Positions 1-64,000 of a stretch of 64,000 nucleotides of DNA are shown here, piece by piece. Every line of letters begins with the position of its first letter. Positions within the stretch are counted from its first letter, which is position 1. The position numbers were made by a program, and so were the translations under genes. Under the pieces are notes generated by a model. The model did not search any database. It worked only from the letters and a program-made list of their open reading frames with translations, and was not told the DNA's origin. The stretch is from an uncultured Clostridia bacterium (GTDB taxonomy: Bacteria > Bacillota > Clostridia > TANB77 > CAG-508): assembly GCA_904387305.1 (NCBI GenBank), contig CAJFLB010000001.1, positions 47,300 through 111,299 on the forward strand, in the 5' to 3' direction.

Positions 1-304
1 CAAAAGAGCAGAAACAGATTTAGAGTATAATTTAAAAATAACAACAACAACCAATTTACCATTAGAATATGCAATAGAAAAGAACGGAGAAATTTTAACG
101 ACACAGCAAAATATATTTACTGATGAGGATGGTACATATTATAGAGAAATCATAATAGAGCCATCACAAATGGTAGAAGGAGAAGATTTGACAGATAATT
201 ATGTTATTAAAGTAACATTTCCAAAAGAGAATGATACAAATGCAGAATATTCTGATTTGATAGAATATATAAAATTAGATATAAATGCAGAACAAATCAT
301 ATAG
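1..304 (+). CDS. C-terminal fragment of a TasA/camelysin-like secreted protein (5' end outside window)
   Basis: An open frame (second base onward) runs from the window edge to a TAG at 302-304 and encodes about 100 residues. The fragment has alternating beta-strand character, with runs such as LKITTTTNLPLEYAI and YVIKVTFPKEN and many Glu/Asn/Thr. The phrase TTTNLPLEYAI resembles the mid-region of TasA/CalY-type fibre proteins, where a bulk segment precedes a final strand. The end (YIKLDINAEQII) is typical of a strand closing the jelly roll. It lies directly upstream of the ATPase genes, so the surface-protein locus extends beyond this window. The N-terminal signal peptide cannot be seen, so the family assignment is inferred from the fragment and its neighbours. 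Confidence 0.55.
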   Translation, partial: KRAETDLEYNLKITTTTNLPLEYAIEKNGEILTTQQNIFTDEDGTYYREIIIEPSQMVEGEDLTDNYVIKVTFPKENDTNAEYSDLIEYIKLDINAEQII

Positions 305-315
305 TAGGACAAAAT

Positions 316-346
316 GGGACCAAACGGACCTGGTCCCAATGGACCC
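316..346. repeat. Family A palindromic repeat (short form)
   Basis: A GGGACC...GGTCCC-type palindrome lies between the stop codon at 304 and the AGGAGG ribosome binding site at 350-355. Copies of the same unit occur at 7725, 12601, 23717, 30505, 32437, 39880, 47529 and 54626. Confidence 0.85.
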
Positions 347-360
347 AACAGGAGGTAGAA

Positions 361-1407
361 ATGAATAACTTAATGGATACATATATAACATATACAGAAA
401 AGAAAATAAAAAAATATATAAAAACAATATTAGACAAACAATATGACGAAAATCTAGTAAGTGAATATTTAAAAACATATATTAATGCCAGATATTATAA
501 TATTCAAAATACAGACACACCTGCTAGAGCTTTTTACTTAAGAATATTAGAAGAATTAGAATATAAAGAAGATATTTTAATGAAAAGATGCGAAGAAGAA
601 TCTCAAAACTTAAATGAAAAGCAAGAACAATTAAATAAAATTCACAATTTGAAGGAATTGTTTGCATATATTTTATTTTTTGATAATGTTAGAAATGTAG
701 AAAATTTTAAGTCGATTGATAATATAAAAGAAATTATCAGTAAAATGATACAAACGGCAAATTCATTATTTAAAATAGAAGTTTCACAAAGTGTAGAAAA
801 AAAATTATATGAAGAAATCAAAAAAGATATGATTGAAAAAGAAGTATTTTTAGACAAATTTGATACAGATGAATTTGCTTTACAATTTGAAAATAGTAAA
901 GTCAAGGATGATGTATATTTTGTTACTTTAGAACAAAAAGTGAAAATGCCTATGCAGTATAGTGAGGCGGCGATAGAGAAAGTATATAATGAAGGAATTG
1001 TTGCAGAAGATAAATTGCAAGTAGAATATATATTATTAAGTGTTGTTGTCATTTCAGATATTATCAATGGGAATTTTGATGATAAATATATTGCAGAATT
1101 TGCAAGTACACTATTTAAAAAGAAACAAAAATTAGATAGTATATTGTCAATTCTAGGAAATCAAGAATTGCAAGATAAAATACATTTGAATATTATGTAT
1201 TCTGATTATATAAAAAATCAAAAAAGTATTTTAGCATATACAAAAAAAGGTTACAATTTTACGATTACATTAGATAACACAGTAAAAAGTATAGAAGATG
1301 TAGAAAAATTAAAAATGTTTAAAATGGTTATTGTACCACAAAAATTATCATTATATAAAGAAATAAAAAGCAATAAAGAAATTCTTAATAATGTAATACT
1401 AAAATAA
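361..1407 (+). CDS. Cytoplasmic protein of unknown function, first gene of the McrB-like module
   Basis: This 348-residue protein starts at ATG 361, eight bases after an AGGAGG site. It has no signal peptide or membrane segment and is rich in Lys, Glu, Ile and Asn. The N-terminal third looks helical and partly coiled (about residues 50-95). I do not recognise a family or catalytic motif. It ends 20 bases before the McrB-like ATPase gene, so the two are almost certainly co-transcribed and may act together, for example as an adaptor or substrate-binding subunit. That role is inferred from position only. A distant relation to other McrBC-module accessory proteins is possible but cannot be shown here. 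Confidence 0.75.
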   Translation: MNNLMDTYITYTEKKIKKYIKTILDKQYDENLVSEYLKTYINARYYNIQNTDTPARAFYLRILEELEYKEDILMKRCEEESQNLNEKQEQLNKIHNLKELFAYILFFDNVRNVENFKSIDNIKEIISKMIQTANSLFKIEVSQSVEKKLYEEIKKDMIEKEVFLDKFDTDEFALQFENSKVKDDVYFVTLEQKVKMPMQYSEAAIEKVYNEGIVAEDKLQVEYILLSVVVISDIINGNFDDKYIAEFASTLFKKKQKLDSILSILGNQELQDKIHLNIMYSDYIKNQKSILAYTKKGYNFTITLDNTVKSIEDVEKLKMFKMVIVPQKLSLYKEIKSNKEILNNVILK

Positions 1408-1427
1408 AGAAACAGGAGAAGGAAAAC

Positions 1428-2981
1428 ATGGAAACATATGGAAGATTTTTATTCGAATTTTTAAGCCAATTTTTCTCTGGATTTCAAGAGATTTTTGGTG
1501 GACTTTGGAATGGGATTGTAAATATATTTAATATACCAGGATATTGGAGTATTATCCAAAATTATGCTAATGATTTTAAAGTTTCAGAATGGCTTTTAAC
1601 AGGTTTAGCGATTATTTGTATGTTGATTGTAATAGGAGGTATTATTGGAATCATAATCTTTTTCTTGAAAAGACATATGAAATGGAGAAAAAAGATTATT
1701 AATCAAGAAGAATTATTAAAACAAATCGATACCTTAAATGGACAAGTAGAAGAATTAGTAGATGAAAAACTAAAATTGCTAAATATGAAGTCACCAGAAT
1801 TAGGTGTAAATCCAAATGGTATCAGTACAGGTATGGATAAAGCTGCACTTGCTGCTGCACAATCAGAAGCAAATAATGAAGAACAAATAGATCCAAATAG
1901 TCAAAGTAGATTCTCTAAATTAACAATGCTAGACGAAGAATTTGCAAAATATAAACAAAAAGATTATCACAATAATTTTACATTACCAGAATTTTGTTAT
2001 ATGTTTAGAAATTTTGCCGCAAGTAAGTTAAAACTATATTATAGTGAAAAGATGATAAGATTATTCGTATCAGCAATTGCATCAACAAAACTTGTTATTT
2101 TACAAGGTATTTCTGGTACAGGTAAAACATCTATATCTCTTGCATGGGGTAACTTTGTAAAACACCCATCATGTGTTGCATCTGTACAACCTTCTTGGAG
2201 AGATAGAACAGATATTTTTGGGTACTTAAATGAGTTCACCAAAAAATTTAATGAAACAGACTTTTTAGCATATTTATATGAAGCAGGATATACAGATGAA
2301 ATTTACACAGTTATCCTAGATGAGATGAACTTAGCGCGTGTGGAATACTATTTTGCAGAAATGTTATCAATTCTAGAAATGCATAGTACAAAAGATTGGA
2401 AAATTGAGATTGTACAAAGTTCATGGCCAACTGATCCAAAGAAATTGATAAAAGGAAAATTGCAAATTCCACCAAATGCATGGTATATAGGAACAATCAA
2501 CAATGACGACTCAACATTCATGGTAACAGATAAGGTATATGATAGAGCAATGCCAATAGATATTAATGAAAAAGGTATTGCATTTGAACCAGATGATGTA
2601 GATGCTCTTGACGTTAACTATTCATACTTAAATGGTTTATTTGATAAAGCAATTGTAGATTATGCTATATCACCATCAACTTTAAAAAAGATAGAAGACA
2701 TGGATAATTATACAATCAAACACTTTAGAGTTGCATTTGGTAACCGTATCGTAAAACATATGAAAAAATTTGTACCAGTATACGTAGCTTGTGGAGGAGA
2801 TGAAACAGAAGCGGTAGACTATTTCATGGCTAAAAAAGTATTAAGAAAATTTGAAGGATTAAACCTAACTTTAATTAGAGATGAAATTGATGGTTATATT
2901 GAGTTTTTGGACAAAAACTTTGGAAAAGGCAAAATGAGCGAATGTATAGAATTCTTATTAAGACTTAAAAAGATGTCTTAG
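1428..2981 (+). CDS. Membrane-anchored McrB-like AAA+ ATPase
   Basis: The protein has 517 residues and starts at ATG 1428 after an AGGAGAAGG site. Residues 56-80 form one transmembrane helix, followed by a basic stretch and a short coiled coil (about 90-120). The AAA+ core follows: Walker A GISGTGKTS (227-235), Walker B TVILDEMN (294-301) with the NLARVE continuation typical of the McrB/dynein-like branch, sensor-1 region IGTINND (354-360) and a DRA arginine-finger candidate (Arg373). Classical McrB has an N-terminal DNA-binding domain and an NTAD-type GTP signature; neither is seen. The ATPase therefore probably works at the membrane rather than in DNA restriction. A DUF2357-like gene lies two positions downstream, as in McrB/McrC pairs. 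The substrate is unknown. Confidence 0.85.
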   Translation: METYGRFLFEFLSQFFSGFQEIFGGLWNGIVNIFNIPGYWSIIQNYANDFKVSEWLLTGLAIICMLIVIGGIIGIIIFFLKRHMKWRKKIINQEELLKQIDTLNGQVEELVDEKLKLLNMKSPELGVNPNGISTGMDKAALAAAQSEANNEEQIDPNSQSRFSKLTMLDEEFAKYKQKDYHNNFTLPEFCYMFRNFAASKLKLYYSEKMIRLFVSAIASTKLVILQGISGTGKTSISLAWGNFVKHPSCVASVQPSWRDRTDIFGYLNEFTKKFNETDFLAYLYEAGYTDEIYTVILDEMNLARVEYYFAEMLSILEMHSTKDWKIEIVQSSWPTDPKKLIKGKLQIPPNAWYIGTINNDDSTFMVTDKVYDRAMPIDINEKGIAFEPDDVDALDVNYSYLNGLFDKAIVDYAISPSTLKKIEDMDNYTIKHFRVAFGNRIVKHMKKFVPVYVACGGDETEAVDYFMAKKVLRKFEGLNLTLIRDEIDGYIEFLDKNFGKGKMSECIEFLLRLKKMS

Positions 2982-2987
2982 TGGATA

Positions 2988-3210
2988 TGTCCAATTGGGG
3001 ACGTTTCTGTTTGGGACATTTTTATGTAAAATTAAGAATTATAAATTATACAAATGATATTTTAAACAATTATAGAAGATGGAATTATATTTTAAGAAAT
3101 ACATTTTAACGAATTAGGGGATAAATTGTGATAAATCTGTATGAATAGGGAATTAACGGTAATGAATTTTACATAAAAATGTCCCAAACAGAAACGTCCC
3201 CAATTGGACA
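2988..3210. mobile_element. MITE-like element with 46-bp perfect terminal inverted repeats (family B)
   Basis: The left arm at 2988-3033 (starting TGTCCAATTGGGGACG) and the right arm at 3165-3210 are exact reverse complements over 46 bp, and they enclose 131 bp of AT-rich, non-coding DNA. A second element of almost identical size (224 bp) and with the same arms is at 18353-18576, but its interior differs. The right arm abuts the ribosome binding site of the next gene. No transposase is encoded inside. Confidence 0.8.
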
Positions 3211-3222
3211 TTGGAGGGAAAA

Positions 3223-4344
3223 ATGGACTTAAATATTGTGAAATTGGCCAATATGGAAAAAGAAAATTCAACAAAATTTCTTAGCAAAATGGATTCTAAA
3301 TTAATGATGGATGTAGATAGAAGCAGTATTGTGGAAAATGATGAATGGATGGATATGGTTGAATTTACTGTTCCATATTTAGAAAAAGCATTAACAAAGG
3401 AAATTAAAAATATTGTAACAGAAGAAGAAATTATTAAAATAGAATTAATTAAAAAGGTAACTGTTGAAAGTGTAAAACATTTATCAAAACATGTAAATTT
3501 GGTAGATAGATTTAATCAAAAAAGTGGAGAAGTGACACCTAAGAAGATTTTAAATGCTTATAAAGAAGAAACGTTTCTAACTTATGAAAATAGATTTTTA
3601 TATACATTAATAAAACTGATTGAAGATTATATGTATTTAAGAAAAAAACAAGATGATGAAGAATATAAAGGGAAAAATCATCAAAAAGCAGATTATCAAG
3701 CAGAAATTAAATTAGGAAAAGAAAAAATTAATGTAAAGATGGAATATGATTCTGAAAGAATAACAGGAATTACAAAAACAGAAAAAACGGCAGAAAGAAT
3801 AGAAAGTATTGAAAGATCTTTAAAAATGTTAAAACAAACTGAGGTTTATCAAACTTTGGTTGCTAAAAAGGCAACTTATGTAAAAGCACCATTAAAAATG
3901 ACAAATGTTTTGTTGAAAAATGTCAATTTTCAATATGCTGTAAAACTATGGAATTATTTAAGTGACCAAATGGAATTAAATGATAAGACAATCAATGAAA
4001 GTAGTCAGTATGAAGAAAAAGGAATTGTAAAAGAATTAGTAGATGAAGATATATTTTTACTATATTCTATTTTCAAGAAAACAGATAATAGTAATACATT
4101 AAAAGGAAAAGCAAAATCAGCTGTTGAAGATAATAAGTTGGCAAAACAATTAACAGATGCCATGATAGAAAGAATTATAGAATTAAATCCTGATATGACA
4201 GAAAAAGAGTTAAATAAATTAATTTCAGAAAAAATTTTGATGATGAAAACAAAAAAATTAATTTCTTTAAAACCAGTAGAGGATAGATTTAAAGAAAGAA
4301 TTGAAAAATATATGATACAAGCAAAAGAAGTGAGGTTAAAATAA
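3223..4344 (+). CDS. DUF2357-like (McrC N-terminal-like) protein lacking a visible nuclease domain
   Basis: This is a 373-residue soluble protein. I chose ATG 3223 because GGAGGG lies at 3213-3218; the upstream in-frame TTG at 3211 belongs to the end of the family B repeat. The segment TFLTYENRFLYTLIKLIED (about 120-138) and the later block with YQTLVAKK, PLKMTNVLLKNVNF and KLWNYLSD match my recollection of DUF2357 proteins, which partner McrB-type ATPases. Those normally continue into a PD-(D/E)xK nuclease. Here the C-terminus is a Lys/Glu-rich helical tail without an E/D-x-K motif, so the protein is probably a structural or regulatory partner of the ATPase upstream. The stop abuts the signal peptidase start at 4345, which suggests coupling. 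Confidence 0.65.
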   Translation: MDLNIVKLANMEKENSTKFLSKMDSKLMMDVDRSSIVENDEWMDMVEFTVPYLEKALTKEIKNIVTEEEIIKIELIKKVTVESVKHLSKHVNLVDRFNQKSGEVTPKKILNAYKEETFLTYENRFLYTLIKLIEDYMYLRKKQDDEEYKGKNHQKADYQAEIKLGKEKINVKMEYDSERITGITKTEKTAERIESIERSLKMLKQTEVYQTLVAKKATYVKAPLKMTNVLLKNVNFQYAVKLWNYLSDQMELNDKTINESSQYEEKGIVKELVDEDIFLLYSIFKKTDNSNTLKGKAKSAVEDNKLAKQLTDAMIERIIELNPDMTEKELNKLISEKILMMKTKKLISLKPVEDRFKERIEKYMIQAKEVRLK

Positions 4345-5157
4345 ATGGAAAAACAGGAAGACAAAAGAGAAGAAAAGAAAATTAAAAATGGTGCGAGCAA
4401 AGCTAAAAAAAGTACTGCAAAAAAAGAAAGCGAAACAAAAAAAGATGAGACAAAAGCTAAAGGAAGCAAAATAGAAAACAATAAAACAAAAAGTGAAAAA
4501 AAAGAAAGTAAAGCAAAAAATAATGAATCTAAAAATGAGAAAAAAGAAAGCAAAATAAAAAATGAAGAAGCAAATAGTGAAAAGACGTATGAAGTAAAAA
4601 TGAAAAGAAAAGCTGGTAGTAGATGTCTTTCGTTTATTTGGAATATAGTTGTTAAAATAATAACGATTGCCATTATATTCATCTCTATTATTATAGTAGT
4701 ACAAAAAGTGACAAATAACCAAGAATCATTTTTAGGATTTAGAATATTCAGAGTACAAACTGGAAGTATGATTCCGAAATACCAAATTGGTGATGTTATA
4801 TTGGTAAAAGAAGTAGACACAGATAAAATTCAAATTGGTGATGATGTAACATATGAAGGAAAAACAGGTGCAATGAATGGAATGCTTGTTACTCACAGGG
4901 TGGTAGATATTGAAGAAGTGGATGGTAAAAGAGTTTTCCATACACAAGGTATAGCGAATAACTTAGAGGACCCTGTTGTAAGTGAAGAACAAATAAATGG
5001 TGTTGTTCAAACAAAAATGTATATTTTATCACTTATTTGTATGTTATTAAATAATAAATATATTTTCTATTTCTGTGGAATATTGCCATTAACAATATAT
5101 GTAGCTTTTAAAATTTTTAGAAGTAAAAAAGTAAAGAAAATAGAAAAAGAAAATTAA
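4345..5157 (+). CDS. SipW-type signal peptidase I with long charged N-terminal tail (first of three)
   Basis: The 270-residue protein starts at ATG 4345, immediately after the previous stop. Residues 1-90 are a low-complexity Lys/Glu/Ser tail, probably cytoplasmic. A transmembrane helix (about 97-120) is followed by the S26B peptidase core: TGSMIPKYQIGD with catalytic Ser141, THRVV with His184 (replacing the Lys of bacterial SPase I), then QGIANNLEDP. A second membrane segment lies at about 232-255. This Ser/His arrangement is that of SipW and the archaeal/ER enzymes. SipW processes TasA-like fibre proteins in Bacillus; the TasA-like gene 63 bases downstream is the likely client. The charged tail is unusual and could contact the cytoplasmic ATPase module, which is inference. 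Confidence 0.88.
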   Translation: MEKQEDKREEKKIKNGASKAKKSTAKKESETKKDETKAKGSKIENNKTKSEKKESKAKNNESKNEKKESKIKNEEANSEKTYEVKMKRKAGSRCLSFIWNIVVKIITIAIIFISIIIVVQKVTNNQESFLGFRIFRVQTGSMIPKYQIGDVILVKEVDTDKIQIGDDVTYEGKTGAMNGMLVTHRVVDIEEVDGKRVFHTQGIANNLEDPVVSEEQINGVVQTKMYILSLICMLLNNKYIFYFCGILPLTIYVAFKIFRSKKVKKIEKEN

Positions 5158-5220
5158 AAAATAACTAAGAACTTAAAAAGAATAAGACATGAAAATTGAA
5201 AAAAATGGAAAGGAAAAGAA

Positions 5221-5949
5221 ATGAAAGAAAAAAATAAGGTTAGAATTATTGAAGTATTATGTGTAATTTCTTTAATCATTACCATTTTTTCTATACAAAG
5301 AACCTATGCAAGATATTTTGAACAAGTAGATACAACATATAATACAAATATCAAAAGATGGTTAGTTAAGGTAAATGATAAAATTATCTATGAGGCAGAA
5401 ACACTAAATGAGGTTATGGAACCTATTATTGTAGAAAATGAAAATGTAAATCCTAACATTTTAGTCCCTGGACAAACTGGATATTTTGAAATGCTAATAG
5501 ATTATACAGAGGTAGATGTTGCATTTGAGTACGAATTTTCTATGGAACAACTAAACGGAACACCATTAGAGGATTTTGAAATTTATGGATATGAGGTAAT
5601 TGATGGAGAGGAGCATACCATAACAGAGACAGAAGAAATAAAAGGTGTTATCGACCCAACAACTGAAGTAAATAGTGCAGGTGAAAAGAAAAGAGAAATC
5701 AGAATCTTATTTAGATGGAATGATGGAGAAGGAAGTACTATGGACAATAAAGCAGATACACAATTTAGAGGAGAGAAACAAAATACAACAAATGATGATA
5801 ACACGACAAATAATAATACAACAGATGATGATACGACAAATCAAGTTGAAAATAATACTTCTCAAGATGATTTACATACTGTACTAAAATATCGTGCAAC
5901 AATGACATTTACACAATATATACCACCAGAAGAAGAAATAACAACTTAA
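5221..5949 (+). CDS. TasA/camelysin-like secreted protein with Asn/Thr-rich segment
   Basis: A 242-residue protein starting at ATG 5221 after AAGGAAAAG. A basic N-terminus and a hydrophobic stretch (about 9-26) lead to RTYARYFEQ (27-35), the kind of site cut by SipW-type peptidases. The mature part is beta-rich and acidic, with VPGQTGYFEMLIDY near residue 80 resembling the pre-strand block of TasA-family proteins. A long Asn/Asp/Thr low-complexity run (about 190-215) precedes a final strand TVLKYRATMTFTQYIPPEEE. It lies between two SipW-type peptidase genes. It is probably an exported fibre or matrix subunit; assembly into fibres is inferred from the family. Confidence 0.72.
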   Translation: MKEKNKVRIIEVLCVISLIITIFSIQRTYARYFEQVDTTYNTNIKRWLVKVNDKIIYEAETLNEVMEPIIVENENVNPNILVPGQTGYFEMLIDYTEVDVAFEYEFSMEQLNGTPLEDFEIYGYEVIDGEEHTITETEEIKGVIDPTTEVNSAGEKKREIRILFRWNDGEGSTMDNKADTQFRGEKQNTTNDDNTTNNNTTDDDTTNQVENNTSQDDLHTVLKYRATMTFTQYIPPEEEITT

Positions 5950-5983
5950 TAAAAGAAAGATAAATATAAAAGAGGTGAACTTT

Positions 5984-6121
5984 ATGGAATTGAAAAATAT
6001 AAAAATAACTAATTTAGAAAATGATGAATTGTTAGATGCCCAAAAACAAGTAGAGAGTTTTTTGAAGTTTTTAAATGGGGAATATGAAACTGTTAAAAAA
6101 TTAGAGGAGGAAAATTCGTGA
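5984..6121 (+). CDS. Small 45-residue protein translationally coupled to the coiled-coil gene
   Basis: ATG at 5984 follows AGAGGTGA with good spacing, and the frame runs 45 codons to a TGA at 6119-6121. The GTG start of the next gene (6118) overlaps this stop in the arrangement GTGA, so translation is probably coupled. The product is charged and helical, with a leucine-spaced pattern (NLENDELLDAQKQVESFLKF), and has no membrane segment. An AGAGGAGG site near its 3' end serves the downstream start. I recognise no family. Its placement suggests a small partner of the 535-residue protein. Confidence 0.7.
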   Translation: MELKNIKITNLENDELLDAQKQVESFLKFLNGEYETVKKLEEENS

Positions 6122-7725
6122 AAGAGTTAGTAGAAAATATTGAAAAACAAATTACAACAGATAAAGAAGTCATTTCAGTACTACCAAGAAATGGGATAAA
6201 AGCAATCAAAACATTATTAAAAACGATAGCTGAGATGACAGAAAAATATGAAACTTTAAATGAAAAATTGCAAAAAGAAATAGAAACTAGATATACTGAA
6301 TTGACAACCGTTGAAGAAAATAAAGAGATTCCTCAATTAGAGCAAGAAATATTAAAATATGACATGGCTGAAAAAAATACAGATACACGTTCTTCATTCG
6401 AAAAAATGGGGCTAGATCGTGTCATATATAATGTAAATGGGTACTATAAAAGCAATTTAGAAAGATTAAACAAAGAACTTATTTTTAGTGTAAAACAATT
6501 TGAAAAAGTAGGAATCAAGCTAACAGCTGAAGATTTTTGTATTAGTGAATATGCAAAAAAATATATGGAAGTACTATTAAAAGAAGCATATGAAGGAGAT
6601 ATTAATTCAGAAGCTGTAAAAAATGTTTTTGAAAAAGTATATTGGCAATGTTCAGAAATCGTATCACACTTATATGTAAATATAAGATACATTTATGATA
6701 AATATGAAAATCACATAGATAGATTTTATAATGAAAAAGCACAAGAAATTTTACAAAGTCTTTCTTTAACATCAGAAGAATTAGAAGAGAAAAAAGCAGA
6801 GTTAATTAAGCAAAAAAATCAAATTGAAGAAACAGACAATAAAAATATCCTTGATAAATTTTTTATGGGAAGTTTGAATATCAATGATTATAAAGCAGAC
6901 AATTATAAGAGAATATATACAGAACTAACAGACAAAGATGTTACTAAATTATCAGAAACTGAAAAGAAAGAAATAGATGAGAATATTGATAAATTAAATA
7001 CAAATTTAACAGAATATGCAAAATATTTAGAATATAAATTCTTAGTAGAAGAAGTTTTGCAAACAAGACAAGAATTGTTAAAAAATGCTGAAGCCAATAA
7101 AGATAAAAAAGTAAAGAAAACACAATATGAGTTAATCAAAGAAGAAATTAAAAAATTACAATCAGAAATCTTTAAATTAAATTCTAAAATTGAAAAACCA
7201 AATAAAGGATTTTTCGAAAGAAAAAAAGTAGAAGAAAAGAAAGATAGTATTGCTATTTTACAAAGAAATAATTTGGTTTTAGATTTGAAAAAGACATATA
7301 TGCAATTAGATGAAGAAGTAATCAAACAAAAAATACTTCAAGATTTAGATGAAACATCATCATTATATGATGTTATCAAATTTGCAAGTAGTTACTATGG
7401 ATATATGGCTAAGGTAATGATAAAAAATAATGAAGATATTACAGATAAAGAAATTGGAGAGAAAGCTGAGAAAATAAGAAAATTTGTTAATTTTTCTAAT
7501 TTTACAGTGATAAATCATGTAAATATAAGTGATACAAAAGAATTATCAATTATTATAAAAGATAAATATAAATTATTAGGAATGCAAATTTCAAAAGAAA
7601 ATTTTGAAGAAGATAGCATAGACGATTTAATCAGAAAAGTAAAAATTATAAACAATTATAATAATATTCAAAAAAGTAAATTTGCTATTAAAGATTTAGA
7701 ATTTATTATGAATGTAAAGAAATAG
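6118..7725 (+). CDS. Large cytoplasmic coiled-coil protein, unknown function
   Basis: The 535-residue protein starts at GTG 6118, with GAGGAGG eight bases upstream, and overlaps the preceding small gene by four bases. It has no signal peptide or membrane helix. Long Lys/Glu/Leu heptad-rich stretches (about 25-75, 215-240 and 330-370) predict extended coiled coils separated by more globular parts containing Tyr/Phe-rich helices. No P-loop or enzymatic motif is visible. It sits between TasA-like and signal-peptidase genes. A role as scaffold for the ATPase or for secretion of the surface proteins fits the context but is inferred. Coiled-coil partners are known in some McrBC-type systems. Confidence 0.72.
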   Translation: MKELVENIEKQITTDKEVISVLPRNGIKAIKTLLKTIAEMTEKYETLNEKLQKEIETRYTELTTVEENKEIPQLEQEILKYDMAEKNTDTRSSFEKMGLDRVIYNVNGYYKSNLERLNKELIFSVKQFEKVGIKLTAEDFCISEYAKKYMEVLLKEAYEGDINSEAVKNVFEKVYWQCSEIVSHLYVNIRYIYDKYENHIDRFYNEKAQEILQSLSLTSEELEEKKAELIKQKNQIEETDNKNILDKFFMGSLNINDYKADNYKRIYTELTDKDVTKLSETEKKEIDENIDKLNTNLTEYAKYLEYKFLVEEVLQTRQELLKNAEANKDKKVKKTQYELIKEEIKKLQSEIFKLNSKIEKPNKGFFERKKVEEKKDSIAILQRNNLVLDLKKTYMQLDEEVIKQKILQDLDETSSLYDVIKFASSYYGYMAKVMIKNNEDITDKEIGEKAEKIRKFVNFSNFTVINHVNISDTKELSIIIKDKYKLLGMQISKENFEEDSIDDLIRKVKIINNYNNIQKSKFAIKDLEFIMNVKK

Positions 7726-7755
7726 GGTCCAAACGGACCTGGTCCCAATGGACCC
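7725..7755. repeat. Family A palindromic repeat
   Basis: A GGGTCC...GGACCC palindrome starts at the last base of the preceding TAG stop and ends just before the AAAAGG ribosome binding site of the next gene. It is a perfect two-armed hairpin of the same family as 316-346. Confidence 0.85.
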
Positions 7756-7766
7756 AAAAGGAAATA

Positions 7767-8387
7767 ATGGAGCTGAGAACAAAATTGGAATATGATGTTG
7801 AAAAAATTTCTAACAAAATAAAACATAAAAAAAGAAAAAAAAAGATAGTAAAATTTGTGATACTCATTATTTTAATTATACTTTTTATAGTGAATATCAT
7901 TTTAGCAATAGAAGAAAGAACACATATTTTTGGGATATATATGTTTAACATTATTTCTGAAAGTATGGAACCAACATTTTATAAAGATGATTTAGCACTT
8001 GTAAAAAGTTGCAATATGGAAGAACTAAAAAAAGGAGATATTATTACATTTAAACAAGAAGATAGAATTATTTCACATAGGATATCAGAAATTATAGAAG
8101 AAAAAGGAAAGAAACAATTTATTACTAAAGGGGATAATAACGAAGTAGAAGATATAGAACCAGTAGATGTGCAGAATATATATGGGAAAGTTGTATTAGT
8201 TATTCCAAAAATAGGAAAAATAGTAAATTACATACAAAATGCAAGAGGATTTATCAATATATGTATTTTGATAATAATTATATGTATTTTAGTTAATTTT
8301 AGGGACAATATGATAAATAATCGAAAAATTAAAAGAAAAAAATACGAAATAAAAAAATTGAGAGATAATTATAAGATAGAGGGTTAA
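7767..8387 (+). CDS. SipW-type signal peptidase I (second of three), divergent catalytic block
   Basis: The 206-residue protein starts at ATG 7767. A basic N-terminus (KKRKKKIVKF) leads into a transmembrane helix at about 28-48. The catalytic block reads SESMEPTFYKDD with Ser66; the usual Gly before the Ser is Glu here. ISHRIS supplies His104, and TKGDNNEVEDIEPV matches the conserved late motif of S26B peptidases. A second membrane helix (about 162-177) and a basic tail end the protein. It is separated from the next peptidase gene by three bases. Sequence differences from the other two suggest a different client set or a divided task; only biochemistry could show which. Confidence 0.85.
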   Translation: MELRTKLEYDVEKISNKIKHKKRKKKIVKFVILIILIILFIVNIILAIEERTHIFGIYMFNIISESMEPTFYKDDLALVKSCNMEELKKGDIITFKQEDRIISHRISEIIEEKGKKQFITKGDNNEVEDIEPVDVQNIYGKVVLVIPKIGKIVNYIQNARGFINICILIIIICILVNFRDNMINNRKIKRKKYEIKKLRDNYKIEG

Positions 8388-8390
8388 AAT

Positions 8391-9251
8391 ATGAGAGAGG
8401 ATAATAGACAAAAAAGTAATGCAAAAAAAATAATAAAAATCATATTGATCATATTATATCAAATTCTTGTCATAATGGCTTTAATTTTAACAGTGGTAAT
8501 TGTTTTGCAAAGAGTAACCAATAGTAATAGATCAATAGGAGGATATAAAATATTTAGAGTTATTACTGGAAGTATGGAGCCTGAATATGAAGTTGGAGAA
8601 GTGGTTATCAGTAAAGAAGTAGATCCAAAAGACATTAAAGTAGGGGATGATATTGTATATTTGGGTAAAACTGGCGAATATGCAGGAAAAATTATCATGC
8701 ATAATGTTGTTGGAATAGAGACAGGCGAAAATGGAAATTTGATTTTTCATGCAAAAGGTTTACAAAGTAATAGTATTGAAGATCCTCAAATTAGTGAAGA
8801 CCAAATATATGGTGTTGTAAAATATAGAGCAGGTATTTTGACAACATTGTATAATTTAGCAACAAATATATATTCCATATTTTTTATTATTATCATTTTA
8901 GTATTAAATGTATTTATATCATTTAATACACCTAAAAAACCAAAAAAACCTAAAAAACGTAAAATAAAACAAATTGAAAATATCAGTGATGCATCAGATG
9001 AAGATTTTGAAGAAGAGGAAATAGAAGAAGATACAGAAGAATATGAATTTGAAGAAGAAAATGATGATGTGGAAGAAGAGCATGAGTCTACTAAGAATGA
9101 AGAATATATAGAAGATGACAACAATAATGATGAAGATAGTGAAAAGATAACACATGAAGAAATCATAAACGAAAAAATGAGGCAATATTATGAAAAGACA
9201 ATAAAGAATACAAATAATAATTCACAAAAGAAAAAGGGGAAAAACAAATGA
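8391..9251 (+). CDS. SipW-type signal peptidase I (third of three) with acidic C-terminal tail
   Basis: This 286-residue protein starts at ATG 8391, three bases after the previous stop. A transmembrane helix at about 14-40 precedes the catalytic block TGSMEPEYEVGE with Ser61. The basic residue of the dyad is His104 in MHNVV, where most relatives have HRVV. The late motif is AKGLQSNSIEDP. A second membrane helix (about 155-178) is followed by a Pro/Lys segment and a strongly acidic, Glu/Asp-rich tail of about 90 residues, likely cytoplasmic. Its core is closest to the first peptidase (4345), which has a basic tail instead. The opposite charges could let the two interact, which is speculation. 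The TasA-like gene begins 15 bases downstream. Confidence 0.86.
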   Translation: MREDNRQKSNAKKIIKIILIILYQILVIMALILTVVIVLQRVTNSNRSIGGYKIFRVITGSMEPEYEVGEVVISKEVDPKDIKVGDDIVYLGKTGEYAGKIIMHNVVGIETGENGNLIFHAKGLQSNSIEDPQISEDQIYGVVKYRAGILTTLYNLATNIYSIFFIIIILVLNVFISFNTPKKPKKPKKRKIKQIENISDASDEDFEEEEIEEDTEEYEFEEENDDVEEEHESTKNEEYIEDDNNNDEDSEKITHEEIINEKMRQYYEKTIKNTNNNSQKKKGKNK

Positions 9252-9266
9252 TAGAATGGAGGTATT

Positions 9267-9971
9267 ATGAATATATTACGTGAATTTAGACGAGTTAAAA
9301 AGCGAAGTCTACCAGCTAGAATTTTACTGATTTCGATATTTTCTGTAATATTAATAATAAATACCTATGCATGGTTTAATTCAAATCAGCCAGTTAATAT
9401 GAGTGGACTGGAAGCCAATATAACACCTTGGGATGTTCGATATTATGTAGATGATAAAGAGGTATTAGATGAAACTGTTACATTTACAATAGATGAATTA
9501 TATCCAGGTATGCCTAATAGAGAAGATATAGTACGAATATATAATATGAGTACGACAAGTACAAGCATTAATTATGAAGTAACATCTGTAAAAGTGTTTG
9601 GACAAGAAGTATTAGATCAGCTAAAAGAAAATAATATCATGCAAACCGATGGGAATACAGTACATATATTTGCAGATGATACAGAATATCCTTTTGATAT
9701 CGGTTATACATATGATAGAGCAAGATTGGATGGCGAATATGTAGATGATGAAACAACACCAAATGCTGGAGCAACTTTTAAATTTCAAGCAAGTTGGGAG
9801 TATCAAGGAGAGGGAACAGAAGATGAAAATCTTGCTAGAGATATTTTAGATACGAAGTTTGGACAAGGTGCTTATGAATATTATCAAAATGAAGAAAATG
9901 ATCCATCTAAGGCAATTGAAATAACAGTTAAAATAACAAGTTCTATGATTCATCCAAGTGAAGATACATAA
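9267..9971 (+). CDS. TasA-like secreted protein with TYAWF signal motif
   Basis: A 234-residue protein starting at ATG 9267, with GGAGG seven bases upstream. The N-terminus is basic (RRVKKR), followed by a hydrophobic stretch (about 18-32) ending in NTYAWFNSN (32-40), the pattern shared by the exported proteins of this locus. The mature part is acidic and beta-rich. The segments ITPWDVRYYVDDKE and IDELYPGMPNREDIVRIYN align by eye with the N-terminal half of the lectin-like protein at 14111, so the two share a domain. No catalytic motif is seen. It directly follows the third signal peptidase and is probably its substrate. A large hairpin element follows 15 bases after the stop. Confidence 0.72.
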   Translation: MNILREFRRVKKRSLPARILLISIFSVILIINTYAWFNSNQPVNMSGLEANITPWDVRYYVDDKEVLDETVTFTIDELYPGMPNREDIVRIYNMSTTSTSINYEVTSVKVFGQEVLDQLKENNIMQTDGNTVHIFADDTEYPFDIGYTYDRARLDGEYVDDETTPNAGATFKFQASWEYQGEGTEDENLARDILDTKFGQGAYEYYQNEENDPSKAIEITVKITSSMIHPSEDT

Positions 9972-9986
9972 AAAGTATTGTTTATA

Positions 9987-10170
9987 GCCAACGTATTGTA
10001 TATTTATTTTAAATAAATTCCTCAGTTCAATACATACTTTAGCCTTTCTAGAGATAAATTAAACGAGCTTTTCGCTGGTCGCGCTTCCTCATTTAATTTA
10101 TCATAAGAAAGGCTACAAGTATTTCAATCACATTCGTCATTTATTCAAAATAAATATACAATACGTTGGC
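9987..10170. repeat. Family D fold-back element, copy 1
   Basis: The outer arms at 9987-10010 and 10147-10170 are perfect 24-bp reverse complements. Inside are paired segments 10040-10049/10106-10115, 10054-10063/10092-10101 and 10034-10038/10118-10122. Copy 2 is at 37558-37731: unpaired stretches such as CGCTTCCTCATTT and ATCACATTCGTCATTTAT are nearly conserved, while the stems differ but still pair. No open frame of note. Confidence 0.8.
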
Positions 10171-10205
10171 TGATAAATAAATAATAAAATGGTAAAAAAA
10201 ACAGG

Positions 10206-10239
10206 AAAAATGTAACAAAAATGTAACAAAAATGTAATA
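10206..10239 (+). promoter_or_regulatory. Three tandem 11-bp repeats upstream of a strong promoter
   Basis: AAAAATGTAAC is repeated at 10206, 10217 and 10228 (the last ends in ATA). The 11-bp period places each unit on the same helix face just upstream of the -35 box at 10249, so it may be an activator or repressor site. The repressor or activator is not identifiable here. Confidence 0.5.
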
Positions 10240-10248
10240 ACAATTTCG

Positions 10249-10277
10249 TTGACAAAAAATGAAAGACTAAGTATAAT
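10249..10277 (+). promoter_or_regulatory. Sigma-A promoter for the 10326 and 11224 genes
   Basis: TTGACA (10249-10254), a 17-bp spacer and TATAAT (10272-10277): a full consensus match, 49 bp upstream of the start codon. Confidence 0.85.
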
Positions 10278-10325
10278 TTTAATGTAAAATGTTGAAAAAG
10301 TATTTTAAAGGAACTGGGTGAGATT

Positions 10326-11126
10326 ATGGCAAATGAAGAAACAACAAATGCGCAAATACAAGAAACACCGACACTTGAAGAACAAATTGATGAGGCAACA
10401 CTTGGTGAAAAACTAGAAAAGAAGGCAAAAAAGGAAAAAAGAAAAAACAAAAGACGTATCGCCTTTGAAATATTTTTAGTACTAGTTATATTACTTTTAG
10501 TTAATGTATATATCGTATTATCCATATTTTATAAAGGAGAAAATTTTACAGTAACACTAGATAGTGAATATGGAAGAGAAAGCGGATTAGTTATCTATGA
10601 GGACCCAAATAACAAATACACAAGAACATTTTTAAGATCAAAAGACATAGAATTTTTTACAGATATTTCAATAAATTGGTTGCCAGAAGATATAGATAAT
10701 GAAGGAAATGGCTCACATAATGGTAGAAATTACATAGCATATACATTTTATGCAGAAAATATGGGACAAGACACTATAAATTATTGGACAACCATAAAAA
10801 TAGATGATGTTGTAAGAAATGTAGATGAAGCAATTAGAGTTATGGTATTTAAAAATGGCGAAAGAGTAGTTTATGCAAAAAATAATAGAGAAACAGGAGA
10901 ACCAGAACCTGAGACAACACCTTTTAAAGATGAAGATACTGTTATGTTAGATTTAACAGAAAATTTCGAAGTAGGCGATATTGATAAATGGACTGTTGTT
11001 GTCTGGGTAGAGGGAGATGATCCTGAATGTTTAGACGACTTAATAGGTGGAGAAATCAAAATGCATATGACACTTACAGAGGAACATATTTTACAAGAAG
11101 ATGAAACTCCGCAAGATGAACGATAG
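10326..11126 (+). CDS. Single-pass membrane-anchored TasA-like protein
   Basis: A 266-residue protein starting at ATG 10326 after GGGTGAG. Residues 1-45 are charged and presumably cytoplasmic; a transmembrane helix spans about 46-68. The external part is beta-rich. Unlike its neighbours it has no TYAWF-type cleavage motif, so it may remain as an uncleaved anchor. Near residue 230 it carries WVEGDDPECLDD, which pairs with WLEGQDVDC in the next protein: a shared C-terminal signature of this family. It is the first gene behind the consensus promoter and is followed 97 bases later by the large surface protein. A role as membrane base or assembly platform for the fibre is plausible but unproven. 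Confidence 0.72.
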   Translation: MANEETTNAQIQETPTLEEQIDEATLGEKLEKKAKKEKRKNKRRIAFEIFLVLVILLLVNVYIVLSIFYKGENFTVTLDSEYGRESGLVIYEDPNNKYTRTFLRSKDIEFFTDISINWLPEDIDNEGNGSHNGRNYIAYTFYAENMGQDTINYWTTIKIDDVVRNVDEAIRVMVFKNGERVVYAKNNRETGEPEPETTPFKDEDTVMLDLTENFEVGDIDKWTVVVWVEGDDPECLDDLIGGEIKMHMTLTEEHILQEDETPQDER

Positions 11127-11223
11127 TTATGTTGTAAACTTTTGTGAACAAATCACACAAAAGACTAAAATGTTTATAAGTTTTTTTATATAAATAAATT
11201 TAAAGAAAGAAAGGGAGTAAAAA

Positions 11224-12504
11224 ATGAGAGAAGAAAACATTCAAAGAAACTCAAGAAAAAGATTAAATGCATTAATTTTATTAGTAGCATTTACAGCAAT
11301 CTTATTGATTGTAGCAACCTATGCGTGGTTCTCTACACAGAGAAACGTAACATTAGGTGGACTAGAAGGACAAGTAAACGTAGCTGAAGGTCTACAAATT
11401 TCATTAGATGCTTTAAACTGGGCAAACGAAATTGATTTGACAGATAATGCATCAGCATATTTTGCACAAACCAATACAAACAATGGATGGACAGATGATG
11501 ATATGGTATCATTAGTAAATCCTTGGAAACAAGGTGCAGGTGGTACTTATACTTATCAAGCACGTACAAATTTAGTACCAAGTGAATTATTACCAGCTTC
11601 TACAACAGCACAAAGCACAGAAGGTATTGGATTAAATGATTTAAATATGTATAGAGGAGATGTTGAGTCAGGAAAAAAATTAACTAATGTTGCAAAATTA
11701 GCAGCTGAAGCTGATTCAGGATATTATGCAATTGACTTCTTCCTACAAAACTCTTCTTCAACAGAAGCAATTGAAGGAAGTACAAAAGACTTACTTAGAA
11801 TTGAAAGTAATTCATCAATTAATTTAAATGAAACATCAAGAGAGTCAACAGGTTTACAAAATACATTAAGAGTAGCATTTGCTATATTTGATGAGGATTC
11901 AGATTTAGAGGATACGACATTAGTTAATAATACACCAAGTCAAGCAGATATATTACAAGCGACTACTGGTGCTGATCGTTTAATCACAGATGTAGCTATT
12001 TGGGAACCAAATGCAAGTGGTGCACAAGTTGGAACAAGTCCAACAATTACAACATATGCAGCACATGTTGATTACATCGTACAAAACAACAATAAATTAA
12101 CATTATCATCAACAGATAGAACAAGTTTAACATCAGGTACAAGTAGATTTGATGCAGATGATCCAGTACCTACATATGCTTTAACAGCAACATCTGTTTC
12201 AAAAGAAATAGCTGATATATATAATTGGGACACAGCAGCAGCAGCTAATGGATTAGTAAAACAAAATACAGTAAAAACACCTAATACAGGTATCATAGCA
12301 GACAATCCAATTCAATTAAAGAGTGTTAAAGATGGTACAACTGATTTTGCAATTGCACCAGGTAAATATATCCATATGAGAATGTATGTATGGCTAGAAG
12401 GACAAGACGTTGACTGTATCAACTATGCTTCACTAGGTGGAGGATTAACAATTGATGTTGGATTAAGCAAACCAGGTTCAGCAACAGATGGTGTAGGTGG
12501 CTAA
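11224..12504 (+). CDS. Large TasA-like surface protein, probable major exported subunit
   Basis: A 426-residue protein starting at ATG 11224 after AAGGGAG. A basic start (RNSRKR) and hydrophobic stretch (about 16-30) end in ATYAWFSTQR (31-40). The mature protein is rich in Thr, Ser, Asn, Ala and Gly, with few Cys and predicted beta structure. The end contains MYVWLEGQDVDCINYASLGG, shared in pattern with the preceding protein. A canonical intrinsic terminator follows 48 bases after the stop, so this gene closes the transcript started at 10249. Size and composition fit an abundant structural subunit, but abundance is inferred. A CTTTTGTG/CACAAAAG hairpin lies in the upstream gap (about 11138-11162). 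Confidence 0.75.
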   Translation: MREENIQRNSRKRLNALILLVAFTAILLIVATYAWFSTQRNVTLGGLEGQVNVAEGLQISLDALNWANEIDLTDNASAYFAQTNTNNGWTDDDMVSLVNPWKQGAGGTYTYQARTNLVPSELLPASTTAQSTEGIGLNDLNMYRGDVESGKKLTNVAKLAAEADSGYYAIDFFLQNSSSTEAIEGSTKDLLRIESNSSINLNETSRESTGLQNTLRVAFAIFDEDSDLEDTTLVNNTPSQADILQATTGADRLITDVAIWEPNASGAQVGTSPTITTYAAHVDYIVQNNNKLTLSSTDRTSLTSGTSRFDADDPVPTYALTATSVSKEIADIYNWDTAAAANGLVKQNTVKTPNTGIIADNPIQLKSVKDGTTDFAIAPGKYIHMRMYVWLEGQDVDCINYASLGGGLTIDVGLSKPGSATDGVGG

Positions 12505-12552
12505 TATCCCAAAAATATGAAAATATAGAATGAGATGATAAATATAATAAGA

Positions 12553-12600
12553 AGAACCATAATAATCAAACAAATAGTTTGGTAATTATGGTTCTTTTTT
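12553..12600 (+). terminator. Intrinsic terminator after the TasA-like gene
   Basis: AGAACCATAAT pairs with ATTATGGTTCT around a short loop and is followed by T6. It closes the 10326-11224 unit. Confidence 0.85.
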
Positions 12601-12666
12601 GGGACCATTGGGACCATTGGGACCAGGTCCGTTTGGTCCCATTTGGGACGTTTCTTTTTGGGACAT
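12601..12666. repeat. Family A repeat joined to a family B half-unit
   Basis: A family A unit (12601-12640, with an extra GGGACCATT copy) is followed directly by the family B segment TTGGGACGTTTCTTTTTGGG. The two families are adjacent here and again at 54626-54812. Confidence 0.8.
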
Positions 12667-13145
12667 ATCAAGAAGAAAACGATTTTGTCGAATTTTGCGA
12701 TGAAAAGTGTGCATATGTTGTTGAAAAAATTAGAAGAATGTGTTTATATATACATAGATAAAAATTGTTTAGTTATTAATTAATTTTGTATTCTATTATT
12801 AGTTTTTTATTATATTTAGAATGATTTTAAATTTCATTAGCGAGATTTTATTATCATAATTTTATTATCATAATTTTATGATTAAGAATTTTCATTAAGG
12901 TTTTGTTGGTAAGATTTTATTATTCAAATTTTATCGTCAAGATTTTATATTAAGATTAGAAATGTTTATATCAATATATCAAATTTTACGCAATTAAAAA
13001 TCCACTATTGTTTAGAACTGGAACGATTTGACACGTTCACTGTTCTTCTATTGAGATGCAACATAAAGTCTTATAAAATTTCAAAAAATAATAAGAAAGA
13101 GTTGAAGAAAAAAGAAAAATTTAGTAAAATAAAGGAGGAAATTTA
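12667..13145. other. AT-rich intergenic stretch with decayed short repeats
   Basis: No convincing gene. From about 12847 to 12955 the motif ATTTTATTA with ATCATAATTTT variants recurs imperfectly, like a decayed tandem array. At about 13016-13047 GAAC...GTTC segments can form a small hairpin. The AAAGGAGG site at 13132-13139 belongs to the next gene. Confidence 0.5.
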
Positions 13146-13991
13146 TTGAATAGAGAGACACAATTAAAAGTAACAAATGATTACATATTTAAGAAAATAT
13201 TTGCTAAAAAGGGAAATGAAAGTATATTAAAAGATTTATTGAATTCAATTTTACAAATTAAAATAAAAAGTATTGAAGTAATAGCAGATGCGAATTTAGA
13301 AAGACAGTTAGAAAGTAATAAATTAGGAATTTTAGATTTAAAAGCGAAAGTGGATGAAGATACAATTGTTAATATTGAAATTCAAATTATAAATCGATAT
13401 AATATGATAGAAAGAACTTTATTTTATTGGTCAGGATTATATTATAATGTTTTACAAAAAGGTGCAGACTATAAAGAAATAAAAAAAGTAATCGCAATCA
13501 ATATATTGGACTATAACGAATTTGAAGAAGGTCCATATCATGAGATAGCAAAACTAAGAAGAGAGTATTTATATAAAATATTAACAGATAAAATAGAAAT
13601 TCATTTTATACAAATTCCTAAATTTAAGAAGCAAAGAAAAGATATGAAAACCAAATTGGATATGTGGATGGATTTTATCAGTCAAATAGATGAGAAGGAG
13701 GTAAAAAATGCTATGAGTAAAAATAAGGAAATTAAAAAGGCACAGGAAGAATATGAATACTTAACTGGCGATGAAGAAGAAAGAAGAATAGCATTTTTGA
13801 GAGAGAAGGCAATTAGAGATGAAAACTCAATATTTGATGCAGGAAAAGATATTGGAAGAAAAGAAGGAAAAGAAGAAGGAAAAAAAGAAATAGCAAAATC
13901 AATGTTAAAAGAAAAAATGCCAATTGAAACAATCATAAAAATAACAAAATTATCAAGAAAAGAAATAGAAAAAATAGAAAAAGAAATGTAG
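13146..13991 (+). CDS. Rpn-family PD-(D/E)xK nuclease (putative transposase)
   Basis: The 281-residue protein starts at TTG 13146, with AAAGGAGG at 13132-13139. The N-terminus (TNDYIFKKIFAKKGNES) and the nuclease core are those of Rpn/PD-(D/E)xK family transposase proteins: GILDLKAKVDED with Asp64, then NIEIQ with Glu78 and Gln80 in place of the common Lys. The last 70 residues contain the Lys/Glu-rich GRKEGKEEGKKE repeat common in this family's tail. Known members act in RecA-independent recombination; in clostridia they are multicopy and often lie near short repeats. Family B repeats follow 11 bases after the stop. It interrupts the surface-protein locus and may be an insertion into it. Confidence 0.85.
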   Translation: MNRETQLKVTNDYIFKKIFAKKGNESILKDLLNSILQIKIKSIEVIADANLERQLESNKLGILDLKAKVDEDTIVNIEIQIINRYNMIERTLFYWSGLYYNVLQKGADYKEIKKVIAINILDYNEFEEGPYHEIAKLRREYLYKILTDKIEIHFIQIPKFKKQRKDMKTKLDMWMDFISQIDEKEVKNAMSKNKEIKKAQEEYEYLTGDEEERRIAFLREKAIRDENSIFDAGKDIGRKEGKEEGKKEIAKSMLKEKMPIETIIKITKLSRKEIEKIEKEM

Positions 13992-14002
13992 ATTTTATAA
14001 AA

Positions 14003-14066
14003 TGTCCCCAAAAGAAAAGTCTCTAAAGGGACAAAATGTCCCAAACAGAAACGTCCCCAAAAGGAC
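14003..14066. repeat. Two family B half-units in tandem
   Basis: A diverged unit (TGTCCCCAAAAGAAAAGTC) is followed by a standard unit (GTCCCAAACAGAAACGTCCC). They lie between the Rpn gene and the ribosome binding site of the lectin-like gene. Confidence 0.75.
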
Positions 14067-14110
14067 AAAAAGGAATTATACAAATGAGAAAAGGAGGGTA
14101 AAATATACAA

Positions 14111-15790
14111 ATGAGCAATATATTGCGTAGACATAGAAAGTCGAATGAAAAGAATAAATTCAGAAAATCTTTAGCACTTATTTTTACCCTTATAATGACA
14201 ACATTTGCATGGTTTGCCTATACAAAAATATTAAATCCAAGCTTAAACATACATGTGGCAGCATGGGATATGGAATATTATATAAATGGTGAAAAAAAGG
14301 AAAATCCAATTGGAATTGAATTTCCTACATTATATCCACAGATGGAAGATCAAGTGGTAAAAGTAGATATTTTAAATAATGGAGAAGCATTAGTAGATTT
14401 AAGCTATCGAATACAAGCGATATCAATAGTTGGAGTTACATACGAATTAGTAGCAGAAGGTGAGCAACCGACAACAGAGAATTATATAATGATTGAAGAT
14501 CCAATATTAGAATCAGATCCAGAAACAGGTGAGCTCTTATCAAAAGGATTTATCATTAATGATCCGGAAAAATTTCCATTCACACTGGAAATCGAACATT
14601 CTCTGCAAGTAGCAGCACAGGATGATGCATACTTAGAAGTGACTGCTAAATGGCCAGGGGATAATGATGAATTAGATACAGAGTGGGGATATACCGTTGG
14701 AAAATATTTTATGGATAATCCAGATGCTACTTCGGCAATGGATATTACATTAAGTATTGATTCATATCAAGCAAATGATGAAATTATAGGAGGAATAGGA
14801 AACTTACCAAATGGACCTGGTACGAGACCATATTTACCAAGTTCTGATTTTACACAAGTAGAAGGAACATCATTAGAAACAGGATTAGTTATTCAAGATT
14901 CAGCTGGAAATGAATATGTTTGGATAGAAGTACCAAAACTTGCAAGTATATATCCAACAGCTGGTATTAGTATACAAGATTTTACAGATGAAGAATATCA
15001 AAAAATTGAAAATGATTTACACACATATGCTTCAACATATAGAAATGGAACTTCTGCAAGTGATACATATTATTCAGAAGAGACAACAGGATTATCAAGT
15101 AGTGAATATACTGAATTAAAACAAAAAATGTTAAAGAGTGTTTATCAACATGGAGGCTTCTATGTATCAAGATATGAAGCAGGAACAAATACAAAGAGAA
15201 GTAGTAATACATCTATTGAAGACTTAGTTCCGTTGTCACAACCAAATCAATATCCAATTAATTGGATAACATGTAGTCAAGCACAAACATTGGCAAGTAA
15301 AGTAAGTACAAATGGATATTCAGGAAGTTTAATGTTTGGTATTCAATGGGATTTAGTCCAAAAATATATCGAAACAAAGGCAGTAGCGCAAGGAACCGAA
15401 ATTGGAGCAATTCAATCACAATTAATCAATAATAGTACCTCTTGGGGAAATTATCAGCCAAGTATATATAATATTGTAAATGAAAATGCACAATATTCAT
15501 TAAATAATGGTTCACAATGGTTACAAGCACCTTATGATAAAACTTCAGCAAGATCTGTATTATTATCAACAGGAGCCAATACTGCTTTCGGAAAACAAAA
15601 TATATTAGACTTAGCAGGAAATGTATGGGAATGGACTTTGGAAAATTCGAATGTAAGTTCTCAACCATGTGTTATAAGAGGTGGATCATATGAGAGCAGT
15701 GCTTCTTCTGAGTTAACTGTAAATGCTAGAAGTAATAATACTAGCACACAAACATATTGGAGTATTGGATTTAGAATGACAATATTCTAG
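14111..15790 (+). CDS. Exported TasA-like protein with C-terminal SUMF1/C-type-lectin-like domain
   Basis: The 559-residue protein starts at ATG 14111 with AGGAGGG upstream. A basic start and hydrophobic stretch (about 19-31) end in TTFAWFAYTK. Residues about 45-230 resemble the protein at 9267 (WDMEYYINGEKKENP, FPTLYPQMEDQVVKVDI). From about residue 275 a formylglycine-generating-enzyme-like fold begins: EYVWIEVPK, GGFYVSRYEAG (about 350), DLAGNVWEWTLEN (about 503), RGGSYESS and the final IGFRMTIF. The GNVWEWT and RGGS blocks are hallmarks of the family. I do not see the paired active-site cysteines of true sulfatase-modifying enzymes, so binding rather than catalysis is likely. It could be a fibre tip adhesin; that is inference. 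Confidence 0.78.
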   Translation: MSNILRRHRKSNEKNKFRKSLALIFTLIMTTFAWFAYTKILNPSLNIHVAAWDMEYYINGEKKENPIGIEFPTLYPQMEDQVVKVDILNNGEALVDLSYRIQAISIVGVTYELVAEGEQPTTENYIMIEDPILESDPETGELLSKGFIINDPEKFPFTLEIEHSLQVAAQDDAYLEVTAKWPGDNDELDTEWGYTVGKYFMDNPDATSAMDITLSIDSYQANDEIIGGIGNLPNGPGTRPYLPSSDFTQVEGTSLETGLVIQDSAGNEYVWIEVPKLASIYPTAGISIQDFTDEEYQKIENDLHTYASTYRNGTSASDTYYSEETTGLSSSEYTELKQKMLKSVYQHGGFYVSRYEAGTNTKRSSNTSIEDLVPLSQPNQYPINWITCSQAQTLASKVSTNGYSGSLMFGIQWDLVQKYIETKAVAQGTEIGAIQSQLINNSTSWGNYQPSIYNIVNENAQYSLNNGSQWLQAPYDKTSARSVLLSTGANTAFGKQNILDLAGNVWEWTLENSNVSSQPCVIRGGSYESSASSELTVNARSNNTSTQTYWSIGFRMTIF

Positions 15791-15843
15791 AAATTAGTAA
15801 AAATAGATATTAGCAGTTTATTCAATTAGTATATAACTGAATA

Positions 15844-16018
15844 AAACAATAGCGGGCTTTTTTAATAGTTTCTTTGTTTATAACATTTTAAAGCCCGCGT
15901 CATTGTTTGGTGCCAAATTTTACTTTAGTAAAATTTGTGTGCATTCTTAGAGCGAAGCAATGTTCTTGTATAGGAAAAACTCGTAAATGAATAGCTTTTC
16001 ATTTACGAATTTTTGCTT
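15844..16018 (+). repeat. Family E structured element, copy 1
   Basis: AACAAT-AGCGGGCTTT pairs with AAAGCCCG-CGTC-ATTGTT (15846-15907). A second hairpin CAAATTTTACT/AGTAAAATTTG is at 15914-15937, then AGAGCGAAGC, CTTGTATAGGAAAAACTCG and a hairpin CGTAAATGAA/TTCATTTACG. A copy in the opposite orientation is at 44384-44611. It lies between convergent genes and may also terminate transcription. Confidence 0.7.
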
Positions 16019-16042
16019 AAATAATATGTTTAGAAAGACAAA

Positions 16043-16150
16043 GGGAGCTATAGTTATTAGACTTTAAAACAATAAAAAGGGAACTATAGTTATTAGATTT
16101 TAAAACAATAAAAAGGGGAATATTGCTTTAAATTTAAAAACAATATTAAA
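16043..16150. repeat. 36-bp tandem repeat, about three units
   Basis: Units begin at 16043 and 16079 (GGGAGCTATAGTTATTAG against GGGAACTATAGTTATTAG); a diverged third begins at 16115. No coding potential is seen. Confidence 0.7.
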
Positions 16151-16200
16151 TATGCGGATTTTTAAAGTGCTATATTTTTAAGGTGACTTTGAATAAAAAG

Positions 16201-16250
16201 AGAGAACTACACATAAGAATATGATTATCTGTGAGTTCTCTTAAAAAAAC
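16201..16250 (-). terminator. Terminator for the DUF4364 gene
   Basis: AGAGAACT and AGTTCTCT arms form a stem; on the minus strand it is followed by CTTTTTATT. It lies just after the stop of the minus-strand gene. Confidence 0.7.
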
Positions 16251-16256
16251 TTTTAT

Positions 16257-16799
16257 TTATTTTCCTTCAAATAATGTATTTAAAATTTTTGGATATATCG
16301 TATTGGCATGTTTTTTCCAATTTTCCACAATTTTTTTAGCTCTTTCTCTTGAGCCAGCATATGTTTTTACTTCAAAAATGGTTTCATTATTTTCCATAAT
16401 TTTTAATGTTACAGTGTAATTGTTTTCATCTTTTGGTGTAAATTCAGCAATGACAGAAGAAGCTTCCTCAATGTTAGAAAACTCTTTTTTGAAAACACTA
16501 TCTGCTTTTAATTTTAATATTCCAGGCATAACATCTTTGGTTAGAATGTATGCATTTTTCCCTTCAGTAGTGATTCTTAATACTTGTTCATCTTCTTTTG
16601 TATAAACACCTACTAGCTTTGAATCAATTAAATCTGTTAAGATTTGTTTAAAATAAAAATAATTCAAATTATTAATAGAAGAAATAATTTTAAACAATCC
16701 ATCTTGAACAATATCTCCATCAATTAGATTTAAAATATATAGGATTAATACCTTATTTTCAGCCAAAGTAGTAGTATTATTATTTGAATGTGAACTCAT
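16257..16799 (-). CDS. DUF4364 family winged-helix-like protein
   Basis: A 180-residue protein. I start it at ATG 16799 (MSSHSNNNTT) because AAGGAG lies eight bases upstream; an in-frame GTG nine bases earlier would overlap that site. The N-terminal 85 residues (LAENKVLILYILNLIDG, then YFYFKQILTDLIDSKLV) form the helix-turn-helix-like part of DUF4364 proteins, with TTEGKNAYIL as the beta wing. The C-terminal half (FTPKDENNYTVTLKIMENN) is the mixed alpha/beta domain. Members are common in Clostridia and presumed transcription regulators; the target is unknown. The gene is divergent from ldh, so it could share or control that promoter region. Confidence 0.85.
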   Translation of the reverse strand: MSSHSNNNTTTLAENKVLILYILNLIDGDIVQDGLFKIISSINNLNYFYFKQILTDLIDSKLVGVYTKEDEQVLRITTEGKNAYILTKDVMPGILKLKADSVFKKEFSNIEEASSVIAEFTPKDENNYTVTLKIMENNETIFEVKTYAGSRERAKKIVENWKKHANTIYPKILNTLFEGK

Positions 16800-16879
16800 A
16801 AATAGCACTCCTTACTTTGATTATTTGCTAAATTATATCATAAGTATAGGAAAAAGTAAAATAAATTGTGTAAAAAATC

Positions 16880-16908
16880 TTTAATTTTCAAGAAAAAAGT
16901 AGTATACT
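16880..16908 (+). promoter_or_regulatory. Probable promoter of ldh
   Basis: TATACT (16903-16908) preceded by TAG, with a weak TTTAAT -35 at 17-bp spacing. The start codon follows 38 bp later. Confidence 0.45.
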
Positions 16909-16946
16909 ATTGTAGGAGTTTTATTAATGAGAAAGGAATGGTTAGT

Positions 16947-17903
16947 ATGAAAAAAGGAAAAGTTGTTTTAGTAGGAACAGGATTTGTGGGGATGAGTATG
17001 GCATACTCAATGTTAAACAGAGGAGGAATTCAAGAGCTTATCTTAATAGATATTAATAAAGATAAAACTATTGGTGAAGAAATGGATTTAGCACATGGAT
17101 TACCATATGCACCACAAAAAATGATAATTAGAGCAGGAGATTATGACGAATGTAAAGACGCACAAGTTGTTGTAATTACTGCAGGTATTGCACAAAAACC
17201 AGGACAAACAAGACTAGAATTAGCAGAAGTAAACGCAAAAATAATGAAAGATATTACGAAAAGTATTATGGCAAGTGGATTTAATGGCATTATAGTTGTG
17301 GCAAGTAACCCAGTAGATTTAATGACATATGTTGTAGCAAAAGTATCTGGATTACCAAAAAATCAAGTTATTGGTTCAGGAACAGTTTTGGATACAGCAA
17401 GACTAAGATATATTGTAGGACAATATTTAAAAATATCAAGTAAAAATATACATGCTTATATCATGGGAGAGCATGGAGATTCTTCATTTGTACCATGGGA
17501 ACATTGCTATGTAGGATGTAAAAGAATCACAGATGTTATGAAAGATAACCATCATCCAATGGATAAATTAAATAAAATGCATGAAGAAGTTGTTAATGCA
17601 GCTTATGAAATTATTGAAAAGAAAAAAGCTACATACTACGGAATTGGTATGGCATTAAATAGATTAGTAAGAGCTATTTTAGATGATGAAAATTCTATTC
17701 TAACTGTATCTACCTATTTAAATAATGAATATGGACAAGATGATATATATATTGGTGTACCAGCAATTATCAATAAAAATGGAGTAAGAGAATTATTAAA
17801 TCTAGAATTAAATGAAAAAGATCAAGAAAAATTAAACAATAGTTGTAAAGTTATAAAAGAAATGAGAGAACAATCAATTGACAAAATTATAAATGAAAAT
17901 TAA
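16947..17903 (+). CDS. ldh: L-lactate dehydrogenase
   Basis: The 318-residue enzyme converts pyruvate and NADH to lactate and NAD+ in the cytoplasm, regenerating NAD+ during fermentation. ATG 16947 is chosen: GAAAGG lies 11-16 bases upstream and the NAD-binding motif VGTGFVGMSMAY begins at residue 7 as in other LDHs. An earlier in-frame start would add 27 unconserved residues. IAQKPGQTRLEL carries the substrate-loop Arg; ASNPVDLMTYV and MGEHGDSSFVPW supply the conserved Asp-His relay (His in GEHGDS). Gln in the substrate loop (KPGQTR) supports lactate over malate specificity. It stands alone, with its own promoter. Confidence 0.95.
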   Translation: MKKGKVVLVGTGFVGMSMAYSMLNRGGIQELILIDINKDKTIGEEMDLAHGLPYAPQKMIIRAGDYDECKDAQVVVITAGIAQKPGQTRLELAEVNAKIMKDITKSIMASGFNGIIVVASNPVDLMTYVVAKVSGLPKNQVIGSGTVLDTARLRYIVGQYLKISSKNIHAYIMGEHGDSSFVPWEHCYVGCKRITDVMKDNHHPMDKLNKMHEEVVNAAYEIIEKKKATYYGIGMALNRLVRAILDDENSILTVSTYLNNEYGQDDIYIGVPAIINKNGVRELLNLELNEKDQEKLNNSCKVIKEMREQSIDKIINEN

Positions 17904-17970
17904 TAAGGAAATGTAAAAGTAAAGTATAGCAAAATTAATGAAAATTAATTGCTATTTATATGAAAAATAT

Positions 17971-17999
17971 TTGCATTTTATAAAAAAATATGTTAAAAT
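17971..17999 (+). promoter_or_regulatory. Promoter of secG
   Basis: TTGCAT (17971-17976), a 17-bp spacer and TAAAAT (17994-17999), 47 bp upstream of the start. Confidence 0.7.
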
Positions 18000-18046
18000 A
18001 GCAAAGTATAAATTGAGAGATAAAAACCGTTAGGAGGAATTAATAC

Positions 18047-18295
18047 ATGGAAATAGCAAAATGGATATTGATTGTTATATATTTTGTAGTAGCATTAGCA
18101 TTAATCATATTAGCATTATTACAATCAAAAGAAGATTCAGGATTATCTTCAACAATTACAGGTTCATCAACTAACAACTTCTTTGAAAAAAATAAAAGCA
18201 GAACAAAAGAAGGAAAACAAAAAAGATGGACAGTTATATTATCAATTGTATTTGCAATATTAACAATTGTATTAGGAATATTATATATGGCATAA
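18047..18295 (+). CDS. secG: SecG subunit of the Sec translocase
   Basis: The 82-residue protein starts at ATG 18047 after TAGGAGG. It has two hydrophobic helices (about 5-24 and 61-81) joined by a polar loop containing LLQSKEDSGLSSTITGSS, which is the typical SecG signature (Q-x-K/G...GLSS). SecG assists SecYE/SecA in moving unfolded proteins across the membrane. The gene lies upstream of rnr, a secG-rnr order common in Firmicutes, although here a 224-bp family B element separates them. A family C repeat begins five bases after the stop. Confidence 0.93.
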   Translation: MEIAKWILIVIYFVVALALIILALLQSKEDSGLSSTITGSSTNNFFEKNKSRTKEGKQKRWTVILSIVFAILTIVLGILYMA

Positions 18296-18300
18296 AACAA

Positions 18301-18340
18301 AAAAGGGATTTTGGGGACGGACTCATTTTTCCCTTTTTTT
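18301..18340. repeat. Family C repeat
   Basis: AAAAGGGATTTTGGGGACGG...TTTTTCCCTTTTTTT: a short AAAAGGGA/TCCCTTTT stem with conserved GGGGACGGACTCATTT inside, placed directly after the secG stop. The run of T suggests it can terminate transcription. Other copies are at 20850, 21122, 40291, 43281 and 54669. Confidence 0.8.
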
Positions 18341-18352
18341 GAATTTTATATA

Positions 18353-18576
18353 TGTCCAATTGGGGACGTTTCTGTTTGGGACATTTTTATGTAAATTTTA
18401 TTGAAATATATTTTATAATAGGCAAAATCAAATTTTGAGAAATATATAAACTTACATAAAAATAGGTGGCTTAAACAGAAATGTCTTCAAGTATACATAA
18501 ACATAGATGGCTTAAACAAAAAAAAAAATTAAGTAGACATAAAAATGTCCCAAACAGAAACGTCCCCAATTGGACA
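18353..18576. mobile_element. MITE-like element with 40-bp terminal inverted repeats (family B), copy 2
   Basis: The arms 18353-18392 and 18537-18576 are exact reverse complements over 40 bp and match the arms of the element at 2988-3210. The interior holds two degraded copies of the arm (near 18452 and 18495). Length is 224 bp against 223 bp for the other copy. The right arm ends just before the rnr ribosome binding site. Confidence 0.8.
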
Positions 18577-18595
18577 AAAAAAGAAAGGAATGTTA

Positions 18596-20812
18596 ATGGA
18601 AGAACAAGAACTGAAAGTTTTAAATTTAATAAAGGATAAAGATTATGCGCCAATGAAGGCAAAAGAAATTGCCATGATTATGCATGTACCAAAAAATGAA
18701 TATAATGAGCTTTTAAATATATTAGGAAAGCTTGAGATGGAGATGAAAATCCAAAAAAATAGAAAAAATCAATATAGACCAGTTGACGAGGTTTATTATG
18801 ATGGTATTTATAGAAAGAATCAAAAAGGATTTGGTTTTGTTAAAATAGAAGATCAAGAAGATGAGATTTATATTGCAAAAGAAAACTCGAAAAATGCTTT
18901 AAATGGAGACAGAGTATTAATTGAGATTATTGAAGAAAAAAATAAAGTAAAAAAGGCAGAGGGCAAAGTTGTAAAGATTTTAAAACATGAAAAAGATACC
19001 ATTGTTGGAAGATTTGAAAATAATAAAAATTTTGGATTTGTGGTACCAGATGATAAAAATTTTGGAACAGATATCTTTATTTCTAAAAAGAATTTTGGAA
19101 AAGCCAGAAATAATCACAAAGTATTAGTAAAAATTATAAAATACCCCGAAAAAGGAAAAAAAGCGGAAGGAAAAATCATAGAGGTATTAGGAAATGTGAA
19201 TGAAGCAGGTGTTGATATGTTATCTTTAATAAAAGAGCATAATTTACCATCAACATTTCCAGAAGCAGTGGTAGAAGAGGCAAAAAAATGTGGCAATCAA
19301 ATTGATGAAAGAGATATTTCAAAAAGAAGAGATTTAAGAAAAGATATTATTTTTACGATTGATGGAGAAGATGCTAAAGACTTAGATGATGCTGTGAGAG
19401 TAACTAAATTAGAAAATGGGAATTATAAATTAGATGTGCATATTGCCGATGTAAGTTACTATGTAAAACCTAATAGTTTATTAGATCAAGAAGCATTATT
19501 AAGAGGAACAAGTATATATATGTTGGGAAGAGTTATTCCTATGTTACCAAGAGAATTGTCAAATGGAATATGTAGTTTAAATGCAGGAGAAGACAGATTC
19601 ACATTATCTTGTAGTATGGAAATTAACAAAAAGGGACAGGTTGTTTCCTCAGATGTCTATAAAGCGGTGATTAATGTAACAGAAAGAATGACATATACAA
19701 ATGTGCAAAAAATATTAGACTATGTCAATACAAATGCACAAGAATTATCAAACAATGCAGACAGAATTGGAACGAATAAACAAGATAATGATGATAAAAT
19801 GGAATTAAAGATACAAAATAATCCAGATGAGGAAGTTATCAATCGATATAAACCATATATTTCTGAATTTATATTAATGGAAGAATTGGCTCAAATATTA
19901 AAAAATAAACGATTAGAGCAAGGATATTTAAATTTAGACATTCCAGAAAGTAAAATTGAATTAGATATTGATGGAAGAGTTACGAGCATAAAAAAATATG
20001 AAACAACTTTTGCAAATGAGATTATAGAACAGTTTATGCTAACCGCTAATGAAACCATTGCAGAAAAATTCTTTTGGCTAGATGCACCATTTATCTATAG
20101 AGTACATGAAAAACCAGACTATGAAAAAGTGCAAGAATTAAATAAATTTCTGTTTAATTTTGGATTGAAAATTAAAGCAAACAAAGATAACATATATCCA
20201 AAAGAATTTGCAAAAATTTTAGAAGAAGTACAGGGAAAAGAAGAGGAAAAAGTGGTTTCTAATTTGGTATTAAGAACATTAAAAGTAGCAAGATATGAGG
20301 CAATTAATGAGGGACATTTTGGAATTGCTAGCAAATATTATTGCCATTTTACATCACCAATTAGAAGATATCCAGATTTATTTATTCATAGAGTTATTTC
20401 AAAATATTTAGAAGACAATTATGATGTAGAAGATAATTTTGTGGAGGAATATAAAAAGCAGGCAGAAGAAAGAGCAAAACAATCTTCGGAAAGAGAAAAT
20501 ATTGCAACAAAAGTAGAAAGAGAGAGTGAAGACATCAAAAAAGCAGAATATATGGAAGGAAAAATTGGAGAAGAATATGAAGGTATTATTTCTTCAGTAA
20601 CTTCTTTTGGGATTTTTGTGGAATTAGAAAATACAGTAGAAGGTTTAATCCGATTTGATGACTTAGGAGATGAATATTTTATCTATGATGAAGAAAGAAA
20701 AATCTTAATTGGTGAACATACAAAAATAACTTATAAAATAGGAGATAAAATTAATATCAGAGTAAAGGATGCAAGTAAATTGATGAGAACAGTTGATTTT
20801 GAAAAAATATAA
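18596..20812 (+). CDS. rnr: Ribonuclease R
   Basis: A 738-residue 3'-5' exoribonuclease that degrades structured RNA. I use ATG 18596 because GAAAGG lies seven bases before it; the earlier in-frame ATG at 18545 falls inside the repeat arm. Order of domains: N-terminal helix-turn-helix (about 1-60), cold-shock domains with GFGFVKIED and NFGFVVPD, the RNB catalytic domain with TIDGEDAKDLDDAV (the metal-binding Asp cluster, near residue 260), HFTSPIRRYPDLFIHR near 590, and a C-terminal S1 domain (EYEGIISSVTSFGIFVEL). A family B/C fold-back element begins six bases after the stop. Confidence 0.95.
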   Translation: MEEQELKVLNLIKDKDYAPMKAKEIAMIMHVPKNEYNELLNILGKLEMEMKIQKNRKNQYRPVDEVYYDGIYRKNQKGFGFVKIEDQEDEIYIAKENSKNALNGDRVLIEIIEEKNKVKKAEGKVVKILKHEKDTIVGRFENNKNFGFVVPDDKNFGTDIFISKKNFGKARNNHKVLVKIIKYPEKGKKAEGKIIEVLGNVNEAGVDMLSLIKEHNLPSTFPEAVVEEAKKCGNQIDERDISKRRDLRKDIIFTIDGEDAKDLDDAVRVTKLENGNYKLDVHIADVSYYVKPNSLLDQEALLRGTSIYMLGRVIPMLPRELSNGICSLNAGEDRFTLSCSMEINKKGQVVSSDVYKAVINVTERMTYTNVQKILDYVNTNAQELSNNADRIGTNKQDNDDKMELKIQNNPDEEVINRYKPYISEFILMEELAQILKNKRLEQGYLNLDIPESKIELDIDGRVTSIKKYETTFANEIIEQFMLTANETIAEKFFWLDAPFIYRVHEKPDYEKVQELNKFLFNFGLKIKANKDNIYPKEFAKILEEVQGKEEEKVVSNLVLRTLKVARYEAINEGHFGIASKYYCHFTSPIRRYPDLFIHRVISKYLEDNYDVEDNFVEEYKKQAEERAKQSSERENIATKVERESEDIKKAEYMEGKIGEEYEGIISSVTSFGIFVELENTVEGLIRFDDLGDEYFIYDEERKILIGEHTKITYKIGDKINIRVKDASKLMRTVDFEKI

Positions 20813-20818
20813 ATTTGA

Positions 20819-21188
20819 GACAATTGGGGACGTTTCCGCTTGGACATTTGAGGGATTTTGGGGACGGACTCATTTTTCCCTTTTTCGAATTTGATTAGAA
20901 TAAAAAATATAGAATATAAAAAAATGAAACGATTTTGCGTATCTAAATTTGAAATTAGAAATTCTAAAGAAAAACATGAGGAATGCTCATTTTGCTTAAG
21001 ATTTACAGCAACAATGAGAGAGGCTCATGTTTTTCTTGTAGAATTTCTATAAAAATTTAGCTTATACAAAATTGTGTAATGGCTTTATATTCTATATTTT
21101 TTATTTTTTATAATATTGATAAAAAAGGAAAAATGAGTCCGTCCCCAAAATCCCTCAAATCTCCAAGCGGAAACGTTCCCAATTGTCC
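20819..21188. mobile_element. 370-bp nested fold-back element with family B and C arms
   Basis: The outer arms (20819-20885 and 21121-21188) carry B and C units and are reverse complements with about two substitutions and one indel. Next, 20899-20920 and 21084-21105 are perfect 22-bp complements. Then about 20943-20980 pairs with 21024-21060 with small bulges, and CTCATTTTGCT/AGCAACAATGAG closes the tip. Almost every base is in one long imperfect hairpin. No plausible gene inside. Confidence 0.8.
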
Positions 21189-21365
21189 CTAAGAAATACA
21201 TAAAGCGACAATACTTAATATAATAGAAAATACAGAAAAAGCAATGACAAACACACCACCAAATTTATTTTCATTTTTATATTCATAAATTCCATAACTA
21301 AGAGCCTCTTTAAAAACATATAGACAAAACAAAATAAAAATGATAAATTCTAAAAAACTAATCAT
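21189..21365 (-). CDS. Small two-helix membrane protein at the end of the ger operon (candidate D subunit)
   Basis: The 58-residue protein starts at ATG 21365 with AGGAGG five bases upstream and stops at 21189. Residues 2-17 (ISFLEFIIFILFCLYV) and 37-57 (GVFVIAFSVFSIILSIVALCI) are hydrophobic helices, separated by a short charged loop with YEYKNENK. It lies 11 bases after gerAC on the same strand, so it is likely co-transcribed. Small two-helix D-subunit proteins are known from Bacillus germination operons and modulate germinant receptors; the match here is by size, topology and position, not by recognised sequence. Its stop lies at the edge of the fold-back element. Confidence 0.7.
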   Translation of the reverse strand: MISFLEFIIFILFCLYVFKEALSYGIYEYKNENKFGGVFVIAFSVFSIILSIVALCIS

Positions 21366-21376
21366 ACATGCCTCCT

Positions 21377-22603
21377 TTAGCTTTCTGTTAATAAGGAAGA
21401 AGAACGGATTGAAGAATCAACAGTTACCTTAAAAAAGCTATCTTTGTATTTTTCGCTCCAATTGTAATCATAAAAATCCTTAAGAGTTAAAAAGTTACTC
21501 CTAGCAGTTTTTCCAAAACCATTAATATCAGAACTTAAAGATTTAGATGTTTTATATAAATATTCTGTTAGAATAGATTCTAAATAGCTATTACAAGAAT
21601 TTGAAATTTGACTTAGCATATTACTATCTAAATAGTCAGAACCATCTTCCATAGAATAAATTCTTCCTGTAAAACGACATTCTACAGTAATATATGGAGT
21701 TCCGTTTAAAATATCAACCTTTACTTTTGGAACAACTAATGGGGTAACATGTAAATCAATATAAGAATTAGTCTTATTAGGATTTGGAACAGATATCAAG
21801 AAACCATCTACTTGATTTCGAATAATGGAAAAACATAAGGTTTCTATGGAATTTAATTCACCAACCAAAACATCATCTTTAAAAACAGCGAGTCCTGTAT
21901 TTTCGGCAGTGGATTGACCAGACAAAGAAGAAGCATTTGACTTTGTTGTAGAATCATTTTCTGAATTGGTAGCTCCTGTATATTCTGTTGAATTATTCGT
22001 AACACCACCTAATATGCCATATGGCTCACAAGAATGGCATATTAAACTATCAAAAAAATCTCCAATGGTTGCATTAGCTGTAAATCCTGTATAAGTACTT
22101 GAAGCAGAAAAAACTTCATAATATTTAGTAATTAAGTTTTCAAATAATGGTTTGGAATGTTCTAAATAATATCTAGCAGAAGTTTTAGAAATCACAATAT
22201 TGGTAGAAGGTCTGATTTGTGTATCATTAATTAATGTATAAATTTCATCAGAAATTCCTTGAATAGCTACTTCTTCTGAAAAAGTAATGACTTTACAATG
22301 AGAAAGGTTGACGGATTTTCCTATATAAGTATTAATCAAATTAATGCCTGAACTAATGGAAGAAGCATCTACAGAATAAATAATGGAAGGAGCTTGCTCT
22401 GATGTTCCTGATTCGGAAACAGAAGAAGGATTGGTAAATTGAAAACTTATTTGTAAACGATTTTTATCAGAAACATCAATTCCCATAGCAACAACTACAC
22501 TTAAATTATCAATATTTAAAGTGGAATATGATTTAGAAAAAGCCAGAAGAAGCATGATGATTAATATGACAATAAAGATTTTCTTAAATAGTTTTTTGGA
22601 CAT
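21377..22603 (-). CDS. gerAC: Germinant receptor C subunit (Ger(x)C family)
   Basis: A 408-residue protein with ATG 22603 after AAAGGAG; it overlaps the end of gerAB by 20 bases, implying translational coupling. The N-terminal hydrophobic stretch (about 8-22) leads to NIDNLSVVVAMGIDVSDK, matching the EL-VVALGID block of GerAC proteins, and QISFQFTNPS follows. The middle has IVISKTSARYYLE and a Ser/Thr-rich insert (about 200-240); the C-terminal domain has VTPLVVPKVKVDILNGTPYI. GerAC proteins are normally lipoproteins anchored through a lipobox Cys in a GCWD-like motif. Here the equivalent position reads AFSKSYST with no Cys, so membrane anchoring would have to rely on an uncleaved signal. The subunit acts in the spore inner membrane. 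Confidence 0.87.
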   Translation of the reverse strand: MSKKLFKKIFIVILIIMLLLAFSKSYSTLNIDNLSVVVAMGIDVSDKNRLQISFQFTNPSSVSESGTSEQAPSIIYSVDASSISSGINLINTYIGKSVNLSHCKVITFSEEVAIQGISDEIYTLINDTQIRPSTNIVISKTSARYYLEHSKPLFENLITKYYEVFSASSTYTGFTANATIGDFFDSLICHSCEPYGILGGVTNNSTEYTGATNSENDSTTKSNASSLSGQSTAENTGLAVFKDDVLVGELNSIETLCFSIIRNQVDGFLISVPNPNKTNSYIDLHVTPLVVPKVKVDILNGTPYITVECRFTGRIYSMEDGSDYLDSNMLSQISNSCNSYLESILTEYLYKTSKSLSSDINGFGKTARSNFLTLKDFYDYNWSEKYKDSFFKVTVDSSIRSSSLLTES

Positions 22604-23700
22604 CTGCTTTCAACTCCTTTTTCTTTCTTTTTTTGAAATATGCGAGGATTAGAATAGATATTCCTAAAACAATGGAAACAATGATTACCATATAATGATA
22701 AATATAATCCTCAATAAATTTTGAAACACCATAATTTTTGGGAAGTAAACTTATCGCAAAGATTAATAATCCAAATACAAAAATAAGTGGTTTCTCATCA
22801 CGAATATTCGTGATTTTTTTAAATATGGAAAGAGAAATCTTAGCAACAATTGTTAAGTAACAAACCATTTGTAAAATCCATATAAGAAGGAAGATGGACT
22901 CTAACCTTTGAAAAAAATTTCCGGAATTCAATATATCTTGCAGCCGAATATAAAGGCATAATTTGGTTTGTATACATTAAGGAGATAAACATGAATAATA
23001 TAATAGAAACACATAACAAGAAATAGAGGGTTCCTAAAATAATAGAGGTTAGATAAATTTTTTTCATTTTTTGAGGTTCTTTTAAATAAGGTGGAAGAAA
23101 ATATAATAAGGTAATACCACCAAAAGCACCTAAATTACCTAATCCAGTAACAAAAGTGTTAAATAGGCCATCTCCAAAAATTGGAAAGATATTATCCAAA
23201 GAGAAATTTTTCATGTTTGCAATAAATAAGAAAATAATACTAATAATAACTAAAGGAATGATAAAGAGATTCACTTTAGCAATTGATGAAAAACGATGGT
23301 GCAATGTAATACAAATAACAACAATGAATGTTAATAGAATAAAGATTAAACTTGTCATAGGATAATATACAATTTTCAAACATTCACAAAAATTTCGAAG
23401 AAGAATACTGCTACTAAATAAAAAGTAAAAGATAAACACAATACCAATAAATGTTTTTAATGTTTTTCCACCAAGGTATTCTGCAATATCGACAATATCA
23501 CTTCCAGGAAACTTAATAAGTAATTTATAAATTAAAAAGGTTATCAGTAATGCTATTATACCAACATAGATAAGATTAATTAAAGTAGCTGTTTTTGTTG
23601 TTTCAAGCATACTTCTTGGAAGAGCAACTAAAGTATAAGCAACAAAAATTCCAAGTACAATGCTAATTGCTTCAGCAGCAGTTATTTTAGAGGTTTCCAT
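22584..23700 (-). pseudogene. gerAB: Germinant receptor B subunit, interrupted by a +1 frameshift at CGG
   Basis: The first part (23700 down to about 22925) encodes the GerAB N-terminus, with ITAAEAISIVLG and many membrane helices. Its frame then departs from the family and stops at 22840. The +1 frame from 22931 to 22584 restores the missing C-terminal helices (NFFQRLESIFLLIWILQ). Joining the two gives 371 residues, the normal GerAB length. The break is at ATT GAA TTC CGG AAA: skipping one C after TTC restores GAA TTC GGA AAT. The gene is therefore a fresh pseudogene, a sequencing or assembly error, or is decoded by +1 frameshifting; engB shows the same pattern. GerAB is the APC-type membrane subunit thought to bind germinant. 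It follows gerAA after a family A palindrome. Confidence 0.85.
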
Positions 23701-23716
23701 ATAAACTCCTTTCGGG

Positions 23717-23809
23717 GGCTATTGGGGCTATTGGGACCAGGTCCGTTTGGACCCATTTAGAGCCCCTAACTGGGTCCAAACGGACCTGGTCCCAATAGCC
23801 CCAATAGCC
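23717..23809. repeat. Family A palindrome, long form, between gerAA and gerAB
   Basis: The arms 23717-23755 and 23771-23809 are perfect 39-bp reverse complements around a 15-base loop. The distal arm part (GGCTATTGGGGCTATTGGG) differs from other family A copies, yet both arms agree with each other. It ends one base before the gerAA stop codon at 23811. Confidence 0.88.
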
Positions 23810-23810
23810 T

Positions 23811-25505
23811 CTATTTCCATTTCATAGAAATATGACCTTGTTTTGTTTCTTTTTTAGAATTTAAGAAGCCAGAACGATATTCTCTTTTTTCAATAGGAGG
23901 TAAGAAGTAAGAACTACCTTTCACTTTTTCAAGAGGGGAAGCACCTACTGTATAAGGAACACCAAAAGACTTAGAGTCACACATAGCAATCATATAGACA
24001 AAAAGACCAAGTGCAATTCCTAAAAATCCACATAAATATCCTAAAAAGATAAAGACAAATCGATAAACTCTTAAGTGAAATCCAAATGCATAATCTGGAA
24101 TGGCAAAAGAGGCTGTTGCAGTAATGGCAACAACAATGATTAAAATAGGACTCACTATTCCGGCACTAACAGCAGCTTGTCCCATTACCAAAGCACCAAC
24201 AATTCCAATGGTAGGTCCAATAGGAGAAGGTACTCTTAAACCAGCTTCACGGATTAGTTCAAATGATAGCTCTAACACCAATAATTCAAAAATAATTGGA
24301 AAAGGAACATTGGCACGAGATGCTAAAATAGAAAATAGTAATTCTGTTGGTAAAATTTCTTGATGAAAGCTGGTAACGGCAATATAGAGACCAGGTAGTA
24401 AAAGAGTAATAAAAGCAGCAATCAATCTAATCAATTTTGTGAAATTAGAAAAAAGTGCTTTTTGATTTTTGTCATCAGGTGAACTTAAAAAATCAGATAA
24501 AATACCAGGTGTGATAAGGGCATAAGGAGAGCCATTTACGAGAATAATCACTCTACCATCTAATAAGTAGCTGGCAGCTTTATCAGGTCTTTCAGTAGAA
24601 ATAAGTTGAGGCGTATTTAGATGACTAGAATCGGATATCAATTGTTCTAATTGGCCAGCAGAAAGTAATGAATCAACATCTAAATTATTCATTCGAAATT
24701 TTACTTCTGCAATTAAATCTTCATTGGCAAGTCCTGAAACATAACAAATGCCACATTTTGTTTTAGTAATATTTCCAACATTCATATTTTCAATAACTAA
24801 ATTTTCATTATTCACAAATCTTCTGATAAGAGAGGTGTTGGTCCTAATATTTTCAACAAAGGATTCATGAGGTCCTCTAATAACAATTTCATTGCTAGGT
24901 TTTTCGATACCTCTTTGATTAAACCCTTTTACTTCTATATCAAAAGCAATATCTAGAGTATCTACAAATAAGGCACAATTTCCAGAATTAATACCTGAGA
25001 TGGCTTCTTCAAAAGTAGAAACCTGTTTGATTGCATTTTGAGGAACAAGACAGCTAGAAATATAATTTGGTAAATTAAATTTTTTGATTTTTCGAACGGT
25101 AATATTATTGGAAACTGATTCAGAAATTACTCTATTTTGGGAACTATCATACAAATTATTTCGGTTTCTCATCATAAGTGGTTCTAAAATAAATTCATTC
25201 ATAATTTTTGTATTAATCATTCCATCAATAAAAATAAGAAGAGCATTGTATTGCTTTCCTCTAGAGTTTAAGATAAAATTACGAAAAATAATATCAGAAT
25301 TAATTAATAAATTATATTTGGTTTTCAAATAATTTGTATTGGCAGCAATATTAGGAAAAATTTTTGTTTTTTCGTTTCCTTCTTTTCCTAATGTACTATC
25401 TGGATATACTTTGGTATTTAAATCTTCTACTAAATTAAAATTATAAGTTTCTTTATTATTAGGTGTATAAGTAAAAAGTGAAGAAAATAAATCTTTTAAA
25501 TTCAT
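23811..25505 (-). CDS. gerAA: Germinant receptor A subunit (GerA family)
   Basis: The 564-residue protein starts at ATG 25505 after AGGAGA. The soluble N-terminal domain (about 1-330) contains DIIFRNFILNSRGKQYNALL and FVDTLDIAFDIEVKGFNQRG. It is followed by RGPHESFVENIRTN and SLIRR, a block diagnostic of GerAA, GerKA and SpoVAF proteins. Four to five membrane helices follow, starting near residue 360 (LLPGLYIAVTSFHQEILPTEL), with FELLVLELSFELIREAGLRV and the GPTIGIVGALVMGQAAV loop. It works with GerAB and GerAC as a nutrient receptor and ion channel in the spore inner membrane. It is the first gene of the operon. Confidence 0.95.
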   Translation of the reverse strand: MNLKDLFSSLFTYTPNNKETYNFNLVEDLNTKVYPDSTLGKEGNEKTKIFPNIAANTNYLKTKYNLLINSDIIFRNFILNSRGKQYNALLIFIDGMINTKIMNEFILEPLMMRNRNNLYDSSQNRVISESVSNNITVRKIKKFNLPNYISSCLVPQNAIKQVSTFEEAISGINSGNCALFVDTLDIAFDIEVKGFNQRGIEKPSNEIVIRGPHESFVENIRTNTSLIRRFVNNENLVIENMNVGNITKTKCGICYVSGLANEDLIAEVKFRMNNLDVDSLLSAGQLEQLISDSSHLNTPQLISTERPDKAASYLLDGRVIILVNGSPYALITPGILSDFLSSPDDKNQKALFSNFTKLIRLIAAFITLLLPGLYIAVTSFHQEILPTELLFSILASRANVPFPIIFELLVLELSFELIREAGLRVPSPIGPTIGIVGALVMGQAAVSAGIVSPILIIVVAITATASFAIPDYAFGFHLRVYRFVFIFLGYLCGFLGIALGLFVYMIAMCDSKSFGVPYTVGASPLEKVKGSSYFLPPIEKREYRSGFLNSKKETKQGHISMKWK

Positions 25506-25669
25506 AATGAAATCTCCTAATTCATAACAATATATTTTTTATTAGTTCAACTTATTAGAAATAATTGTCATTTTATTTTAGTATTGCTAAATTTTTTAAA
25601 TTTATACTAGTTTTTATATAATAAAAATGATATAATAAAAGCATAGTGTTATGAAAGGAAAACAATAAT

Positions 25670-26818
25670 ATGAAAGAAGAAATAATCGATAAAATCACTT
25701 CAGTGATATTATTTTTACTGATTATAGGTATTTTTGCAGTTATCATTGTTTTTTCTATTATTGCAATTCAAGAATTTTCAGGAGAAGAAAAAGCATTAGC
25801 ATTTATAGAAAATCCAGGAAATGTTTCAACTGTAGCAAGTGATGAAAAAACAGTAGAGGATGATATAGAAGTACCAGAAATTGTTGAAAATCCGATTAGT
25901 TCAATAGAAAAAAATAATAACAGTACAAATACAGATTATTCAAATGTACAAGTAGATAAATATTTTTATAATCAATTAGATGAAAAATCAAGAATTATAT
26001 ATAGAGCATTTGAAAGTAATAAAGAACAACTGAAAACAGGAACCTACCAGATTGAGTTAGGAACGAGTTTTTCGGATATATTATCTCAAAGCAATGGGCA
26101 AGAAAAATTAGGAGAATATTATCAATCTGCAATAGAAGCCTATACATATGACAATCCAGAAATTTTTTATTTAAGTCCAAAAAAAATGTATCTAAATATA
26201 GAAACCACCACTAGAGGAGGCGTTTCAACATATAATGTATATATCAATTCTGGAAATGAAGCCAATTATTTAACAGAGGAATTTAATTCTAAACAAGCAG
26301 TAGATCAAGCAATCATGCAAATTGAGCAAGTAAAAAATCAAATTTTGCAAAATAAAACAGGAAATACCTATGAAGATGTTAAATTGGTACATGACTATTT
26401 AGTAGATAATATTAGTTATGATAGTAGTTTATCAAAACAAAATATTTATAATATTTATGGAGCATTGGTAAATAGAGAATGTGTATGTGAAGGATATGCA
26501 AGAGCTTTTAAATATTTATTAGATGAATTAGATATACCTTGTGTAATGGTAATTGGAACAGCAACAAACTCACAAGGAGAAACAGAAAATCATGCTTGGA
26601 ACTATGTCCAATTAAATGGAAATTGGTATGCAGTAGATAGTACTTGGGATGACCCAGTTGTCATAGGAGGAGGAACTGCAAGTGAAGAATCCAGATATAA
26701 GTATTTCTTAGTAGGAAGAGAAGTCATTGACCAAGATCATAGCCCAAGTGGTCAATTTACAGAAGGTGGAAAAATATTTAGTTATCCAAATCTAAATTAT
26801 GAAAGTTATTCAAATTAA
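25670..26818 (+). CDS. Membrane-anchored transglutaminase-like (papain fold) protein
   Basis: The 382-residue protein starts at ATG 25670 after AAAGGAAAA. One N-terminal transmembrane helix (about 11-34) is followed by a low-complexity linker rich in Glu/Asn/Ser. The C-terminal domain has the transglutaminase-like triad: Cys273 in CVCEGYARAF, His308 in NHAWNYVQL and Asp323 in AVDSTWDDP. Upstream, EDVKLVHDYLVDNISYD is the usual lead-in helix of this superfamily. The catalytic part should face outside. In spore-formers such proteins can act as proteases or cross-linking enzymes; the substrate is unknown. The gene is divergent from the ger operon, and a TATAAT box lies near 25631. Confidence 0.82.
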   Translation: MKEEIIDKITSVILFLLIIGIFAVIIVFSIIAIQEFSGEEKALAFIENPGNVSTVASDEKTVEDDIEVPEIVENPISSIEKNNNSTNTDYSNVQVDKYFYNQLDEKSRIIYRAFESNKEQLKTGTYQIELGTSFSDILSQSNGQEKLGEYYQSAIEAYTYDNPEIFYLSPKKMYLNIETTTRGGVSTYNVYINSGNEANYLTEEFNSKQAVDQAIMQIEQVKNQILQNKTGNTYEDVKLVHDYLVDNISYDSSLSKQNIYNIYGALVNRECVCEGYARAFKYLLDELDIPCVMVIGTATNSQGETENHAWNYVQLNGNWYAVDSTWDDPVVIGGGTASEESRYKYFLVGREVIDQDHSPSGQFTEGGKIFSYPNLNYESYSN

Positions 26819-26862
26819 AGAAAGGAGTAAGTTGTGTAGCATAAAGCGAACAACAAATCAAT

Positions 26863-27720
26863 ATGATATTAGAAGAACTATTTGGGAATAAAATAAAAGT
26901 ATATGCATTTGTTGGACCATCAGGAACGGGGAAAAGTTACCGTGCGCAAATGGTAGCAAGCGAAAGAAACATAAACTATATTATAGATGATGGATTATTA
27001 ATTAAAGATAATGAAGTATTGGCAGGAGAATCAGCAAAAAAAGCACCTACCAAAGTGGGAACAGTTAAACATGCATTATTCTATGAAAAAGAAGAAAGAG
27101 ACAAAGTGGTAAAGGCACTAAAAAAAGAAAGACCACAAAGTATCTTAATATTAGGGACCTCTGATGGTATGGTACAAAAAATTGCGGCCAATTTAGGATT
27201 ACCTGAAATTAGTGAATATATCTATATAACAGATGTAGCTACAAAGCAAGAAATGGAAACAGCAAGAAGAATTCGTGTAACAGAAGGAAAACATGTTATT
27301 CCAGTACCAACTTTTCAAATAAAAAAAGACTTTTCTGGGTATTTATTAGACCCATTACAAATTTTTAAATCAAAAGGAAAGGGGCAAAAACCATATATAT
27401 CAGAAAAGTCTATTATAAGACCTACTTTTAGTTATCTTGGGAAATTTACCATATCAGATTTAGTGTTTAGACAAATATTAGAATACATTGCTGTTAAAAC
27501 ACCAGCAATATATAAAATTTCAAGAACAAGAGTAGAAAATTATGGTGAGGGTGCTAAAATCTATGTAGAAGTTACTGTTATGTATGGATATAATGTAATC
27601 AATGGAATTAAAGATTTTAAAGATAGAGCAAGAAAAGAAATTGAGAAATTAACAGCTATGAATGTTGTAGAACTAGAGGTAGTAGCTAAAAATATATATG
27701 TGCCAGAAAAACAAGAATAG
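26863..27720 (+). CDS. P-loop NTPase fused to an Asp23/Gls24-like domain
   Basis: A 285-residue protein. The N-terminal P-loop is FVGPSGTGKSYRA (Lys24 region), followed by YIIDDGLLIKD and ILILGTSDGMVQKIA, giving a small kinase-like core. From about residue 195 the sequence TISDLVFRQILEYIAVKTPAIYKI begins an Asp23/Gls24 (alkaline-shock) type domain with KIYVEVTVMYGYNV and KEIEKLTAMNVVELEVVAKNIYV. The ATG at 26863 has no adjacent Shine-Dalgarno; the only AAAGGAG is 37 bases upstream. A TTG at 26832 behind that site opens a 19-codon frame overlapping this start, so coupling by a leader peptide is possible. The role is unknown; Asp23 proteins associate with the envelope. Confidence 0.75.
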   Translation: MILEELFGNKIKVYAFVGPSGTGKSYRAQMVASERNINYIIDDGLLIKDNEVLAGESAKKAPTKVGTVKHALFYEKEERDKVVKALKKERPQSILILGTSDGMVQKIAANLGLPEISEYIYITDVATKQEMETARRIRVTEGKHVIPVPTFQIKKDFSGYLLDPLQIFKSKGKGQKPYISEKSIIRPTFSYLGKFTISDLVFRQILEYIAVKTPAIYKISRTRVENYGEGAKIYVEVTVMYGYNVINGIKDFKDRARKEIEKLTAMNVVELEVVAKNIYVPEKQE

Positions 27721-27744
27721 AATTCGTTTTATAAAGAAAGAAAC

Positions 27745-27784
27745 AATCCAGTATCTTTAGGCACTTATGCCTTGATACTGGATT
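27745..27784. terminator. Hairpin between convergent genes
   Basis: AATCCAGTATC pairs with GATACTGGATT, with an inner AGGC/GCCT stem. There is no strong T-run, so terminator function is moderate. It separates the P-loop gene from the minus-strand small gene. Confidence 0.5.
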
Positions 27785-27789
27785 AGGTA

Positions 27790-27948
27790 TTAATCTAGGT
27801 CGACAAAATCTTTTAGCATTCGACCCAACCAAGCTCCGAATCCTCCGAACATGATCCAGAGTATGAACTTGGTTACAATTGGTAATTCACCAAATCCAGG
27901 AATACTGGAAATGGCAAGGATACAAAAGACAGCACCTATAATTTTCAT
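27790..27948 (-). CDS. Small 52-residue hydrophobic protein
   Basis: ATG 27948 follows AAAGGAGA on the minus strand, and the frame runs 52 codons to a TAA at 27790-27792. Residues about 2-20 (KIIGAVFCILAISSIPGFG) and 24-42 (IVTKFILWIMFGGFGAWLG) are hydrophobic, ending in a charged tail RMLKDFVDLD. Gly-rich FGGFGAWLG suggests close helix packing. I recognise no family. The gene stands alone between convergent and divergent neighbours and lies near sporulation genes; a small membrane or spore-envelope protein is possible. The ribosome site and intact frame are the evidence that it is real. Confidence 0.65.
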   Translation of the reverse strand: MKIIGAVFCILAISSIPGFGELPIVTKFILWIMFGGFGAWLGRMLKDFVDLD

Positions 27949-28176
27949 GGGTGCTACATCTCCTTTCTATGTGTGTATATGACAATAAATTCCATATATA
28001 TTATATCACATTTTGCTAATAATATCAAATAAAGTAGCTACTAGAGAACTGATAAGTTACATAAAATGTTATAGTTCATTTCCAAATATTTTTCACTTAT
28101 GCATTTGGAAATGAACAGTAACCATAAATGTTTCATTAATTTAAGAGTATAAAAATATAAGAAAAGAGGAAAACAT

Positions 28177-28836
28177 ATGTCTTTTATAGTGGCAATTGAT
28201 GGACCTGCAGGAGCAGGAAAAGGAACTATAACCAAATTGGTGGGGGAGAAATTAGGATTAGTCAATATTGATACAGGCGCAACCTTTCGATGTGTTGCTT
28301 TAAATATGCTTCAAGAGCATATTGATATACAAGAAGAAGAAAAAATAGAAAAAATGTTGAATAATATCAATATTGAAATGCATACTGATGGAAAAATATT
28401 TTTAAATGGAGAAGATGTAACACACAGAATTAGAGAAAATGATGTAAATGGATTGGTTTCACCAGTATCTACATTACCAGTAGTAAGAAATAAATTATTA
28501 GAAGTACAAAGAAATATTGCAAAAGGAAAAAATGTTATCATGGAAGGAAGAGATATTGGAACGGTGGTATTTCCAAATGCAGATGTAAAAATCTATTTAG
28601 ATGCAGCAGCAGAGGAAAGAGCAAGAAGAAGAGTATTGCAAAATCAAGAAAAGGGAATAGAAAGTTCTTATGAAGAAGTGCTAAAAGGAATCAAAGATAG
28701 AGATAAAAGAGATTCCACTAGAGAAATTGCACCACTCAAAAAAGCAGAAGATGCCATGTATGTAGATTCTACTAATTTAAGTATTGAGCAAGTGGTTAAT
28801 CAAATTGTAAAAATAATAGAAAATAATAAAAAATAA
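28177..28836 (+). CDS. cmk: Cytidylate kinase
   Basis: The 219-residue enzyme phosphorylates CMP and dCMP with ATP. ATG 28177 follows AGAAAAGAGGAAA. It has the P-loop IDGPAGAGKGTITK (residues 7-20), the NMP-binding segment VNIDTGATFRCVAL, EGRDIGTVVFPNADVKIYLDA and RDKRDSTREIAPL, all standard for the family. A plsC gene follows, as in many Firmicutes. The length is normal. Confidence 0.96.
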   Translation: MSFIVAIDGPAGAGKGTITKLVGEKLGLVNIDTGATFRCVALNMLQEHIDIQEEEKIEKMLNNINIEMHTDGKIFLNGEDVTHRIRENDVNGLVSPVSTLPVVRNKLLEVQRNIAKGKNVIMEGRDIGTVVFPNADVKIYLDAAAEERARRRVLQNQEKGIESSYEEVLKGIKDRDKRDSTREIAPLKKAEDAMYVDSTNLSIEQVVNQIVKIIENNKK

Positions 28837-28941
28837 TATTAGAGATGTTTTATTTGGACAAAAAGTTGAACCAAAGGGGCAGATGATTTTAATATTGCAA
28901 ATATGATAAATTAATGAAAAATAAAAGAAAAGGAGAAAAAA

Positions 28942-29538
28942 ATGAAAAAAGTATTAAAGGAAATTATAAAATGGATTGTAAGAGGAGCTTTATATATATG
29001 GTTTAAGATTTTTTATCAAGCAGAAATAAAAGGATTAGAAAATGTCCCTAAAGATGGTGCATTAATATTTTGTGGGAACCATAGAAGTTATCTAGATCCA
29101 CCACTAATGGTGGTAACTGCCAAAAGAGATATGAAATTTTTAGCCAAAGAGGAGTTATATAAAAATAAATTCTTAGCATTTTTAGGATGGGCTTTTGAAG
29201 CCATACCAGTAAAAAGAGACGAAAAAGATGTATCTGCTATAAAAAAATCATTGAAAGATTTAAAAGAAGGAAAATGTATTGCTTTATTCCCAGAAGGAAC
29301 TAGAAATGGATTAGAAAAAGGAGAAAAAGTAAAAGATGGTGTTGCCTTTTTTGCCATAAGAAGTGGAGCAAAAGTTGTACCTTGTGGTATAAAAGGTGGA
29401 ACAAAAGACCATCATAAAATTACAATTACTTATGGAGAGCCATTAGATTATAGTGAGTATAAAGGAAGCAAGGATAAAGAAGTTTTAGATAAAGTAACAG
29501 AAGAAATCATGAGCAAGATTATAGAACTTGCTAGTTAG
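28942..29538 (+). CDS. plsC: 1-acyl-sn-glycerol-3-phosphate acyltransferase
   Basis: A 198-residue membrane-associated enzyme that adds the second acyl chain to lysophosphatidate in phospholipid synthesis. ATG 28942 follows AAAGGAG. The catalytic HX4D motif is NHRSYLDP (about residues 51-58); the substrate-binding block is LFPEGTRNG (about 115-123). An N-terminal hydrophobic helix is present. It follows cmk by 105 bases, and its stop lies two bases before the ribosome site of the next gene. Confidence 0.93.
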   Translation: MKKVLKEIIKWIVRGALYIWFKIFYQAEIKGLENVPKDGALIFCGNHRSYLDPPLMVVTAKRDMKFLAKEELYKNKFLAFLGWAFEAIPVKRDEKDVSAIKKSLKDLKEGKCIALFPEGTRNGLEKGEKVKDGVAFFAIRSGAKVVPCGIKGGTKDHHKITITYGEPLDYSEYKGSKDKEVLDKVTEEIMSKIIELAS

Positions 29539-29546
29539 GAGAATAC

Positions 29547-30089
29547 ATGTATGTACTAAAATATATTGTCATATTACTGTTATTTATGATAGCAATAGTA
29601 TTTAGCAAAAGTAAAAATAAAACAATTAAAACAATAGGATTAGTGGTAACGATTTTAGCACTCATTATATATGTATATATGCAATTTGGTTCTGTTATTA
29701 TATTTAATCCAATTTTCATCATTTTGTACATAGCAATTTTGTTTGGTATATTTTTATTTATCTATAAAAAATATAGAAATATAAAATACCAAAAAGAAAC
29801 TTATGAAGATATTAATTATTTAAATAGAGATGTTTCTACAGAATATCCACCATCTATTGTAGGATATTTATTTAATCAAAAATTAAGATATAAAGATTTG
29901 ATTGCAGACATTATGGAATTATATGCTCAAAAAATAATTAATATATCAAAAAGTAATGAACAGGGAGAAACGAAAATTCATTTTTATTTACAAGGAGAGG
30001 ATTATAGAAATAAAATTAGCAGCCAAAGTCAATTATACATCATCCGAACACTAATAAATGACAATCAAAACGCAAATTTTGATTTATGA
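29547..30089 (+). CDS. DUF2207-like membrane protein, N-terminal part of a split gene
   Basis: A 180-residue product starting at ATG 29547, with TAGGAG overlapping the plsC stop. Three hydrophobic helices (about 1-18, 27-47 and 50-72) are followed by a soluble part with STEYPPSIVGYLFNQKL, similar to the PP-x-VGYL lead of the DUF2207 C-terminal region. It stops with TGA in an ATGA overlap with the next frame, which carries the remainder of that region. The pair could be a true two-gene arrangement or one gene broken by a shift; the usual long extracellular N-terminal domain is absent either way. Function unknown. Confidence 0.6.
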   Translation: MYVLKYIVILLLFMIAIVFSKSKNKTIKTIGLVVTILALIIYVYMQFGSVIIFNPIFIILYIAILFGIFLFIYKKYRNIKYQKETYEDINYLNRDVSTEYPPSIVGYLFNQKLRYKDLIADIMELYAQKIINISKSNEQGETKIHFYLQGEDYRNKISSQSQLYIIRTLINDNQNANFDL

Positions 30090-30373
30090 AAAGCTCTGAA
30101 AACACAAATGCATTTTTAAGTTCATATGGAGAAAATGAATTAAAAAAATGGATGAAATTTAAAAACTTCATTAAAGAATATACATTATTAAAAGAAAGAA
30201 CTATAGAAGAAATTGCGATATATGAAAGCTATATTCCATATGCAATAGCACTTGATGTAAATGTTCAATATAAGAATACAAGATTTGATATATTTGATGA
30301 AAAGGAAATGGAATCAATTATTAATGAAAGTCATAGTGCAAACTTTTTACAAAGTATGGGAATAACGGTATAG
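30086..30373 (+). CDS. DUF2207-like C-terminal part of the split gene
   Basis: A 95-residue soluble product starting at ATG 30086, overlapping the previous TGA by four bases. NELKKWMKFKNFIKEYTLLKERTIEEIAIYESYIPYAIALDVN matches, in short pieces (KWMKFKNFIKEY, YESYIPYAIALDV), the conserved W-x-x-F-x-x-Y...E-x-Y-L-x-Y-A-x-A-L-G-V block near the end of DUF2207 proteins. No own ribosome site is obvious, so it depends on coupling or on a shift from the preceding frame. The typA promoter begins five bases after its stop. Confidence 0.6.
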   Translation: MKSSENTNAFLSSYGENELKKWMKFKNFIKEYTLLKERTIEEIAIYESYIPYAIALDVNVQYKNTRFDIFDEKEMESIINESHSANFLQSMGITV

Positions 30374-30378
30374 AAAAT

Positions 30379-30407
30379 TTGACAAAATCACCTAATTGGT
30401 GTATAAT
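30379..30407 (+). promoter_or_regulatory. Promoter of typA
   Basis: TTGACA (30379-30384), a 17-bp spacer and TATAAT (30402-30407), both consensus. The leader is about 200 nt and contains a GGCGTTTTTCAA/TTGAAAAACGTC hairpin (30432-30466) and a family A palindrome. Confidence 0.87.
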
Positions 30408-30504
30408 CTTATAAGCTTATTTTTAGAGATTTAGGCGTTTTTCAAGAAAAACATTGAAAAACGTCTTAAGTTATGATAATAGGTGTCCAATTGGTGAGGC
30501 AGGG

Positions 30505-30582
30505 CCATTGGGGGCCATTGGGACCAGGTCTGTTTGGTCCCAAGTGGGTCCAAACAGACCTGGTCCCAATGGCCCCCAATGG
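30505..30582. repeat. Family A palindrome in the typA leader
   Basis: The arms 30505-30542 and 30545-30582 are 38-bp complements with one mismatch. The variant GGTCTGTTTGG in one arm is matched by CCAAACAGACC in the other, while other copies have TCCG/CGGA. Confidence 0.87.
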
Positions 30583-30613
30583 ACAACCACGAGAAAAGAG
30601 AGGGAGTAGAAAA

Positions 30614-32428
30614 ATGAACAACAAAAACATTAGAAATATTGCGATTATTGCACACGTAGACCACGGAAAAACAACATTAGTAGATGCTTTATTAAAACAA
30701 AGCCATGTTTTTAGAGAAAATGAACAAGTAGCAGAAAGAATCATGGATTCTAACGATTTGGAGAAAGAAAGAGGAATTACAATTCTTTCTAAAAATACAT
30801 CTGTTATGTATCATGATATCAAAATTAATATTGTGGATACACCAGGACACGCAGATTTTGGTGGAGAAGTAGAAAGAGTACTAAAAACAGTTGATGGAGT
30901 ACTTTTATTAGTTGACGCTTTTGAAGGAGCAATGCCACAAACAAGAGAAGTATTGAAAAAATCATTAGCTTTAGGTTTAAAACCAATTGTGGTTATTAAT
31001 AAAATAGATAGACCAGGAGCAACTCCAGAAAAAGTTGTTGATCAAGTTATCGAACTATTTATTGAGTTAGATGCAAATGACGAACAACTAGATTTCCCAG
31101 TTGTGTATGCTTCAGCGAAAAATGGAATTGCCAAAATGGATTTAAATGAAGAAACAAATGATTTACATTGCTTATTTGAAACAATTGTAAATACCATTCA
31201 AGCACCAAACTGTGATGAAGAAGGACCAGCACAAATGTTAGTATCTAACATTGATTATGATGATTATGTTGGAAGAATTGCAGTAGGAAGAGTAGAAAGA
31301 GGAAGTATAAAAGTTGGAATGCCAGTAGCTATCTGTGGAAAAGAAGATAAAATTACACAAGGTAGAATTGCAAAGGTATATACACATGTTGGATTAAATA
31401 AAGTAGAAGTAGAAGAAGGAAAAGCAGGAGATATTATTGAACTTGCAGGATTACCAGATATCAACATTGGAGATACCATTTGTGATTTTAATCATCCAGA
31501 AAAAATACCATTTGTGGATATTGATGAACCAACTGTATCTATGACATTTAGTGTTAATAATGGACCATTTGCAGGAAAAGAAGGACAATTTATTACATCT
31601 CGTCATATTCGTGATAGATTGTTTAAAGAATTAGAAAGAAATGTATCATTAAGAGTAAAAGAAACAGATTCACCAGATTCTTTTGAAGTATCAGGAAGAG
31701 GAGAATTACATTTATCTGTATTAATTGAAACAATGAGAAGAGAAGGATTTGAATTATTAGTATCTCGTCCAAAAGTTATCTTCAAAGAAATTGATGGTGT
31801 AAAATGTGAACCAATTGAAGATTTAGTAGTGAATGTTCCAGATGACTGTGTAGGAAATGTTATTGAAAAATTGGGAAGAAGAAAAGCAGAAATGGTAAAT
31901 ATGGAACCTGCTGAAGATGGACATACAAAAATTGAATTTAAGATTCCAGCAAGAGGATTAATTGGATATAGAACAGAATTCTTAACAGACACAAAAGGTG
32001 AAGGAACCATGAATCATATATTTGATTCTTACCAACCATATAAAGGAGATATCCAAGCACGTGTTAGAGGAACCATTGTTGCTTTTGAAAATGGAAAATC
32101 TGTAACATACGGATTATACAATGCACAAGATAAAGGTGATTTATTCATTGGACCTGGTGTAGAAGTATATGAAGGAATGATTGTTGGATTAAACTCAAGA
32201 GGAGAAGATTTAGCAATCAATGTATGTAAAGAAAAACATTTAACAAATACAAGAGCTTCTGGTTCAGACGATGCATTACGTTTAGTACCACCAATTCAAA
32301 TGTCACTAGAAAAAGCCATTGAATTTATTCAAGATGATGAATTAGTAGAAGTAACACCAAAATCAATCAGATTAAGAAAGAAAATCTTAGATACAAAGGA
32401 AAGAGAAAGAGCTAATAGAAACAAATAG
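30614..32428 (+). CDS. typA: Translational GTPase TypA/BipA
   Basis: The 604-residue ribosome-binding GTPase is linked to stress and low-temperature ribosome assembly. ATG 30614 is used, with GAGGGAG at 30599-30605; frames extending upstream read through the palindrome. Motifs: G1 [15 protein letters not shown] (residue 11 onward), switch 1 ERGITI, G3 DTPGHADF, G4 NKIDRPGA, then domains matching EF-G, and the BipA-specific C-terminus with [19 protein letters not shown]. Full length, with an intact C-terminal domain. A family A repeat begins nine bases after the stop. Confidence 0.96.
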
Positions 32429-32436
32429 GGCCGTTT

Positions 32437-32467
32437 GGGTCCATTGGGACCAGGTCCCAATGGACCC
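32437..32467. repeat. Family A repeat between typA and the Nudix gene
   Basis: A short-form GGGTCC...GGACCC palindrome. An open frame runs through it in phase with the Nudix gene, which makes the start of that gene uncertain. Confidence 0.85.
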
Positions 32468-32497
32468 ATTAATGAACAAGAACAAGTAGATAAAGAA

Positions 32498-33001
32498 ATG
32501 ATGATAGAATATATAAATACATTTAAAGATGTGTTAACTAGAGAAAATAAAATGTGTCATTTTACAGCTTCTAGTTGGATTGTGAACAAACAAAGAACAA
32601 AGGTATTAATGATTTATCATAATATTTATCAATCTTGGGCATGGACAGGTGGACATAGTGATGGAGATGAAAATTTGTTACATGTTGCTTTAAAAGAGGC
32701 AAAAGAAGAAACAGGACTAAAAAATTTAAAAGTATTAAAACAAGACATATATAGCTTAGAAATAGTAACAGTAGATTGCCATATAAAAAGAGGAAAATTT
32801 ATACCATCCCATTTACATTTAGATTGTTGTTATTTATTTGAAGCTGATGAAAATGAACCACTTAGAATAAAAGAAGATGAAAATAGTGGTGTAAAATGGA
32901 TTGATATTGAGAAAGCAACAGAAGTAACTAATGAACCTAAAATGATACCAATTTATCAGAAATTAAATGATAAATTGGGTATATGGAGGAAACAAAATTG
33001 A
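32498..33001 (+). CDS. Nudix hydrolase
   Basis: About 167 residues. The Nudix box is GGHSDGDENLLHVAL followed by KEAKEETGL, matching GX5EX7REUXEEXGU with Lys for the first Arg. The family hydrolyses nucleoside diphosphates linked to another group; the substrate here cannot be read from sequence. The start is uncertain: ATG 32498 (MMIEYINTFKDVL) begins the conserved fold but has only a weak AAAGA upstream, while a TTG at 32435 would put 21 repeat-encoded residues in front. The stop overlaps the trmR start as TTGA, so the two are coupled. Confidence 0.82.
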   Translation: MMIEYINTFKDVLTRENKMCHFTASSWIVNKQRTKVLMIYHNIYQSWAWTGGHSDGDENLLHVALKEAKEETGLKNLKVLKQDIYSLEIVTVDCHIKRGKFIPSHLHLDCCYLFEADENEPLRIKEDENSGVKWIDIEKATEVTNEPKMIPIYQKLNDKLGIWRKQN

Positions 33002-33585
33002 ATACAATAGCATTAGAAAATATAAAACAAAAAGCATTAGAAGAACACATACCTATTATTATGGATGAAACATTAGAAGTTATTGAAAAGTATTTGAATA
33101 AAAATAAGCCAAATAGAATATTAGAAATCGGAACAGCAGTGGGATATTCTGCTATATGTTTTACGCAATTTTTAGCAGAAAATGGTGAAATTGATACAAT
33201 TGAAAGAGAAGCAGATAGAGTAGAAGAGGCGAAGAAAAATATTAGATTAGCAGAGGTAGAAGAAAAGATTCATATTTATGAAGGGGATGCGGTAGAAATT
33301 TTACCAACGTTAAATAACAAATATGATGTCGTATTTATTGATGCTGCTAAAGGAAAATATCCATTTTTCTTAAAAGAGGCTTTAAGAATGATTAACAAAG
33401 ATGGAATTATATTTGCAGATAATATTTTATATAAAGGCTATGTTATGAGCGATTATAACAAACATAAACAAAGAACAGCGGTTAGAAATTTAAGAGAATA
33501 CATAAAAGAGGTAAGTGAAAATCCAAATCTGGAAACAGAAATCTTAGAAGTAGGAGATGGATTAGCTGTTAGTAGGATTAAATAA
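32998..33585 (+). CDS. trmR: tRNA 5-hydroxyuridine O-methyltransferase (TrmR-like)
   Basis: About 195 residues. I place the start at TTG 32998 because GGAGGA lies seven bases before it and the codon overlaps the Nudix stop; ATG 32983 is possible but lacks a site. SAM-binding motif I is ILEIGTAVGYSA, followed by DTIEREADRVEEAKKN and DVVFIDAAKGKYPFF; DNILYKGYV completes the class I O-methyltransferase. B. subtilis YrrM (TrmR) methylates 5-hydroxyuridine at tRNA position 34 to 5-methoxyuridine and is encoded with U32-family YrrN/YrrO. A U32 gene lies 2.4 kb downstream here, supporting that role. Confidence 0.85.
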   Translation: MNTIALENIKQKALEEHIPIIMDETLEVIEKYLNKNKPNRILEIGTAVGYSAICFTQFLAENGEIDTIEREADRVEEAKKNIRLAEVEEKIHIYEGDAVEILPTLNNKYDVVFIDAAKGKYPFFLKEALRMINKDGIIFADNILYKGYVMSDYNKHKQRTAVRNLREYIKEVSENPNLETEILEVGDGLAVSRIK

Positions 33586-33642
33586 AAAAGAGCAAAATTT
33601 GCATAAGTTTAAAATATAGGTTGTTTTTTCCTATACAATAAG

Positions 33643-33682
33643 AAAATGCTGATATTCATTTTTATGATATCAGCATTTTATA
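33643..33682. terminator. Bidirectional terminator
   Basis: AAAATGCTGATAT pairs with ATATCAGCATTTT, with T/A runs on both sides, between the convergent trmR and 33687 genes. TTTTTTCCTATACAAT at 33624-33639 is the arm motif also seen at 15965 and 46049. Confidence 0.82.
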
Positions 33683-33686
33683 CATA

Positions 33687-35804
33687 TTATAGTTCTATGT
33701 CATCATTATGTTTATTATCATCTAAAAAATCCTTTTCTGGTGCATAAAAATCGTTTTGAACATATTTTTTTAGTTCTTCAAATGAGATTTGATTTTTATC
33801 ATTGATAGATAATATTTCTTTTAGTTTATCAATTAGTAGCTCAGAAAGATAAGTGATTTCATCTCCTGTTCGCAATATTTCTGTGAAACTTTCCACTAAA
33901 TCTTTTTTATTAACAAGAGCTTCAGGAGCAGTAGCATGTGCAGAACTAATAACTTTCATAGTAGTAGGTGATAAATATTCAGAAAACATAAGAAGATATT
34001 TTTCGATAGGAATTTTGCTAATACGTTTATTAGTCTTCGTATTATATACTTTTATAGGTTTGTTGTTTATGTATTTTATTTCATAATTATCATCTTGTTT
34101 TGTATCTTCTATGTTAATCATATCATATTCTTCCACAAGTTCGTCTTTGATTTTAATATTTTTCTTAGCAGTTTCAATAGCGTCAAGTTTTATTTGAAGT
34201 CTTCTAACAGAATTTGAAAGTTTTCTTTTTTCTTCAGGTGTTATATTAGGAGAAGACAATTGATTTTTGATGGTCTCTAATTTTTGAGACAAGGCTTCTT
34301 CTTGTTCTTTTGAAGTTCTACTTAATAAAGAAATATAATGGTCAAATAACTCGGGATTATGCTCATCGTTAGTCAATTCGAAAAACTGGTTAATATCAAT
34401 TTTTTTAGAGGGCATATCATTGTGTGTAGAAAGTCCATTTTTAGTTTCTTTATACCTCATAATAGACTGAAGTTGGACTTCGGTTTTGCGACCAAACTCA
34501 TCTGCTAACTCGAAATAGATTGCACAAAAGCCATTTTCTTTTTTGGTAAATTTAACAAAATTTGCTTTTACTTTAAAGACATCTGTAAATAATGGATCTG
34601 CCAATACATGAGGAAAAGTTACTCGTAAAATTTCATTTTCGAATTTATCGTATAGTCTTCTTTTTAAGCAATTTGTAAGAGAGTATAATTCATTTATTTC
34701 TTCATCTGTGGCATTTGTAGCAAAAGAATTTGTTTCTAATTTTCTCTTATAAGTTGAAATAGCATGTTCTAATCTAGAAGTATAAGAGCCTTCTTTTATT
34801 TCATGAGTACATTCTGGGTAAGTACTATTTTGTAGACGATACAATAATTCAATATAAACTTGAAAATATTCTTCTTGTGTCATAAAAATATCATTTTCAT
34901 TTAAATATTTTTTTACACTATGCATAAATCTTAGATTTTCATCCTTTTGTTTCTTTAACTTTAATATGTCTATATTTTCTGGATCATTTTCGTCAAAATA
35001 AATAGTACCATCAACATGGTTTAAAACAATCGTAATACCAGAAAAATCGTCATTGGTTTTATCAGTGAAATTGTTTGGGTTTTCTGGATTAGAAAGAATC
35101 TGTTTTTCCATATCGGAAAGAGTGATACCAGTTTTTACATCATTAGGAATAATATTTTTAACATTTTTATTTAATTCTTTATGCATATTATCATTAAAAC
35201 TTTTAAAACCTTTTTCTCTTTTATAAACAGAAGTAGAAAGTTCTGGATATAATTTTCTAAAAACTAAATAAATGGCACTGCCTAAATAATCAGAATTTTT
35301 TTGTGCATGAGGTGTAGTTTGTTGATAATATTGGTTAACAAGATTTGTAGTAGCATCTTTTATCAAAGTTGTTTGTTTTAAGAAATCTTCCGCAGAAATA
35401 GGCGTTTCAATAAAGTCTAAAAATAGTTCAGGATAATGTTGATTTATGATTTTTTTTAGTTCATTTTGTTCTTTTAATGATATGTTCTTTGGATTATCAG
35501 ATTTTACAAATTCATAATATTCTTGTTTCATAATTTCTAATAATGCACTAATTTCATAATTTGTAATTGGATTATGAAATAAAAGAGAAACTTTTTCATC
35601 GTAGTTAGAAGATATTATATTGGTAAGAAATTTAAATTGAGCAGTACTAAGGGAAATATCTTTTAAACTTAAAAAAAGTTTATATAAATCAGATAATCCA
35701 TTAGGAGTAAAATTTTCAATTGAATTCTCTTCAGGAGATTGATTTACTTTAATATTTTTTAAAGAATCTAAAAATTCTTCTCGTTTTTTCATAGTAAAAG
35801 CCAT
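33687..35804 (-). CDS. Large cytoplasmic protein with possible RelA/SpoT-like nucleotidyltransferase motifs
   Basis: A 705-residue protein. I start at ATG 35804 (GAGGTG six bases upstream) rather than the in-frame GTG at 35813. No signal peptide or membrane helix. Around residues 250-262 is NDDFSGITIVL, and around 425-447 NGFCAIYFELADEFGRK followed by TEVQLQS. The spacing and wording recall the D-x-x-G-x-R-I and GY-A-x-H...E-x-Q-x-R/T blocks of RelA/SpoT synthetase domains, but the catalytic Arg/Lys positions are not clearly conserved. The rest is helical, with a Lys/Glu coiled segment (about 490-545). The assignment is tentative; an unrelated large protein is equally possible. It stands alone and is divergent from the U32 gene. 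Confidence 0.6.
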   Translation of the reverse strand: MAFTMKKREEFLDSLKNIKVNQSPEENSIENFTPNGLSDLYKLFLSLKDISLSTAQFKFLTNIISSNYDEKVSLLFHNPITNYEISALLEIMKQEYYEFVKSDNPKNISLKEQNELKKIINQHYPELFLDFIETPISAEDFLKQTTLIKDATTNLVNQYYQQTTPHAQKNSDYLGSAIYLVFRKLYPELSTSVYKREKGFKSFNDNMHKELNKNVKNIIPNDVKTGITLSDMEKQILSNPENPNNFTDKTNDDFSGITIVLNHVDGTIYFDENDPENIDILKLKKQKDENLRFMHSVKKYLNENDIFMTQEEYFQVYIELLYRLQNSTYPECTHEIKEGSYTSRLEHAISTYKRKLETNSFATNATDEEINELYSLTNCLKRRLYDKFENEILRVTFPHVLADPLFTDVFKVKANFVKFTKKENGFCAIYFELADEFGRKTEVQLQSIMRYKETKNGLSTHNDMPSKKIDINQFFELTNDEHNPELFDHYISLLSRTSKEQEEALSQKLETIKNQLSSPNITPEEKRKLSNSVRRLQIKLDAIETAKKNIKIKDELVEEYDMINIEDTKQDDNYEIKYINNKPIKVYNTKTNKRISKIPIEKYLLMFSEYLSPTTMKVISSAHATAPEALVNKKDLVESFTEILRTGDEITYLSELLIDKLKEILSINDKNQISFEELKKYVQNDFYAPEKDFLDDNKHNDDIEL

Positions 35805-35866
35805 ATAATTCACCTCAGAAATATTATATCATATAGTGTCATAAAATAAAAGGATATATGAAATTA

Positions 35867-35895
35867 TTGTAAAAAATAGAGTTTTATGATAAAAT
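35867..35895 (+). promoter_or_regulatory. Promoter of the U32 peptidase gene
   Basis: TTGTAA (35867-35872), a 17-bp spacer and TAAAAT (35890-35895), 59 bp before the start. Confidence 0.65.
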
Positions 35896-35954
35896 TTATT
35901 AAGTTATATACATGAAAGAATAAAGTAGAAAAATAAAAGTAAGGAAGGATAACT

Positions 35955-37184
35955 ATGAAAAAAGTAGAATTATTAGCACCAGCAGGTTCTTATGAAAAAG
36001 CCAAAATTGCTTTTTTATATGGAGCAGATGCGGTATATTGTGGAACCTCATCATTATCTTTAAGAACAAGAGCAGACATGAAAGATGATGATTTAGAAAA
36101 AACAATTAAATATGCACATAGCATTGGAAAAAAAGTGTATGTTACCTTAAATATTTTTGCATGGGATGAAAAATATGAAGAAATTATAGAAATGGCAAAA
36201 AAATTAGAAGTGCTAAATCCAGATGGAATCATTGCAGCAGATGGAGGCGTTATAGAAGTATTGAAACAATATGCACCAAGTGTAGCTATTAATGTGAGTA
36301 CACAAGCCAACATTGTCAGTCTTCACGCAGCAAAATTTTGGTATCATAATGGAGCCAAAAGAATGATTATGGCAAGAGAAATGAATAAAAAACAATTAAA
36401 ATATATTATGGAAAATAAACCAGAAGGAATGGAAATTGAAATCTTTATTCATGGTGCTATTTGTTTTGCATTCTCAGGAAGATGTTTCTTAAGTGATTTC
36501 ATGTCATGTAGAAGTGCAAATTTAGGAGATTGTGCACAAAGCTGTAGATGGTCATATAATTTATATGCTGAAGAAAAAAATAATCCAGGGGAGCTAATGC
36601 CAATTGAAACCAGTGAATATGGAACAAGTATTTTTTCTTCAAAAGATTTGTGTTTAATAAAAGAAATACCAGAAATCATAGAGATGGGTGTTGATAGTTT
36701 AAAAATAGAAGGAAGATTAAAAACAGAATACTATTTAGCAAGTGTGATAGGAGCATATAGAAATGCAATTGATGACTATGAAAAAGATCCAGAACATTAT
36801 GATTACACAAAATATTTAAAAGAATTGGAAAAAGTAAAAACAAGAGGATTAACCACTTTTTATTTTAATGATAGAAACAACAAAGATATACAAGAATATG
36901 GTGGAAGACAATATAACGAAAAATATGAATTTGGTGGAAAAGTAGTAGAATATGATGAGGAAAAATCTGTTATTGAGATAAAAAACAAACTTCAAGTGGG
37001 AGATAAAATGGAATTGTTGGTTCCATACAAGTTAGAGCCAGTGCAATTTACAATTGATAACTTATGGGATTATGATATCAAAGAAGAAATACAAGCTGTT
37101 AGTCCAGGTGTAAAAGGGAAAAAGGTGTTGATGAAATTACCAATCAAATGTGAAAAAGATTGGATTATCAGAAGAGAAAAATAA
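35955..37184 (+). CDS. U32 family protein, probable tRNA hydroxylation factor (TrhP-like)
   Basis: The 409-residue protein starts at ATG 35955 after AAGGAAGG. The N-terminal block is ELLAPAGSYEKAKIAFLYGADAVY. The U32 signature EIFIHGAICFAFSGRCFLSD is followed by SCRSANLGDCAQSCRW, whose clustered cysteines suit an iron-sulfur or metal site. DSLKIEGRLKTEYYLASVI follows, and a beta-barrel-like C-terminus ends the chain. U32 proteins of the YrrN/YrrO (TrhP) type introduce the 5-hydroxyl of tRNA uridine 34, the substrate for TrmR. Although annotated as peptidases, this tRNA role is the better fit here because trmR is nearby. The other family option is a collagenase-like peptidase. Confidence 0.85.
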   Translation: MKKVELLAPAGSYEKAKIAFLYGADAVYCGTSSLSLRTRADMKDDDLEKTIKYAHSIGKKVYVTLNIFAWDEKYEEIIEMAKKLEVLNPDGIIAADGGVIEVLKQYAPSVAINVSTQANIVSLHAAKFWYHNGAKRMIMAREMNKKQLKYIMENKPEGMEIEIFIHGAICFAFSGRCFLSDFMSCRSANLGDCAQSCRWSYNLYAEEKNNPGELMPIETSEYGTSIFSSKDLCLIKEIPEIIEMGVDSLKIEGRLKTEYYLASVIGAYRNAIDDYEKDPEHYDYTKYLKELEKVKTRGLTTFYFNDRNNKDIQEYGGRQYNEKYEFGGKVVEYDEEKSVIEIKNKLQVGDKMELLVPYKLEPVQFTIDNLWDYDIKEEIQAVSPGVKGKKVLMKLPIKCEKDWIIRREK

Positions 37185-37261
37185 ATAAGAGTAAATGCTT
37201 TAGAAAAATAAATAAGAGAGCAGATAAAAAAACATAATGATATACAAGAAATAAAATTATA

Positions 37262-37303
37262 GATAAAAGAGAAAGAACCATACTTTGCGTATGGTTCTTT
37301 CCC
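37262..37303. terminator. Bidirectional intrinsic terminator
   Basis: AAAGAACCATAC pairs with GTATGGTTCTTT. T-rich tails lie on both sides, so it can end both the small RNA (minus) and the U32 transcript (plus). Confidence 0.8.
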
Positions 37304-37455
37304 TCTCTCTTCCGCTGTCTACACGATGTCAGAGTTATCCCGCTCTGACATCGTTACCCCTCCTCCGAAAGGGGTATCACCAAGCCATTAGATTAAAAAA
37401 ATTTTGGTCTAAAGGGTGGTGAAGCTCACAAACAGATATTACTGTTTGATTGCTA
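37265..37455 (-). ncRNA. Candidate structured small RNA, about 190 nt, with own promoter and terminator
   Basis: On the minus strand a consensus promoter (37490-37462) is followed by about 190 nt without a good frame and by an intrinsic terminator at 37303-37262. Hairpins in order: CAAACAG/CTGTTTG, TCACCA...TTAGA/TCTAA...TGGTGA, ACCCCT/AGGGGT, CGATGTCAGAG/CTCTGACATCG and the terminator stem. GC content is clearly higher than in the surroundings. It does not show the hallmarks of tmRNA, SRP RNA, RNase P RNA or a 6S rod. It may belong to a known clostridial RNA class that I cannot name from sequence alone. Confidence 0.72.
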
Positions 37456-37461
37456 TATGCA

Positions 37462-37490
37462 ATTATAATATATAAAAATGAAGATGTCAA
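37462..37490 (-). promoter_or_regulatory. Consensus promoter of the small RNA
   Basis: Read on the minus strand: TTGACA (37490-37485), a 17-bp spacer and TATAAT (37467-37462). Perfect boxes. Confidence 0.88.
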
Positions 37491-37557
37491 CTATATTGTT
37501 AAAAATCAATAGCATTTTAGTAAATATTTCGTAGTAAAGATATTTGATACTAAATGC

Positions 37558-37731
37558 GTTTATGGATATTTATTTTTCATAAATTCCTCGGCTCAATACG
37601 TGCTCTAGTCTTTCTAACTATAAAAGAAACGAGCCTCTCGCTATTCCCGCTTCCTCATTTCTTTTATATTAAGAAAGATTACAAGCACTCCAATCACATT
37701 CGTCATTTATGAAAAATAAATATCCATAAAC
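37558..37731. repeat. Family D fold-back element, copy 2
   Basis: The outer arms 37558-37583 and 37706-37731 are perfect 26-bp complements with a sequence different from copy 1. Inner pairs are 37606-37615/37672-37681, 37620-37629/37658-37667 and 37600-37604/37684-37688. Unpaired regions CGCTTCCTCATTT and AATCACATTCGTCATTTAT are shared with copy 1 (9987-10170). Confidence 0.82.
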
Positions 37732-37897
37732 TCATTATAAAAAAACTATGGTATTAAATAGTTACGCATTTTATGACATAAACGTTACAGTTCAGTGTCC
37801 ATAATTTTTTTCTTGAATATAATACATAAAAGCAAGTAATACTATCATCAGATATCAAGTTCATAAAATGTATATATAATAGAAAGGAGAAATGTTT

Positions 37898-38878
37898 GTG
37901 GAAAATTATACAGTTATAGGTAATACACCCATGATAAAAATTAAATACAGGTATAAAGGAAAAGAAAACTACATATATGCAAAATTGGAAATGTTCAATA
38001 TAACAGGTAGTATTAAAGATAGAGTAGCATATTATATTATAAAAAATGCAAAAGAAAAAGGAAGCTTAAAAGACAATATGCCGATTATAGAAGCAACAAG
38101 TGGAAATACAGGTATTTCCTTATCAGCCTTAGGAGCATATTATAAACATCCTGTATATATTTTTATGCCAGATTGGGCAAGTAAAGAAAGAATTGAATTA
38201 ATGAAATTATATGGTGCCAGTATAACATTAATATCAAAAGAAGAGGGGGGATTTATAAAATGTGTAGAAGAGGCTAAGAATTTAGCTCAAAAGTTAAATG
38301 GATTTTTAGCAAATCAATTTGAAAATGAAGATAATATATTAGCACATTATGAAACAACGGGAAAAGAAATTTTAGAGCAATTAGAAGGAAAGAAAATTGG
38401 TGGATTTGTTTCTGGAGTAGGAACAGGTGGAACATTAATGGGAATAGGAAAACGATTAAAAGAAATAGATAATGAAATAAAGATATATGCACTAGAACCG
38501 GAAAAAATGCCGATATTGTCAAATGGTAAAATATTAGGACAACATAAAATTGAAGGAATTGGAGACGATTTTGTACCAGATATATTTAAAAGAAATACGA
38601 GGATAATTGAAAAAGATATATTATTAATCAATGATGATGATGCTATCAATATGGCAAGAAAATTAGCAAAGGAATTAGGATTAGGTGTTGGAATTTCATC
38701 AGGAGCGAATTTTATTGGAGCTGTGCTGGCACAAAAGAATTTAGAAGGAGAGATGGTTACTGTTTTTGCAGATGATAATAAAAAGTATTTGTCTACAGAT
38801 TTAGGAAAAAATATTGACAATAACGATCAGTTTTTGAGTAATAATGTGAAATTGTTAGAATATCAAAAAGTAATATAA
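37898..38878 (+). CDS. Cysteine synthase-like PLP enzyme
   Basis: A 326-residue enzyme. GTG 37898 lies eight bases after AAAGGAG; the ATG at 37892 is only two bases from that site and less likely. It has the fold II PLP signature: Lys40 in GSIKDRVA (Schiff base), the TSGNTGISL substrate loop, and GVGTGGTLMGI for the phosphate. GVGISSGANFIGAV near the end matches O-acetylserine sulfhydrylases. The likely reaction is O-acetylserine plus sulfide to cysteine, but relatives such as cystathionine beta-synthase or ornithine-cyclizing enzymes look similar. It stands alone with a terminator, so the pathway cannot be fixed from neighbours. Confidence 0.88.
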   Translation: MENYTVIGNTPMIKIKYRYKGKENYIYAKLEMFNITGSIKDRVAYYIIKNAKEKGSLKDNMPIIEATSGNTGISLSALGAYYKHPVYIFMPDWASKERIELMKLYGASITLISKEEGGFIKCVEEAKNLAQKLNGFLANQFENEDNILAHYETTGKEILEQLEGKKIGGFVSGVGTGGTLMGIGKRLKEIDNEIKIYALEPEKMPILSNGKILGQHKIEGIGDDFVPDIFKRNTRIIEKDILLINDDDAINMARKLAKELGLGVGISSGANFIGAVLAQKNLEGEMVTVFADDNKKYLSTDLGKNIDNNDQFLSNNVKLLEYQKVI

Positions 38879-38898
38879 AACTATGAAAAAGATATAGT

Positions 38899-38942
38899 AA
38901 AATCACGGTATTATAATAGATAAAGTAATACCGTGATTTTTA
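38899..38942 (+). terminator. Intrinsic terminator after the cysteine synthase-like gene
   Basis: AAAATCACGGTATTA pairs perfectly (15 bp) with TAATACCGTGATTTT, and T follows. Confidence 0.88.
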
Positions 38943-39038
38943 TTGTCAAATATAAAAAGAAGGGGAATCTAACTATAATCTTTAATTGTTATGTCAAGTT
39001 AGGAGATGATTATATTTCTTAAAAAGGGAAGAGATCAT

Positions 39039-39749
39039 TTAATTTTTAAATTCTTTGGACAATTTTCCAATTGCTTTTGTTTCAATTCTAGAAACATAGG
39101 AACGGGAAATACCCATCATTTTTGCAATTTCATGTTGCGTTTTTGGCTTATGACCACCAAGACCAAAGCGAAGCTCTAAAATTGTTTTTTCTCTATCTTT
39201 TAAAATAGACTTCATTTTTTCATATAATAATTTGATTTTCATTTTAATATCTACTGTATCTTCAATATTTCTTTCATCATTTTCTAATATTTCTTGTAAA
39301 GTAATGACATTATCATCTTTATCTTTTCCAATTGGTTCATTTAGATAAACTTCAGAGCCTAATTTTTTTGTTGCTCTTAAATGCATCAAAATTTCATTAT
39401 CAATACATCTAGAAACATATGTAGAAAGCTTTGATCCTTTATCAACATTAAAACTATTAATTCCTTTTATTAAGCCAATCGTACCAATAGAAATTAAATC
39501 ATCTTGTTCAACATTTGTCGTTGAATATTTTTTTGTTATATGGGCAACTAATCTTAGATTTCTTTCGATTAAAATGTTTCGTGCTTCCTCATCACCATTT
39601 TTCATTTGTGCTAAATACATTTTTTCTTCTTCAGATGTTAAAGGTTCTGGAAATATATTATTACTAGATATATATCCTACTAAAAATACAGATGATTTTA
39701 GAAATTCAATAAATCCTAAAATACCAGACATACAAAGTGCAGAAAACAT
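39039..39749 (-). CDS. sigK: RNA polymerase sporulation sigma factor SigK
   Basis: The 236-residue late mother-cell sigma factor directs coat and cortex genes. ATG 39749 follows GGAGGT with good spacing; longer in-frame extensions to 39887 are unconserved. The first about 25 residues (MFSALCMSGILGFIEFLKSS) are the hydrophobic pro-sequence that must be cleaved. Then SSNNIFPEPLTSEEEKMYL, NLRLVAHITKKY (region 2.1), DDLISIGTIGLIKGI (2.2-2.4), and region 4 with THEIAKMMGISRSYVSRIE-type text (helix-turn-helix). The gene is continuous and carries no skin-type insertion. It is strong evidence for sporulation. Confidence 0.94.
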   Translation of the reverse strand: MFSALCMSGILGFIEFLKSSVFLVGYISSNNIFPEPLTSEEEKMYLAQMKNGDEEARNILIERNLRLVAHITKKYSTTNVEQDDLISIGTIGLIKGINSFNVDKGSKLSTYVSRCIDNEILMHLRATKKLGSEVYLNEPIGKDKDDNVITLQEILENDERNIEDTVDIKMKIKLLYEKMKSILKDREKTILELRFGLGGHKPKTQHEIAKMMGISRSYVSRIETKAIGKLSKEFKN

Positions 39750-39879
39750 ATAGGCACCTCCAAATACATATAAAATAATGTATAAATGATAAATTAGATG
39801 TAAATCTACATTGAGAAACTTGCATAACAAATTATATGTACGAGAAAAATAAAAGTGCATGACCATCATAAAATAATTA

Positions 39880-39910
39880 GGGTCCATTGGGACCAGGTCC
39901 CAATGGACCC
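39880..39910. repeat. Family A repeat, perfect short palindrome
   Basis: GGGTCCATTGGGACC and GGTCCCAATGGACCC are perfect arms around a single A. It abuts a truncated reading frame at 39913. Confidence 0.88.
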
Positions 39911-39912
39911 TA

Positions 39913-40047
39913 ATTTTAAGTGATGAAGCATATGAAGAGTTAATAAAAGGATTAGAAGAAACAGAAGAAGAAAGAATTGATAGTTTGGTATCAGAGCATT
40001 TTGATAAACAATATACTACTTTTGAGAAATTTCAAAAATATAAATGA
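39913..40047 (+). pseudogene. Remnant of a small gene lacking its start
   Basis: An open frame of 44 codons (SDEAYEELIKGLEETEEER, then IDSLVSEHFDKQYTTFEKF) ends in TGA at 40045. Its acidic helical composition looks protein-coding, but no start codon exists downstream of the stop that precedes the family A palindrome. It appears to be the C-terminal part of a small protein, such as an antitoxin-like one, whose 5' end was lost where the repeat lies. Confidence 0.4.
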
Positions 40048-40290
40048 TTACTTAAGCAAATATTTATGACTGTAAATTGTAATATTATTGCTAAAAATCA
40101 AGTTACTTAAAAATACTTGTATAACCAATGAGAGATTTGAAAATAATAGAAATGACGAATATTAGAAAATGGGAATAAGCATTATTTTAAATGAATGGAC
40201 TAAAAAAGAAATTCATAAAATAAGGTAAGGGTGTTTTTGTGGTAGATTTAAGCATATATCTAATTAAGGAAGAAGTTTCTTCGAAATAAC
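40048..40290. other. Intergenic stretch without recognisable gene
   Basis: AT-rich. A 16-codon frame at about 40240-40290 (GTG start, VDLSIYLIKEEVSSK) resembles the start of a longer protein but is cut short. Nothing else is supported. Confidence 0.4.
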
Positions 40291-40327
40291 AAAAAGGGAA
40301 AAATGAGTCCGTCCCCAAAATCCCTTT
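40291..40327. repeat. Family C repeat (reverse orientation)
   Basis: AAAAAGGGA...TCCCTTTTT stem with internal AATGAGTCCGTCCCC. It precedes the DUF368 gene. Confidence 0.8.
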
Positions 40328-40352
40328 TTAGTTTTCAGAAGGGAGTGTATTT

Positions 40353-41231
40353 ATGAATGGATTTTTAAATATAGTAAAAGGTATTTTTATTGGAGCAGGA
40401 GCAATCGTACCAGGTGTTAGTAGTGGTGTGTTATGTGTGATTTTTGGTATTTATGAAAAATTGTTAGATGCTATTTTAAACTTTTTTAAAAATATCAAAC
40501 AGAATATAAAGTTTTTATTGCCTATTGCTTTAGGTGTTGGAATAGGTGTTTTATTATTTAGCAACATGTTAAATTATTTGTTATATGAATTTCCTATACA
40601 AACCAAATCTATATTTATAGGGTTAATCATCGGAACAATACCTTCTTTAATAAAAGAGGTAAATGAAAAGGAAACATTTAAACCACAAAATGTCATATAT
40701 TTGTTAATTGCATTGGCAATAGGAATCATAACAGTCGTGTTGGAAAATAGGATGCATATAGTTAATGATGCAGAGAATATGAGTATTATGTATTTGGTTA
40801 TGTGTGGAGCTATTATGTCTATAGGAATTGTTGTGCCAGGTGTTAGTAGTACCATTATTTTAATGCTGTTAGGTGTATATTCTGTATATTTACAATCAGT
40901 TGCTAATTTATATTTACCAATATTAATTCCTCTTGGGATTGGACTATTATTAGGAAGTATCATTGTAATGAAATTAACTAAAAAATTATTAGAAAAATAT
41001 TATGCGAAAACTTTTTACAGTATTATCGGTTTTACCATTGGTTCTATATTTGTGCTTTTACCACAAGGAATGACAGGGGTTGAAATAATTTTATGTGTGT
41101 TATGCATCATTTTAGGTGCATATCTATCTCGTATACCAGATGCTATTAAAAACTTTAGAAATACTAAAATGTTTAAGGCAATTAAAGTATTAAATAAAAT
41201 GCGTTCACAATCAAAGGCTCAAAAAGATTAG
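40353..41231 (+). CDS. DUF368 family membrane protein (PopT-type polyprenyl-phosphate flippase)
   Basis: The 292-residue polytopic protein starts at ATG 40353 after GAAGGGAG. Two internal repeats carry the family signature: GAGAIVPGVSSGVLCVIFGIY (about 12-32; Gly-x-Val-Pro-Gly-Val-Ser-Ser) and IGIVVPGVSSTIILMLLGVY in the second half. DUF368 proteins (PopT) have been shown to recycle undecaprenyl phosphate across the membrane for cell-wall polymer synthesis. About eight hydrophobic helices are visible. It is followed by a terminator. The function is inferred from the family. Confidence 0.85.
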   Translation: MNGFLNIVKGIFIGAGAIVPGVSSGVLCVIFGIYEKLLDAILNFFKNIKQNIKFLLPIALGVGIGVLLFSNMLNYLLYEFPIQTKSIFIGLIIGTIPSLIKEVNEKETFKPQNVIYLLIALAIGIITVVLENRMHIVNDAENMSIMYLVMCGAIMSIGIVVPGVSSTIILMLLGVYSVYLQSVANLYLPILIPLGIGLLLGSIIVMKLTKKLLEKYYAKTFYSIIGFTIGSIFVLLPQGMTGVEIILCVLCIILGAYLSRIPDAIKNFRNTKMFKAIKVLNKMRSQSKAQKD

Positions 41232-41240
41232 TTTTTAAAA

Positions 41241-41293
41241 TTTGTTACAGTTCAGCCTTAATAAAGATCAACTTAATGCTAAACTGTAACAAA
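41241..41293 (+). terminator. Probable terminator after the DUF368 gene
   Basis: TTTGTTACAGTT and AACTGTAACAAA are perfect 12-bp arms with a 29-base loop, followed by AA rather than a long T-run. Confidence 0.6.
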
Positions 41294-41330
41294 AATTCCA
41301 GGAAAACACGCATAAACTCAAGAAAAAGGC

Positions 41331-41359
41331 TTGTGAAATGCTTGAGAATGTAGTATAAT
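41331..41359 (+). promoter_or_regulatory. Promoter of the 41399-gltX unit
   Basis: TTGTGA (41331-41336), a 17-bp spacer and TATAAT (41354-41359), 39 bp before the start of the small gene. Confidence 0.8.
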
Positions 41360-41398
41360 GTTTGGCATAAAGAAGATATAGAAGAAAGGTAAAGAACT

Positions 41399-41629
41399 AT
41401 GACAAAGGAAGAAAAGAAGAAAATCATTCGCGAAAATCAAGATAAATCATTAAATGAATTGAAAACAATAATAAAAAGTAATTTGCAAAAAGGAGAAAGA
41501 GAAAAATTTACATTTGATGAATTAATGCAACTAATAACAGAAATAAATCAAGAAAGAGAAAAAGACATACAAAAAGTTAGTTCTAATAAATCTAAAAATA
41601 TAAGAGAAATAGAAGGAGAGGAAAGATAA
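41399..41629 (+). CDS. Small charged protein upstream of gltX, unknown function
   Basis: A 76-residue protein starting at ATG 41399 after GAAAGG. It is very rich in Lys and Glu and predicted to be helical (TKEEKKKIIRENQDKS, FDELMQLITEINQE). No membrane segment or recognised family. Its stop is one base before the gltX start, and it follows a strong promoter, so the two genes form one transcript. The arrangement suggests coupling of gltX translation to this small frame. A nucleic-acid-binding or regulatory role is guesswork. Confidence 0.7.
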   Translation: MTKEEKKKIIRENQDKSLNELKTIIKSNLQKGEREKFTFDELMQLITEINQEREKDIQKVSSNKSKNIREIEGEER

Positions 41630-41630
41630 A

Positions 41631-43280
41631 ATGGATTATAAAGATTTAGCAAATGCAATATTTCCAGAAGCAAAGGATATCACATATTATGAGGAAAAAT
41701 ATCCAGAAAGAAATTTAAAAGAAGGAGCTATCGTAACAAGATTTGCGCCAAGTCCAACAGGATTTGTACATATAGGAGGACTATATCAATCTTTGATTGC
41801 TAAAAAATTAGCCAATCAAACAGAAGGTGTATTTTTATTAAGAATAGAAGATACAGACCAAAAAAGAGAAGTAGAAAATGGAATAACAGATATTGTACAA
41901 TCTTTAGATAGATTTGGAATAGAGCCTAATGAAGGAATGATTTCAGAAACAGAAGGAAAAGGAAATTATGGACCATATAGACAATCTATGAGAAAAGAAA
42001 TATATCAAAGTTATGCGAAATACCTAATTGAACGAGGAAAAGCATATCCTTGTTTCTGTACACCAGAAGAACTAGAAGAAATGAGAGAAAAACAAGAAAA
42101 TGCCAAAATTAGACCAGGATATTATGGTGTTTGGGCAAAATGTAGAAATATAACTGTAGAAGAGGCTATTGAAAAGATAAACAACGGTGAAAAGTACATT
42201 GTTCGTTTTAAGTCACCTGGACGTGAAGATAGAAAAATAAAACATCATGATGTAATAAAAGGAAATGTAGATTTTCCAGAAAATGACCAAGATATTGTTA
42301 TCATAAAAGCAGATGGATTGCCAACATATCACTTTGCACATGCTGTTGATGATCATTTGATGAGAACAACACATGTTATCAGAGGAGATGAATGGTTATC
42401 ATCAGTTCCATTACATTTGCAATTATTCCATGAATTAGGATTTAAACCACCTAAATATGCACATATTGCACCAATCATGAAAAATGATAATGGAAATAAG
42501 AGAAAATTAAGTAAAAGAAAAGACCCAGAAGCAGCAGTATCATATTATGATGAAATGGGAATTCCTAAAGAAGCAGTTAACGAATATTTATTAAATATTG
42601 CCAATTCTAATTTTGAAAATTGGAGAAGAGCAAATAAAGATAAATCCATTGATGAATTTGAATTACAATTAAACAAAATGAGTGTGAGTGGTGCTTTATT
42701 TGATATGGTAAAATTGTTAGATGTAGGAAAAACAGTTATCTCTAAATTTACCGCAGAAGAAGTATATGAAAATGCATTTAACTGGGCAAAAACATATGAC
42801 AAAGAATTAGAGGAGATGTTACAAGATAAAGAATATGCTTTAAAAATATTTGGAATTGAAAGAGGAAACAAAAAGCCTAGAAAAGATATTGCAAAATGGT
42901 CAGATGTAAAAGAGAACATAGAATATATGTATGATGACAAATTTTTAGCAAAAGAACAAGAATATCCATATCAAGTTATTAATGAAAAAGAAGATGTTGA
43001 TAAAGTATTGAATTTGTATATGGAAAAATACTATGATGAAAATGATGATAAACAACAATGGTTTGATAAGATAAAAGAACTTGCAGGAGAACTAGGATAT
43101 GCAAAAGAAGTAAAAGAATATAAAGCAAATCCAGATGCCTATAAAGCACATGTAGGAGATGTTAGCACAGTACTAAGAGTAGCATTAACAGGAAGAACAA
43201 ATACTCCAGACATGTACGAAATTATGCAAGTATTAGGAAAAGAAAGTATAGAAAAAAGATTTGCAGTAGCAAAGAAATAA
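41631..43280 (+). CDS. gltX: Glutamate--tRNA ligase
   Basis: The 549-residue class I synthetase charges tRNA-Glu (and possibly tRNA-Gln, if the GatCAB route is used). ATG 41631 follows GGAGAGGAAAG. It has the HIGH-type motif as PSPTGFVHIGGLYQS (near residue 43), LLRIEDTDQ, a CFCTPEELEEM segment, DGLPTYHFAHAVDDHLM, HVIRGDEWLSS, and KLSKRKDPEA as the KMSKS loop. It is longer than the roughly 480-residue E. coli-type enzyme, as is usual in a clostridial branch with an extended anticodon-binding part. Confidence 0.94.
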   Translation: MDYKDLANAIFPEAKDITYYEEKYPERNLKEGAIVTRFAPSPTGFVHIGGLYQSLIAKKLANQTEGVFLLRIEDTDQKREVENGITDIVQSLDRFGIEPNEGMISETEGKGNYGPYRQSMRKEIYQSYAKYLIERGKAYPCFCTPEELEEMREKQENAKIRPGYYGVWAKCRNITVEEAIEKINNGEKYIVRFKSPGREDRKIKHHDVIKGNVDFPENDQDIVIIKADGLPTYHFAHAVDDHLMRTTHVIRGDEWLSSVPLHLQLFHELGFKPPKYAHIAPIMKNDNGNKRKLSKRKDPEAAVSYYDEMGIPKEAVNEYLLNIANSNFENWRRANKDKSIDEFELQLNKMSVSGALFDMVKLLDVGKTVISKFTAEEVYENAFNWAKTYDKELEEMLQDKEYALKIFGIERGNKKPRKDIAKWSDVKENIEYMYDDKFLAKEQEYPYQVINEKEDVDKVLNLYMEKYYDENDDKQQWFDKIKELAGELGYAKEVKEYKANPDAYKAHVGDVSTVLRVALTGRTNTPDMYEIMQVLGKESIEKRFAVAKK

Positions 43281-43317
43281 AAAGGGATTTCGGGGACGCA
43301 CTCATTTTTCCCTTTTT
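43281..43317. repeat. Family C repeat after gltX
   Basis: AAAAGGGATTTCGGGGACGC...TTTCCCTTTTT, starting at the gltX stop. Two substitutions relative to the standard unit. It probably also acts as a terminator. Confidence 0.8.
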
Positions 43318-43371
43318 AGTAACAAGTAATATAACGAAAAAGAAATTTTAAACCAGTTGGATATGTTTTCA

Positions 43372-43404
43372 ATTGGACAATTTGGGACGTTTTTGTTTGG
43401 ACAT
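43372..43404. repeat. Family B half-unit
   Basis: ATTGGACAATTTGGGACG and TTTTTGTTTGGACA: a diverged unit just upstream of the DUF951 ribosome site. Confidence 0.65.
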
Positions 43405-43426
43405 GTGATAAAAGAAGGAGATAAAA

Positions 43427-43615
43427 ATGGAGTATAAAATAGGGGATATTGTAAGAACAAAAAAAGTACACCCTTGCGGAAGCAAATTGTGGGAAATCAC
43501 AAGAATAGGAGTAGATTTCAAGCTAAAGTGTAAAGGCTGTGGACATGTGGTAACCATTCCAAGAGAAAAAGCTTTAAAAGTCATAACAAAATTAGAAAAA
43601 AGAAATGAAATGTAA
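43427..43615 (+). CDS. DUF951 family small protein
   Basis: A 62-residue protein starting at ATG 43427 after AAGGAG. It contains IGDIVRTKKVHPCGSKLWE and KLKCKGCGHVVTIPREKA, the family pattern with one CG and one CxxC pair, which may bind zinc. The size is typical. DUF951 genes are widespread in Firmicutes, often beside ychF or parB-type genes; the role is not known. A strong terminator follows. Confidence 0.9.
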   Translation: MEYKIGDIVRTKKVHPCGSKLWEITRIGVDFKLKCKGCGHVVTIPREKALKVITKLEKRNEM

Positions 43616-43635
43616 AAGTTGTTACTAAAAGAATG

Positions 43636-43668
43636 AATAGGTATCTAAAATCTAGATACCTATTTTTT
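43636..43668. terminator. Terminator between DUF951 and engB
   Basis: AATAGGTATCTA pairs perfectly with TAGATACCTATT and is followed by T4. It serves convergent genes. Confidence 0.88.
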
Positions 43669-43682
43669 GTGGAATATAATGT

Positions 43683-44271
43683 TTACATTTCTAAATGTTG
43701 GTCTATAAAATTCCAAACATCATCTTTATAAATTTTCCTTTCAGAAGAAAAAGGTAAAGTAGGGATATCTCCAATAGGGTTTAATTCTTTTTGCAATACT
43801 TTTACAGTATCATCTACTTTTGTAATTGCAATTTTGTCTGCTTTATTAGCAAGGATTAAACAAGGTAATCCAGAAGAAATAATATAGTTATACATAAGTT
43901 TATCATTAGAAGTAGGGGAATGACGGATATCTATTAAAAAGATAATTAATGTGATTTCTTTTCTATGAAATAGATATTGTTCTATAAATTTTCCTACTTG
44001 TTCTTGTTCTTTTTTAGACATTTTGCTGTATCCATAGCCAGGTAAGTCTACAAAATAGAAGAGATTGTCCATATTATAAAAATTGATTTGACGAGTTTTT
44101 CCGAGGCTCACTACTGGTTCTAGCCAATTTTTTTCTGTTTATCATCGTATTAATAAAGCTAGATTTTCCGACATTGGATTTTCCAACCAAAACAATTTCA
44201 GGTAAATGGTTATTAGGATATTGTTTTGGGCCAACTGCAGATATTTCAAATTTTGGATTTTTTATATTCAT
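43683..44271 (-). pseudogene. engB: Ribosome biogenesis GTPase EngB/YsxC, interrupted by a +1 frameshift at CGG
   Basis: ATG 44271 (AAGGAG upstream) opens the N-terminal part with the P-loop [13 protein letters not shown] and ARTSSEP. In zero frame it then reads CGG AAA AAC and soon stops at 44074. Skipping one C after CCT gives GGA AAA ACT CGT, restoring the family text [25 protein letters not shown] (G3), ANKADKI (G4) and the rest to 43683. The joined product is 195 residues, the usual length. EngB is needed for 50S assembly and is essential in most bacteria, so a true knockout would be surprising. Sequence error or +1 decoding are the alternatives. gerAB has the same break context. Confidence 0.88.
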
Positions 44272-44383
44272 AATTAAAATTCTCCTTATTTGTATTTATA
44301 TTTTCATATTTTAACATATTTTTTTGTTTTTTTCAAACGGGAAAAGTGTATCAAGCAAATCAAAGTTTTTTATAGAGCAAATC

Positions 44384-44611
44384 TCGTTTCGCGAGATTTG
44401 TCCTTGAATAGGAAAAATCGAGTTTTTTCTATTCAAGAACGCCGCTTCGCTCTAACGATTGCACACAAATTTTACTAACGTAAAATTTGGCGCCGAACAT
44501 TTCTTAGCTGTGCGAAGCAAAGCAAGCTACAGATAAGTTATACGGAGGAATGACGCGGGCTTTGAAATGTTATGAACAGAAAAAATGTTTAAGAAAGCCC
44601 GCTATTGTTCT
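44384..44611 (-). repeat. Family E structured element, copy 2 (longer form)
   Basis: On the minus strand it begins AACAATAGCGGGCTTTCTTA and continues with AAAGCCCGCGTCATT, an extra segment of about 50 bases with its own GCTTGC-type pairing, CAAATTTTAC/GTAAAATTTG, AGAGCGAAGC, and a CTTGAATAG/CTATTCAAG stem replacing the simpler end of copy 1. AAATCTCG/CGAGATTT closes it. Confidence 0.7.
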
Positions 44612-44616
44612 ACCAC

Positions 44617-44644
44617 AAAAAACAAGAGAGCATAAGCTCTCTTG
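44617..44644 (-). terminator. Terminator of purA
   Basis: On the minus strand CAAGAGAGC pairs with GCTCTCTTG and T6 follows. Confidence 0.88.
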
Positions 44645-44650
44645 CAGTAA

Positions 44651-46006
44651 TTAGATATCTTCTCTTACAATTAAATCATCACTTGCAGGACCAGTTCCTA
44701 TATATTTAACAGGAATACCAGAAGCTTTTTCTACAATTTCAACAAATTTCTTTGCAAGTTCTGGAAGATCCTCGTATTTTTTACAAGAAGGATCAATTGT
44801 CCAGCCACCTTCCAAAGTTTCATAAACTGGCTCAGGAATTTCACCTGTTACCATGATATCATCAGGATAATGATGAATTTTTTCACCTTTATACATATAA
44901 CTTGTACAAACTTTAACATATCCTAATTTTTTACCAATTTCTCCTAAAGTATCTAAATGATTTAAACATAAATAATCTATACCAGATGTATATTTAGCAG
45001 AACAAAGAATAGGGCAGTCCATCCATCCACATCTACGAGGACGACCAGTTGTTGTGCCATATTCATGACCTAAATCACGAATGATATCACCTTCTAAAGG
45101 AGTGGCATCTTTTATGACATTTCCATTTTCATCAATTGAAGCAGGTAACTCAGTAGGGAATGGACCATTACCAACTCTACTGTTATATGCTTTATCAACA
45201 CCAATAACTACATTTAAAGCTTGTGCTGGTAAAGCTGCTCCACAAAGTGTTCCAGAAACAACTGGATGTGAACTTGTAACCATTGGGTAATCCCCATGAT
45301 CTAAGTCTAAACGGAAAGCTTGAGCACCTTCTACAACGATTTTTTCATTATTCTTAATACTATTGAAAATTAGAGGTTCAATATCTGTAATATAATTTTT
45401 TAAGGTTTCTCCATATTCATGATATTGTTTACCTAATTTTTGACAATCAACAATACAGTTTTCCATATTGTTTGCTTTGAAAACTTGATTATGTACCTTT
45501 GTAGCTTCTTCAATTTTATGAACTAATTCATCTTCTGGAAGAAGTAGGTCATACATTCTGATACCAATACGATTACTTTTATCTGCATAAGTTGGACCAA
45601 TTCCTCTTTTTGTTGTTCCAACAGGTTTATTCTTTAAAGATTCATATAAGCCATCTAAATCTTTGTGATAAGGAAGTGTAACATGTGTACGTCCACTAAT
45701 TTTTAATCTTGATTCAATATCTGGAATACCACATTTCTTTAAAAATGCAATTTCTTCGAATAATACTTCTAAATCAAGTACAACTCCAGGGCCAATAATA
45801 CAAGTGGTTTGAGGATAAGCAATTCCTCCTGGAATTAAGTGTAATGGTAATTTTTGTCCTTTGTAAATAACTGTATGTCCAGCATTACTTCCACCAGTTG
45901 CTCTGATAACTAATTTTGCATTTTGTGCTTCTATTGCAGCTATTTTTCCTTTTCCTTCATCGCCCCATTTAGCGCCAACAATTATTGTTATATTTTTATT
46001 CATCAT
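44651..46006 (-). CDS. purA: Adenylosuccinate synthetase
   Basis: The 451-residue enzyme joins IMP and aspartate using GTP, the first committed step to AMP. ATG 46006 (or the adjacent ATG) follows AAAGGAG with a longer than usual gap. The GTP loop is GAKWGDEGKGKIAA; ATGGSNAGHTV, KPVGTTKRGIGPTYADK, EGAQAFRLDLDHG and TTTGRPRRCGWMDC are standard. It is slightly longer than the typical 430. It has its own terminator and no purB nearby. Confidence 0.95.
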   Translation of the reverse strand: MMNKNITIIVGAKWGDEGKGKIAAIEAQNAKLVIRATGGSNAGHTVIYKGQKLPLHLIPGGIAYPQTTCIIGPGVVLDLEVLFEEIAFLKKCGIPDIESRLKISGRTHVTLPYHKDLDGLYESLKNKPVGTTKRGIGPTYADKSNRIGIRMYDLLLPEDELVHKIEEATKVHNQVFKANNMENCIVDCQKLGKQYHEYGETLKNYITDIEPLIFNSIKNNEKIVVEGAQAFRLDLDHGDYPMVTSSHPVVSGTLCGAALPAQALNVVIGVDKAYNSRVGNGPFPTELPASIDENGNVIKDATPLEGDIIRDLGHEYGTTTGRPRRCGWMDCPILCSAKYTSGIDYLCLNHLDTLGEIGKKLGYVKVCTSYMYKGEKIHHYPDDIMVTGEIPEPVYETLEGGWTIDPSCKKYEDLPELAKKFVEIVEKASGIPVKYIGTGPASDDLIVREDI

Positions 46007-46048
46007 TTTCTTCTTCTTCTCCTTTTAGAATATTTATTTAATTTTTTA

Positions 46049-46103
46049 TTGTATAGGAAAAATCAGCTTTTATTTTGACCCTATGTGGATTTTTCCTATA
46101 CAA
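46049..46103. terminator. Hairpin upstream of purA
   Basis: TTGTATAGGAAAAATC and GATTTTTCCTATACAA are perfect 16-bp arms with a 23-base loop. The arm motif recurs at 15967 and 33624. It could end the serS transcript or lie in the purA leader. Confidence 0.6.
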
Positions 46104-46206
46104 CAAGGTTAGGCTTCTTATAGTATATATATTATAAAATTAAAAACATAAAATATAAAACTTTTTATTAAAATGATCTTAGTGTTATCTTAATATTGTT
46201 TTTGTA

Positions 46207-47499
46207 TTATTTGCTTTTCTTAGGTTCAATTTTTTCAAGTCCACCCATATATGGTCTTAATACTTCTGGAATAATTACACTACCATCTGGTTGATAGTTA
46301 TTTTCCATGATAGAAATTAACATACGAGGTGGAGCAACAACTGTATTGTTTAAAGTATGTGCAAAATAATTTCCTTTTTCACCTTTAATTCGAATACCTA
46401 AACGTCTTGCTTGTGCATCTGTTAAATTTGAACAACTTCCCACTTCAAAATATTTTTGTTGTCTAGGAGACCAAGCTTCGACATCACAAGATTTTGCTTT
46501 TAAATCTGCTAAATCTCCACTACAACACTCTAAAGTTCTTACAGGAATGTTCATGCTTCTAAAAAATTCAACTGTATATGACCACATTTTTTCATACCAA
46601 TTCCAACTATCTTCAGGTTCACAAACAACAATCATTTCTTGTTTTTCGAATTGGTGAATTCTATAGATACCACGTTCTTCTATTCCATGAGCACCTTTTT
46701 CTTTTCTAAAGCAAGGAGAATATGAAGTCATTGTATATGGCATATCTTCTTTTCTTAAAATTTGGTCTTTAAATTTACCAATCATAGAATGTTCAGAAGT
46801 ACCAATTAGATATAAGTCTTCTCCTTCAATTTTATACATCATAGCATCCATTTCTTCAAAACTCATAACACCAGTAACAACATCACTTCTTATCATAAAT
46901 GGTGGAATGCAATAGGTAAATCCTTTATTAATCATAAAATCTCTAGCATAAGTTAAAACAGCAGAATGAAGTCTTGCAACATCACCTAATAGATAGTAAA
47001 ATCCGTTACCAGAAACACGTCTGGCACTGTCTAAATCTAAACCACCTAAGTTTTCTAATATTTCACCATGGAAAGGGATTTCATAATTAGGAACAATAGG
47101 TTCACCAAATTTTTCAACCTCCACATTTTCAGAATCATCTTTTCCAATAGGAACAGATTCATGCATAATGTTTGGTATTTTCATCATTCTGGTTTTAATT
47201 TCTTCAGCATATTCATTTTCTAGTTTTTCATTTTTTTCTAATTTTTCATTAATTTCTTGAACCTGTGCTTTAATTTTTTCAGCTTCTTCTTTTTTACCAG
47301 CTTTCATCAATTCTCCGATTTGAGAACTTAAAGTTTTTCTTTCAGCCCTTAAATTATCACCAGCAAGTTGAGCTTCTCTATTCTTCTTATCTAATTCAAT
47401 TACTTCATCAACCATTACTAATTTATGATCTTGAAACTTTTTCTTAATATTTTCTTTTACAACATCAGGATGTTCTCTTAAAAATTTAATATCTATCAT
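46207..47499 (-). CDS. serS: Serine--tRNA ligase
   Basis: The 430-residue class II synthetase starts at ATG 47499 with AGGAGG five bases upstream. The N-terminal long coiled-coil arm (about 30-105) grips the tRNA. Motif 2 is CFRKEKGAHGIEERGIYR (near 270), IHQFEKQEM follows, and motif 3 lies in NNTVVAPPRMLISIMEN. Also seen: GTSEHSMIG for serine recognition and CSGDLADLKAKSCDVE. Length is normal. A family A repeat separates it from the DUF1653 gene upstream. Confidence 0.96.
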   Translation of the reverse strand: MIDIKFLREHPDVVKENIKKKFQDHKLVMVDEVIELDKKNREAQLAGDNLRAERKTLSSQIGELMKAGKKEEAEKIKAQVQEINEKLEKNEKLENEYAEEIKTRMMKIPNIMHESVPIGKDDSENVEVEKFGEPIVPNYEIPFHGEILENLGGLDLDSARRVSGNGFYYLLGDVARLHSAVLTYARDFMINKGFTYCIPPFMIRSDVVTGVMSFEEMDAMMYKIEGEDLYLIGTSEHSMIGKFKDQILRKEDMPYTMTSYSPCFRKEKGAHGIEERGIYRIHQFEKQEMIVVCEPEDSWNWYEKMWSYTVEFFRSMNIPVRTLECCSGDLADLKAKSCDVEAWSPRQQKYFEVGSCSNLTDAQARRLGIRIKGEKGNYFAHTLNNTVVAPPRMLISIMENNYQPDGSVIIPEVLRPYMGGLEKIEPKKSK

Positions 47500-47528
47500 A
47501 AAAATCCTCCTTTTGCGATATTTTGGGT

Positions 47529-47559
47529 GGGTCCATCGGGACCAGGTCCCAATGGACCC
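47529..47559. repeat. Family A repeat between DUF1653 and serS
   Basis: A short-form palindrome with one substitution (CATCGGG for CATTGGG); it touches the stop codon of the DUF1653 gene. Confidence 0.85.
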
Positions 47560-47823
47560 TTATTTCTTAGTATAATCTATTTCTAAATCTGTTACTAATG
47601 TAAATCTTGTTTTTTGACCAGTAATATTATCTGCTCTTTCTGGAATCTCTTCCAAAAACATTTTTTCAGGTCTAACCCATAAGGAGCGTCCATCATCTCT
47701 AGGGTATAAATTTTTATAAATAACCATTTTTTCTTTTGTTTCCGAGTTATATGCTACATTTTCGACAAAGTAATAGTTTCCTTTAAAATGACGATAAACT
47801 TGTCCTACTTTAACTTCTTCCAT
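47560..47823 (-). CDS. DUF1653 family protein
   Basis: An 87-residue protein starting at ATG 47823 after AAGGAG. It has the DUF1653 pattern: VGQVYRHFKGNYYFVENVA, VIYKNLYPRDDGRSLWVRP and EKMFLEEI. The fold is a small SH3-like barrel; function unknown. It lies upstream of serS on the same strand, probably in one transcript. No unusual features. Confidence 0.88.
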   Translation of the reverse strand: MEEVKVGQVYRHFKGNYYFVENVAYNSETKEKMVIYKNLYPRDDGRSLWVRPEKMFLEEIPERADNITGQKTRFTLVTDLEIDYTKK

Positions 47824-47919
47824 AAATTCACGCTCCTTTACAATACGAAGCCATTATATAATATTTTTTAATAAATGGCAATAAAAACAAGTGAATTTCT
47901 GAGATATCTAATTATATAT

Positions 47920-47949
47920 TTGACAGTATACATAAAATTAATGTATAAT
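47920..47949 (+). promoter_or_regulatory. Promoter of the GNAT gene
   Basis: TTGACA (47920-47925), an 18-bp spacer and TATAAT (47944-47949), 31 bp before the start. Confidence 0.8.
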
Positions 47950-47980
47950 AAATAAAATAAAGACCAAATGGGGGAAAAGT

Positions 47981-48448
47981 ATGATACGGTTGAAAAGATT
48001 TAATTTAAATGATGCGAATGCATATTTAGAGGTAGCTCAAGAGGCAAGCATTGAAAAATTTTTTCGGTTAGCTTATTGTAAAGAATTAGAGGAAGCACAA
48101 GATTTAATGGAATTATGTGTCAACTCTTGTGACTATGATGCTTTTAAAATACTAGATGAAAAGGACAGAATTGTAGGAATTATTCTTGGAGAGAAAAAGC
48201 CTAAAAAGATAATGGAGGTTTCTTATTTTATAGCTACAAAAATGCGAAGAAAAGGATACTGCAAAGAAGCAATCTATGAGTTTGCAAAACATATCAGAGA
48301 AAATACGAAATACAAGGAGTTGATGTTTTGTGTAAGACATAAAAATAAACCTTCAAGAGCTTTTATAGAAAGGAAGCTAAGAATCAGACCTGAATATATG
48401 TCTAAAGATTTTGTTTATTACAAGAAAAAAGTATCGGAGTTTAAGTAA
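47981..48448 (+). CDS. GNAT family N-acetyltransferase
   Basis: The 155-residue protein starts at ATG 47981 after GGGGG. It begins MIRLKRFNLNDANAYLEVA, typical of RimJ/RimL-like GNATs, and has VSYFIATKMRRKGYCKEAI as the acetyl-CoA-binding motif A (R-x-x-G-x-C/G/A pattern). FCVRHKNKPSRAFIE matches motif B. The substrate is unknown. It is the only intact gene in the window with in-frame CGG codons (codon 3 and codon 29), both at plausible Arg positions, and that may mark a different origin. A terminator follows. Confidence 0.85.
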   Translation: MIRLKRFNLNDANAYLEVAQEASIEKFFRLAYCKELEEAQDLMELCVNSCDYDAFKILDEKDRIVGIILGEKKPKKIMEVSYFIATKMRRKGYCKEAIYEFAKHIRENTKYKELMFCVRHKNKPSRAFIERKLRIRPEYMSKDFVYYKKKVSEFK

Positions 48449-48452
48449 AACA

Positions 48453-48493
48453 TAAAAGAGGCAGATGTTTTTGAACATTTGTCTCTTTTATTG
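48453..48493 (+). terminator. Terminator after the GNAT gene
   Basis: TAAAAGAGGCAGATGTT pairs with AACATTTGTCTCTTTTA (two wobble positions), and TTATTGTC follows. Confidence 0.75.
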
Positions 48494-48598
48494 TCAAAGA
48501 AAACAAGTTTTTTTCTGTACAAATAAAAATAAATAGCTTTGTTATAAATAAATAAAAACGGGAGAAAATAGCTAATAAACAAGGAGAAAAGAGATAAA

Positions 48599-49441
48599 AT
48601 GTTAATAGAAATAGGAAAATTTTTTATATATTCCATACTGATTGTAATGATTTCAAAATATATTTTAGTAAAAGCTTTAAGAAAATTAGCAGAAAATTTA
48701 AAACTAAAACCCAGAACGATAGGAAATATTGCAGGAATTGCTACGTCGATACCTGAATTATTAACTGTAATTGTATCCAGCTATAGAGGATTAATGGGAA
48801 CAAGTGTATATAATATTATCAGCTCTAATGTCATTAATTTTATTCAATATAGTATATCTTTAATCATCAATAAAAATTATAAAGTTATTAAAAATAAAGG
48901 AATTATCATTCAAAATATATTGGTGATTATAACCATCATCCTTCCAATCATCTTATTAAAATTAGAAAATACATTAAATATAATAATAGTGTTTATATTA
49001 GTTGCTATGTATTTTATTTTTTACTGGATATCTAAAAAAGTACATGAAAGATACTTAAGTTATGAAGATATAAAAATCGAAGAAAGAGAGAAAGAACAAG
49101 AAGTAAAAGAAAAACATAAAAATAAACAATCATTTATATATGTAGGATATATTTTAATAGCAGGTATTTTATTGTATTTTATAGGAGATGCATTAGGAAG
49201 TGTTTTAGAAAATCTATCAGAAAGCTTTGGAATTGCAGAATGGATTTTAGGTATTTTATTAGGAATGATAACCAGTATCCCTGAATTGGTCACATTTTTT
49301 GAGTCACAAAAACATTATAAAGAGGAAAAAGATAAAAATCTGCTAGGAGTAATAGAAGCAACTAATAATTTATTAACATCAAATATGTTAAATTTATTTA
49401 TTATACAAGCTATTGGAATAGGTATATATATATTGCTATAA
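48599..49441 (+). CDS. Sodium/calcium exchanger-like (CaCA superfamily) membrane protein
   Basis: A 280-residue protein starting at ATG 48599 after AAGGAG. Two inverted repeats each have the alpha-motif: IGNIAGIATSIPELLTVIVS (about 42-61) and ILGILLGMITSIPELVTFFE (about 218-237), with the conserved S-I-P-E carrying the ion-binding Glu. About ten hydrophobic helices are visible, with a charged cytoplasmic loop (KIEEREKEQEVKEKHK) in the middle, as in NCX-type exchangers. Likely a cation/proton or sodium/calcium antiporter; the ion is not determined. Alone between terminators. Confidence 0.82.
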   Translation: MLIEIGKFFIYSILIVMISKYILVKALRKLAENLKLKPRTIGNIAGIATSIPELLTVIVSSYRGLMGTSVYNIISSNVINFIQYSISLIINKNYKVIKNKGIIIQNILVIITIILPIILLKLENTLNIIIVFILVAMYFIFYWISKKVHERYLSYEDIKIEEREKEQEVKEKHKNKQSFIYVGYILIAGILLYFIGDALGSVLENLSESFGIAEWILGILLGMITSIPELVTFFESQKHYKEEKDKNLLGVIEATNNLLTSNMLNLFIIQAIGIGIYILL

Positions 49442-49448
49442 GAAAAGC

Positions 49449-49480
49449 GTGCGTTAACGAAATTAAAGATTTCGACGCAC
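49449..49480 (+). terminator. Hairpin after the exchanger gene
   Basis: GTGCGTTAACGAAAT and ATTTCGACGCAC form an imperfect stem eight bases after the stop. No T-run. Confidence 0.4.
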
Positions 49481-49546
49481 AGATGTGAATTCCTATACTG
49501 TATTTTTTGTTCACACAAAATTCACAAAATATTTTAGCAAAATGTA

Positions 49547-49575
49547 TTGACAAGTGCTAAAATCGGGTATAATAT
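49547..49575 (+). promoter_or_regulatory. Promoter of the heat-shock operon
   Basis: TTGACA (49547-49552) with TATAAT at 49568 (15-bp gap) or TAATAT at 49570 (17-bp gap). The half-site AGTGCTAA lies inside the spacer. Confidence 0.78.
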
Positions 49576-49583
49576 ATATGAAG

Positions 49584-49610
49584 TTAGCAGACTAAAAGCA
49601 GGAGTGCTAA
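49584..49610 (+). promoter_or_regulatory. CIRCE operator (HrcA binding site)
   Basis: TTAGCAGAC, nine bases, then GAGTGCTAA. The right arm is a perfect CIRCE half and the left has two substitutions relative to TTAGCACTC. It lies just downstream of the -10 box and before hrcA, so the operon is probably autoregulated by HrcA. Confidence 0.88.
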
Positions 49611-49647
49611 AAATAGCAGCATAAAACTAACAATTAAAACTAAAGAG

Positions 49648-50661
49648 GTGAAAAAATTGTTAGATGATAGAAAAAAGAAAGTATTACAAGCAATCGTAGA
49701 AGAATATATTAATACAGCAGAGCCAGTCAGTTCAAATGCATTAACAACAAATCATGGATTAGATTGTAGTAGTGCAACCATTCGAAACGAAATGGCAGAC
49801 TTAGAAAAAGCAGGTTACTTGGATAAAACCCATACATCAAGTGGCAGAGTACCTTCTGAAAAAGGATATCGATATTATGTTGATGAATTGTTAAAAGAAG
49901 ATGATATTAGTTTAGAAGAAATTAAATATATTAGTGATAAATTAGAGACAAAAGTAAATGAAATTGAAGATTTAACAAAGATTGCAGCAAATACGATATC
50001 AGAAGTTACACATTACACAACAGTATCTATAGGACCAAAAGCAAATAGTCAAATAATAGAAGAAATTAAATTTGTGTTATTAGGTTCTAGAATGATGATG
50101 GCAGTTATTTTAACAGATAGTGGATTAGTAAAAGAAACTATAATCAAATTTGATGAAGATGTCACAGAAAAGCAAATTGAAACCATTAATTATATGTTTA
50201 ATAAAAAACTAAAAGGTCAACCAATTGAAACAATAGACAGACCATTAGAAGATTATTTATATGATGAAATGACATATAGTGTGAATGTAATTAAACCAAT
50301 TATTGAGCAAATCAAGAAAGTATTAGAAGAGGAAAACATATACTTTGAAGGCGCTAACAAATCATTTGAACTACCAGAATTTAATAGTTTAGAAGTAGCG
50401 AAAAACTTTATTAATGTGTTAGATACAAAAGAGTTGGTAACAGATATGCTAGACTCTGGATTTGCAGATGATATTCATGTATATATCGGAGAAGAAAATC
50501 AGAAGGAAGAATTGAAAGATTTTAGTGTTGTGACATTTAAACATAAAGTTAACGGGAAAGATTTAGGAACAATTGGTATAATTGGTCCTAAAAGAATGGA
50601 TTATTCAAAAGTGATTTCTGTTATGAAATATATTAATAAAAAGTTAAAAGAAATAGAATAA
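49648..50661 (+). CDS. hrcA: Heat-inducible transcription repressor HrcA
   Basis: A 337-residue repressor that binds CIRCE and needs GroEL for activity. The start is TTG 49648, with AGAGGTG ahead. The N-terminal winged helix has VLQAIVEEYINTAEPVSSNAL and SSATIRNEMADLEKAGYL, then THTSSGRVPSEKGYRYYVDE, all typical. The C-terminal domain with FKHKVNGKDLGTIGIIGPKR and MDYSKVISVMKYI matches the family. First gene of the operon; a fold-back element starts at the last base of its stop codon. Confidence 0.95.
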   Translation: MKKLLDDRKKKVLQAIVEEYINTAEPVSSNALTTNHGLDCSSATIRNEMADLEKAGYLDKTHTSSGRVPSEKGYRYYVDELLKEDDISLEEIKYISDKLETKVNEIEDLTKIAANTISEVTHYTTVSIGPKANSQIIEEIKFVLLGSRMMMAVILTDSGLVKETIIKFDEDVTEKQIETINYMFNKKLKGQPIETIDRPLEDYLYDEMTYSVNVIKPIIEQIKKVLEEENIYFEGANKSFELPEFNSLEVAKNFINVLDTKELVTDMLDSGFADDIHVYIGEENQKEELKDFSVVTFKHKVNGKDLGTIGIIGPKRMDYSKVISVMKYINKKLKEIE

Positions 50662-50895
50662 ATTTGAAAAATAATCATCATTTGGCATTGTTGACCTTCA
50701 TTTTTAATTTATAGCTAAAGCTTACTGATGCTGTAACAAGCAGAGCTTTAACAGCCTCAGCATTAACGTACAAATAGTACGCCTCATAAATTAAAAACTC
50801 GGTCGCCTAGCCAAATATTACATATAACGCTTTCCTGAATAACACACAAAATGCTATCGCATTTTGGCGGCGTTATAACGATTCTTTTTCAAATT
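50661..50895. repeat. Family F fold-back element between hrcA and grpE
   Basis: The outer arms 50661-50676 and 50880-50895 pair with one mismatch. Inner pairs: 50680-50686/50810-50816, TTTTTAATTTAT/ATAAATTAAAAA (50701-50712/50786-50797), TATAACGC/GCGTTATA (50823-50830/50870-50877) and CAAAATGC/GCATTTTG. It shares GTACAAATAGTAC with the element at 51421. It lies within the operon mRNA. Confidence 0.75.
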
Positions 50896-50920
50896 AGAAA
50901 TTCAAGAAAGGTGGTAAAAA

Positions 50921-51424
50921 ATGGCAGAGAAAAATGAAGAATTAGAAAATGACTTAAAAAAAGATGAAAACAAGAAGGCAAAAAAGGAACAAGAAATTGT
51001 ACCAAAGTCAGAATATGACGAACTAGATGATAGATATAAAAGAATTTTAGCAGAATTTGAAAACTTTAAAAAGAGAAGTGCAAAAGAAAGAGAAAGTTTA
51101 TATAATTCTATTTTGTCAGATGTTGTAGAAGTAATGCTTCCTATATTAGATAATTTAGAAAATGCTGCTAAAATAGAAACCAAAGATGAAGAATATAAAA
51201 AAGGAATTGAGTTGGTATTAAAACAATTTCAAGATACATTGAAAGCAAAAGGTGTAGAAGAAATCAAAACTGTAGGAGAAACTTTTGATCCAGAATTACA
51301 TGAAGCAGTAAGTAGTGTACAAGATGAGTCAAAAGGTGAGAAAGAAATTGTGCAAGAATATAGAAAAGGATATAAGATGGGGACAAAGGTTATACGCCAT
51401 TCGATGGTTGTTGTAGCCAACTAA
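50921..51424 (+). CDS. grpE: GrpE nucleotide exchange factor
   Basis: The 167-residue co-chaperone releases ADP from DnaK. ATG 50921 follows AAGGTGG. The acidic/basic N-terminal tail is followed by the long helix with DRYKRILAEFENFKKRSAKERE, then MLPILDNLENAAK, and the beta domain with FDPELHEAVSSVQD and YRKGYKMGTKVIRHSMVVV. Standard size. It lies in the CIRCE-controlled operon after hrcA. Confidence 0.95.
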   Translation: MAEKNEELENDLKKDENKKAKKEQEIVPKSEYDELDDRYKRILAEFENFKKRSAKERESLYNSILSDVVEVMLPILDNLENAAKIETKDEEYKKGIELVLKQFQDTLKAKGVEEIKTVGETFDPELHEAVSSVQDESKGEKEIVQEYRKGYKMGTKVIRHSMVVVAN

Positions 51425-51546
51425 AACAATTATAAGCGGCATCTTACGGCGTTAAACTGCATAAAAATTTTTTCGATGTACAAATCGTACTATCTCAAAA
51501 ATTTTTACTTGTTTGCCTTGTAATAGACCACTTCTAATTGTTTTAG
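51421..51546. repeat. Family F fold-back element, copy 2, after grpE
   Basis: The outer arms 51421-51436 and 51531-51546 pair with one mismatch at the same position as in copy 1. An inner stem TAAAAATTTTTT/AAAAATTTTTA surrounds GTACAAATCGTAC. The left arm includes the grpE stop codon. A further AATGAAAAG/CTTTTCAT hairpin follows at about 51554-51596. Confidence 0.72.
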
Positions 51547-51625
51547 AAATAAATGAATGAAAAGCAGCAATCTTTACATTTTTACTACTTTTCATCTATT
51601 TAAAATATAGGAGTAAATATAAAAA

Positions 51626-51820
51626 ATGATTATAGAAGTGATTTGGATAATTTTATCATTACTATTTTCCTTTATCATTAATTATACATATGCGAAAATT
51701 AATCATAAAACATGCAAATTTTCTTCACATTTGATTATATTTTTGGTATTAGTCATTTATGGATTTTTAGCAATGCAAGCGGGAAGTCATATAACAGGAC
51801 AAGTAGAATTAATTATGTAG
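51626..51820 (+). CDS. Small two-helix membrane protein (paralogue 1)
   Basis: The 64-residue protein starts at ATG 51626 after ATAGGAG. Two hydrophobic helices (about 2-19 and 36-52) flank a basic loop with NYTYAKINHKTCKFS. It resembles the broken gene that follows (FINYMYCKKTNKEFTFVRF), so the two are tandem paralogues. No known family. It lies inside the heat-shock operon between grpE and the CYTH gene and has its own ribosome site. Confidence 0.7.
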   Translation: MIIEVIWIILSLLFSFIINYTYAKINHKTCKFSSHLIIFLVLVIYGFLAMQAGSHITGQVELIM

Positions 51821-51833
51821 AAAGGAATTTAGT

Positions 51834-52032
51834 ATGGAAATAGCAGGAAAAGTTATTTTAAATGTTATATTACGAATTATTTTTACAATCATTGCATTGG
51901 TAGTAACAGGTTTTATCAATTATATGTATTGTAAAAAAAACAAATAAAGAATTTACATTTGTTAGATTTGTAGCGATTTTTTCAGTTATATTACTTTGTA
52001 GTTTACCAATGTATTTTACATATGTTATGTAA
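51834..52032 (+). pseudogene. Second small two-helix membrane gene, frameshifted at A8
   Basis: ATG 51834 (AAAGGAATTT upstream) opens 37 codons ending NYMYCKKNK-stop. After the A8 run at 51933-51940 the +1 frame continues as KEFTFVRFVAIFSVILLCSLP to a TAA at 52030. Joined, it gives 65 residues with two helices, like paralogue 1. Either a homopolymer error, slippage at A8, or a recent mutation. The next gene starts 12 bases later. Confidence 0.65.
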
Positions 52033-52043
52033 GAGATATATAA

Positions 52044-52655
52044 ATGGAAAAGAGTGTGGAATATTTGAAACAAGAAATAGAAAGAAAATATGCTGTAAAT
52101 TATCTTCCTAAAGATTTGAAAATAATAGATATATTAGAGATAGAACAAGCATTTATTTATAGAGACATAAACACAGTCATTAGAATTCGAAAAATACATA
52201 ATAGAAAGAAAAATTACTTAGAGTGTATCTATACAGTTAAAACAAAGGGAGATATAGAATATGATAAAAACTTTGAAAAGGTAGCTCATATATATGAAAT
52301 TGAAAATTCTATACAAGAAGATGAATATAATGAATTAATTGAAAACAAAATAAGCAATGTCATAAAAAAGACAAGAATCATTATACCAATTGAAGACAAT
52401 TTAAATGTAGAAATGGATATATATTATGGATACCTAGAAGGTCTATTGACAGCAGAAGTAGAATTCCCAAGTGAAGATATAGCCAATGCTTTCCAAAGGC
52501 CGAAATGGCTAGGAGAAGAAATTGGTTATAAGGAATTATCTAATTTAAGTTTGTCAAAAATGACAAAAGAAGAATGGCAATCAAAAGTAACAAAAGAAAC
52601 TATAGAAAACAACAGAAAAATCATTCTTGATTTAAAAGAGAATGACAAGATATGA
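52044..52655 (+). CDS. CYTH domain protein (triphosphate tunnel metalloenzyme)
   Basis: A 203-residue protein starting at ATG 52044. No strong ribosome site; AAGAGATAT lies upstream. The signature ExExK appears as EIERKYAV (about residues 11-18). VIRIRKIHNRKKNYLE and YTVKTKG (lysine strand) follow, then VEMDIYYGYLEGLLTAEVEF with the acidic strand, and IGYKELSNLSLSK. CYTH enzymes hydrolyse triphosphate-containing substrates such as inorganic tripolyphosphate or nucleoside triphosphates in a metal-dependent beta tunnel. It lies unusually inside the hrcA-dnaK operon, next to two small membrane genes. Confidence 0.85.
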   Translation: MEKSVEYLKQEIERKYAVNYLPKDLKIIDILEIEQAFIYRDINTVIRIRKIHNRKKNYLECIYTVKTKGDIEYDKNFEKVAHIYEIENSIQEDEYNELIENKISNVIKKTRIIIPIEDNLNVEMDIYYGYLEGLLTAEVEFPSEDIANAFQRPKWLGEEIGYKELSNLSLSKMTKEEWQSKVTKETIENNRKIILDLKENDKI

Positions 52656-52679
52656 AAGGTATTAATTTTAAAAATATAA

Positions 52680-54625
<1,946 letters not shown>

Positions 54626-54626
<1 letters not shown>

Positions 54627-54812
54627 GGTCCATTGGGACCAGGTCCAATCGGACCCTATAGAATGAATAAAAAGGGATTTTGGGGACGGACTCAAATTTC
54701 CCTTTTTGTCCAATTGGGGACGTTTCTTTTTGGGACATTTTGTCCCCAAATGTCCCAAAAAGAAACATTTTGTCCCCAAATGTCCCAAAAAGAAACGTCC
54801 CCAATTGGACAA
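54626..54812. repeat. Cluster of family A, C and B repeats between dnaK and dnaJ
   Basis: A unit 54626-54656 starts at the dnaK stop; a C unit is at 54669-54705; then a B fold-back 54707-54812 has outer arms TGTCCAATTGGGGACG and its complement, with two further internal B half-units containing TTTTGTCCCCAAATGTCCC. All three families meet here. Confidence 0.85.
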
Positions 54813-54839
54813 AATTAGAAAGAGGAGAAGAGTGAAAGA

Positions 54840-56009
54840 ATGGCAGGAAAAAGAGATTATTATGAGGTGTTAGGAGTTAATAAAAATGCAACAGATGACG
54901 AATTAAAAAAAGCATATAGAAAACTAGCAAAAAAATATCATCCAGATGCCAATCCAGATAATAAAGCAGAAGCAGAAGCTAAATTTAAAGAAGTCAATGA
55001 AGCTTATGAAACTTTATCAGATCCACAGAAAAGAAGAATGTATGATCAATTTGGACCAGATGGACCACAAGGATTTAATGGTGCAGGAGGACCATTTGGA
55101 GGACAAAATGGATATTATTCATATACATCTTCTGGATTTGATGGATTTGGAGATTTTGGAGATTTAGGAGATATATTTTCTTCATTCTTTGGAGGAGGTT
55201 TTGGTGGTGGCAGAAGTAGTAGCAGAAAACAAAATGGACCAAGAAAAGGTGCAGACTTAAACCTTCATACGGATATTACTTTTGAACAGGCCTTTCTAGG
55301 AGTAGAGAAAGAAATCACAATTACAAGAAATGAAGAATGTACTGTATGTCATGGAACTGGTGCAAAACCTGGAACGTCTGTTACGAAATGTCCAACCTGT
55401 AATGGTACAGGACAAATTAGACAAGTGCAAAATACTATTTTGGGACAAATGCAAACGACAAGAACTTGCACCAATTGTCATGGAACAGGTGAAGTTATAA
55501 AAGAACCTTGTGAAAACTGTAGAGGAAAAGGAACCGTCAGAAAACAACCAAAAATAAAAGTAAAAATACCAGCAGGTATTGATGATGGTCAAACAGTTGT
55601 CTTAAGAGGTGAAGGAGAGCCAGGAGAAAAAGGTGGTCCTAAAGGTGATTTATATATAACCGTTAAATTAAAGAAACATAGTATATATTCAAGAAAAGGT
55701 AATAATGTATATTGTGATATACCAATTACCATTACACAAGCATCTCTAGGTGCGGAACTAGAAATACCATTGGTGGATGGAAGTAAAGAAAAATATAAAA
55801 TACCAGAAGCAACACAAACAGGAACAAAATTTGTCATAAGAGGTAAAGGATTTAAAGCTGTAACATCAAATCAAGTTGGTGATTTTATATTTACAGTAAA
55901 TGTTCAAACACCAAAAAAACTTTCAAAAGAGCAAAGAGAATTGTTAGTTCAATTGGCGAAAACCATGAATGAACAACCACCAATTAAAAAGAGAGGAATA
56001 TTTGGATAA
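54840..56009 (+). CDS. dnaJ: Chaperone DnaJ (Hsp40)
   Basis: A 389-residue co-chaperone that stimulates DnaK. ATG 54840 follows AGAGGAGAAG. The J domain has [15 protein letters not shown] with HPD; a Gly/Phe-rich linker spans about 70-130. The zinc-finger domain has four C-x-x-C-x-G-x-G repeats ([32 protein letters not shown]) at about 160-225, and the C-terminal substrate domains follow. Length is normal for type I DnaJ. It ends the operon, before a terminator. Confidence 0.97.
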
Positions 56010-56010
56010 G

Positions 56011-56062
56011 AAAAAGAGACTTAAATATTAGATGAAGAATCTGATATCTAAGTCTTTTTCTT
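56011..56062 (+). terminator. Terminator of the heat-shock operon
   Basis: AAAAAGAGACTTAAATAT with ATATCTAAGTCTTTTT forms an imperfect long stem followed by CTTTATTTT. Confidence 0.75.
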
Positions 56063-56070
56063 TATTTTAC

Positions 56071-56099
56071 TAGACAGATACTTGAAAAAAAGATATAAT
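56071..56099 (+). promoter_or_regulatory. Promoter of the 56136 operon
   Basis: TAGACA (56071-56076), a 17-bp spacer and TATAAT (56094-56099). Confidence 0.75.
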
Positions 56100-56135
56100 A
56101 TACAAGAAATATAAAGATTGAAAAGGTGTTAATAA

Positions 56136-56609
56136 ATGAAGAAAAAAGTATTATTTATATCAAGTACAGGAGGGCATTTGACAGAATTATTGCAGCTTGC
56201 TCCTTTATTTGAAAAATATGATTATCATATTATAACAGAAAAAGATAAAGTGAATGACCATTTAAAAGAAACATATGGTGACAAAATAGATTTTTTACCT
56301 TATGGAACAAGGGCAAAGTTATTTACATATATATTTAAATATTTGTACTTATGCATCAAAACAGTATATTACTATTTTAAATTAAGACCAAAGGTAATCG
56401 TAACAACAGGGACACATACAGCAGGACCAATATGTATATTAGGAAAAATATTTGGAAGTAAAATTATTTATATAGAAACCTTTGCGAATACCAATAAAAA
56501 AACAGCAACAGGAAGATTATTATATCCGATTGCAGATTTATTTATAGTGCAATGGGAAGAAATGCTAAAAATATATCCAAAAGCAGTTTATGGAGGTTCG
56601 ATTTATTAA
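56136..56609 (+). CDS. Alg14/PssD-like glycosyltransferase subunit
   Basis: A 157-residue protein starting at ATG 56136 after AAAGGTG. It has the Alg14-type N-terminus VLFISSTGGHLTELLQL with a Gly-Gly-His loop, a hydrophobic membrane-association segment (KYLYLCIKTVYYYF, about 72-85), VIVTTGTHTAGPIC and IIYIETFANTNKKT. In capsule clusters PssD/Cps14F anchors the catalytic partner PssE/Cps14G; together they transfer a sugar to a lipid-linked acceptor. The partner gene overlaps its stop. The acceptor here is unknown. No other capsule genes are nearby. Confidence 0.87.
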   Translation: MKKKVLFISSTGGHLTELLQLAPLFEKYDYHIITEKDKVNDHLKETYGDKIDFLPYGTRAKLFTYIFKYLYLCIKTVYYYFKLRPKVIVTTGTHTAGPICILGKIFGSKIIYIETFANTNKKTATGRLLYPIADLFIVQWEEMLKIYPKAVYGGSIY

Positions 56610-57097
56610 TGATATTTGTAATGTTAGGAACACAGAATAATCCATTTCAAAGATTATTAGAAGAAATTGATAGACTAATTGGTAAAAATATAATTAAAGA
56701 AGAAGTTATTGTGCAGGCTGGATATACTCAGTATCAGCCCAAATCTGAAAAAATGAAGATGATAGATTTTATGTCAAGAGAAGAATTAGATACATTTGAG
56801 CAAAAAGCAAATTTTATTATCACACATGGAGGAGTAGGATCTATCATTACTTCACTTGAAAAAGGAAAGAAAGTAATTGCAGTGCCAAGATTACATCAAT
56901 ATGGAGAACATGTAAATAATCATCAAACAGAAATTGTAGAAAAGTTTAATAAAGGTGGAAATATTATTGGACTACAAGATGTAGAAGAATTGGAAGAAGC
57001 AATTAAAAAAGTGCAAGATTTTGAACCGAAACCATATATAGAAAATAACAAAAAAATGTTAGAAATGATAGAAAACTTTATAGATAATATAAAATAG
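56609..57097 (+). CDS. Alg13/PssE-like glycosyltransferase catalytic subunit
   Basis: A 162-residue protein. ATG 56609 overlaps the previous stop (TAATG) and has GGAGG about 13 bases before it; the longer frame from 56552 lies inside the partner gene. It begins MIFVMLGTQNNPFQRLLEEI as Alg13 proteins do, and has FIITHGGVGSIITSLEKGKK and VIAVPRLHQYGEHVNNHQ, the UDP-sugar-binding block of the GT-B C-terminal half. It should form a membrane-surface heterodimer with the upstream protein. Co-transcribed with the LtaS-like gene, which suggests cell-envelope polymer work. Confidence 0.87.
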   Translation: MIFVMLGTQNNPFQRLLEEIDRLIGKNIIKEEVIVQAGYTQYQPKSEKMKMIDFMSREELDTFEQKANFIITHGGVGSIITSLEKGKKVIAVPRLHQYGEHVNNHQTEIVEKFNKGGNIIGLQDVEELEEAIKKVQDFEPKPYIENNKKMLEMIENFIDNIK

Positions 57098-57117
57098 TAG
57101 ACAAAGGATGAGAAAAA

Positions 57118-59085
57118 GTGAAAGAAGAAAAGATAGAAGACAATAAAAAGAAAGAAATTGATATGAAACAAACAGAAAAAGAAAATAAGAAGATAAATAA
57201 AGAAAAAATAAAAGATATGGCAAATAAGTTTTTTAACTCTATAGGATTTCCAATTATAATAGGAATTTTATTATTTTTAAAAACAATCTTTTTCTATCAA
57301 AATACCATATCTGTTCGCGAAACAATTGATAAGGAAACAATTTTAGGAACAATTACGATGCTATCAACAATGATTTGGGCGATATGTGTATTTTTACCGA
57401 ATAGAGGAAGAATTATAACAACAATAATTGTAGATATATTGGCAAGTATTCTATTATTAGCAGATAATTTATATCATACATATTCTAGTTCGGTATTATC
57501 TGTTGCGCAAATTATGAATCTTCAATATGGCGAAGAAATTATGAGTACATTACCAATGTTAGTGCAGATAAAACACATTTTATATTTTATAGATATATTG
57601 GTTATAGGCATACTTCTAATTACGAAAATATTTAAAATACAAAAAAAGAAGAAATTACAGATGAAATATAAAATTGCCAAAGTAATCATAGGTATTTTGG
57701 TAATGATTATATTTTTCAAGATGGATAATGTCTACATAGTAAGAGCAAAAGAAGATCCATATAATAAAGATACACAAATAAAGAAAAGTACAATATATGG
57801 ATATCATATATCAGATATAGAAAATACAATCAATATAAAGAAACAAGCAAAATATACAACAAAAGAGGCTCTTTTATCTGATTATGATGAACTAAAAAAA
57901 GAATATGATGAAAAGTATGGAAAAACAAATTATGATTTACAAGGAATTGTTAGAGGAAAAAATGTTATCATTTTGCAATTAGAATCGATTCAAAACTTTG
58001 TTATCAATAAAGAAATTAATGGAAAAGAAATTACGCCAAACTTAAATAAATTTATCAATGAAAACATAGAAATATCTAACATGTTTATGCAAAGTTACTC
58101 TTCAACAGCGGATTCAGAATTTTCAGCTACAACATCTTTATATCCTATGGAAAATGGAATGTCTTATAGTCGATATTATACAAATGCATATGACAATATA
58201 TTTACTATGTTTGAAAATGAAGGATATACCACTTCTTATATGCATGGAAATCATGGATTTTTTTGGAATAGAGGAAATGTGTATAAATCTTATGGAGTAG
58301 AAAATATCGAATTAAAAGATTCTTTTGCAGATACATCAGAAAATATCGCAGGGTATTTATCAGATGAACTATTATATAAACAGGCTGTAGAAAAATTAAA
58401 GAATTACGATACACCATTCTTTTCTTATATTGTTTCAGCTTCTTCACACACACCATTTAATCTAGAAGGATTAGAAGATAGAAGTAAAGTTAACATTGAC
58501 GTTGGAAAATATAAGGACACTTTTTTAGGAAACTATTTGGAATCTGTCAATTATGCAGATTATGCTTTTGGAATATTTATAGATAAATTAAAAGAAGCTA
58601 ATTTATATGATGATACAGTTATTCTCTTATTTGGAGACCATAATGGATTAGATATGTATAATGAAAACTTGCTAGAATTTTTAAAAGAAATAGATTCAGA
58701 TTTAACAGATACAGACATAAAATTAAATTATATCAGAGTGGCTTGTGGAATGAAAATACCAGGAATTGAAAATATAAAAATAGAAAAACCAGTTAGTAAA
58801 TTAGATATAAAACCAACATTTGCTTATTTAATAGATGGAGATGCTGGATTTAGTTTAGGAACCAATATGTTTGCTAGAAAAGATTTTATATGTTTAAATA
58901 ACGAAAGAATTGTTACAAGTCGATATTATTTTGATGAAAAATGGTATCGTATCAAAGATGGAGCAGAAATCAATGTAGAAGAACTTCCACAAGATGAAAG
59001 AGAATTATTAGAAGACTATTATGAAAATATGAGAAAAGAATTAGACATGTCAATATCGATTAGTATTAATAATTTGTTGAAATAG
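57118..59085 (+). CDS. LtaS-like sulfatase-fold membrane enzyme
   Basis: The 655-residue protein starts at GTG 57118 (AAGGATGAG upstream). A charged cytoplasmic tail (about 1-40) is followed by five hydrophobic helices (to about 205), then an extracellular alkaline-phosphatase-superfamily domain. Motifs: VIILQLESIQNFV (metal-binding Glu), SYSSTADSEFSATTSLYP with the candidate nucleophile Thr, YMHGNHGFFWNR, SASSHTPFNL, and LFGDHNGLD (metal-binding Asp-His). These match lipoteichoic-acid synthase and related phosphoglycerol transferases, which move glycerol phosphate from phosphatidylglycerol onto an envelope polymer. Whether it makes lipoteichoic acid or another polymer is not clear. Confidence 0.9.
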   Translation: MKEEKIEDNKKKEIDMKQTEKENKKINKEKIKDMANKFFNSIGFPIIIGILLFLKTIFFYQNTISVRETIDKETILGTITMLSTMIWAICVFLPNRGRIITTIIVDILASILLLADNLYHTYSSSVLSVAQIMNLQYGEEIMSTLPMLVQIKHILYFIDILVIGILLITKIFKIQKKKKLQMKYKIAKVIIGILVMIIFFKMDNVYIVRAKEDPYNKDTQIKKSTIYGYHISDIENTINIKKQAKYTTKEALLSDYDELKKEYDEKYGKTNYDLQGIVRGKNVIILQLESIQNFVINKEINGKEITPNLNKFINENIEISNMFMQSYSSTADSEFSATTSLYPMENGMSYSRYYTNAYDNIFTMFENEGYTTSYMHGNHGFFWNRGNVYKSYGVENIELKDSFADTSENIAGYLSDELLYKQAVEKLKNYDTPFFSYIVSASSHTPFNLEGLEDRSKVNIDVGKYKDTFLGNYLESVNYADYAFGIFIDKLKEANLYDDTVILLFGDHNGLDMYNENLLEFLKEIDSDLTDTDIKLNYIRVACGMKIPGIENIKIEKPVSKLDIKPTFAYLIDGDAGFSLGTNMFARKDFICLNNERIVTSRYYFDEKWYRIKDGAEINVEELPQDERELLEDYYENMRKELDMSISISINNLLK

Positions 59086-59140
59086 TGTCCAATTAGGGAC
59101 GTTTCTGTTTGGGACATTTGGGGACGTTTCCGTTTGGACA
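59086..59140. repeat. Two family B half-units in direct orientation
   Basis: TGTCCAATTAGGGACGTTTC is followed by GGGGACGTTTCCGTTTGGAC: the second lacks the start of the unit. They lie between the LtaS-like stop and the ruvB ribosome site. Confidence 0.8.
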
Positions 59141-59162
59141 TAAATAAGGAGGAAACTATAAA

Positions 59163-60179
59163 ATGGAGGAAGACAGAATTATTAGCCCAGAATTAGAAAA
59201 CACAGGAGAAGAAAGATTAGAGAATTCATTAAGGCCAAAAACATTAGATGAATATATTGGACAGGATAAAATTAAAGAAAATATGAAAATATATATAGAA
59301 GCAGCAAAAAAAAGAGGAGAGCCATTAGACCATGTTTTACTATATGGCCCACCAGGACTTGGAAAAACAACTTTATCAAATATCATATCTAATGAAATGA
59401 ATTCAAATATCAAAATTACATCTGGTCCAGCTATTGAAAAGCCAGGTGATTTAGCAGCACTTCTTACCAATCTTTCGGAATTTGACGTTTTGTTTATAGA
59501 TGAAATCCATAGACTTAGTAAGAGTGTTGAAGAAATCTTATATCCAGCGCTAGAGGACTATACATTAGATATTATTATAGGAAAAGGACCAAGTGCTAGA
59601 TCAATTCGATTAGACTTGCCAAAGTTTACATTGATTGGAGCAACAACTAAAGCTGGTTCATTAACAACACCATTAAGAGATAGATTTGGAATTGTGCATA
59701 GATTAGAGCTATATTCTGTAGAAGACTTAACTAAAATTGTCAAACGTTCGGCAGGAATCTTAAATGTAGAAATAGAAAATGAAGCAGCAACAGAAATTGC
59801 AAGAAGATCAAGAGGAACACCTAGAATTGCTAACCGTTTATTAAAAAGAGTAAGGGATTATGCAGCAGTATTAGGTGATGGAAATATTACTTTAAAAATC
59901 ACGAAACATGCCTTAAACAAGCTTGAAATTGATGAGCTAGGATTAGATGAAATTGATAGAAAGATATTAGATACCATGATTGTGCAATATGCTGGAAGAC
60001 CAGTCGGAATAGAAGCATTGGCTGCGACCGTGGGAGAGGAAGTAGATACAATAGAAGATGTATATGAACCATATTTAATTCAAATTGGATTTATTGCGAG
60101 AACATTAAGAGGTAGAGTCGTTTTACCACCAGCATATAAGCATTTAGGGTATGCATGTCCAAATGGGGACGTTTCTTAA
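59163..60179 (+). CDS. ruvB: Holliday junction branch migration ATPase RuvB
   Basis: The 338-residue AAA+ motor starts at ATG 59163 after AAGGAGG. Walker A is [14 protein letters not shown], Walker B is [10 protein letters not shown], sensor 1 is [14 protein letters not shown], and the arginine finger lies in PLRDRFG. The C-terminal winged helix has [16 protein letters not shown] and [18 protein letters not shown]. No ruvA precedes it, which is unusual. The final seven codons (CPNGDVS) and the stop come from a family B repeat, so the native C-terminus after KHLGY appears replaced by repeat-encoded residues. Confidence 0.95.
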
Positions 60180-60186
60180 TGGGACA
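60156..60186. repeat. Family B half-unit overlapping the ruvB 3' end
   Basis: TGTCCAAATGGGGACGTTTC, TTAATGGGACA. It supplies the last codons and the TAA of ruvB. Confidence 0.8.
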
Positions 60187-60246
60187 TTTTTGAATGAAAA
60201 GAGAAAATGATAAAGAAATAAATAATAAAGTAAAGGAAGTTGAAAA

Positions 60247-60816
60247 ATGAAATTATTATTACATACTTGTTGTGCACCATGTAGTGTATATTGTATTGAT
60301 ACATTAAGAAAAGAAGGTATTGAACCAACGGTATATTGGTTTAATCCGAATATTCATCCATATATGGAATATAAAGCGAGAAGAGATTGTTTAAAAGAAT
60401 ATACAAAAAGTATTGATGTAAATGCTATATTTGAAGAAAACTATGGATTAGATGATTTTTGCAAAAATGTAGTAAATAATTTACAAACGAGATGTAAAGA
60501 ATATTGCTATCCAGTTCGATTAGAACAAACAGCAAAATATGCGAAGGAAAATGGATATACCCATTTTTCTACTACATTATTAGTTAGTCCATATCAAAAT
60601 CATGAAGCATTAATAGAGGTCGCAGAACAAATGGCAAAAAAATATGGTGTAGAATTTTTGTATCGAGATTTTCGAGTAGGTTTTAGAGAAGGACAAGCAA
60701 AAGCAAGAGAATTAGGATTATATATGCAAAAATATTGTGGTTGTATTTTTTCTGAAGAAGATAGATATCAAAAAAAGATTGAAAAAGATAAGGAAACTAC
60801 AAAGAAGGAGAATTGA
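60247..60816 (+). CDS. queH: Epoxyqueuosine reductase QueH
   Basis: The 189-residue enzyme does the last step of queuosine synthesis on tRNA, reducing epoxyqueuosine. ATG 60247 follows AAGGAAG. LLLHTCCAPCSVYCID carries the N-terminal Cys pair, TVYWFNPNIHPYMEYKARRD the typical helix, and KYCGCIFSEEDRY the second Cys pair, together the [4Fe-4S]/iron site of QueH. YRDFRVGFREGQAKARELG is also conserved. Length is normal. It overlaps the following gene's upstream region (AAGGAG inside its last codons). Confidence 0.93.
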   Translation: MKLLLHTCCAPCSVYCIDTLRKEGIEPTVYWFNPNIHPYMEYKARRDCLKEYTKSIDVNAIFEENYGLDDFCKNVVNNLQTRCKEYCYPVRLEQTAKYAKENGYTHFSTTLLVSPYQNHEALIEVAEQMAKKYGVEFLYRDFRVGFREGQAKARELGLYMQKYCGCIFSEEDRYQKKIEKDKETTKKEN

Positions 60817-60818
60817 TA

Positions 60819-61739
60819 ATGGGTGATTTTATAGAAACAATTAATGGAAGAAATTATACAATTAATGAAGCCAAACAAATCTATATGAATTATACATTAA
60901 GTCATGGAGGGAAAATTACACAAAGATTTAGAGATTGCAAAGTAAAAATCTATCCAGGACAATTGCCAAATGGAAGTAGAGCATTGGCAAATTCAAATGC
61001 GGAAACAAATGAAATCAAGATGAGACAAGGACAATCTATAGTTACTTTTTTTCATGAATGTGGACATTTAAGAAAAGCATGGCAAGATGCTTCTGGAAAA
61101 TGGCATACAAATTGGGAAAATGAAACTGATTATACAGCACAAATGTCTTATGAAGATAGAGCCAATAATATTATTCGTATTAATAGAGGAACAAAAGGGT
61201 TAGCAATGGGAGAAGCGGAAGCAGAACTATATGCAAGCAAAGTCTATTGGGATTTATGTGGTAATACTCCTCAATCACATGCTTATACTGCTACAAGAAA
61301 AGTATATGACGAAGAAATCATTAACTTAAAAAAGATAGCACTTGTTTTAGGTGTAAGTGAAGATGAGATATTATCTTGGGATAGTGAAAATGATTATGGA
61401 AGAAATAATTTAAAAAGTTTATTTACCAAACTTACTGGAAGAAGCGATTTTTGGGATGCAACAGAATATAGAATGGACTATGTTTCTATGCCTAAATTTA
61501 TTAGAATCTCACATCCTTCTTTTAGAATTGGTGAAACATCTTTAAAGAATGTTGAATTATATAGAGAAGATTTAAATAATGCTTTTAAATTTTATTTAAG
61601 AAAAGATATACAAGAAAGATATTATCAATCTATGGGATGTTCTAAAAGTGAGTTTGAACAAATATATGAGAAGAAGATAAAAGAATATCAACAATTAGAG
61701 AAACAACTTATGCAAACATTAGAAGGAAGACAACATTAA
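60819..61739 (+). CDS. Putative zinc metalloprotease (HExxH) of unknown family
   Basis: A 306-residue soluble protein. ATG 60819 is preferred, with AAGGAG eight bases upstream; an in-frame TTG at 60813 is too close. The motif FFHECGHLRKA gives HExxH (His79, Glu80, His83), and GEAEAELYAS at 131-140 offers a Glu as third ligand about 50 residues later, which fits a gluzincin-like arrangement. No signal peptide is seen, so it would act inside the cell. I do not recognise the family; the rest is helical with a coiled tail. It follows queH by overlap and precedes the PP2C gene. Activity is inferred from the motif only. Confidence 0.75.
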   Translation: MGDFIETINGRNYTINEAKQIYMNYTLSHGGKITQRFRDCKVKIYPGQLPNGSRALANSNAETNEIKMRQGQSIVTFFHECGHLRKAWQDASGKWHTNWENETDYTAQMSYEDRANNIIRINRGTKGLAMGEAEAELYASKVYWDLCGNTPQSHAYTATRKVYDEEIINLKKIALVLGVSEDEILSWDSENDYGRNNLKSLFTKLTGRSDFWDATEYRMDYVSMPKFIRISHPSFRIGETSLKNVELYREDLNNAFKFYLRKDIQERYYQSMGCSKSEFEQIYEKKIKEYQQLEKQLMQTLEGRQH

Positions 61740-61779
61740 ATTGAATTATAAAATATAGAGAAAAAAACACATAAAATGA

Positions 61780-61809
61780 TTGAACAAAATATAAATTTAG
61801 AGATATAAT
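61780..61809 (+). promoter_or_regulatory. Promoter of the PP2C-kinase unit
   Basis: TTGAAC (61780-61785), an 18-bp spacer and TATAAT (61804-61809), 44 bp before the start. Confidence 0.7.
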
Positions 61810-61853
61810 AATAGTGAAAAAATTAAAAAAATCATAAAAGGATAAGGAAAAAA

Positions 61854-62933
61854 ATGAAATATATTATTAATGGTGCATGTAAATCCGTAATAGGAAATGT
61901 AAGAGAAAATAACGAGGATAATTATTATTTTGATTTTAAAACATTAAAAGAAGATAACGAAGGAAATAACAAGATAAAAATAACACAATTTGAAAACACA
62001 GATAATGTTGTTTGTTCAGTATTTGATGGAATGGGAGGAGAAGCAAAAGGTGAAAGAGCATCTTATCTTGCTTCTTCTACTTTAAAACAATATATTCAAG
62101 AAAATACCAATAGTAAACTTATATGGGAAGAGTATATAGAAACAGCAAATGAGAAAATTTGTAAAGAAATGTTGCCAAATCAAAGAATGGGAACAACAAT
62201 GGCAGCAGTACAATTTTTAGAAAATTCAATTAACATTTGTAATATTGGAGATAGTAGAATTTATGGATTTAAAAATAAAAAATTAGAACAATTATCTGAA
62301 GACCATACAGATGCCAAAATACAAGAAAAATTAAATATTAATAATACAAGAACAAAAGCCAGATTAACGCAACACTTAGGAATAAGAAAAAATGAAATGA
62401 TATTGAATCCATATAAAAATAAATATGATTATACAAAATTTGAAAAAATCTTGTTGTGTACTGATGGATTAACAGATATGCTAACAGATAAAGAAATAGA
62501 ACATATTATGTCAAAAAAGCTAGATTCAAAAGATATTGTAGATGCTTTGGTAGAAAAGGCATTAGAAAAGGGCGGAACAGATAATATAACGGTTATTGTT
62601 CTAGAAATAAAAGAAGAAAAAAGACAATTTTATAAAATGATTCTTCCAATTATAGTGACAATCATGATTGTTTTCATAGTGATAGCTATTATGATGAGAA
62701 ATAATCGATTTGAAGTTATAAAAAATGAGTATTCGGGATCAATTATGGCAGGACAAAGTTTTGGATTTGAATATAAAGGAAATGCAAATGTGGATTTTAG
62801 TAATGAGAAAGTAGAGTATAAAGATGGAAAAATAACAGCAAAAGAAGAAGGGACAACTGTTATGACAATAACAGATAATAATGAAAATGTGCTATTTCAA
62901 CAAACAATTAAAATTTTTCCAAATCAAGAATAA
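61854..62933 (+). CDS. PP2C-family serine/threonine phosphatase with membrane anchor
   Basis: A 359-residue protein starting at ATG 61854 after AAGGATAAGG. The phosphatase domain (about 1-255) has GNVRENNEDNYYF, VFDGMGGEAKGERAS with metal Asp residues, MGTTMAAVQF, NIGDSRIYGF, LLCTDGLTDML and GGTDNITVIVLE, all PP2C motifs. A transmembrane helix (about 262-281) follows, and the last 75 residues are an external beta domain. Most PP2C partners of PrkC-type kinases lack a membrane segment; the anchor and extracytoplasmic tail are unusual. The kinase gene starts 21 bases later, so the pair probably regulates the same targets. Confidence 0.9.
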   Translation: MKYIINGACKSVIGNVRENNEDNYYFDFKTLKEDNEGNNKIKITQFENTDNVVCSVFDGMGGEAKGERASYLASSTLKQYIQENTNSKLIWEEYIETANEKICKEMLPNQRMGTTMAAVQFLENSINICNIGDSRIYGFKNKKLEQLSEDHTDAKIQEKLNINNTRTKARLTQHLGIRKNEMILNPYKNKYDYTKFEKILLCTDGLTDMLTDKEIEHIMSKKLDSKDIVDALVEKALEKGGTDNITVIVLEIKEEKRQFYKMILPIIVTIMIVFIVIAIMMRNNRFEVIKNEYSGSIMAGQSFGFEYKGNANVDFSNEKVEYKDGKITAKEEGTTVMTITDNNENVLFQQTIKIFPNQE

Positions 62934-62954
62934 TTAGGAAGAAAAGGGGAAAAT

Positions 62955-64000
62955 ATGTTAAGTCTAAAAAAGAAGAAAAAGACGAAGGATTCGATAACTT
63001 TTTTTAATGAACAATGGAAAGAAGTAGAATTAATTGGTGAAGGTTCTTATGGAAAAGTATATAAAGCTAAAAAAGAAGAATTTGGAATTGCAACTTATTC
63101 AGCTATCAAACAAATAGAAATACCACAAACAAAATTAGAAATTCAAACATTAAAAACAGAAGGAATGACACAAGATGGAATTACAAGATATTATGAGAAA
63201 TCAGTACAAAAATGGATAGATGAAATTAAATTTATGTCCATATTTAAAGATAGTGAAAATATAGTTGATATAGAAGATTATGAAATTTTAAAGAAAAAGA
63301 AAGAGATTGGTTGGATAATCAATATCAGAATGGAATTATTGCAAAATCTAGATTTATATATTTTAGAACATAATCTAACAGATAGAGAAATATTAAAAAT
63401 GGCAATTGATGTAGCAACAGCATTAGAAGATTGCGAAGAAAATAATGTCATACATAGAGATATAAAGCCTGACAATATTTTCGTAAATAGTAAAGGTATT
63501 TATAAAGTAGGAGATTTTGGAATAGCAAAACATATTGACAATACAGTATCAAATATGTCTAAAAAAGGAACAGAAAACTATATGGCGCCAGAGTTATACA
63601 AAAATGAAAAAGGAAATAAAACAGTTGATATTTACTCTCTAGGTGTTATGTTATATAGATATTTCAATTATAACCGATTACCATTTTTACCCAATTATCC
63701 AGAAGAGATAACAATGGAGGATAGAGAAGAAGCTTTATATAAAAGAATATCTGGTAAAAAAATGCCAGTTCCACAAAATGCTTCTAGAGAAATTGCTGAA
63801 ATTATTTTAAAGTCATGCAGTTATTATCCAAAAGATAGGTATGCAAATGCCACGGAACTAAAAGAAGCTTTACGAGAAGAATATAATAAAATAAAGAAAC
63901 CAAGAATATTGTTTGATTTTAATGAGAAACAAATGAATAAAATATTTTTGGAAAATACAAAATCAGATAGCCATAGTGGAACATTAAGTGTATTTGAAGA
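62955..64000 (+). CDS. Hanks-type Ser/Thr protein kinase (3' end outside window)
   Basis: ATG 62955 follows AAGGGGAAA and the frame is open to the window edge (348 codons). Kinase motifs in order: ELIGEGSYGKVYKAKK (Gly loop), AIKQI (catalytic Lys), VIHRDIKPDNIFV (catalytic loop), VGDFGIAKH (DFG), GTENYMAPELY and VDIYSLGVMLYRYF. All key residues are present, so it should be active. After the kinase domain comes a basic linker; whether PASTA repeats or a membrane helix follow cannot be seen. It is paired with the PP2C gene upstream. Confidence 0.92.
   Translation, partial: MLSLKKKKKTKDSITFFNEQWKEVELIGEGSYGKVYKAKKEEFGIATYSAIKQIEIPQTKLEIQTLKTEGMTQDGITRYYEKSVQKWIDEIKFMSIFKDSENIVDIEDYEILKKKKEIGWIINIRMELLQNLDLYILEHNLTDREILKMAIDVATALEDCEENNVIHRDIKPDNIFVNSKGIYKVGDFGIAKHIDNTVSNMSKKGTENYMAPELYKNEKGNKTVDIYSLGVMLYRYFNYNRLPFLPNYPEEITMEDREEALYKRISGKKMPVPQNASREIAEIILKSCSYYPKDRYANATELKEALREEYNKIKKPRILFDFNEKQMNKIFLENTKSDSHSGTLSVFE

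What the first reader, a model, noticed from the sequence alone, without database searches (positions are those of the whole stretch)
1..15790. A locus joining a membrane McrB-like ATPase module to SipW-type peptidases and TasA-like surface proteins
Seen: an McrB-type AAA+ ATPase with a transmembrane helix, a DUF2357-like partner, a coiled-coil protein with a small coupled partner, three S26B signal peptidases, and six proteins or fragments with TasA-like features, all on one strand with short gaps. Known: SipW/TasA systems in Bacillus use one peptidase and one or two fibre subunits; McrB/DUF2357 pairs are otherwise linked to restriction. Inferred: the ATPase module may power assembly, quality control or defence-coupled release of a surface fibre. 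I know no described system with this composition.
Basis: partly seen in the sequence, partly recalled or inferred. Interest (0 to 1): 0.85.

Follow-up and report, generated by a model that had tools for sequence, protein, structure and literature searches.

The report
McrB-like motor in a surface-fibre operon
In many uncultured bacteria, a membrane-anchored relative of a DNA-restriction motor sits in one conserved gene cluster with signal peptidases, one of which looks catalytically dead, and the surface-fibre-like proteins they probably cut, which suggests a largely undescribed energy-driven machine for building a surface structure.

Summary
The McrB-like gene (1428-2981) and DUF2357 gene (3211-4344) lie in a conserved gene cluster that continues upstream of the window. 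Of 62 relatives with at least 3 kb on both sides, 60 carry DUF2357, SipW-type peptidase and SipW-substrate-like genes near McrB. None of 20 other McrB loci of the phylum has the last two.

New parts found here: (1) the peptidase at the operon's start lacks the catalytic His in 59 of 59 distinct copies, while two operon partners keep the Ser-His pair (42 of 42, 81 of 82); (2) orf1 has an EAL-like predicted fold, and in three loci it is fused to a SipW; (3) peptidase and substrate are fused in six loci; (4) no nuclease was detected in the DUF2357 partner; two control McrC proteins have one.

The kind is not wholly unknown. An eLife 2024 paper (PMC11090510) names 'CoCoPALM' systems, McrB fused to an FtsB-like membrane domain and linked to signal peptidases, in one paragraph. 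Best reading: an NTP-driven membrane platform ordering assembly of a mixed TasA-like surface fibre. The mechanism is inferred. TasA-family membership was not supported by sequence.

The parts
1..304 (+). 3' end of a SipW-substrate-like protein (TasA5 family); full gene is L002:19020-19604
   Evidence: a signal motif after the membrane helix in 58 of 68 family members
361..1407 (+). orf1, cytosolic protein with a degenerate EAL-like C-terminal domain; probable adaptor between SipW and the McrB module
   Evidence: AF2 pLDDT 85.9; the first 46 Foldseek rows are EAL-containing proteins, best E 2.2e-4; sub-threshold Pfam EAL matches in 5 of 18 members; fused to SipW in L121, L127, L131; a membrane helix in 0 of 85
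1428..2981 (+). membrane-anchored McrB-like AAA+ NTPase (N-terminus out, AAA+ in the cytosol, by charge rule)
   Evidence: PDB McrB match; motif GTINNDDSTF, membrane helix and more positive charge after the helix in 96 of 96 members of 480-560 aa
3211..4344 (+). DUF2357 (McrC N-terminal-like) partner with no detectable nuclease
   Evidence: Pfam DUF2357, no PDDEXK_7; two control McrC proteins carry both
4345..5157 (+). SipW-type signal peptidase (position after DUF2357, Ser-His pair present)
   Evidence: TIGR02228 5.4e-22; 81 of 82 distinct copies at this position keep Ser and His
5221..5949 (+). SipW-substrate-like surface protein (TasA1 family, YARY signal)
5984..6121 (+). 45-aa ORF overlapping the start of the next gene
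   Evidence: sequence; relatives in L028, L029, L031
6118..7725 (+). CC, 535-aa cytosolic protein of the cluster; no known domain found
   Evidence: 12 homologues in the own-order loci, found in 21 of 80 named loci; a membrane helix in 0 of 34
7767..8387 (+). SipW-type signal peptidase
   Evidence: TIGR02228 3.7e-33
8391..9251 (+). SipW-type signal peptidase
   Evidence: TIGR02228 9e-18
9267..9971 (+). SipW-substrate-like surface protein (TasA2 family, [FY]AWF signal)
   Evidence: family member fused to SipW in L058 and L119
10326..11126 (+). MP, membrane-anchored protein mostly without the SipW signal; possible base (inference)
   Evidence: A8 alignment; signal motif in 13 of 56
11224..12504 (+). 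SipW-substrate-like surface protein (TasA3 family, YAWF signal)
   Evidence: A7 alignment; a motif in 65 of 66
14111..15790 (+). TasA2-family signal and N-terminal part joined to an FGE-sulfatase-like domain; likely an added surface protein
   Evidence: Pfam 3.4e-6 at residues 463-556; own family profile

Best explanation
This is an operon for a cell-surface fibre or coat built from several TasA-like subunits, with its own membrane-anchored NTP-driven assembly platform. Seen in sequence: a set of related proteins with SipW-type signals, SipW peptidases with intact Ser-His pairs in fixed places, one conserved SipW-like protein without the catalytic His, a membrane-anchored McrB-like NTPase with a DUF2357 partner lacking a detectable nuclease, an EAL-like cytosolic protein that can be fused to SipW, and often a giant repeat protein. 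Inferred mechanism: the precursors wait in the membrane by their uncleaved signal helix. The McrB-like protein forms a ring on the cytosolic face, and DUF2357 sits in it as activator, as McrC does in McrB. The ring is tied through orf1 to the cytosolic tail of SipW. NTP hydrolysis, perhaps gated through the EAL-like domain, times cleavage and release so that subunits enter the growing fibre in order. The dead peptidase holds its neighbouring subunit (TasA4) uncut, as initiator or membrane anchor, in the way S. pyogenes SipA is needed for pilus polymerisation.
For: The usual gene order recurs in own-order loci and in the 80 named loci. 60 of 62 named loci with 3-kb flanks, and 15 of 15 own-order loci with such flanks (20 examined), hold Sip, substrate-like and DUF2357 genes, against 0 of 20 control McrB loci with Sip or substrate-like genes. 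Median gaps of 1-16 bp between orf1, McrB, DUF2357, Sip and TasA2. Fusions: Sip-orf1 in 3 of 80 loci, Sip-TasA5 in 4, Sip-TasA2 in 2. First peptidase: His in 0 of 59 distinct copies, against Ser-His in 42 of 42 and 81 of 82 at the other two positions. Five substrate families related to one another by profile comparison, five pairs over 125-202 columns. Orf1 EAL-like fold in a genome with 3 GGDEF matches and one full EAL. Precedent: the dead signal-peptidase-like SipA is essential for pilus polymerisation (PMC4049620, passages).
Against: B. subtilis TasA assembles by donor-strand exchange, helped by TapA; the paper's main text has no word beginning with 'ATP' (PMC9674648, passages). SipW is common without this McrB (116 of 191 genomes match SipW, 18 have the system), so such an NTPase is not needed for SipW function in general. 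No match to solved TasA was found. DUF2357 modelled poorly (pLDDT 63.5), so its place in a McrB ring is by analogy only. Only 2 of 558 Foldseek rows for orf1 reach E 0.001; Pfam EAL matches are below cut-off and my own EAL profile found none. Two of 62 loci lack SipW and substrate-like genes within 3 kb. Presence of c-di-GMP enzymes was checked only in the own genome among those with the system. No expression, localisation or fibre data exist.
Confidence: 0.55

Rival explanations
1. Regulatory or quality-control module: the McrB ring, DUF2357 and the EAL-like protein sense the state of the surface assembly or c-di-GMP and switch SipW on or off or clear stalled precursors, but do not power assembly itself.
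For: EAL-like partner and GGDEF proteins in the genome; SipW-orf1 fusions place the EAL-like domain on the peptidase itself; the TasA paper makes no mention of ATP in its main text.
Against: No direct sign of c-di-GMP binding: orf1 has only three invariant residues in 18 sequences, and the EAL catalytic residues look lost (my reading). A full AAA+ ring is a heavy tool for a switch (inference).
Confidence: 0.25
2. Defence: a Type IV restriction-like or membrane-acting anti-phage system that uses the surface proteins as a barrier or receptor mask.
For: McrB and DUF2357 are restriction-family parts; PADLOC candidate PDC-M26A matches McrB, best stretch residues 202-322, at 5.1e-36.
Against: No nuclease model matched in the DUF2357 partner, whereas two control McrC proteins have PDDEXK_7. 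Orf1, DUF2357 and CC have no PADLOC hit. The recurring partners are secretion and surface genes.
Confidence: 0.1
3. Chance or passive linkage: a restriction-like module that happens to lie beside a surface-protein cluster.
For: SipW-family genes are common in the order (116 of 191 genomes).
Against: 60 of 62 loci, recurring order with 1-16 bp median gaps, rearranged but still linked in another family (L042, L043), gene fusions, and 0 of 20 controls.
Confidence: 0.02

Closest known systems
[quoted passage not shown] PMC11090510, section 7 read, other passages seen)
   Same: NxD-type McrB GTPase fused to a membrane segment, McrC-like DUF2357 partner, linked to signal-peptidase-family proteins
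   Different: The paper gives one paragraph and defers the rest to a later publication. That passage does not mention substrates, a dead peptidase, an EAL-like partner, SipW-orf1 fusions or the giant protein. The paper's supplement was not readable here, so identity with its listed loci is unconfirmed.
tapA-sipW-tasA operon of Bacillus subtilis (PMC9674648, passages; PMC10151520, abstract and opening)
   Same: Dedicated SipW-type peptidase beside secreted proteins with a membrane-spanning signal
   Different: One peptidase and two substrates; those passages mention no McrB, DUF2357 or EAL-like protein; no sequence-level relation to TasA found here
SipA of Streptococcus pyogenes pili (PMC4049620, passages)
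   Same: A signal-peptidase-fold protein with lost catalytic residues, encoded in a surface-fibre gene cluster
   Different: Relative of Ser-Lys SPase I, works with sortase-built pili; here the dead protein is of the SipW type, and no LPXTG was seen in the last 60 residues of 41 large ORFs
McrBC and CoCoNuT Type IV restriction
   Same: Homologous AAA+ domain and DUF2357
   Different: Here a membrane helix is present and no nuclease was detected
FimX and other degenerate EAL proteins
   Same: EAL-like fold with apparent loss of catalysis; FimX structures are linked to type IV pilus biogenesis in the PDB titles
   Different: No GGDEF match in orf1, no shown c-di-GMP binding

Membership tests
CoCoPALM | NxD motif, usually followed by E or D, in the GTPase | tested here: met
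   GTINNDDSTF in 96 of 96 clade members; 21 of 24 control McrBs are NxDE. An ungapped alignment to E. coli McrB would also fit NxxD.
CoCoPALM | GTPase fused to an FtsB-like transmembrane domain | tested here: inconclusive
   Membrane helix in 96 of 96; homology to FtsB not tested
CoCoPALM | Coiled coil fused to the McrB homologue | tested here: inconclusive
   Heptad bias not beyond shuffles (median 0.4 of shuffles reach it)
CoCoPALM | Coiled coil fused to the McrC homologue | not tested
   DUF2357 model too poor to judge
CoCoPALM | Association with signal-peptidase-family proteins | tested here: met
   60 of 62 loci within 3 kb
CoCoPALM | Listed in the paper's supplementary file | not testable with these tools
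   No supplement look-ups allowed
McrBC Type IV restriction | PD-(D/E)xK nuclease in the McrC homologue | tested here: not met
   No PD-(D/E)xK model among the 13 families matched by the 16 members at E 0.1; two control McrC proteins match PDDEXK_7 at 2.1e-44 and 2.9e-55. A degenerate nuclease fold is not excluded (poor model).
SipW / S26B signal peptidase | TIGR02228 over cut-off with Ser-His pair | tested here: met
   4 of the 5 genes over cut-off; Ser-His kept at the two main positions. The Bacillus SipW equivalog cut-off (NF046067) is not reached by the three window genes.
SipW / S26B signal peptidase (first gene, L002:17038-17886) | Catalytic His | tested here: not met
   0 of 59 distinct orthologues by position; Ser kept in 7 of 59, the window's own copy among them
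TasA / camelysin family | Sequence match to the family or to solved TasA | tested here: not met
   No such match in Pfam for 16 members of A5 nor in the PDB for A6, A7, A8
TasA / camelysin family | SipW-type signal next to a cognate SipW | tested here: met
   Motif counts against backgrounds; SipW-substrate fusions in 6 loci
TasA / camelysin family | Jelly-roll fold and donor-strand polymerisation | not tested
EAL domain | EAL fold | tested here: met
   Foldseek on a predicted model: first 46 rows EAL-containing proteins, best E 2.2e-4, TM 0.35/0.46, 2 rows at E 0.001 or better
EAL domain | Pfam EAL over cut-off | tested here: not met
   5 of 18 members match below cut-off, best 2.6e-4; of 8 scanned singly, 3 match in residues 215-306, E 0.014-0.043

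The most novel reading that the evidence does not exclude
A distinct Gram-positive assembly pathway: a membrane-anchored ring NTPase recruited from a restriction system drives the ordered building of a mixed TasA-like surface fibre. Main subunits have their own SipW, one SipW has become a non-cutting chaperone, and an EAL-derived adaptor couples the peptidase to the motor. The fibre carries a giant repeat adhesin through a conserved C-terminal strand motif rather than a sortase signal.
Probability: 0.4. Interest if true: 0.9.

Novelty: new variant of a known kind. Interest (0 to 1): 0.74.

Why it matters
The TasA papers seen here describe assembly without a cytosolic energy source. A restriction-family motor with no detectable nuclease, wired to SipW peptidases, would be a new use of McrB and a new route for surface assembly in uncultured Clostridia and Bacilli, many of them from gut and rumen by their record titles. 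The dead peptidase, a possible parallel to S. pyogenes SipA in another peptidase type, and the SipW-orf1 fusion give concrete, testable handles on how the membrane and cytosolic halves talk.

Tried and rejected
Rejected: chance linkage (60 of 62 loci against 0 of 20 controls). Restriction as the main role (no nuclease detected). PADLOC gives one hit, in the AAA+ region of McrB.

Led nowhere: DUF2357 structure (pLDDT 63.5, no meaningful match). TasA fold by sequence profile. An EAL profile of my own from eight domains gave no support for orf1; an earlier attempt used too few sequences. The heptad test for a coiled coil was inconclusive. Pfam on three giant proteins, on two ~310-aa proteins and on CC gave nothing useful. 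The McrB tree puts 96 of 96 clade members together with none of 23 controls inside, but the support value at that node is low (0.435).

Their titles mark nearly all as metagenome-assembled. In a 398-genome sample of the phylum, only the window's own genome carries a full-length clade member, so the system is common only in some groups. The controls are 20 of the 21 best non-clade matches of that survey (a second locus of one genome was not fetched); stretches are 5 to 19 kb. Three weakly matching McrB loci of the own order (L048, L049, L051) also show no SipW. Four loci occur in both locus sets; the distinct-sequence counts allow for this, the gap, McrB and motif counts do not. McrB counts of 96 leave out fragments and other lengths (480-560 aa kept). 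Genes were called by a simple longest-ORF rule and many contigs end early, so some missing genes are artefacts. By any position, the 80 loci show DUF2357 80, Sip 77, TasA2 74, the ~310-aa protein 69, orf1 68, TasA1 63, TasA5 55, TasA4 50, TasA3 42, MP 39, CC 21. The two of 62 loci without SipW are, by the map, L109 and L118. Other S26 copies, outside the three named positions, keep Ser-His in 29 of 37. In the profile comparisons the Sip control reached 35% against TasA5, and the signal motif also occurs in 80 of 235 Sip and 8 of 104 McrB proteins. The C-terminal motif of the giant proteins was written after looking at their ends.

Literature: CoCoPALM was searched by name (10 papers hold the string; by title only the eLife paper and its preprint are about these systems). 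'McrB' with 'SipW' gave one paper, unrelated by title. A third search returned the same two McrBC papers among eight, the rest unrelated by title. 'DUF2357' with 'McrB' gave four papers, of which I opened one. Subscription papers and the supplement were not searchable. For PMC11090510 I read section 7 and saw passages; PMC4049620 and PMC9674648, passages; PMC10151520, abstract and opening.
Full report
The observation. The window is the last 64 kb of a 111-kb contig of a 1.89-Mb genome. In window order the genes are orf1 (361-1407), McrB-like (1428-2981), DUF2357 (3211-4344), SipW-type peptidase (4345-5157), a TasA-like protein (5221-5949), a 45-aa ORF, the 535-aa CC gene (6118-7725), two more SipW-type peptidases (7767-9251), three surface-type proteins up to 12504, then a transposase-family gene and one more surface-type protein to 15790. 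McrB is real: its profile hits E. coli McrB in the PDB at 3.5e-6, and Pfam DUF2357 matches 16 of 16 aligned members of the partner family. The cluster does not start at the window edge. Just upstream lie two further S26 genes, two substrate-like genes and small membrane proteins (back to about -4.9 kb), then giant ORFs of 6891, 1136 and 2984 aa back to about -38.8 kb.

It is not chance. In the own order, 18 of 191 genomes carry the McrB clade at high score (22 match at E 0.001, four of them weakly). The same 18 carry the DUF2357 family (19 match, one weakly), and all 18 have 2 to 11 SipW matches, although SipW is matched in 116 of 191. In the window's own genome all five SipW-family matches lie in 11.2 kb at this locus. 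All 80 have DUF2357 and 77 have a Sip gene somewhere in the stretch. Among the 62 with 3 kb on both sides, 60 have SipW, substrate-like and DUF2357 genes within 3 kb; in the own-order set it is 15 of 15 (20 loci given). As a control, 20 of the 21 best other McrB matches from a 398-genome phylum survey have no SipW or substrate-like gene and no strong membrane helix (0 of 20). In that survey only the window's own genome carries a full-length clade member, so the system is common only in some groups.

The conserved operon. The usual order is: dead Sip, TasA4, SipE, TasA5, a ~310-aa surface protein, orf1, McrB, DUF2357, SipA, TasA2, TasA1 (reversed), MP, TasA3, CC, giant protein, with many loci lacking some parts or cut by contig ends. 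Gaps are short: medians of 10 bp (orf1-McrB), 16 (McrB-DUF2357), 1 (DUF2357-Sip) and 7.5 (Sip-TasA2) over 83 to 99 cases; in the window itself the McrB-DUF2357 gap is 229 bp. In a different family (L042, L043) the order is shuffled but McrB, DUF2357, Sip, MP and TasA3 stay together. In the window's own lineage CC sits after the TasA1 gene, and the ~310-aa protein is split and moved upstream.

A conserved dead peptidase. I aligned the S26 genes of these loci (247) and read the catalytic Ser and His columns. Counting distinct sequences, the first gene of the operon has His in 0 of 59 and Ser in 7 of 59; the window's own copy keeps Ser but not His. The second (SipE position) has both in 42 of 42, and the one after DUF2357 in 81 of 82, the exception being a 76-aa fragment. 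Where a Sip gene lies directly before the ~310-aa gene or orf1, 12 of 13 also lack the pair. Copies elsewhere keep it in 29 of 37. Loss of catalytic residues in a gene that stays in place points to a non-catalytic job. S. pyogenes SipA is a precedent: a signal-peptidase fold without its Ser-Lys pair that is essential for pilus polymerisation (PMC4049620, passages).

Which enzyme goes with which substrate. Four loci (L064, L073, L076, L092) fuse SipE to TasA5, and two (L058, L119) fuse SipA to TasA2, each in one ORF with both domains strongly matched. The substrate families have characteristic signal motifs after the membrane helix, most often YAKY for TasA1, [FY]AWF for TasA2, YAWF for TasA3, YALF for TasA4, LS[RK]Y for TasA5 and FGRY for the ~310-aa protein. 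Such a motif occurs in 80 of 82, 85 of 93, 65 of 66, 45 of 62, 58 of 68 and 71 of 81 of them, against 80 of 235 Sip, 8 of 104 McrB and 13 of 56 MP proteins. Profile comparisons relate TasA1, 2, 4, 5 and the ~310-aa protein to one another, mostly with probability 87-100% (TasA4 with the ~310-aa protein is lower, 64%), five pairs over 125-202 columns. TasA3 matches mainly in the signal region. Controls against DUF2357 give under 1%, but the Sip control reaches 35% against TasA5. No match to solved TasA or a TasA family model was found, so 'TasA-like' describes the signal and context, not proven family membership.

The cytosolic half. A membrane helix was found in 0 of 85 orf1, 0 of 98 DUF2357 and 0 of 34 CC proteins. 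McrB has one in all 96 members of 480-560 aa, with more positive charge after it than before it in 96 of 96, so the AAA+ domain is most likely inside. Its motif GTINNDDSTF is invariant; 21 of 24 control McrBs show the related NxDE form, which fits the NxD branch of PMC11090510 (section 7). Two control McrC proteins carry DUF2357 plus a PDDEXK_7 nuclease, while the 377-aa partner here matches only part of DUF2357, and no nuclease model matched it or its relatives. Orf1 modelled well (pLDDT 85.9), and the first 46 Foldseek rows are proteins with EAL domains (some, such as RocR and DosP, so known by recall), FimX first; only two rows reach E 0.001. Five of 18 relatives give sub-threshold Pfam EAL matches, in three of eight checked singly within residues 215-306. 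A profile test of my own found none, so the EAL link rests mainly on a predicted structure. The own genome has three GGDEF matches and one full EAL. In L121, L127 and L131 an N-terminal SipW domain, with Ser and His in place by eye, is followed by the whole orf1 domain, which topology would put in the cytosol. This is the most direct sign that the peptidase and the McrB-side module work together.

The giant proteins. Of 41 large ORFs (900 aa or more, operon strand, C-end inside the fetched stretch), 28 end in a shared motif of the form GTYKLxFxLYD...YIIVK, a pattern written after looking at the ends, and none has LPXTG in its last 60 residues. At least five of the other 13 look like unrelated neighbours (my reading).

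How it most likely works. Precursors sit in the membrane, SipW enzymes cut them, and a McrB ring with DUF2357 as activator, linked through orf1 to SipW, orders cutting and release; the dead Sip holds TasA4 as starter or anchor. The parts, their linkage and the fusions are seen in sequence; ring formation, NTP use, fibre formation and order of assembly are inferred. A purely regulatory role for the ring is the main rival.

Known and new. PMC11090510 names CoCoPALM in one paragraph and defers detail. By NxD motif, membrane anchor and peptidase link this locus fits that kind; FtsB homology and coiled coils were not established here. The dead peptidase, the EAL-like adaptor, the SipW-orf1 and SipW-substrate fusions, the substrate families and the giant protein are additions that I did not see in the parts of papers read or in the listings searched.

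Noticed in passing
L002:15419-16204 (-), window about -3881 to -3096, and palindromes at -2992, -2948, -2904 and 316: A gene that looks by eye like a REP-associated (Y1) transposase lies beside three spaced copies of a GGGACC...GGTCCC palindrome; the same palindrome recurs upstream of orf1, and 14 GGACC-GGTCC cores occur in about 103 kb. The transposase label is my reading, not a database hit.
   Followed up: partly
window 13146-13991: A PD-(D/E)XK transposase-family gene (Pfam PDDEXK_2, 3.5e-52) sits inside the cluster; among the own-order loci examined only the window's copy was found. The 80 named loci were not searched for it.
   Followed up: no
window 14111-15790: A TasA2-type signal and N-terminal part joined to an FGE-sulfatase-like domain; such folds are also used by some adhesins (recalled).
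   Followed up: no
window about -4942 to -4066; L028, L029; L033:3556-4501; L039:12100-13180: The ~310-aa surface gene is split into two ORFs in the window's lineage and in two others; true split, error or switching not resolved.
   Followed up: no
L003, window about -38789 to -26450: Two neighbouring ORFs of 2984 and 1136 aa that may be one broken giant surface gene, next to a 6891-aa giant.
   Followed up: no
L028 and L040 (genome G007); L054 and L085 (one assembly by accession): Some genomes hold two copies of the McrB region.
   Followed up: no
L109, L118: A divergent form: McrB and DUF2357 followed directly by a 2.76-kaa giant protein with the shared C-terminal motif and no SipW in the fetched stretch.
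   Followed up: partly
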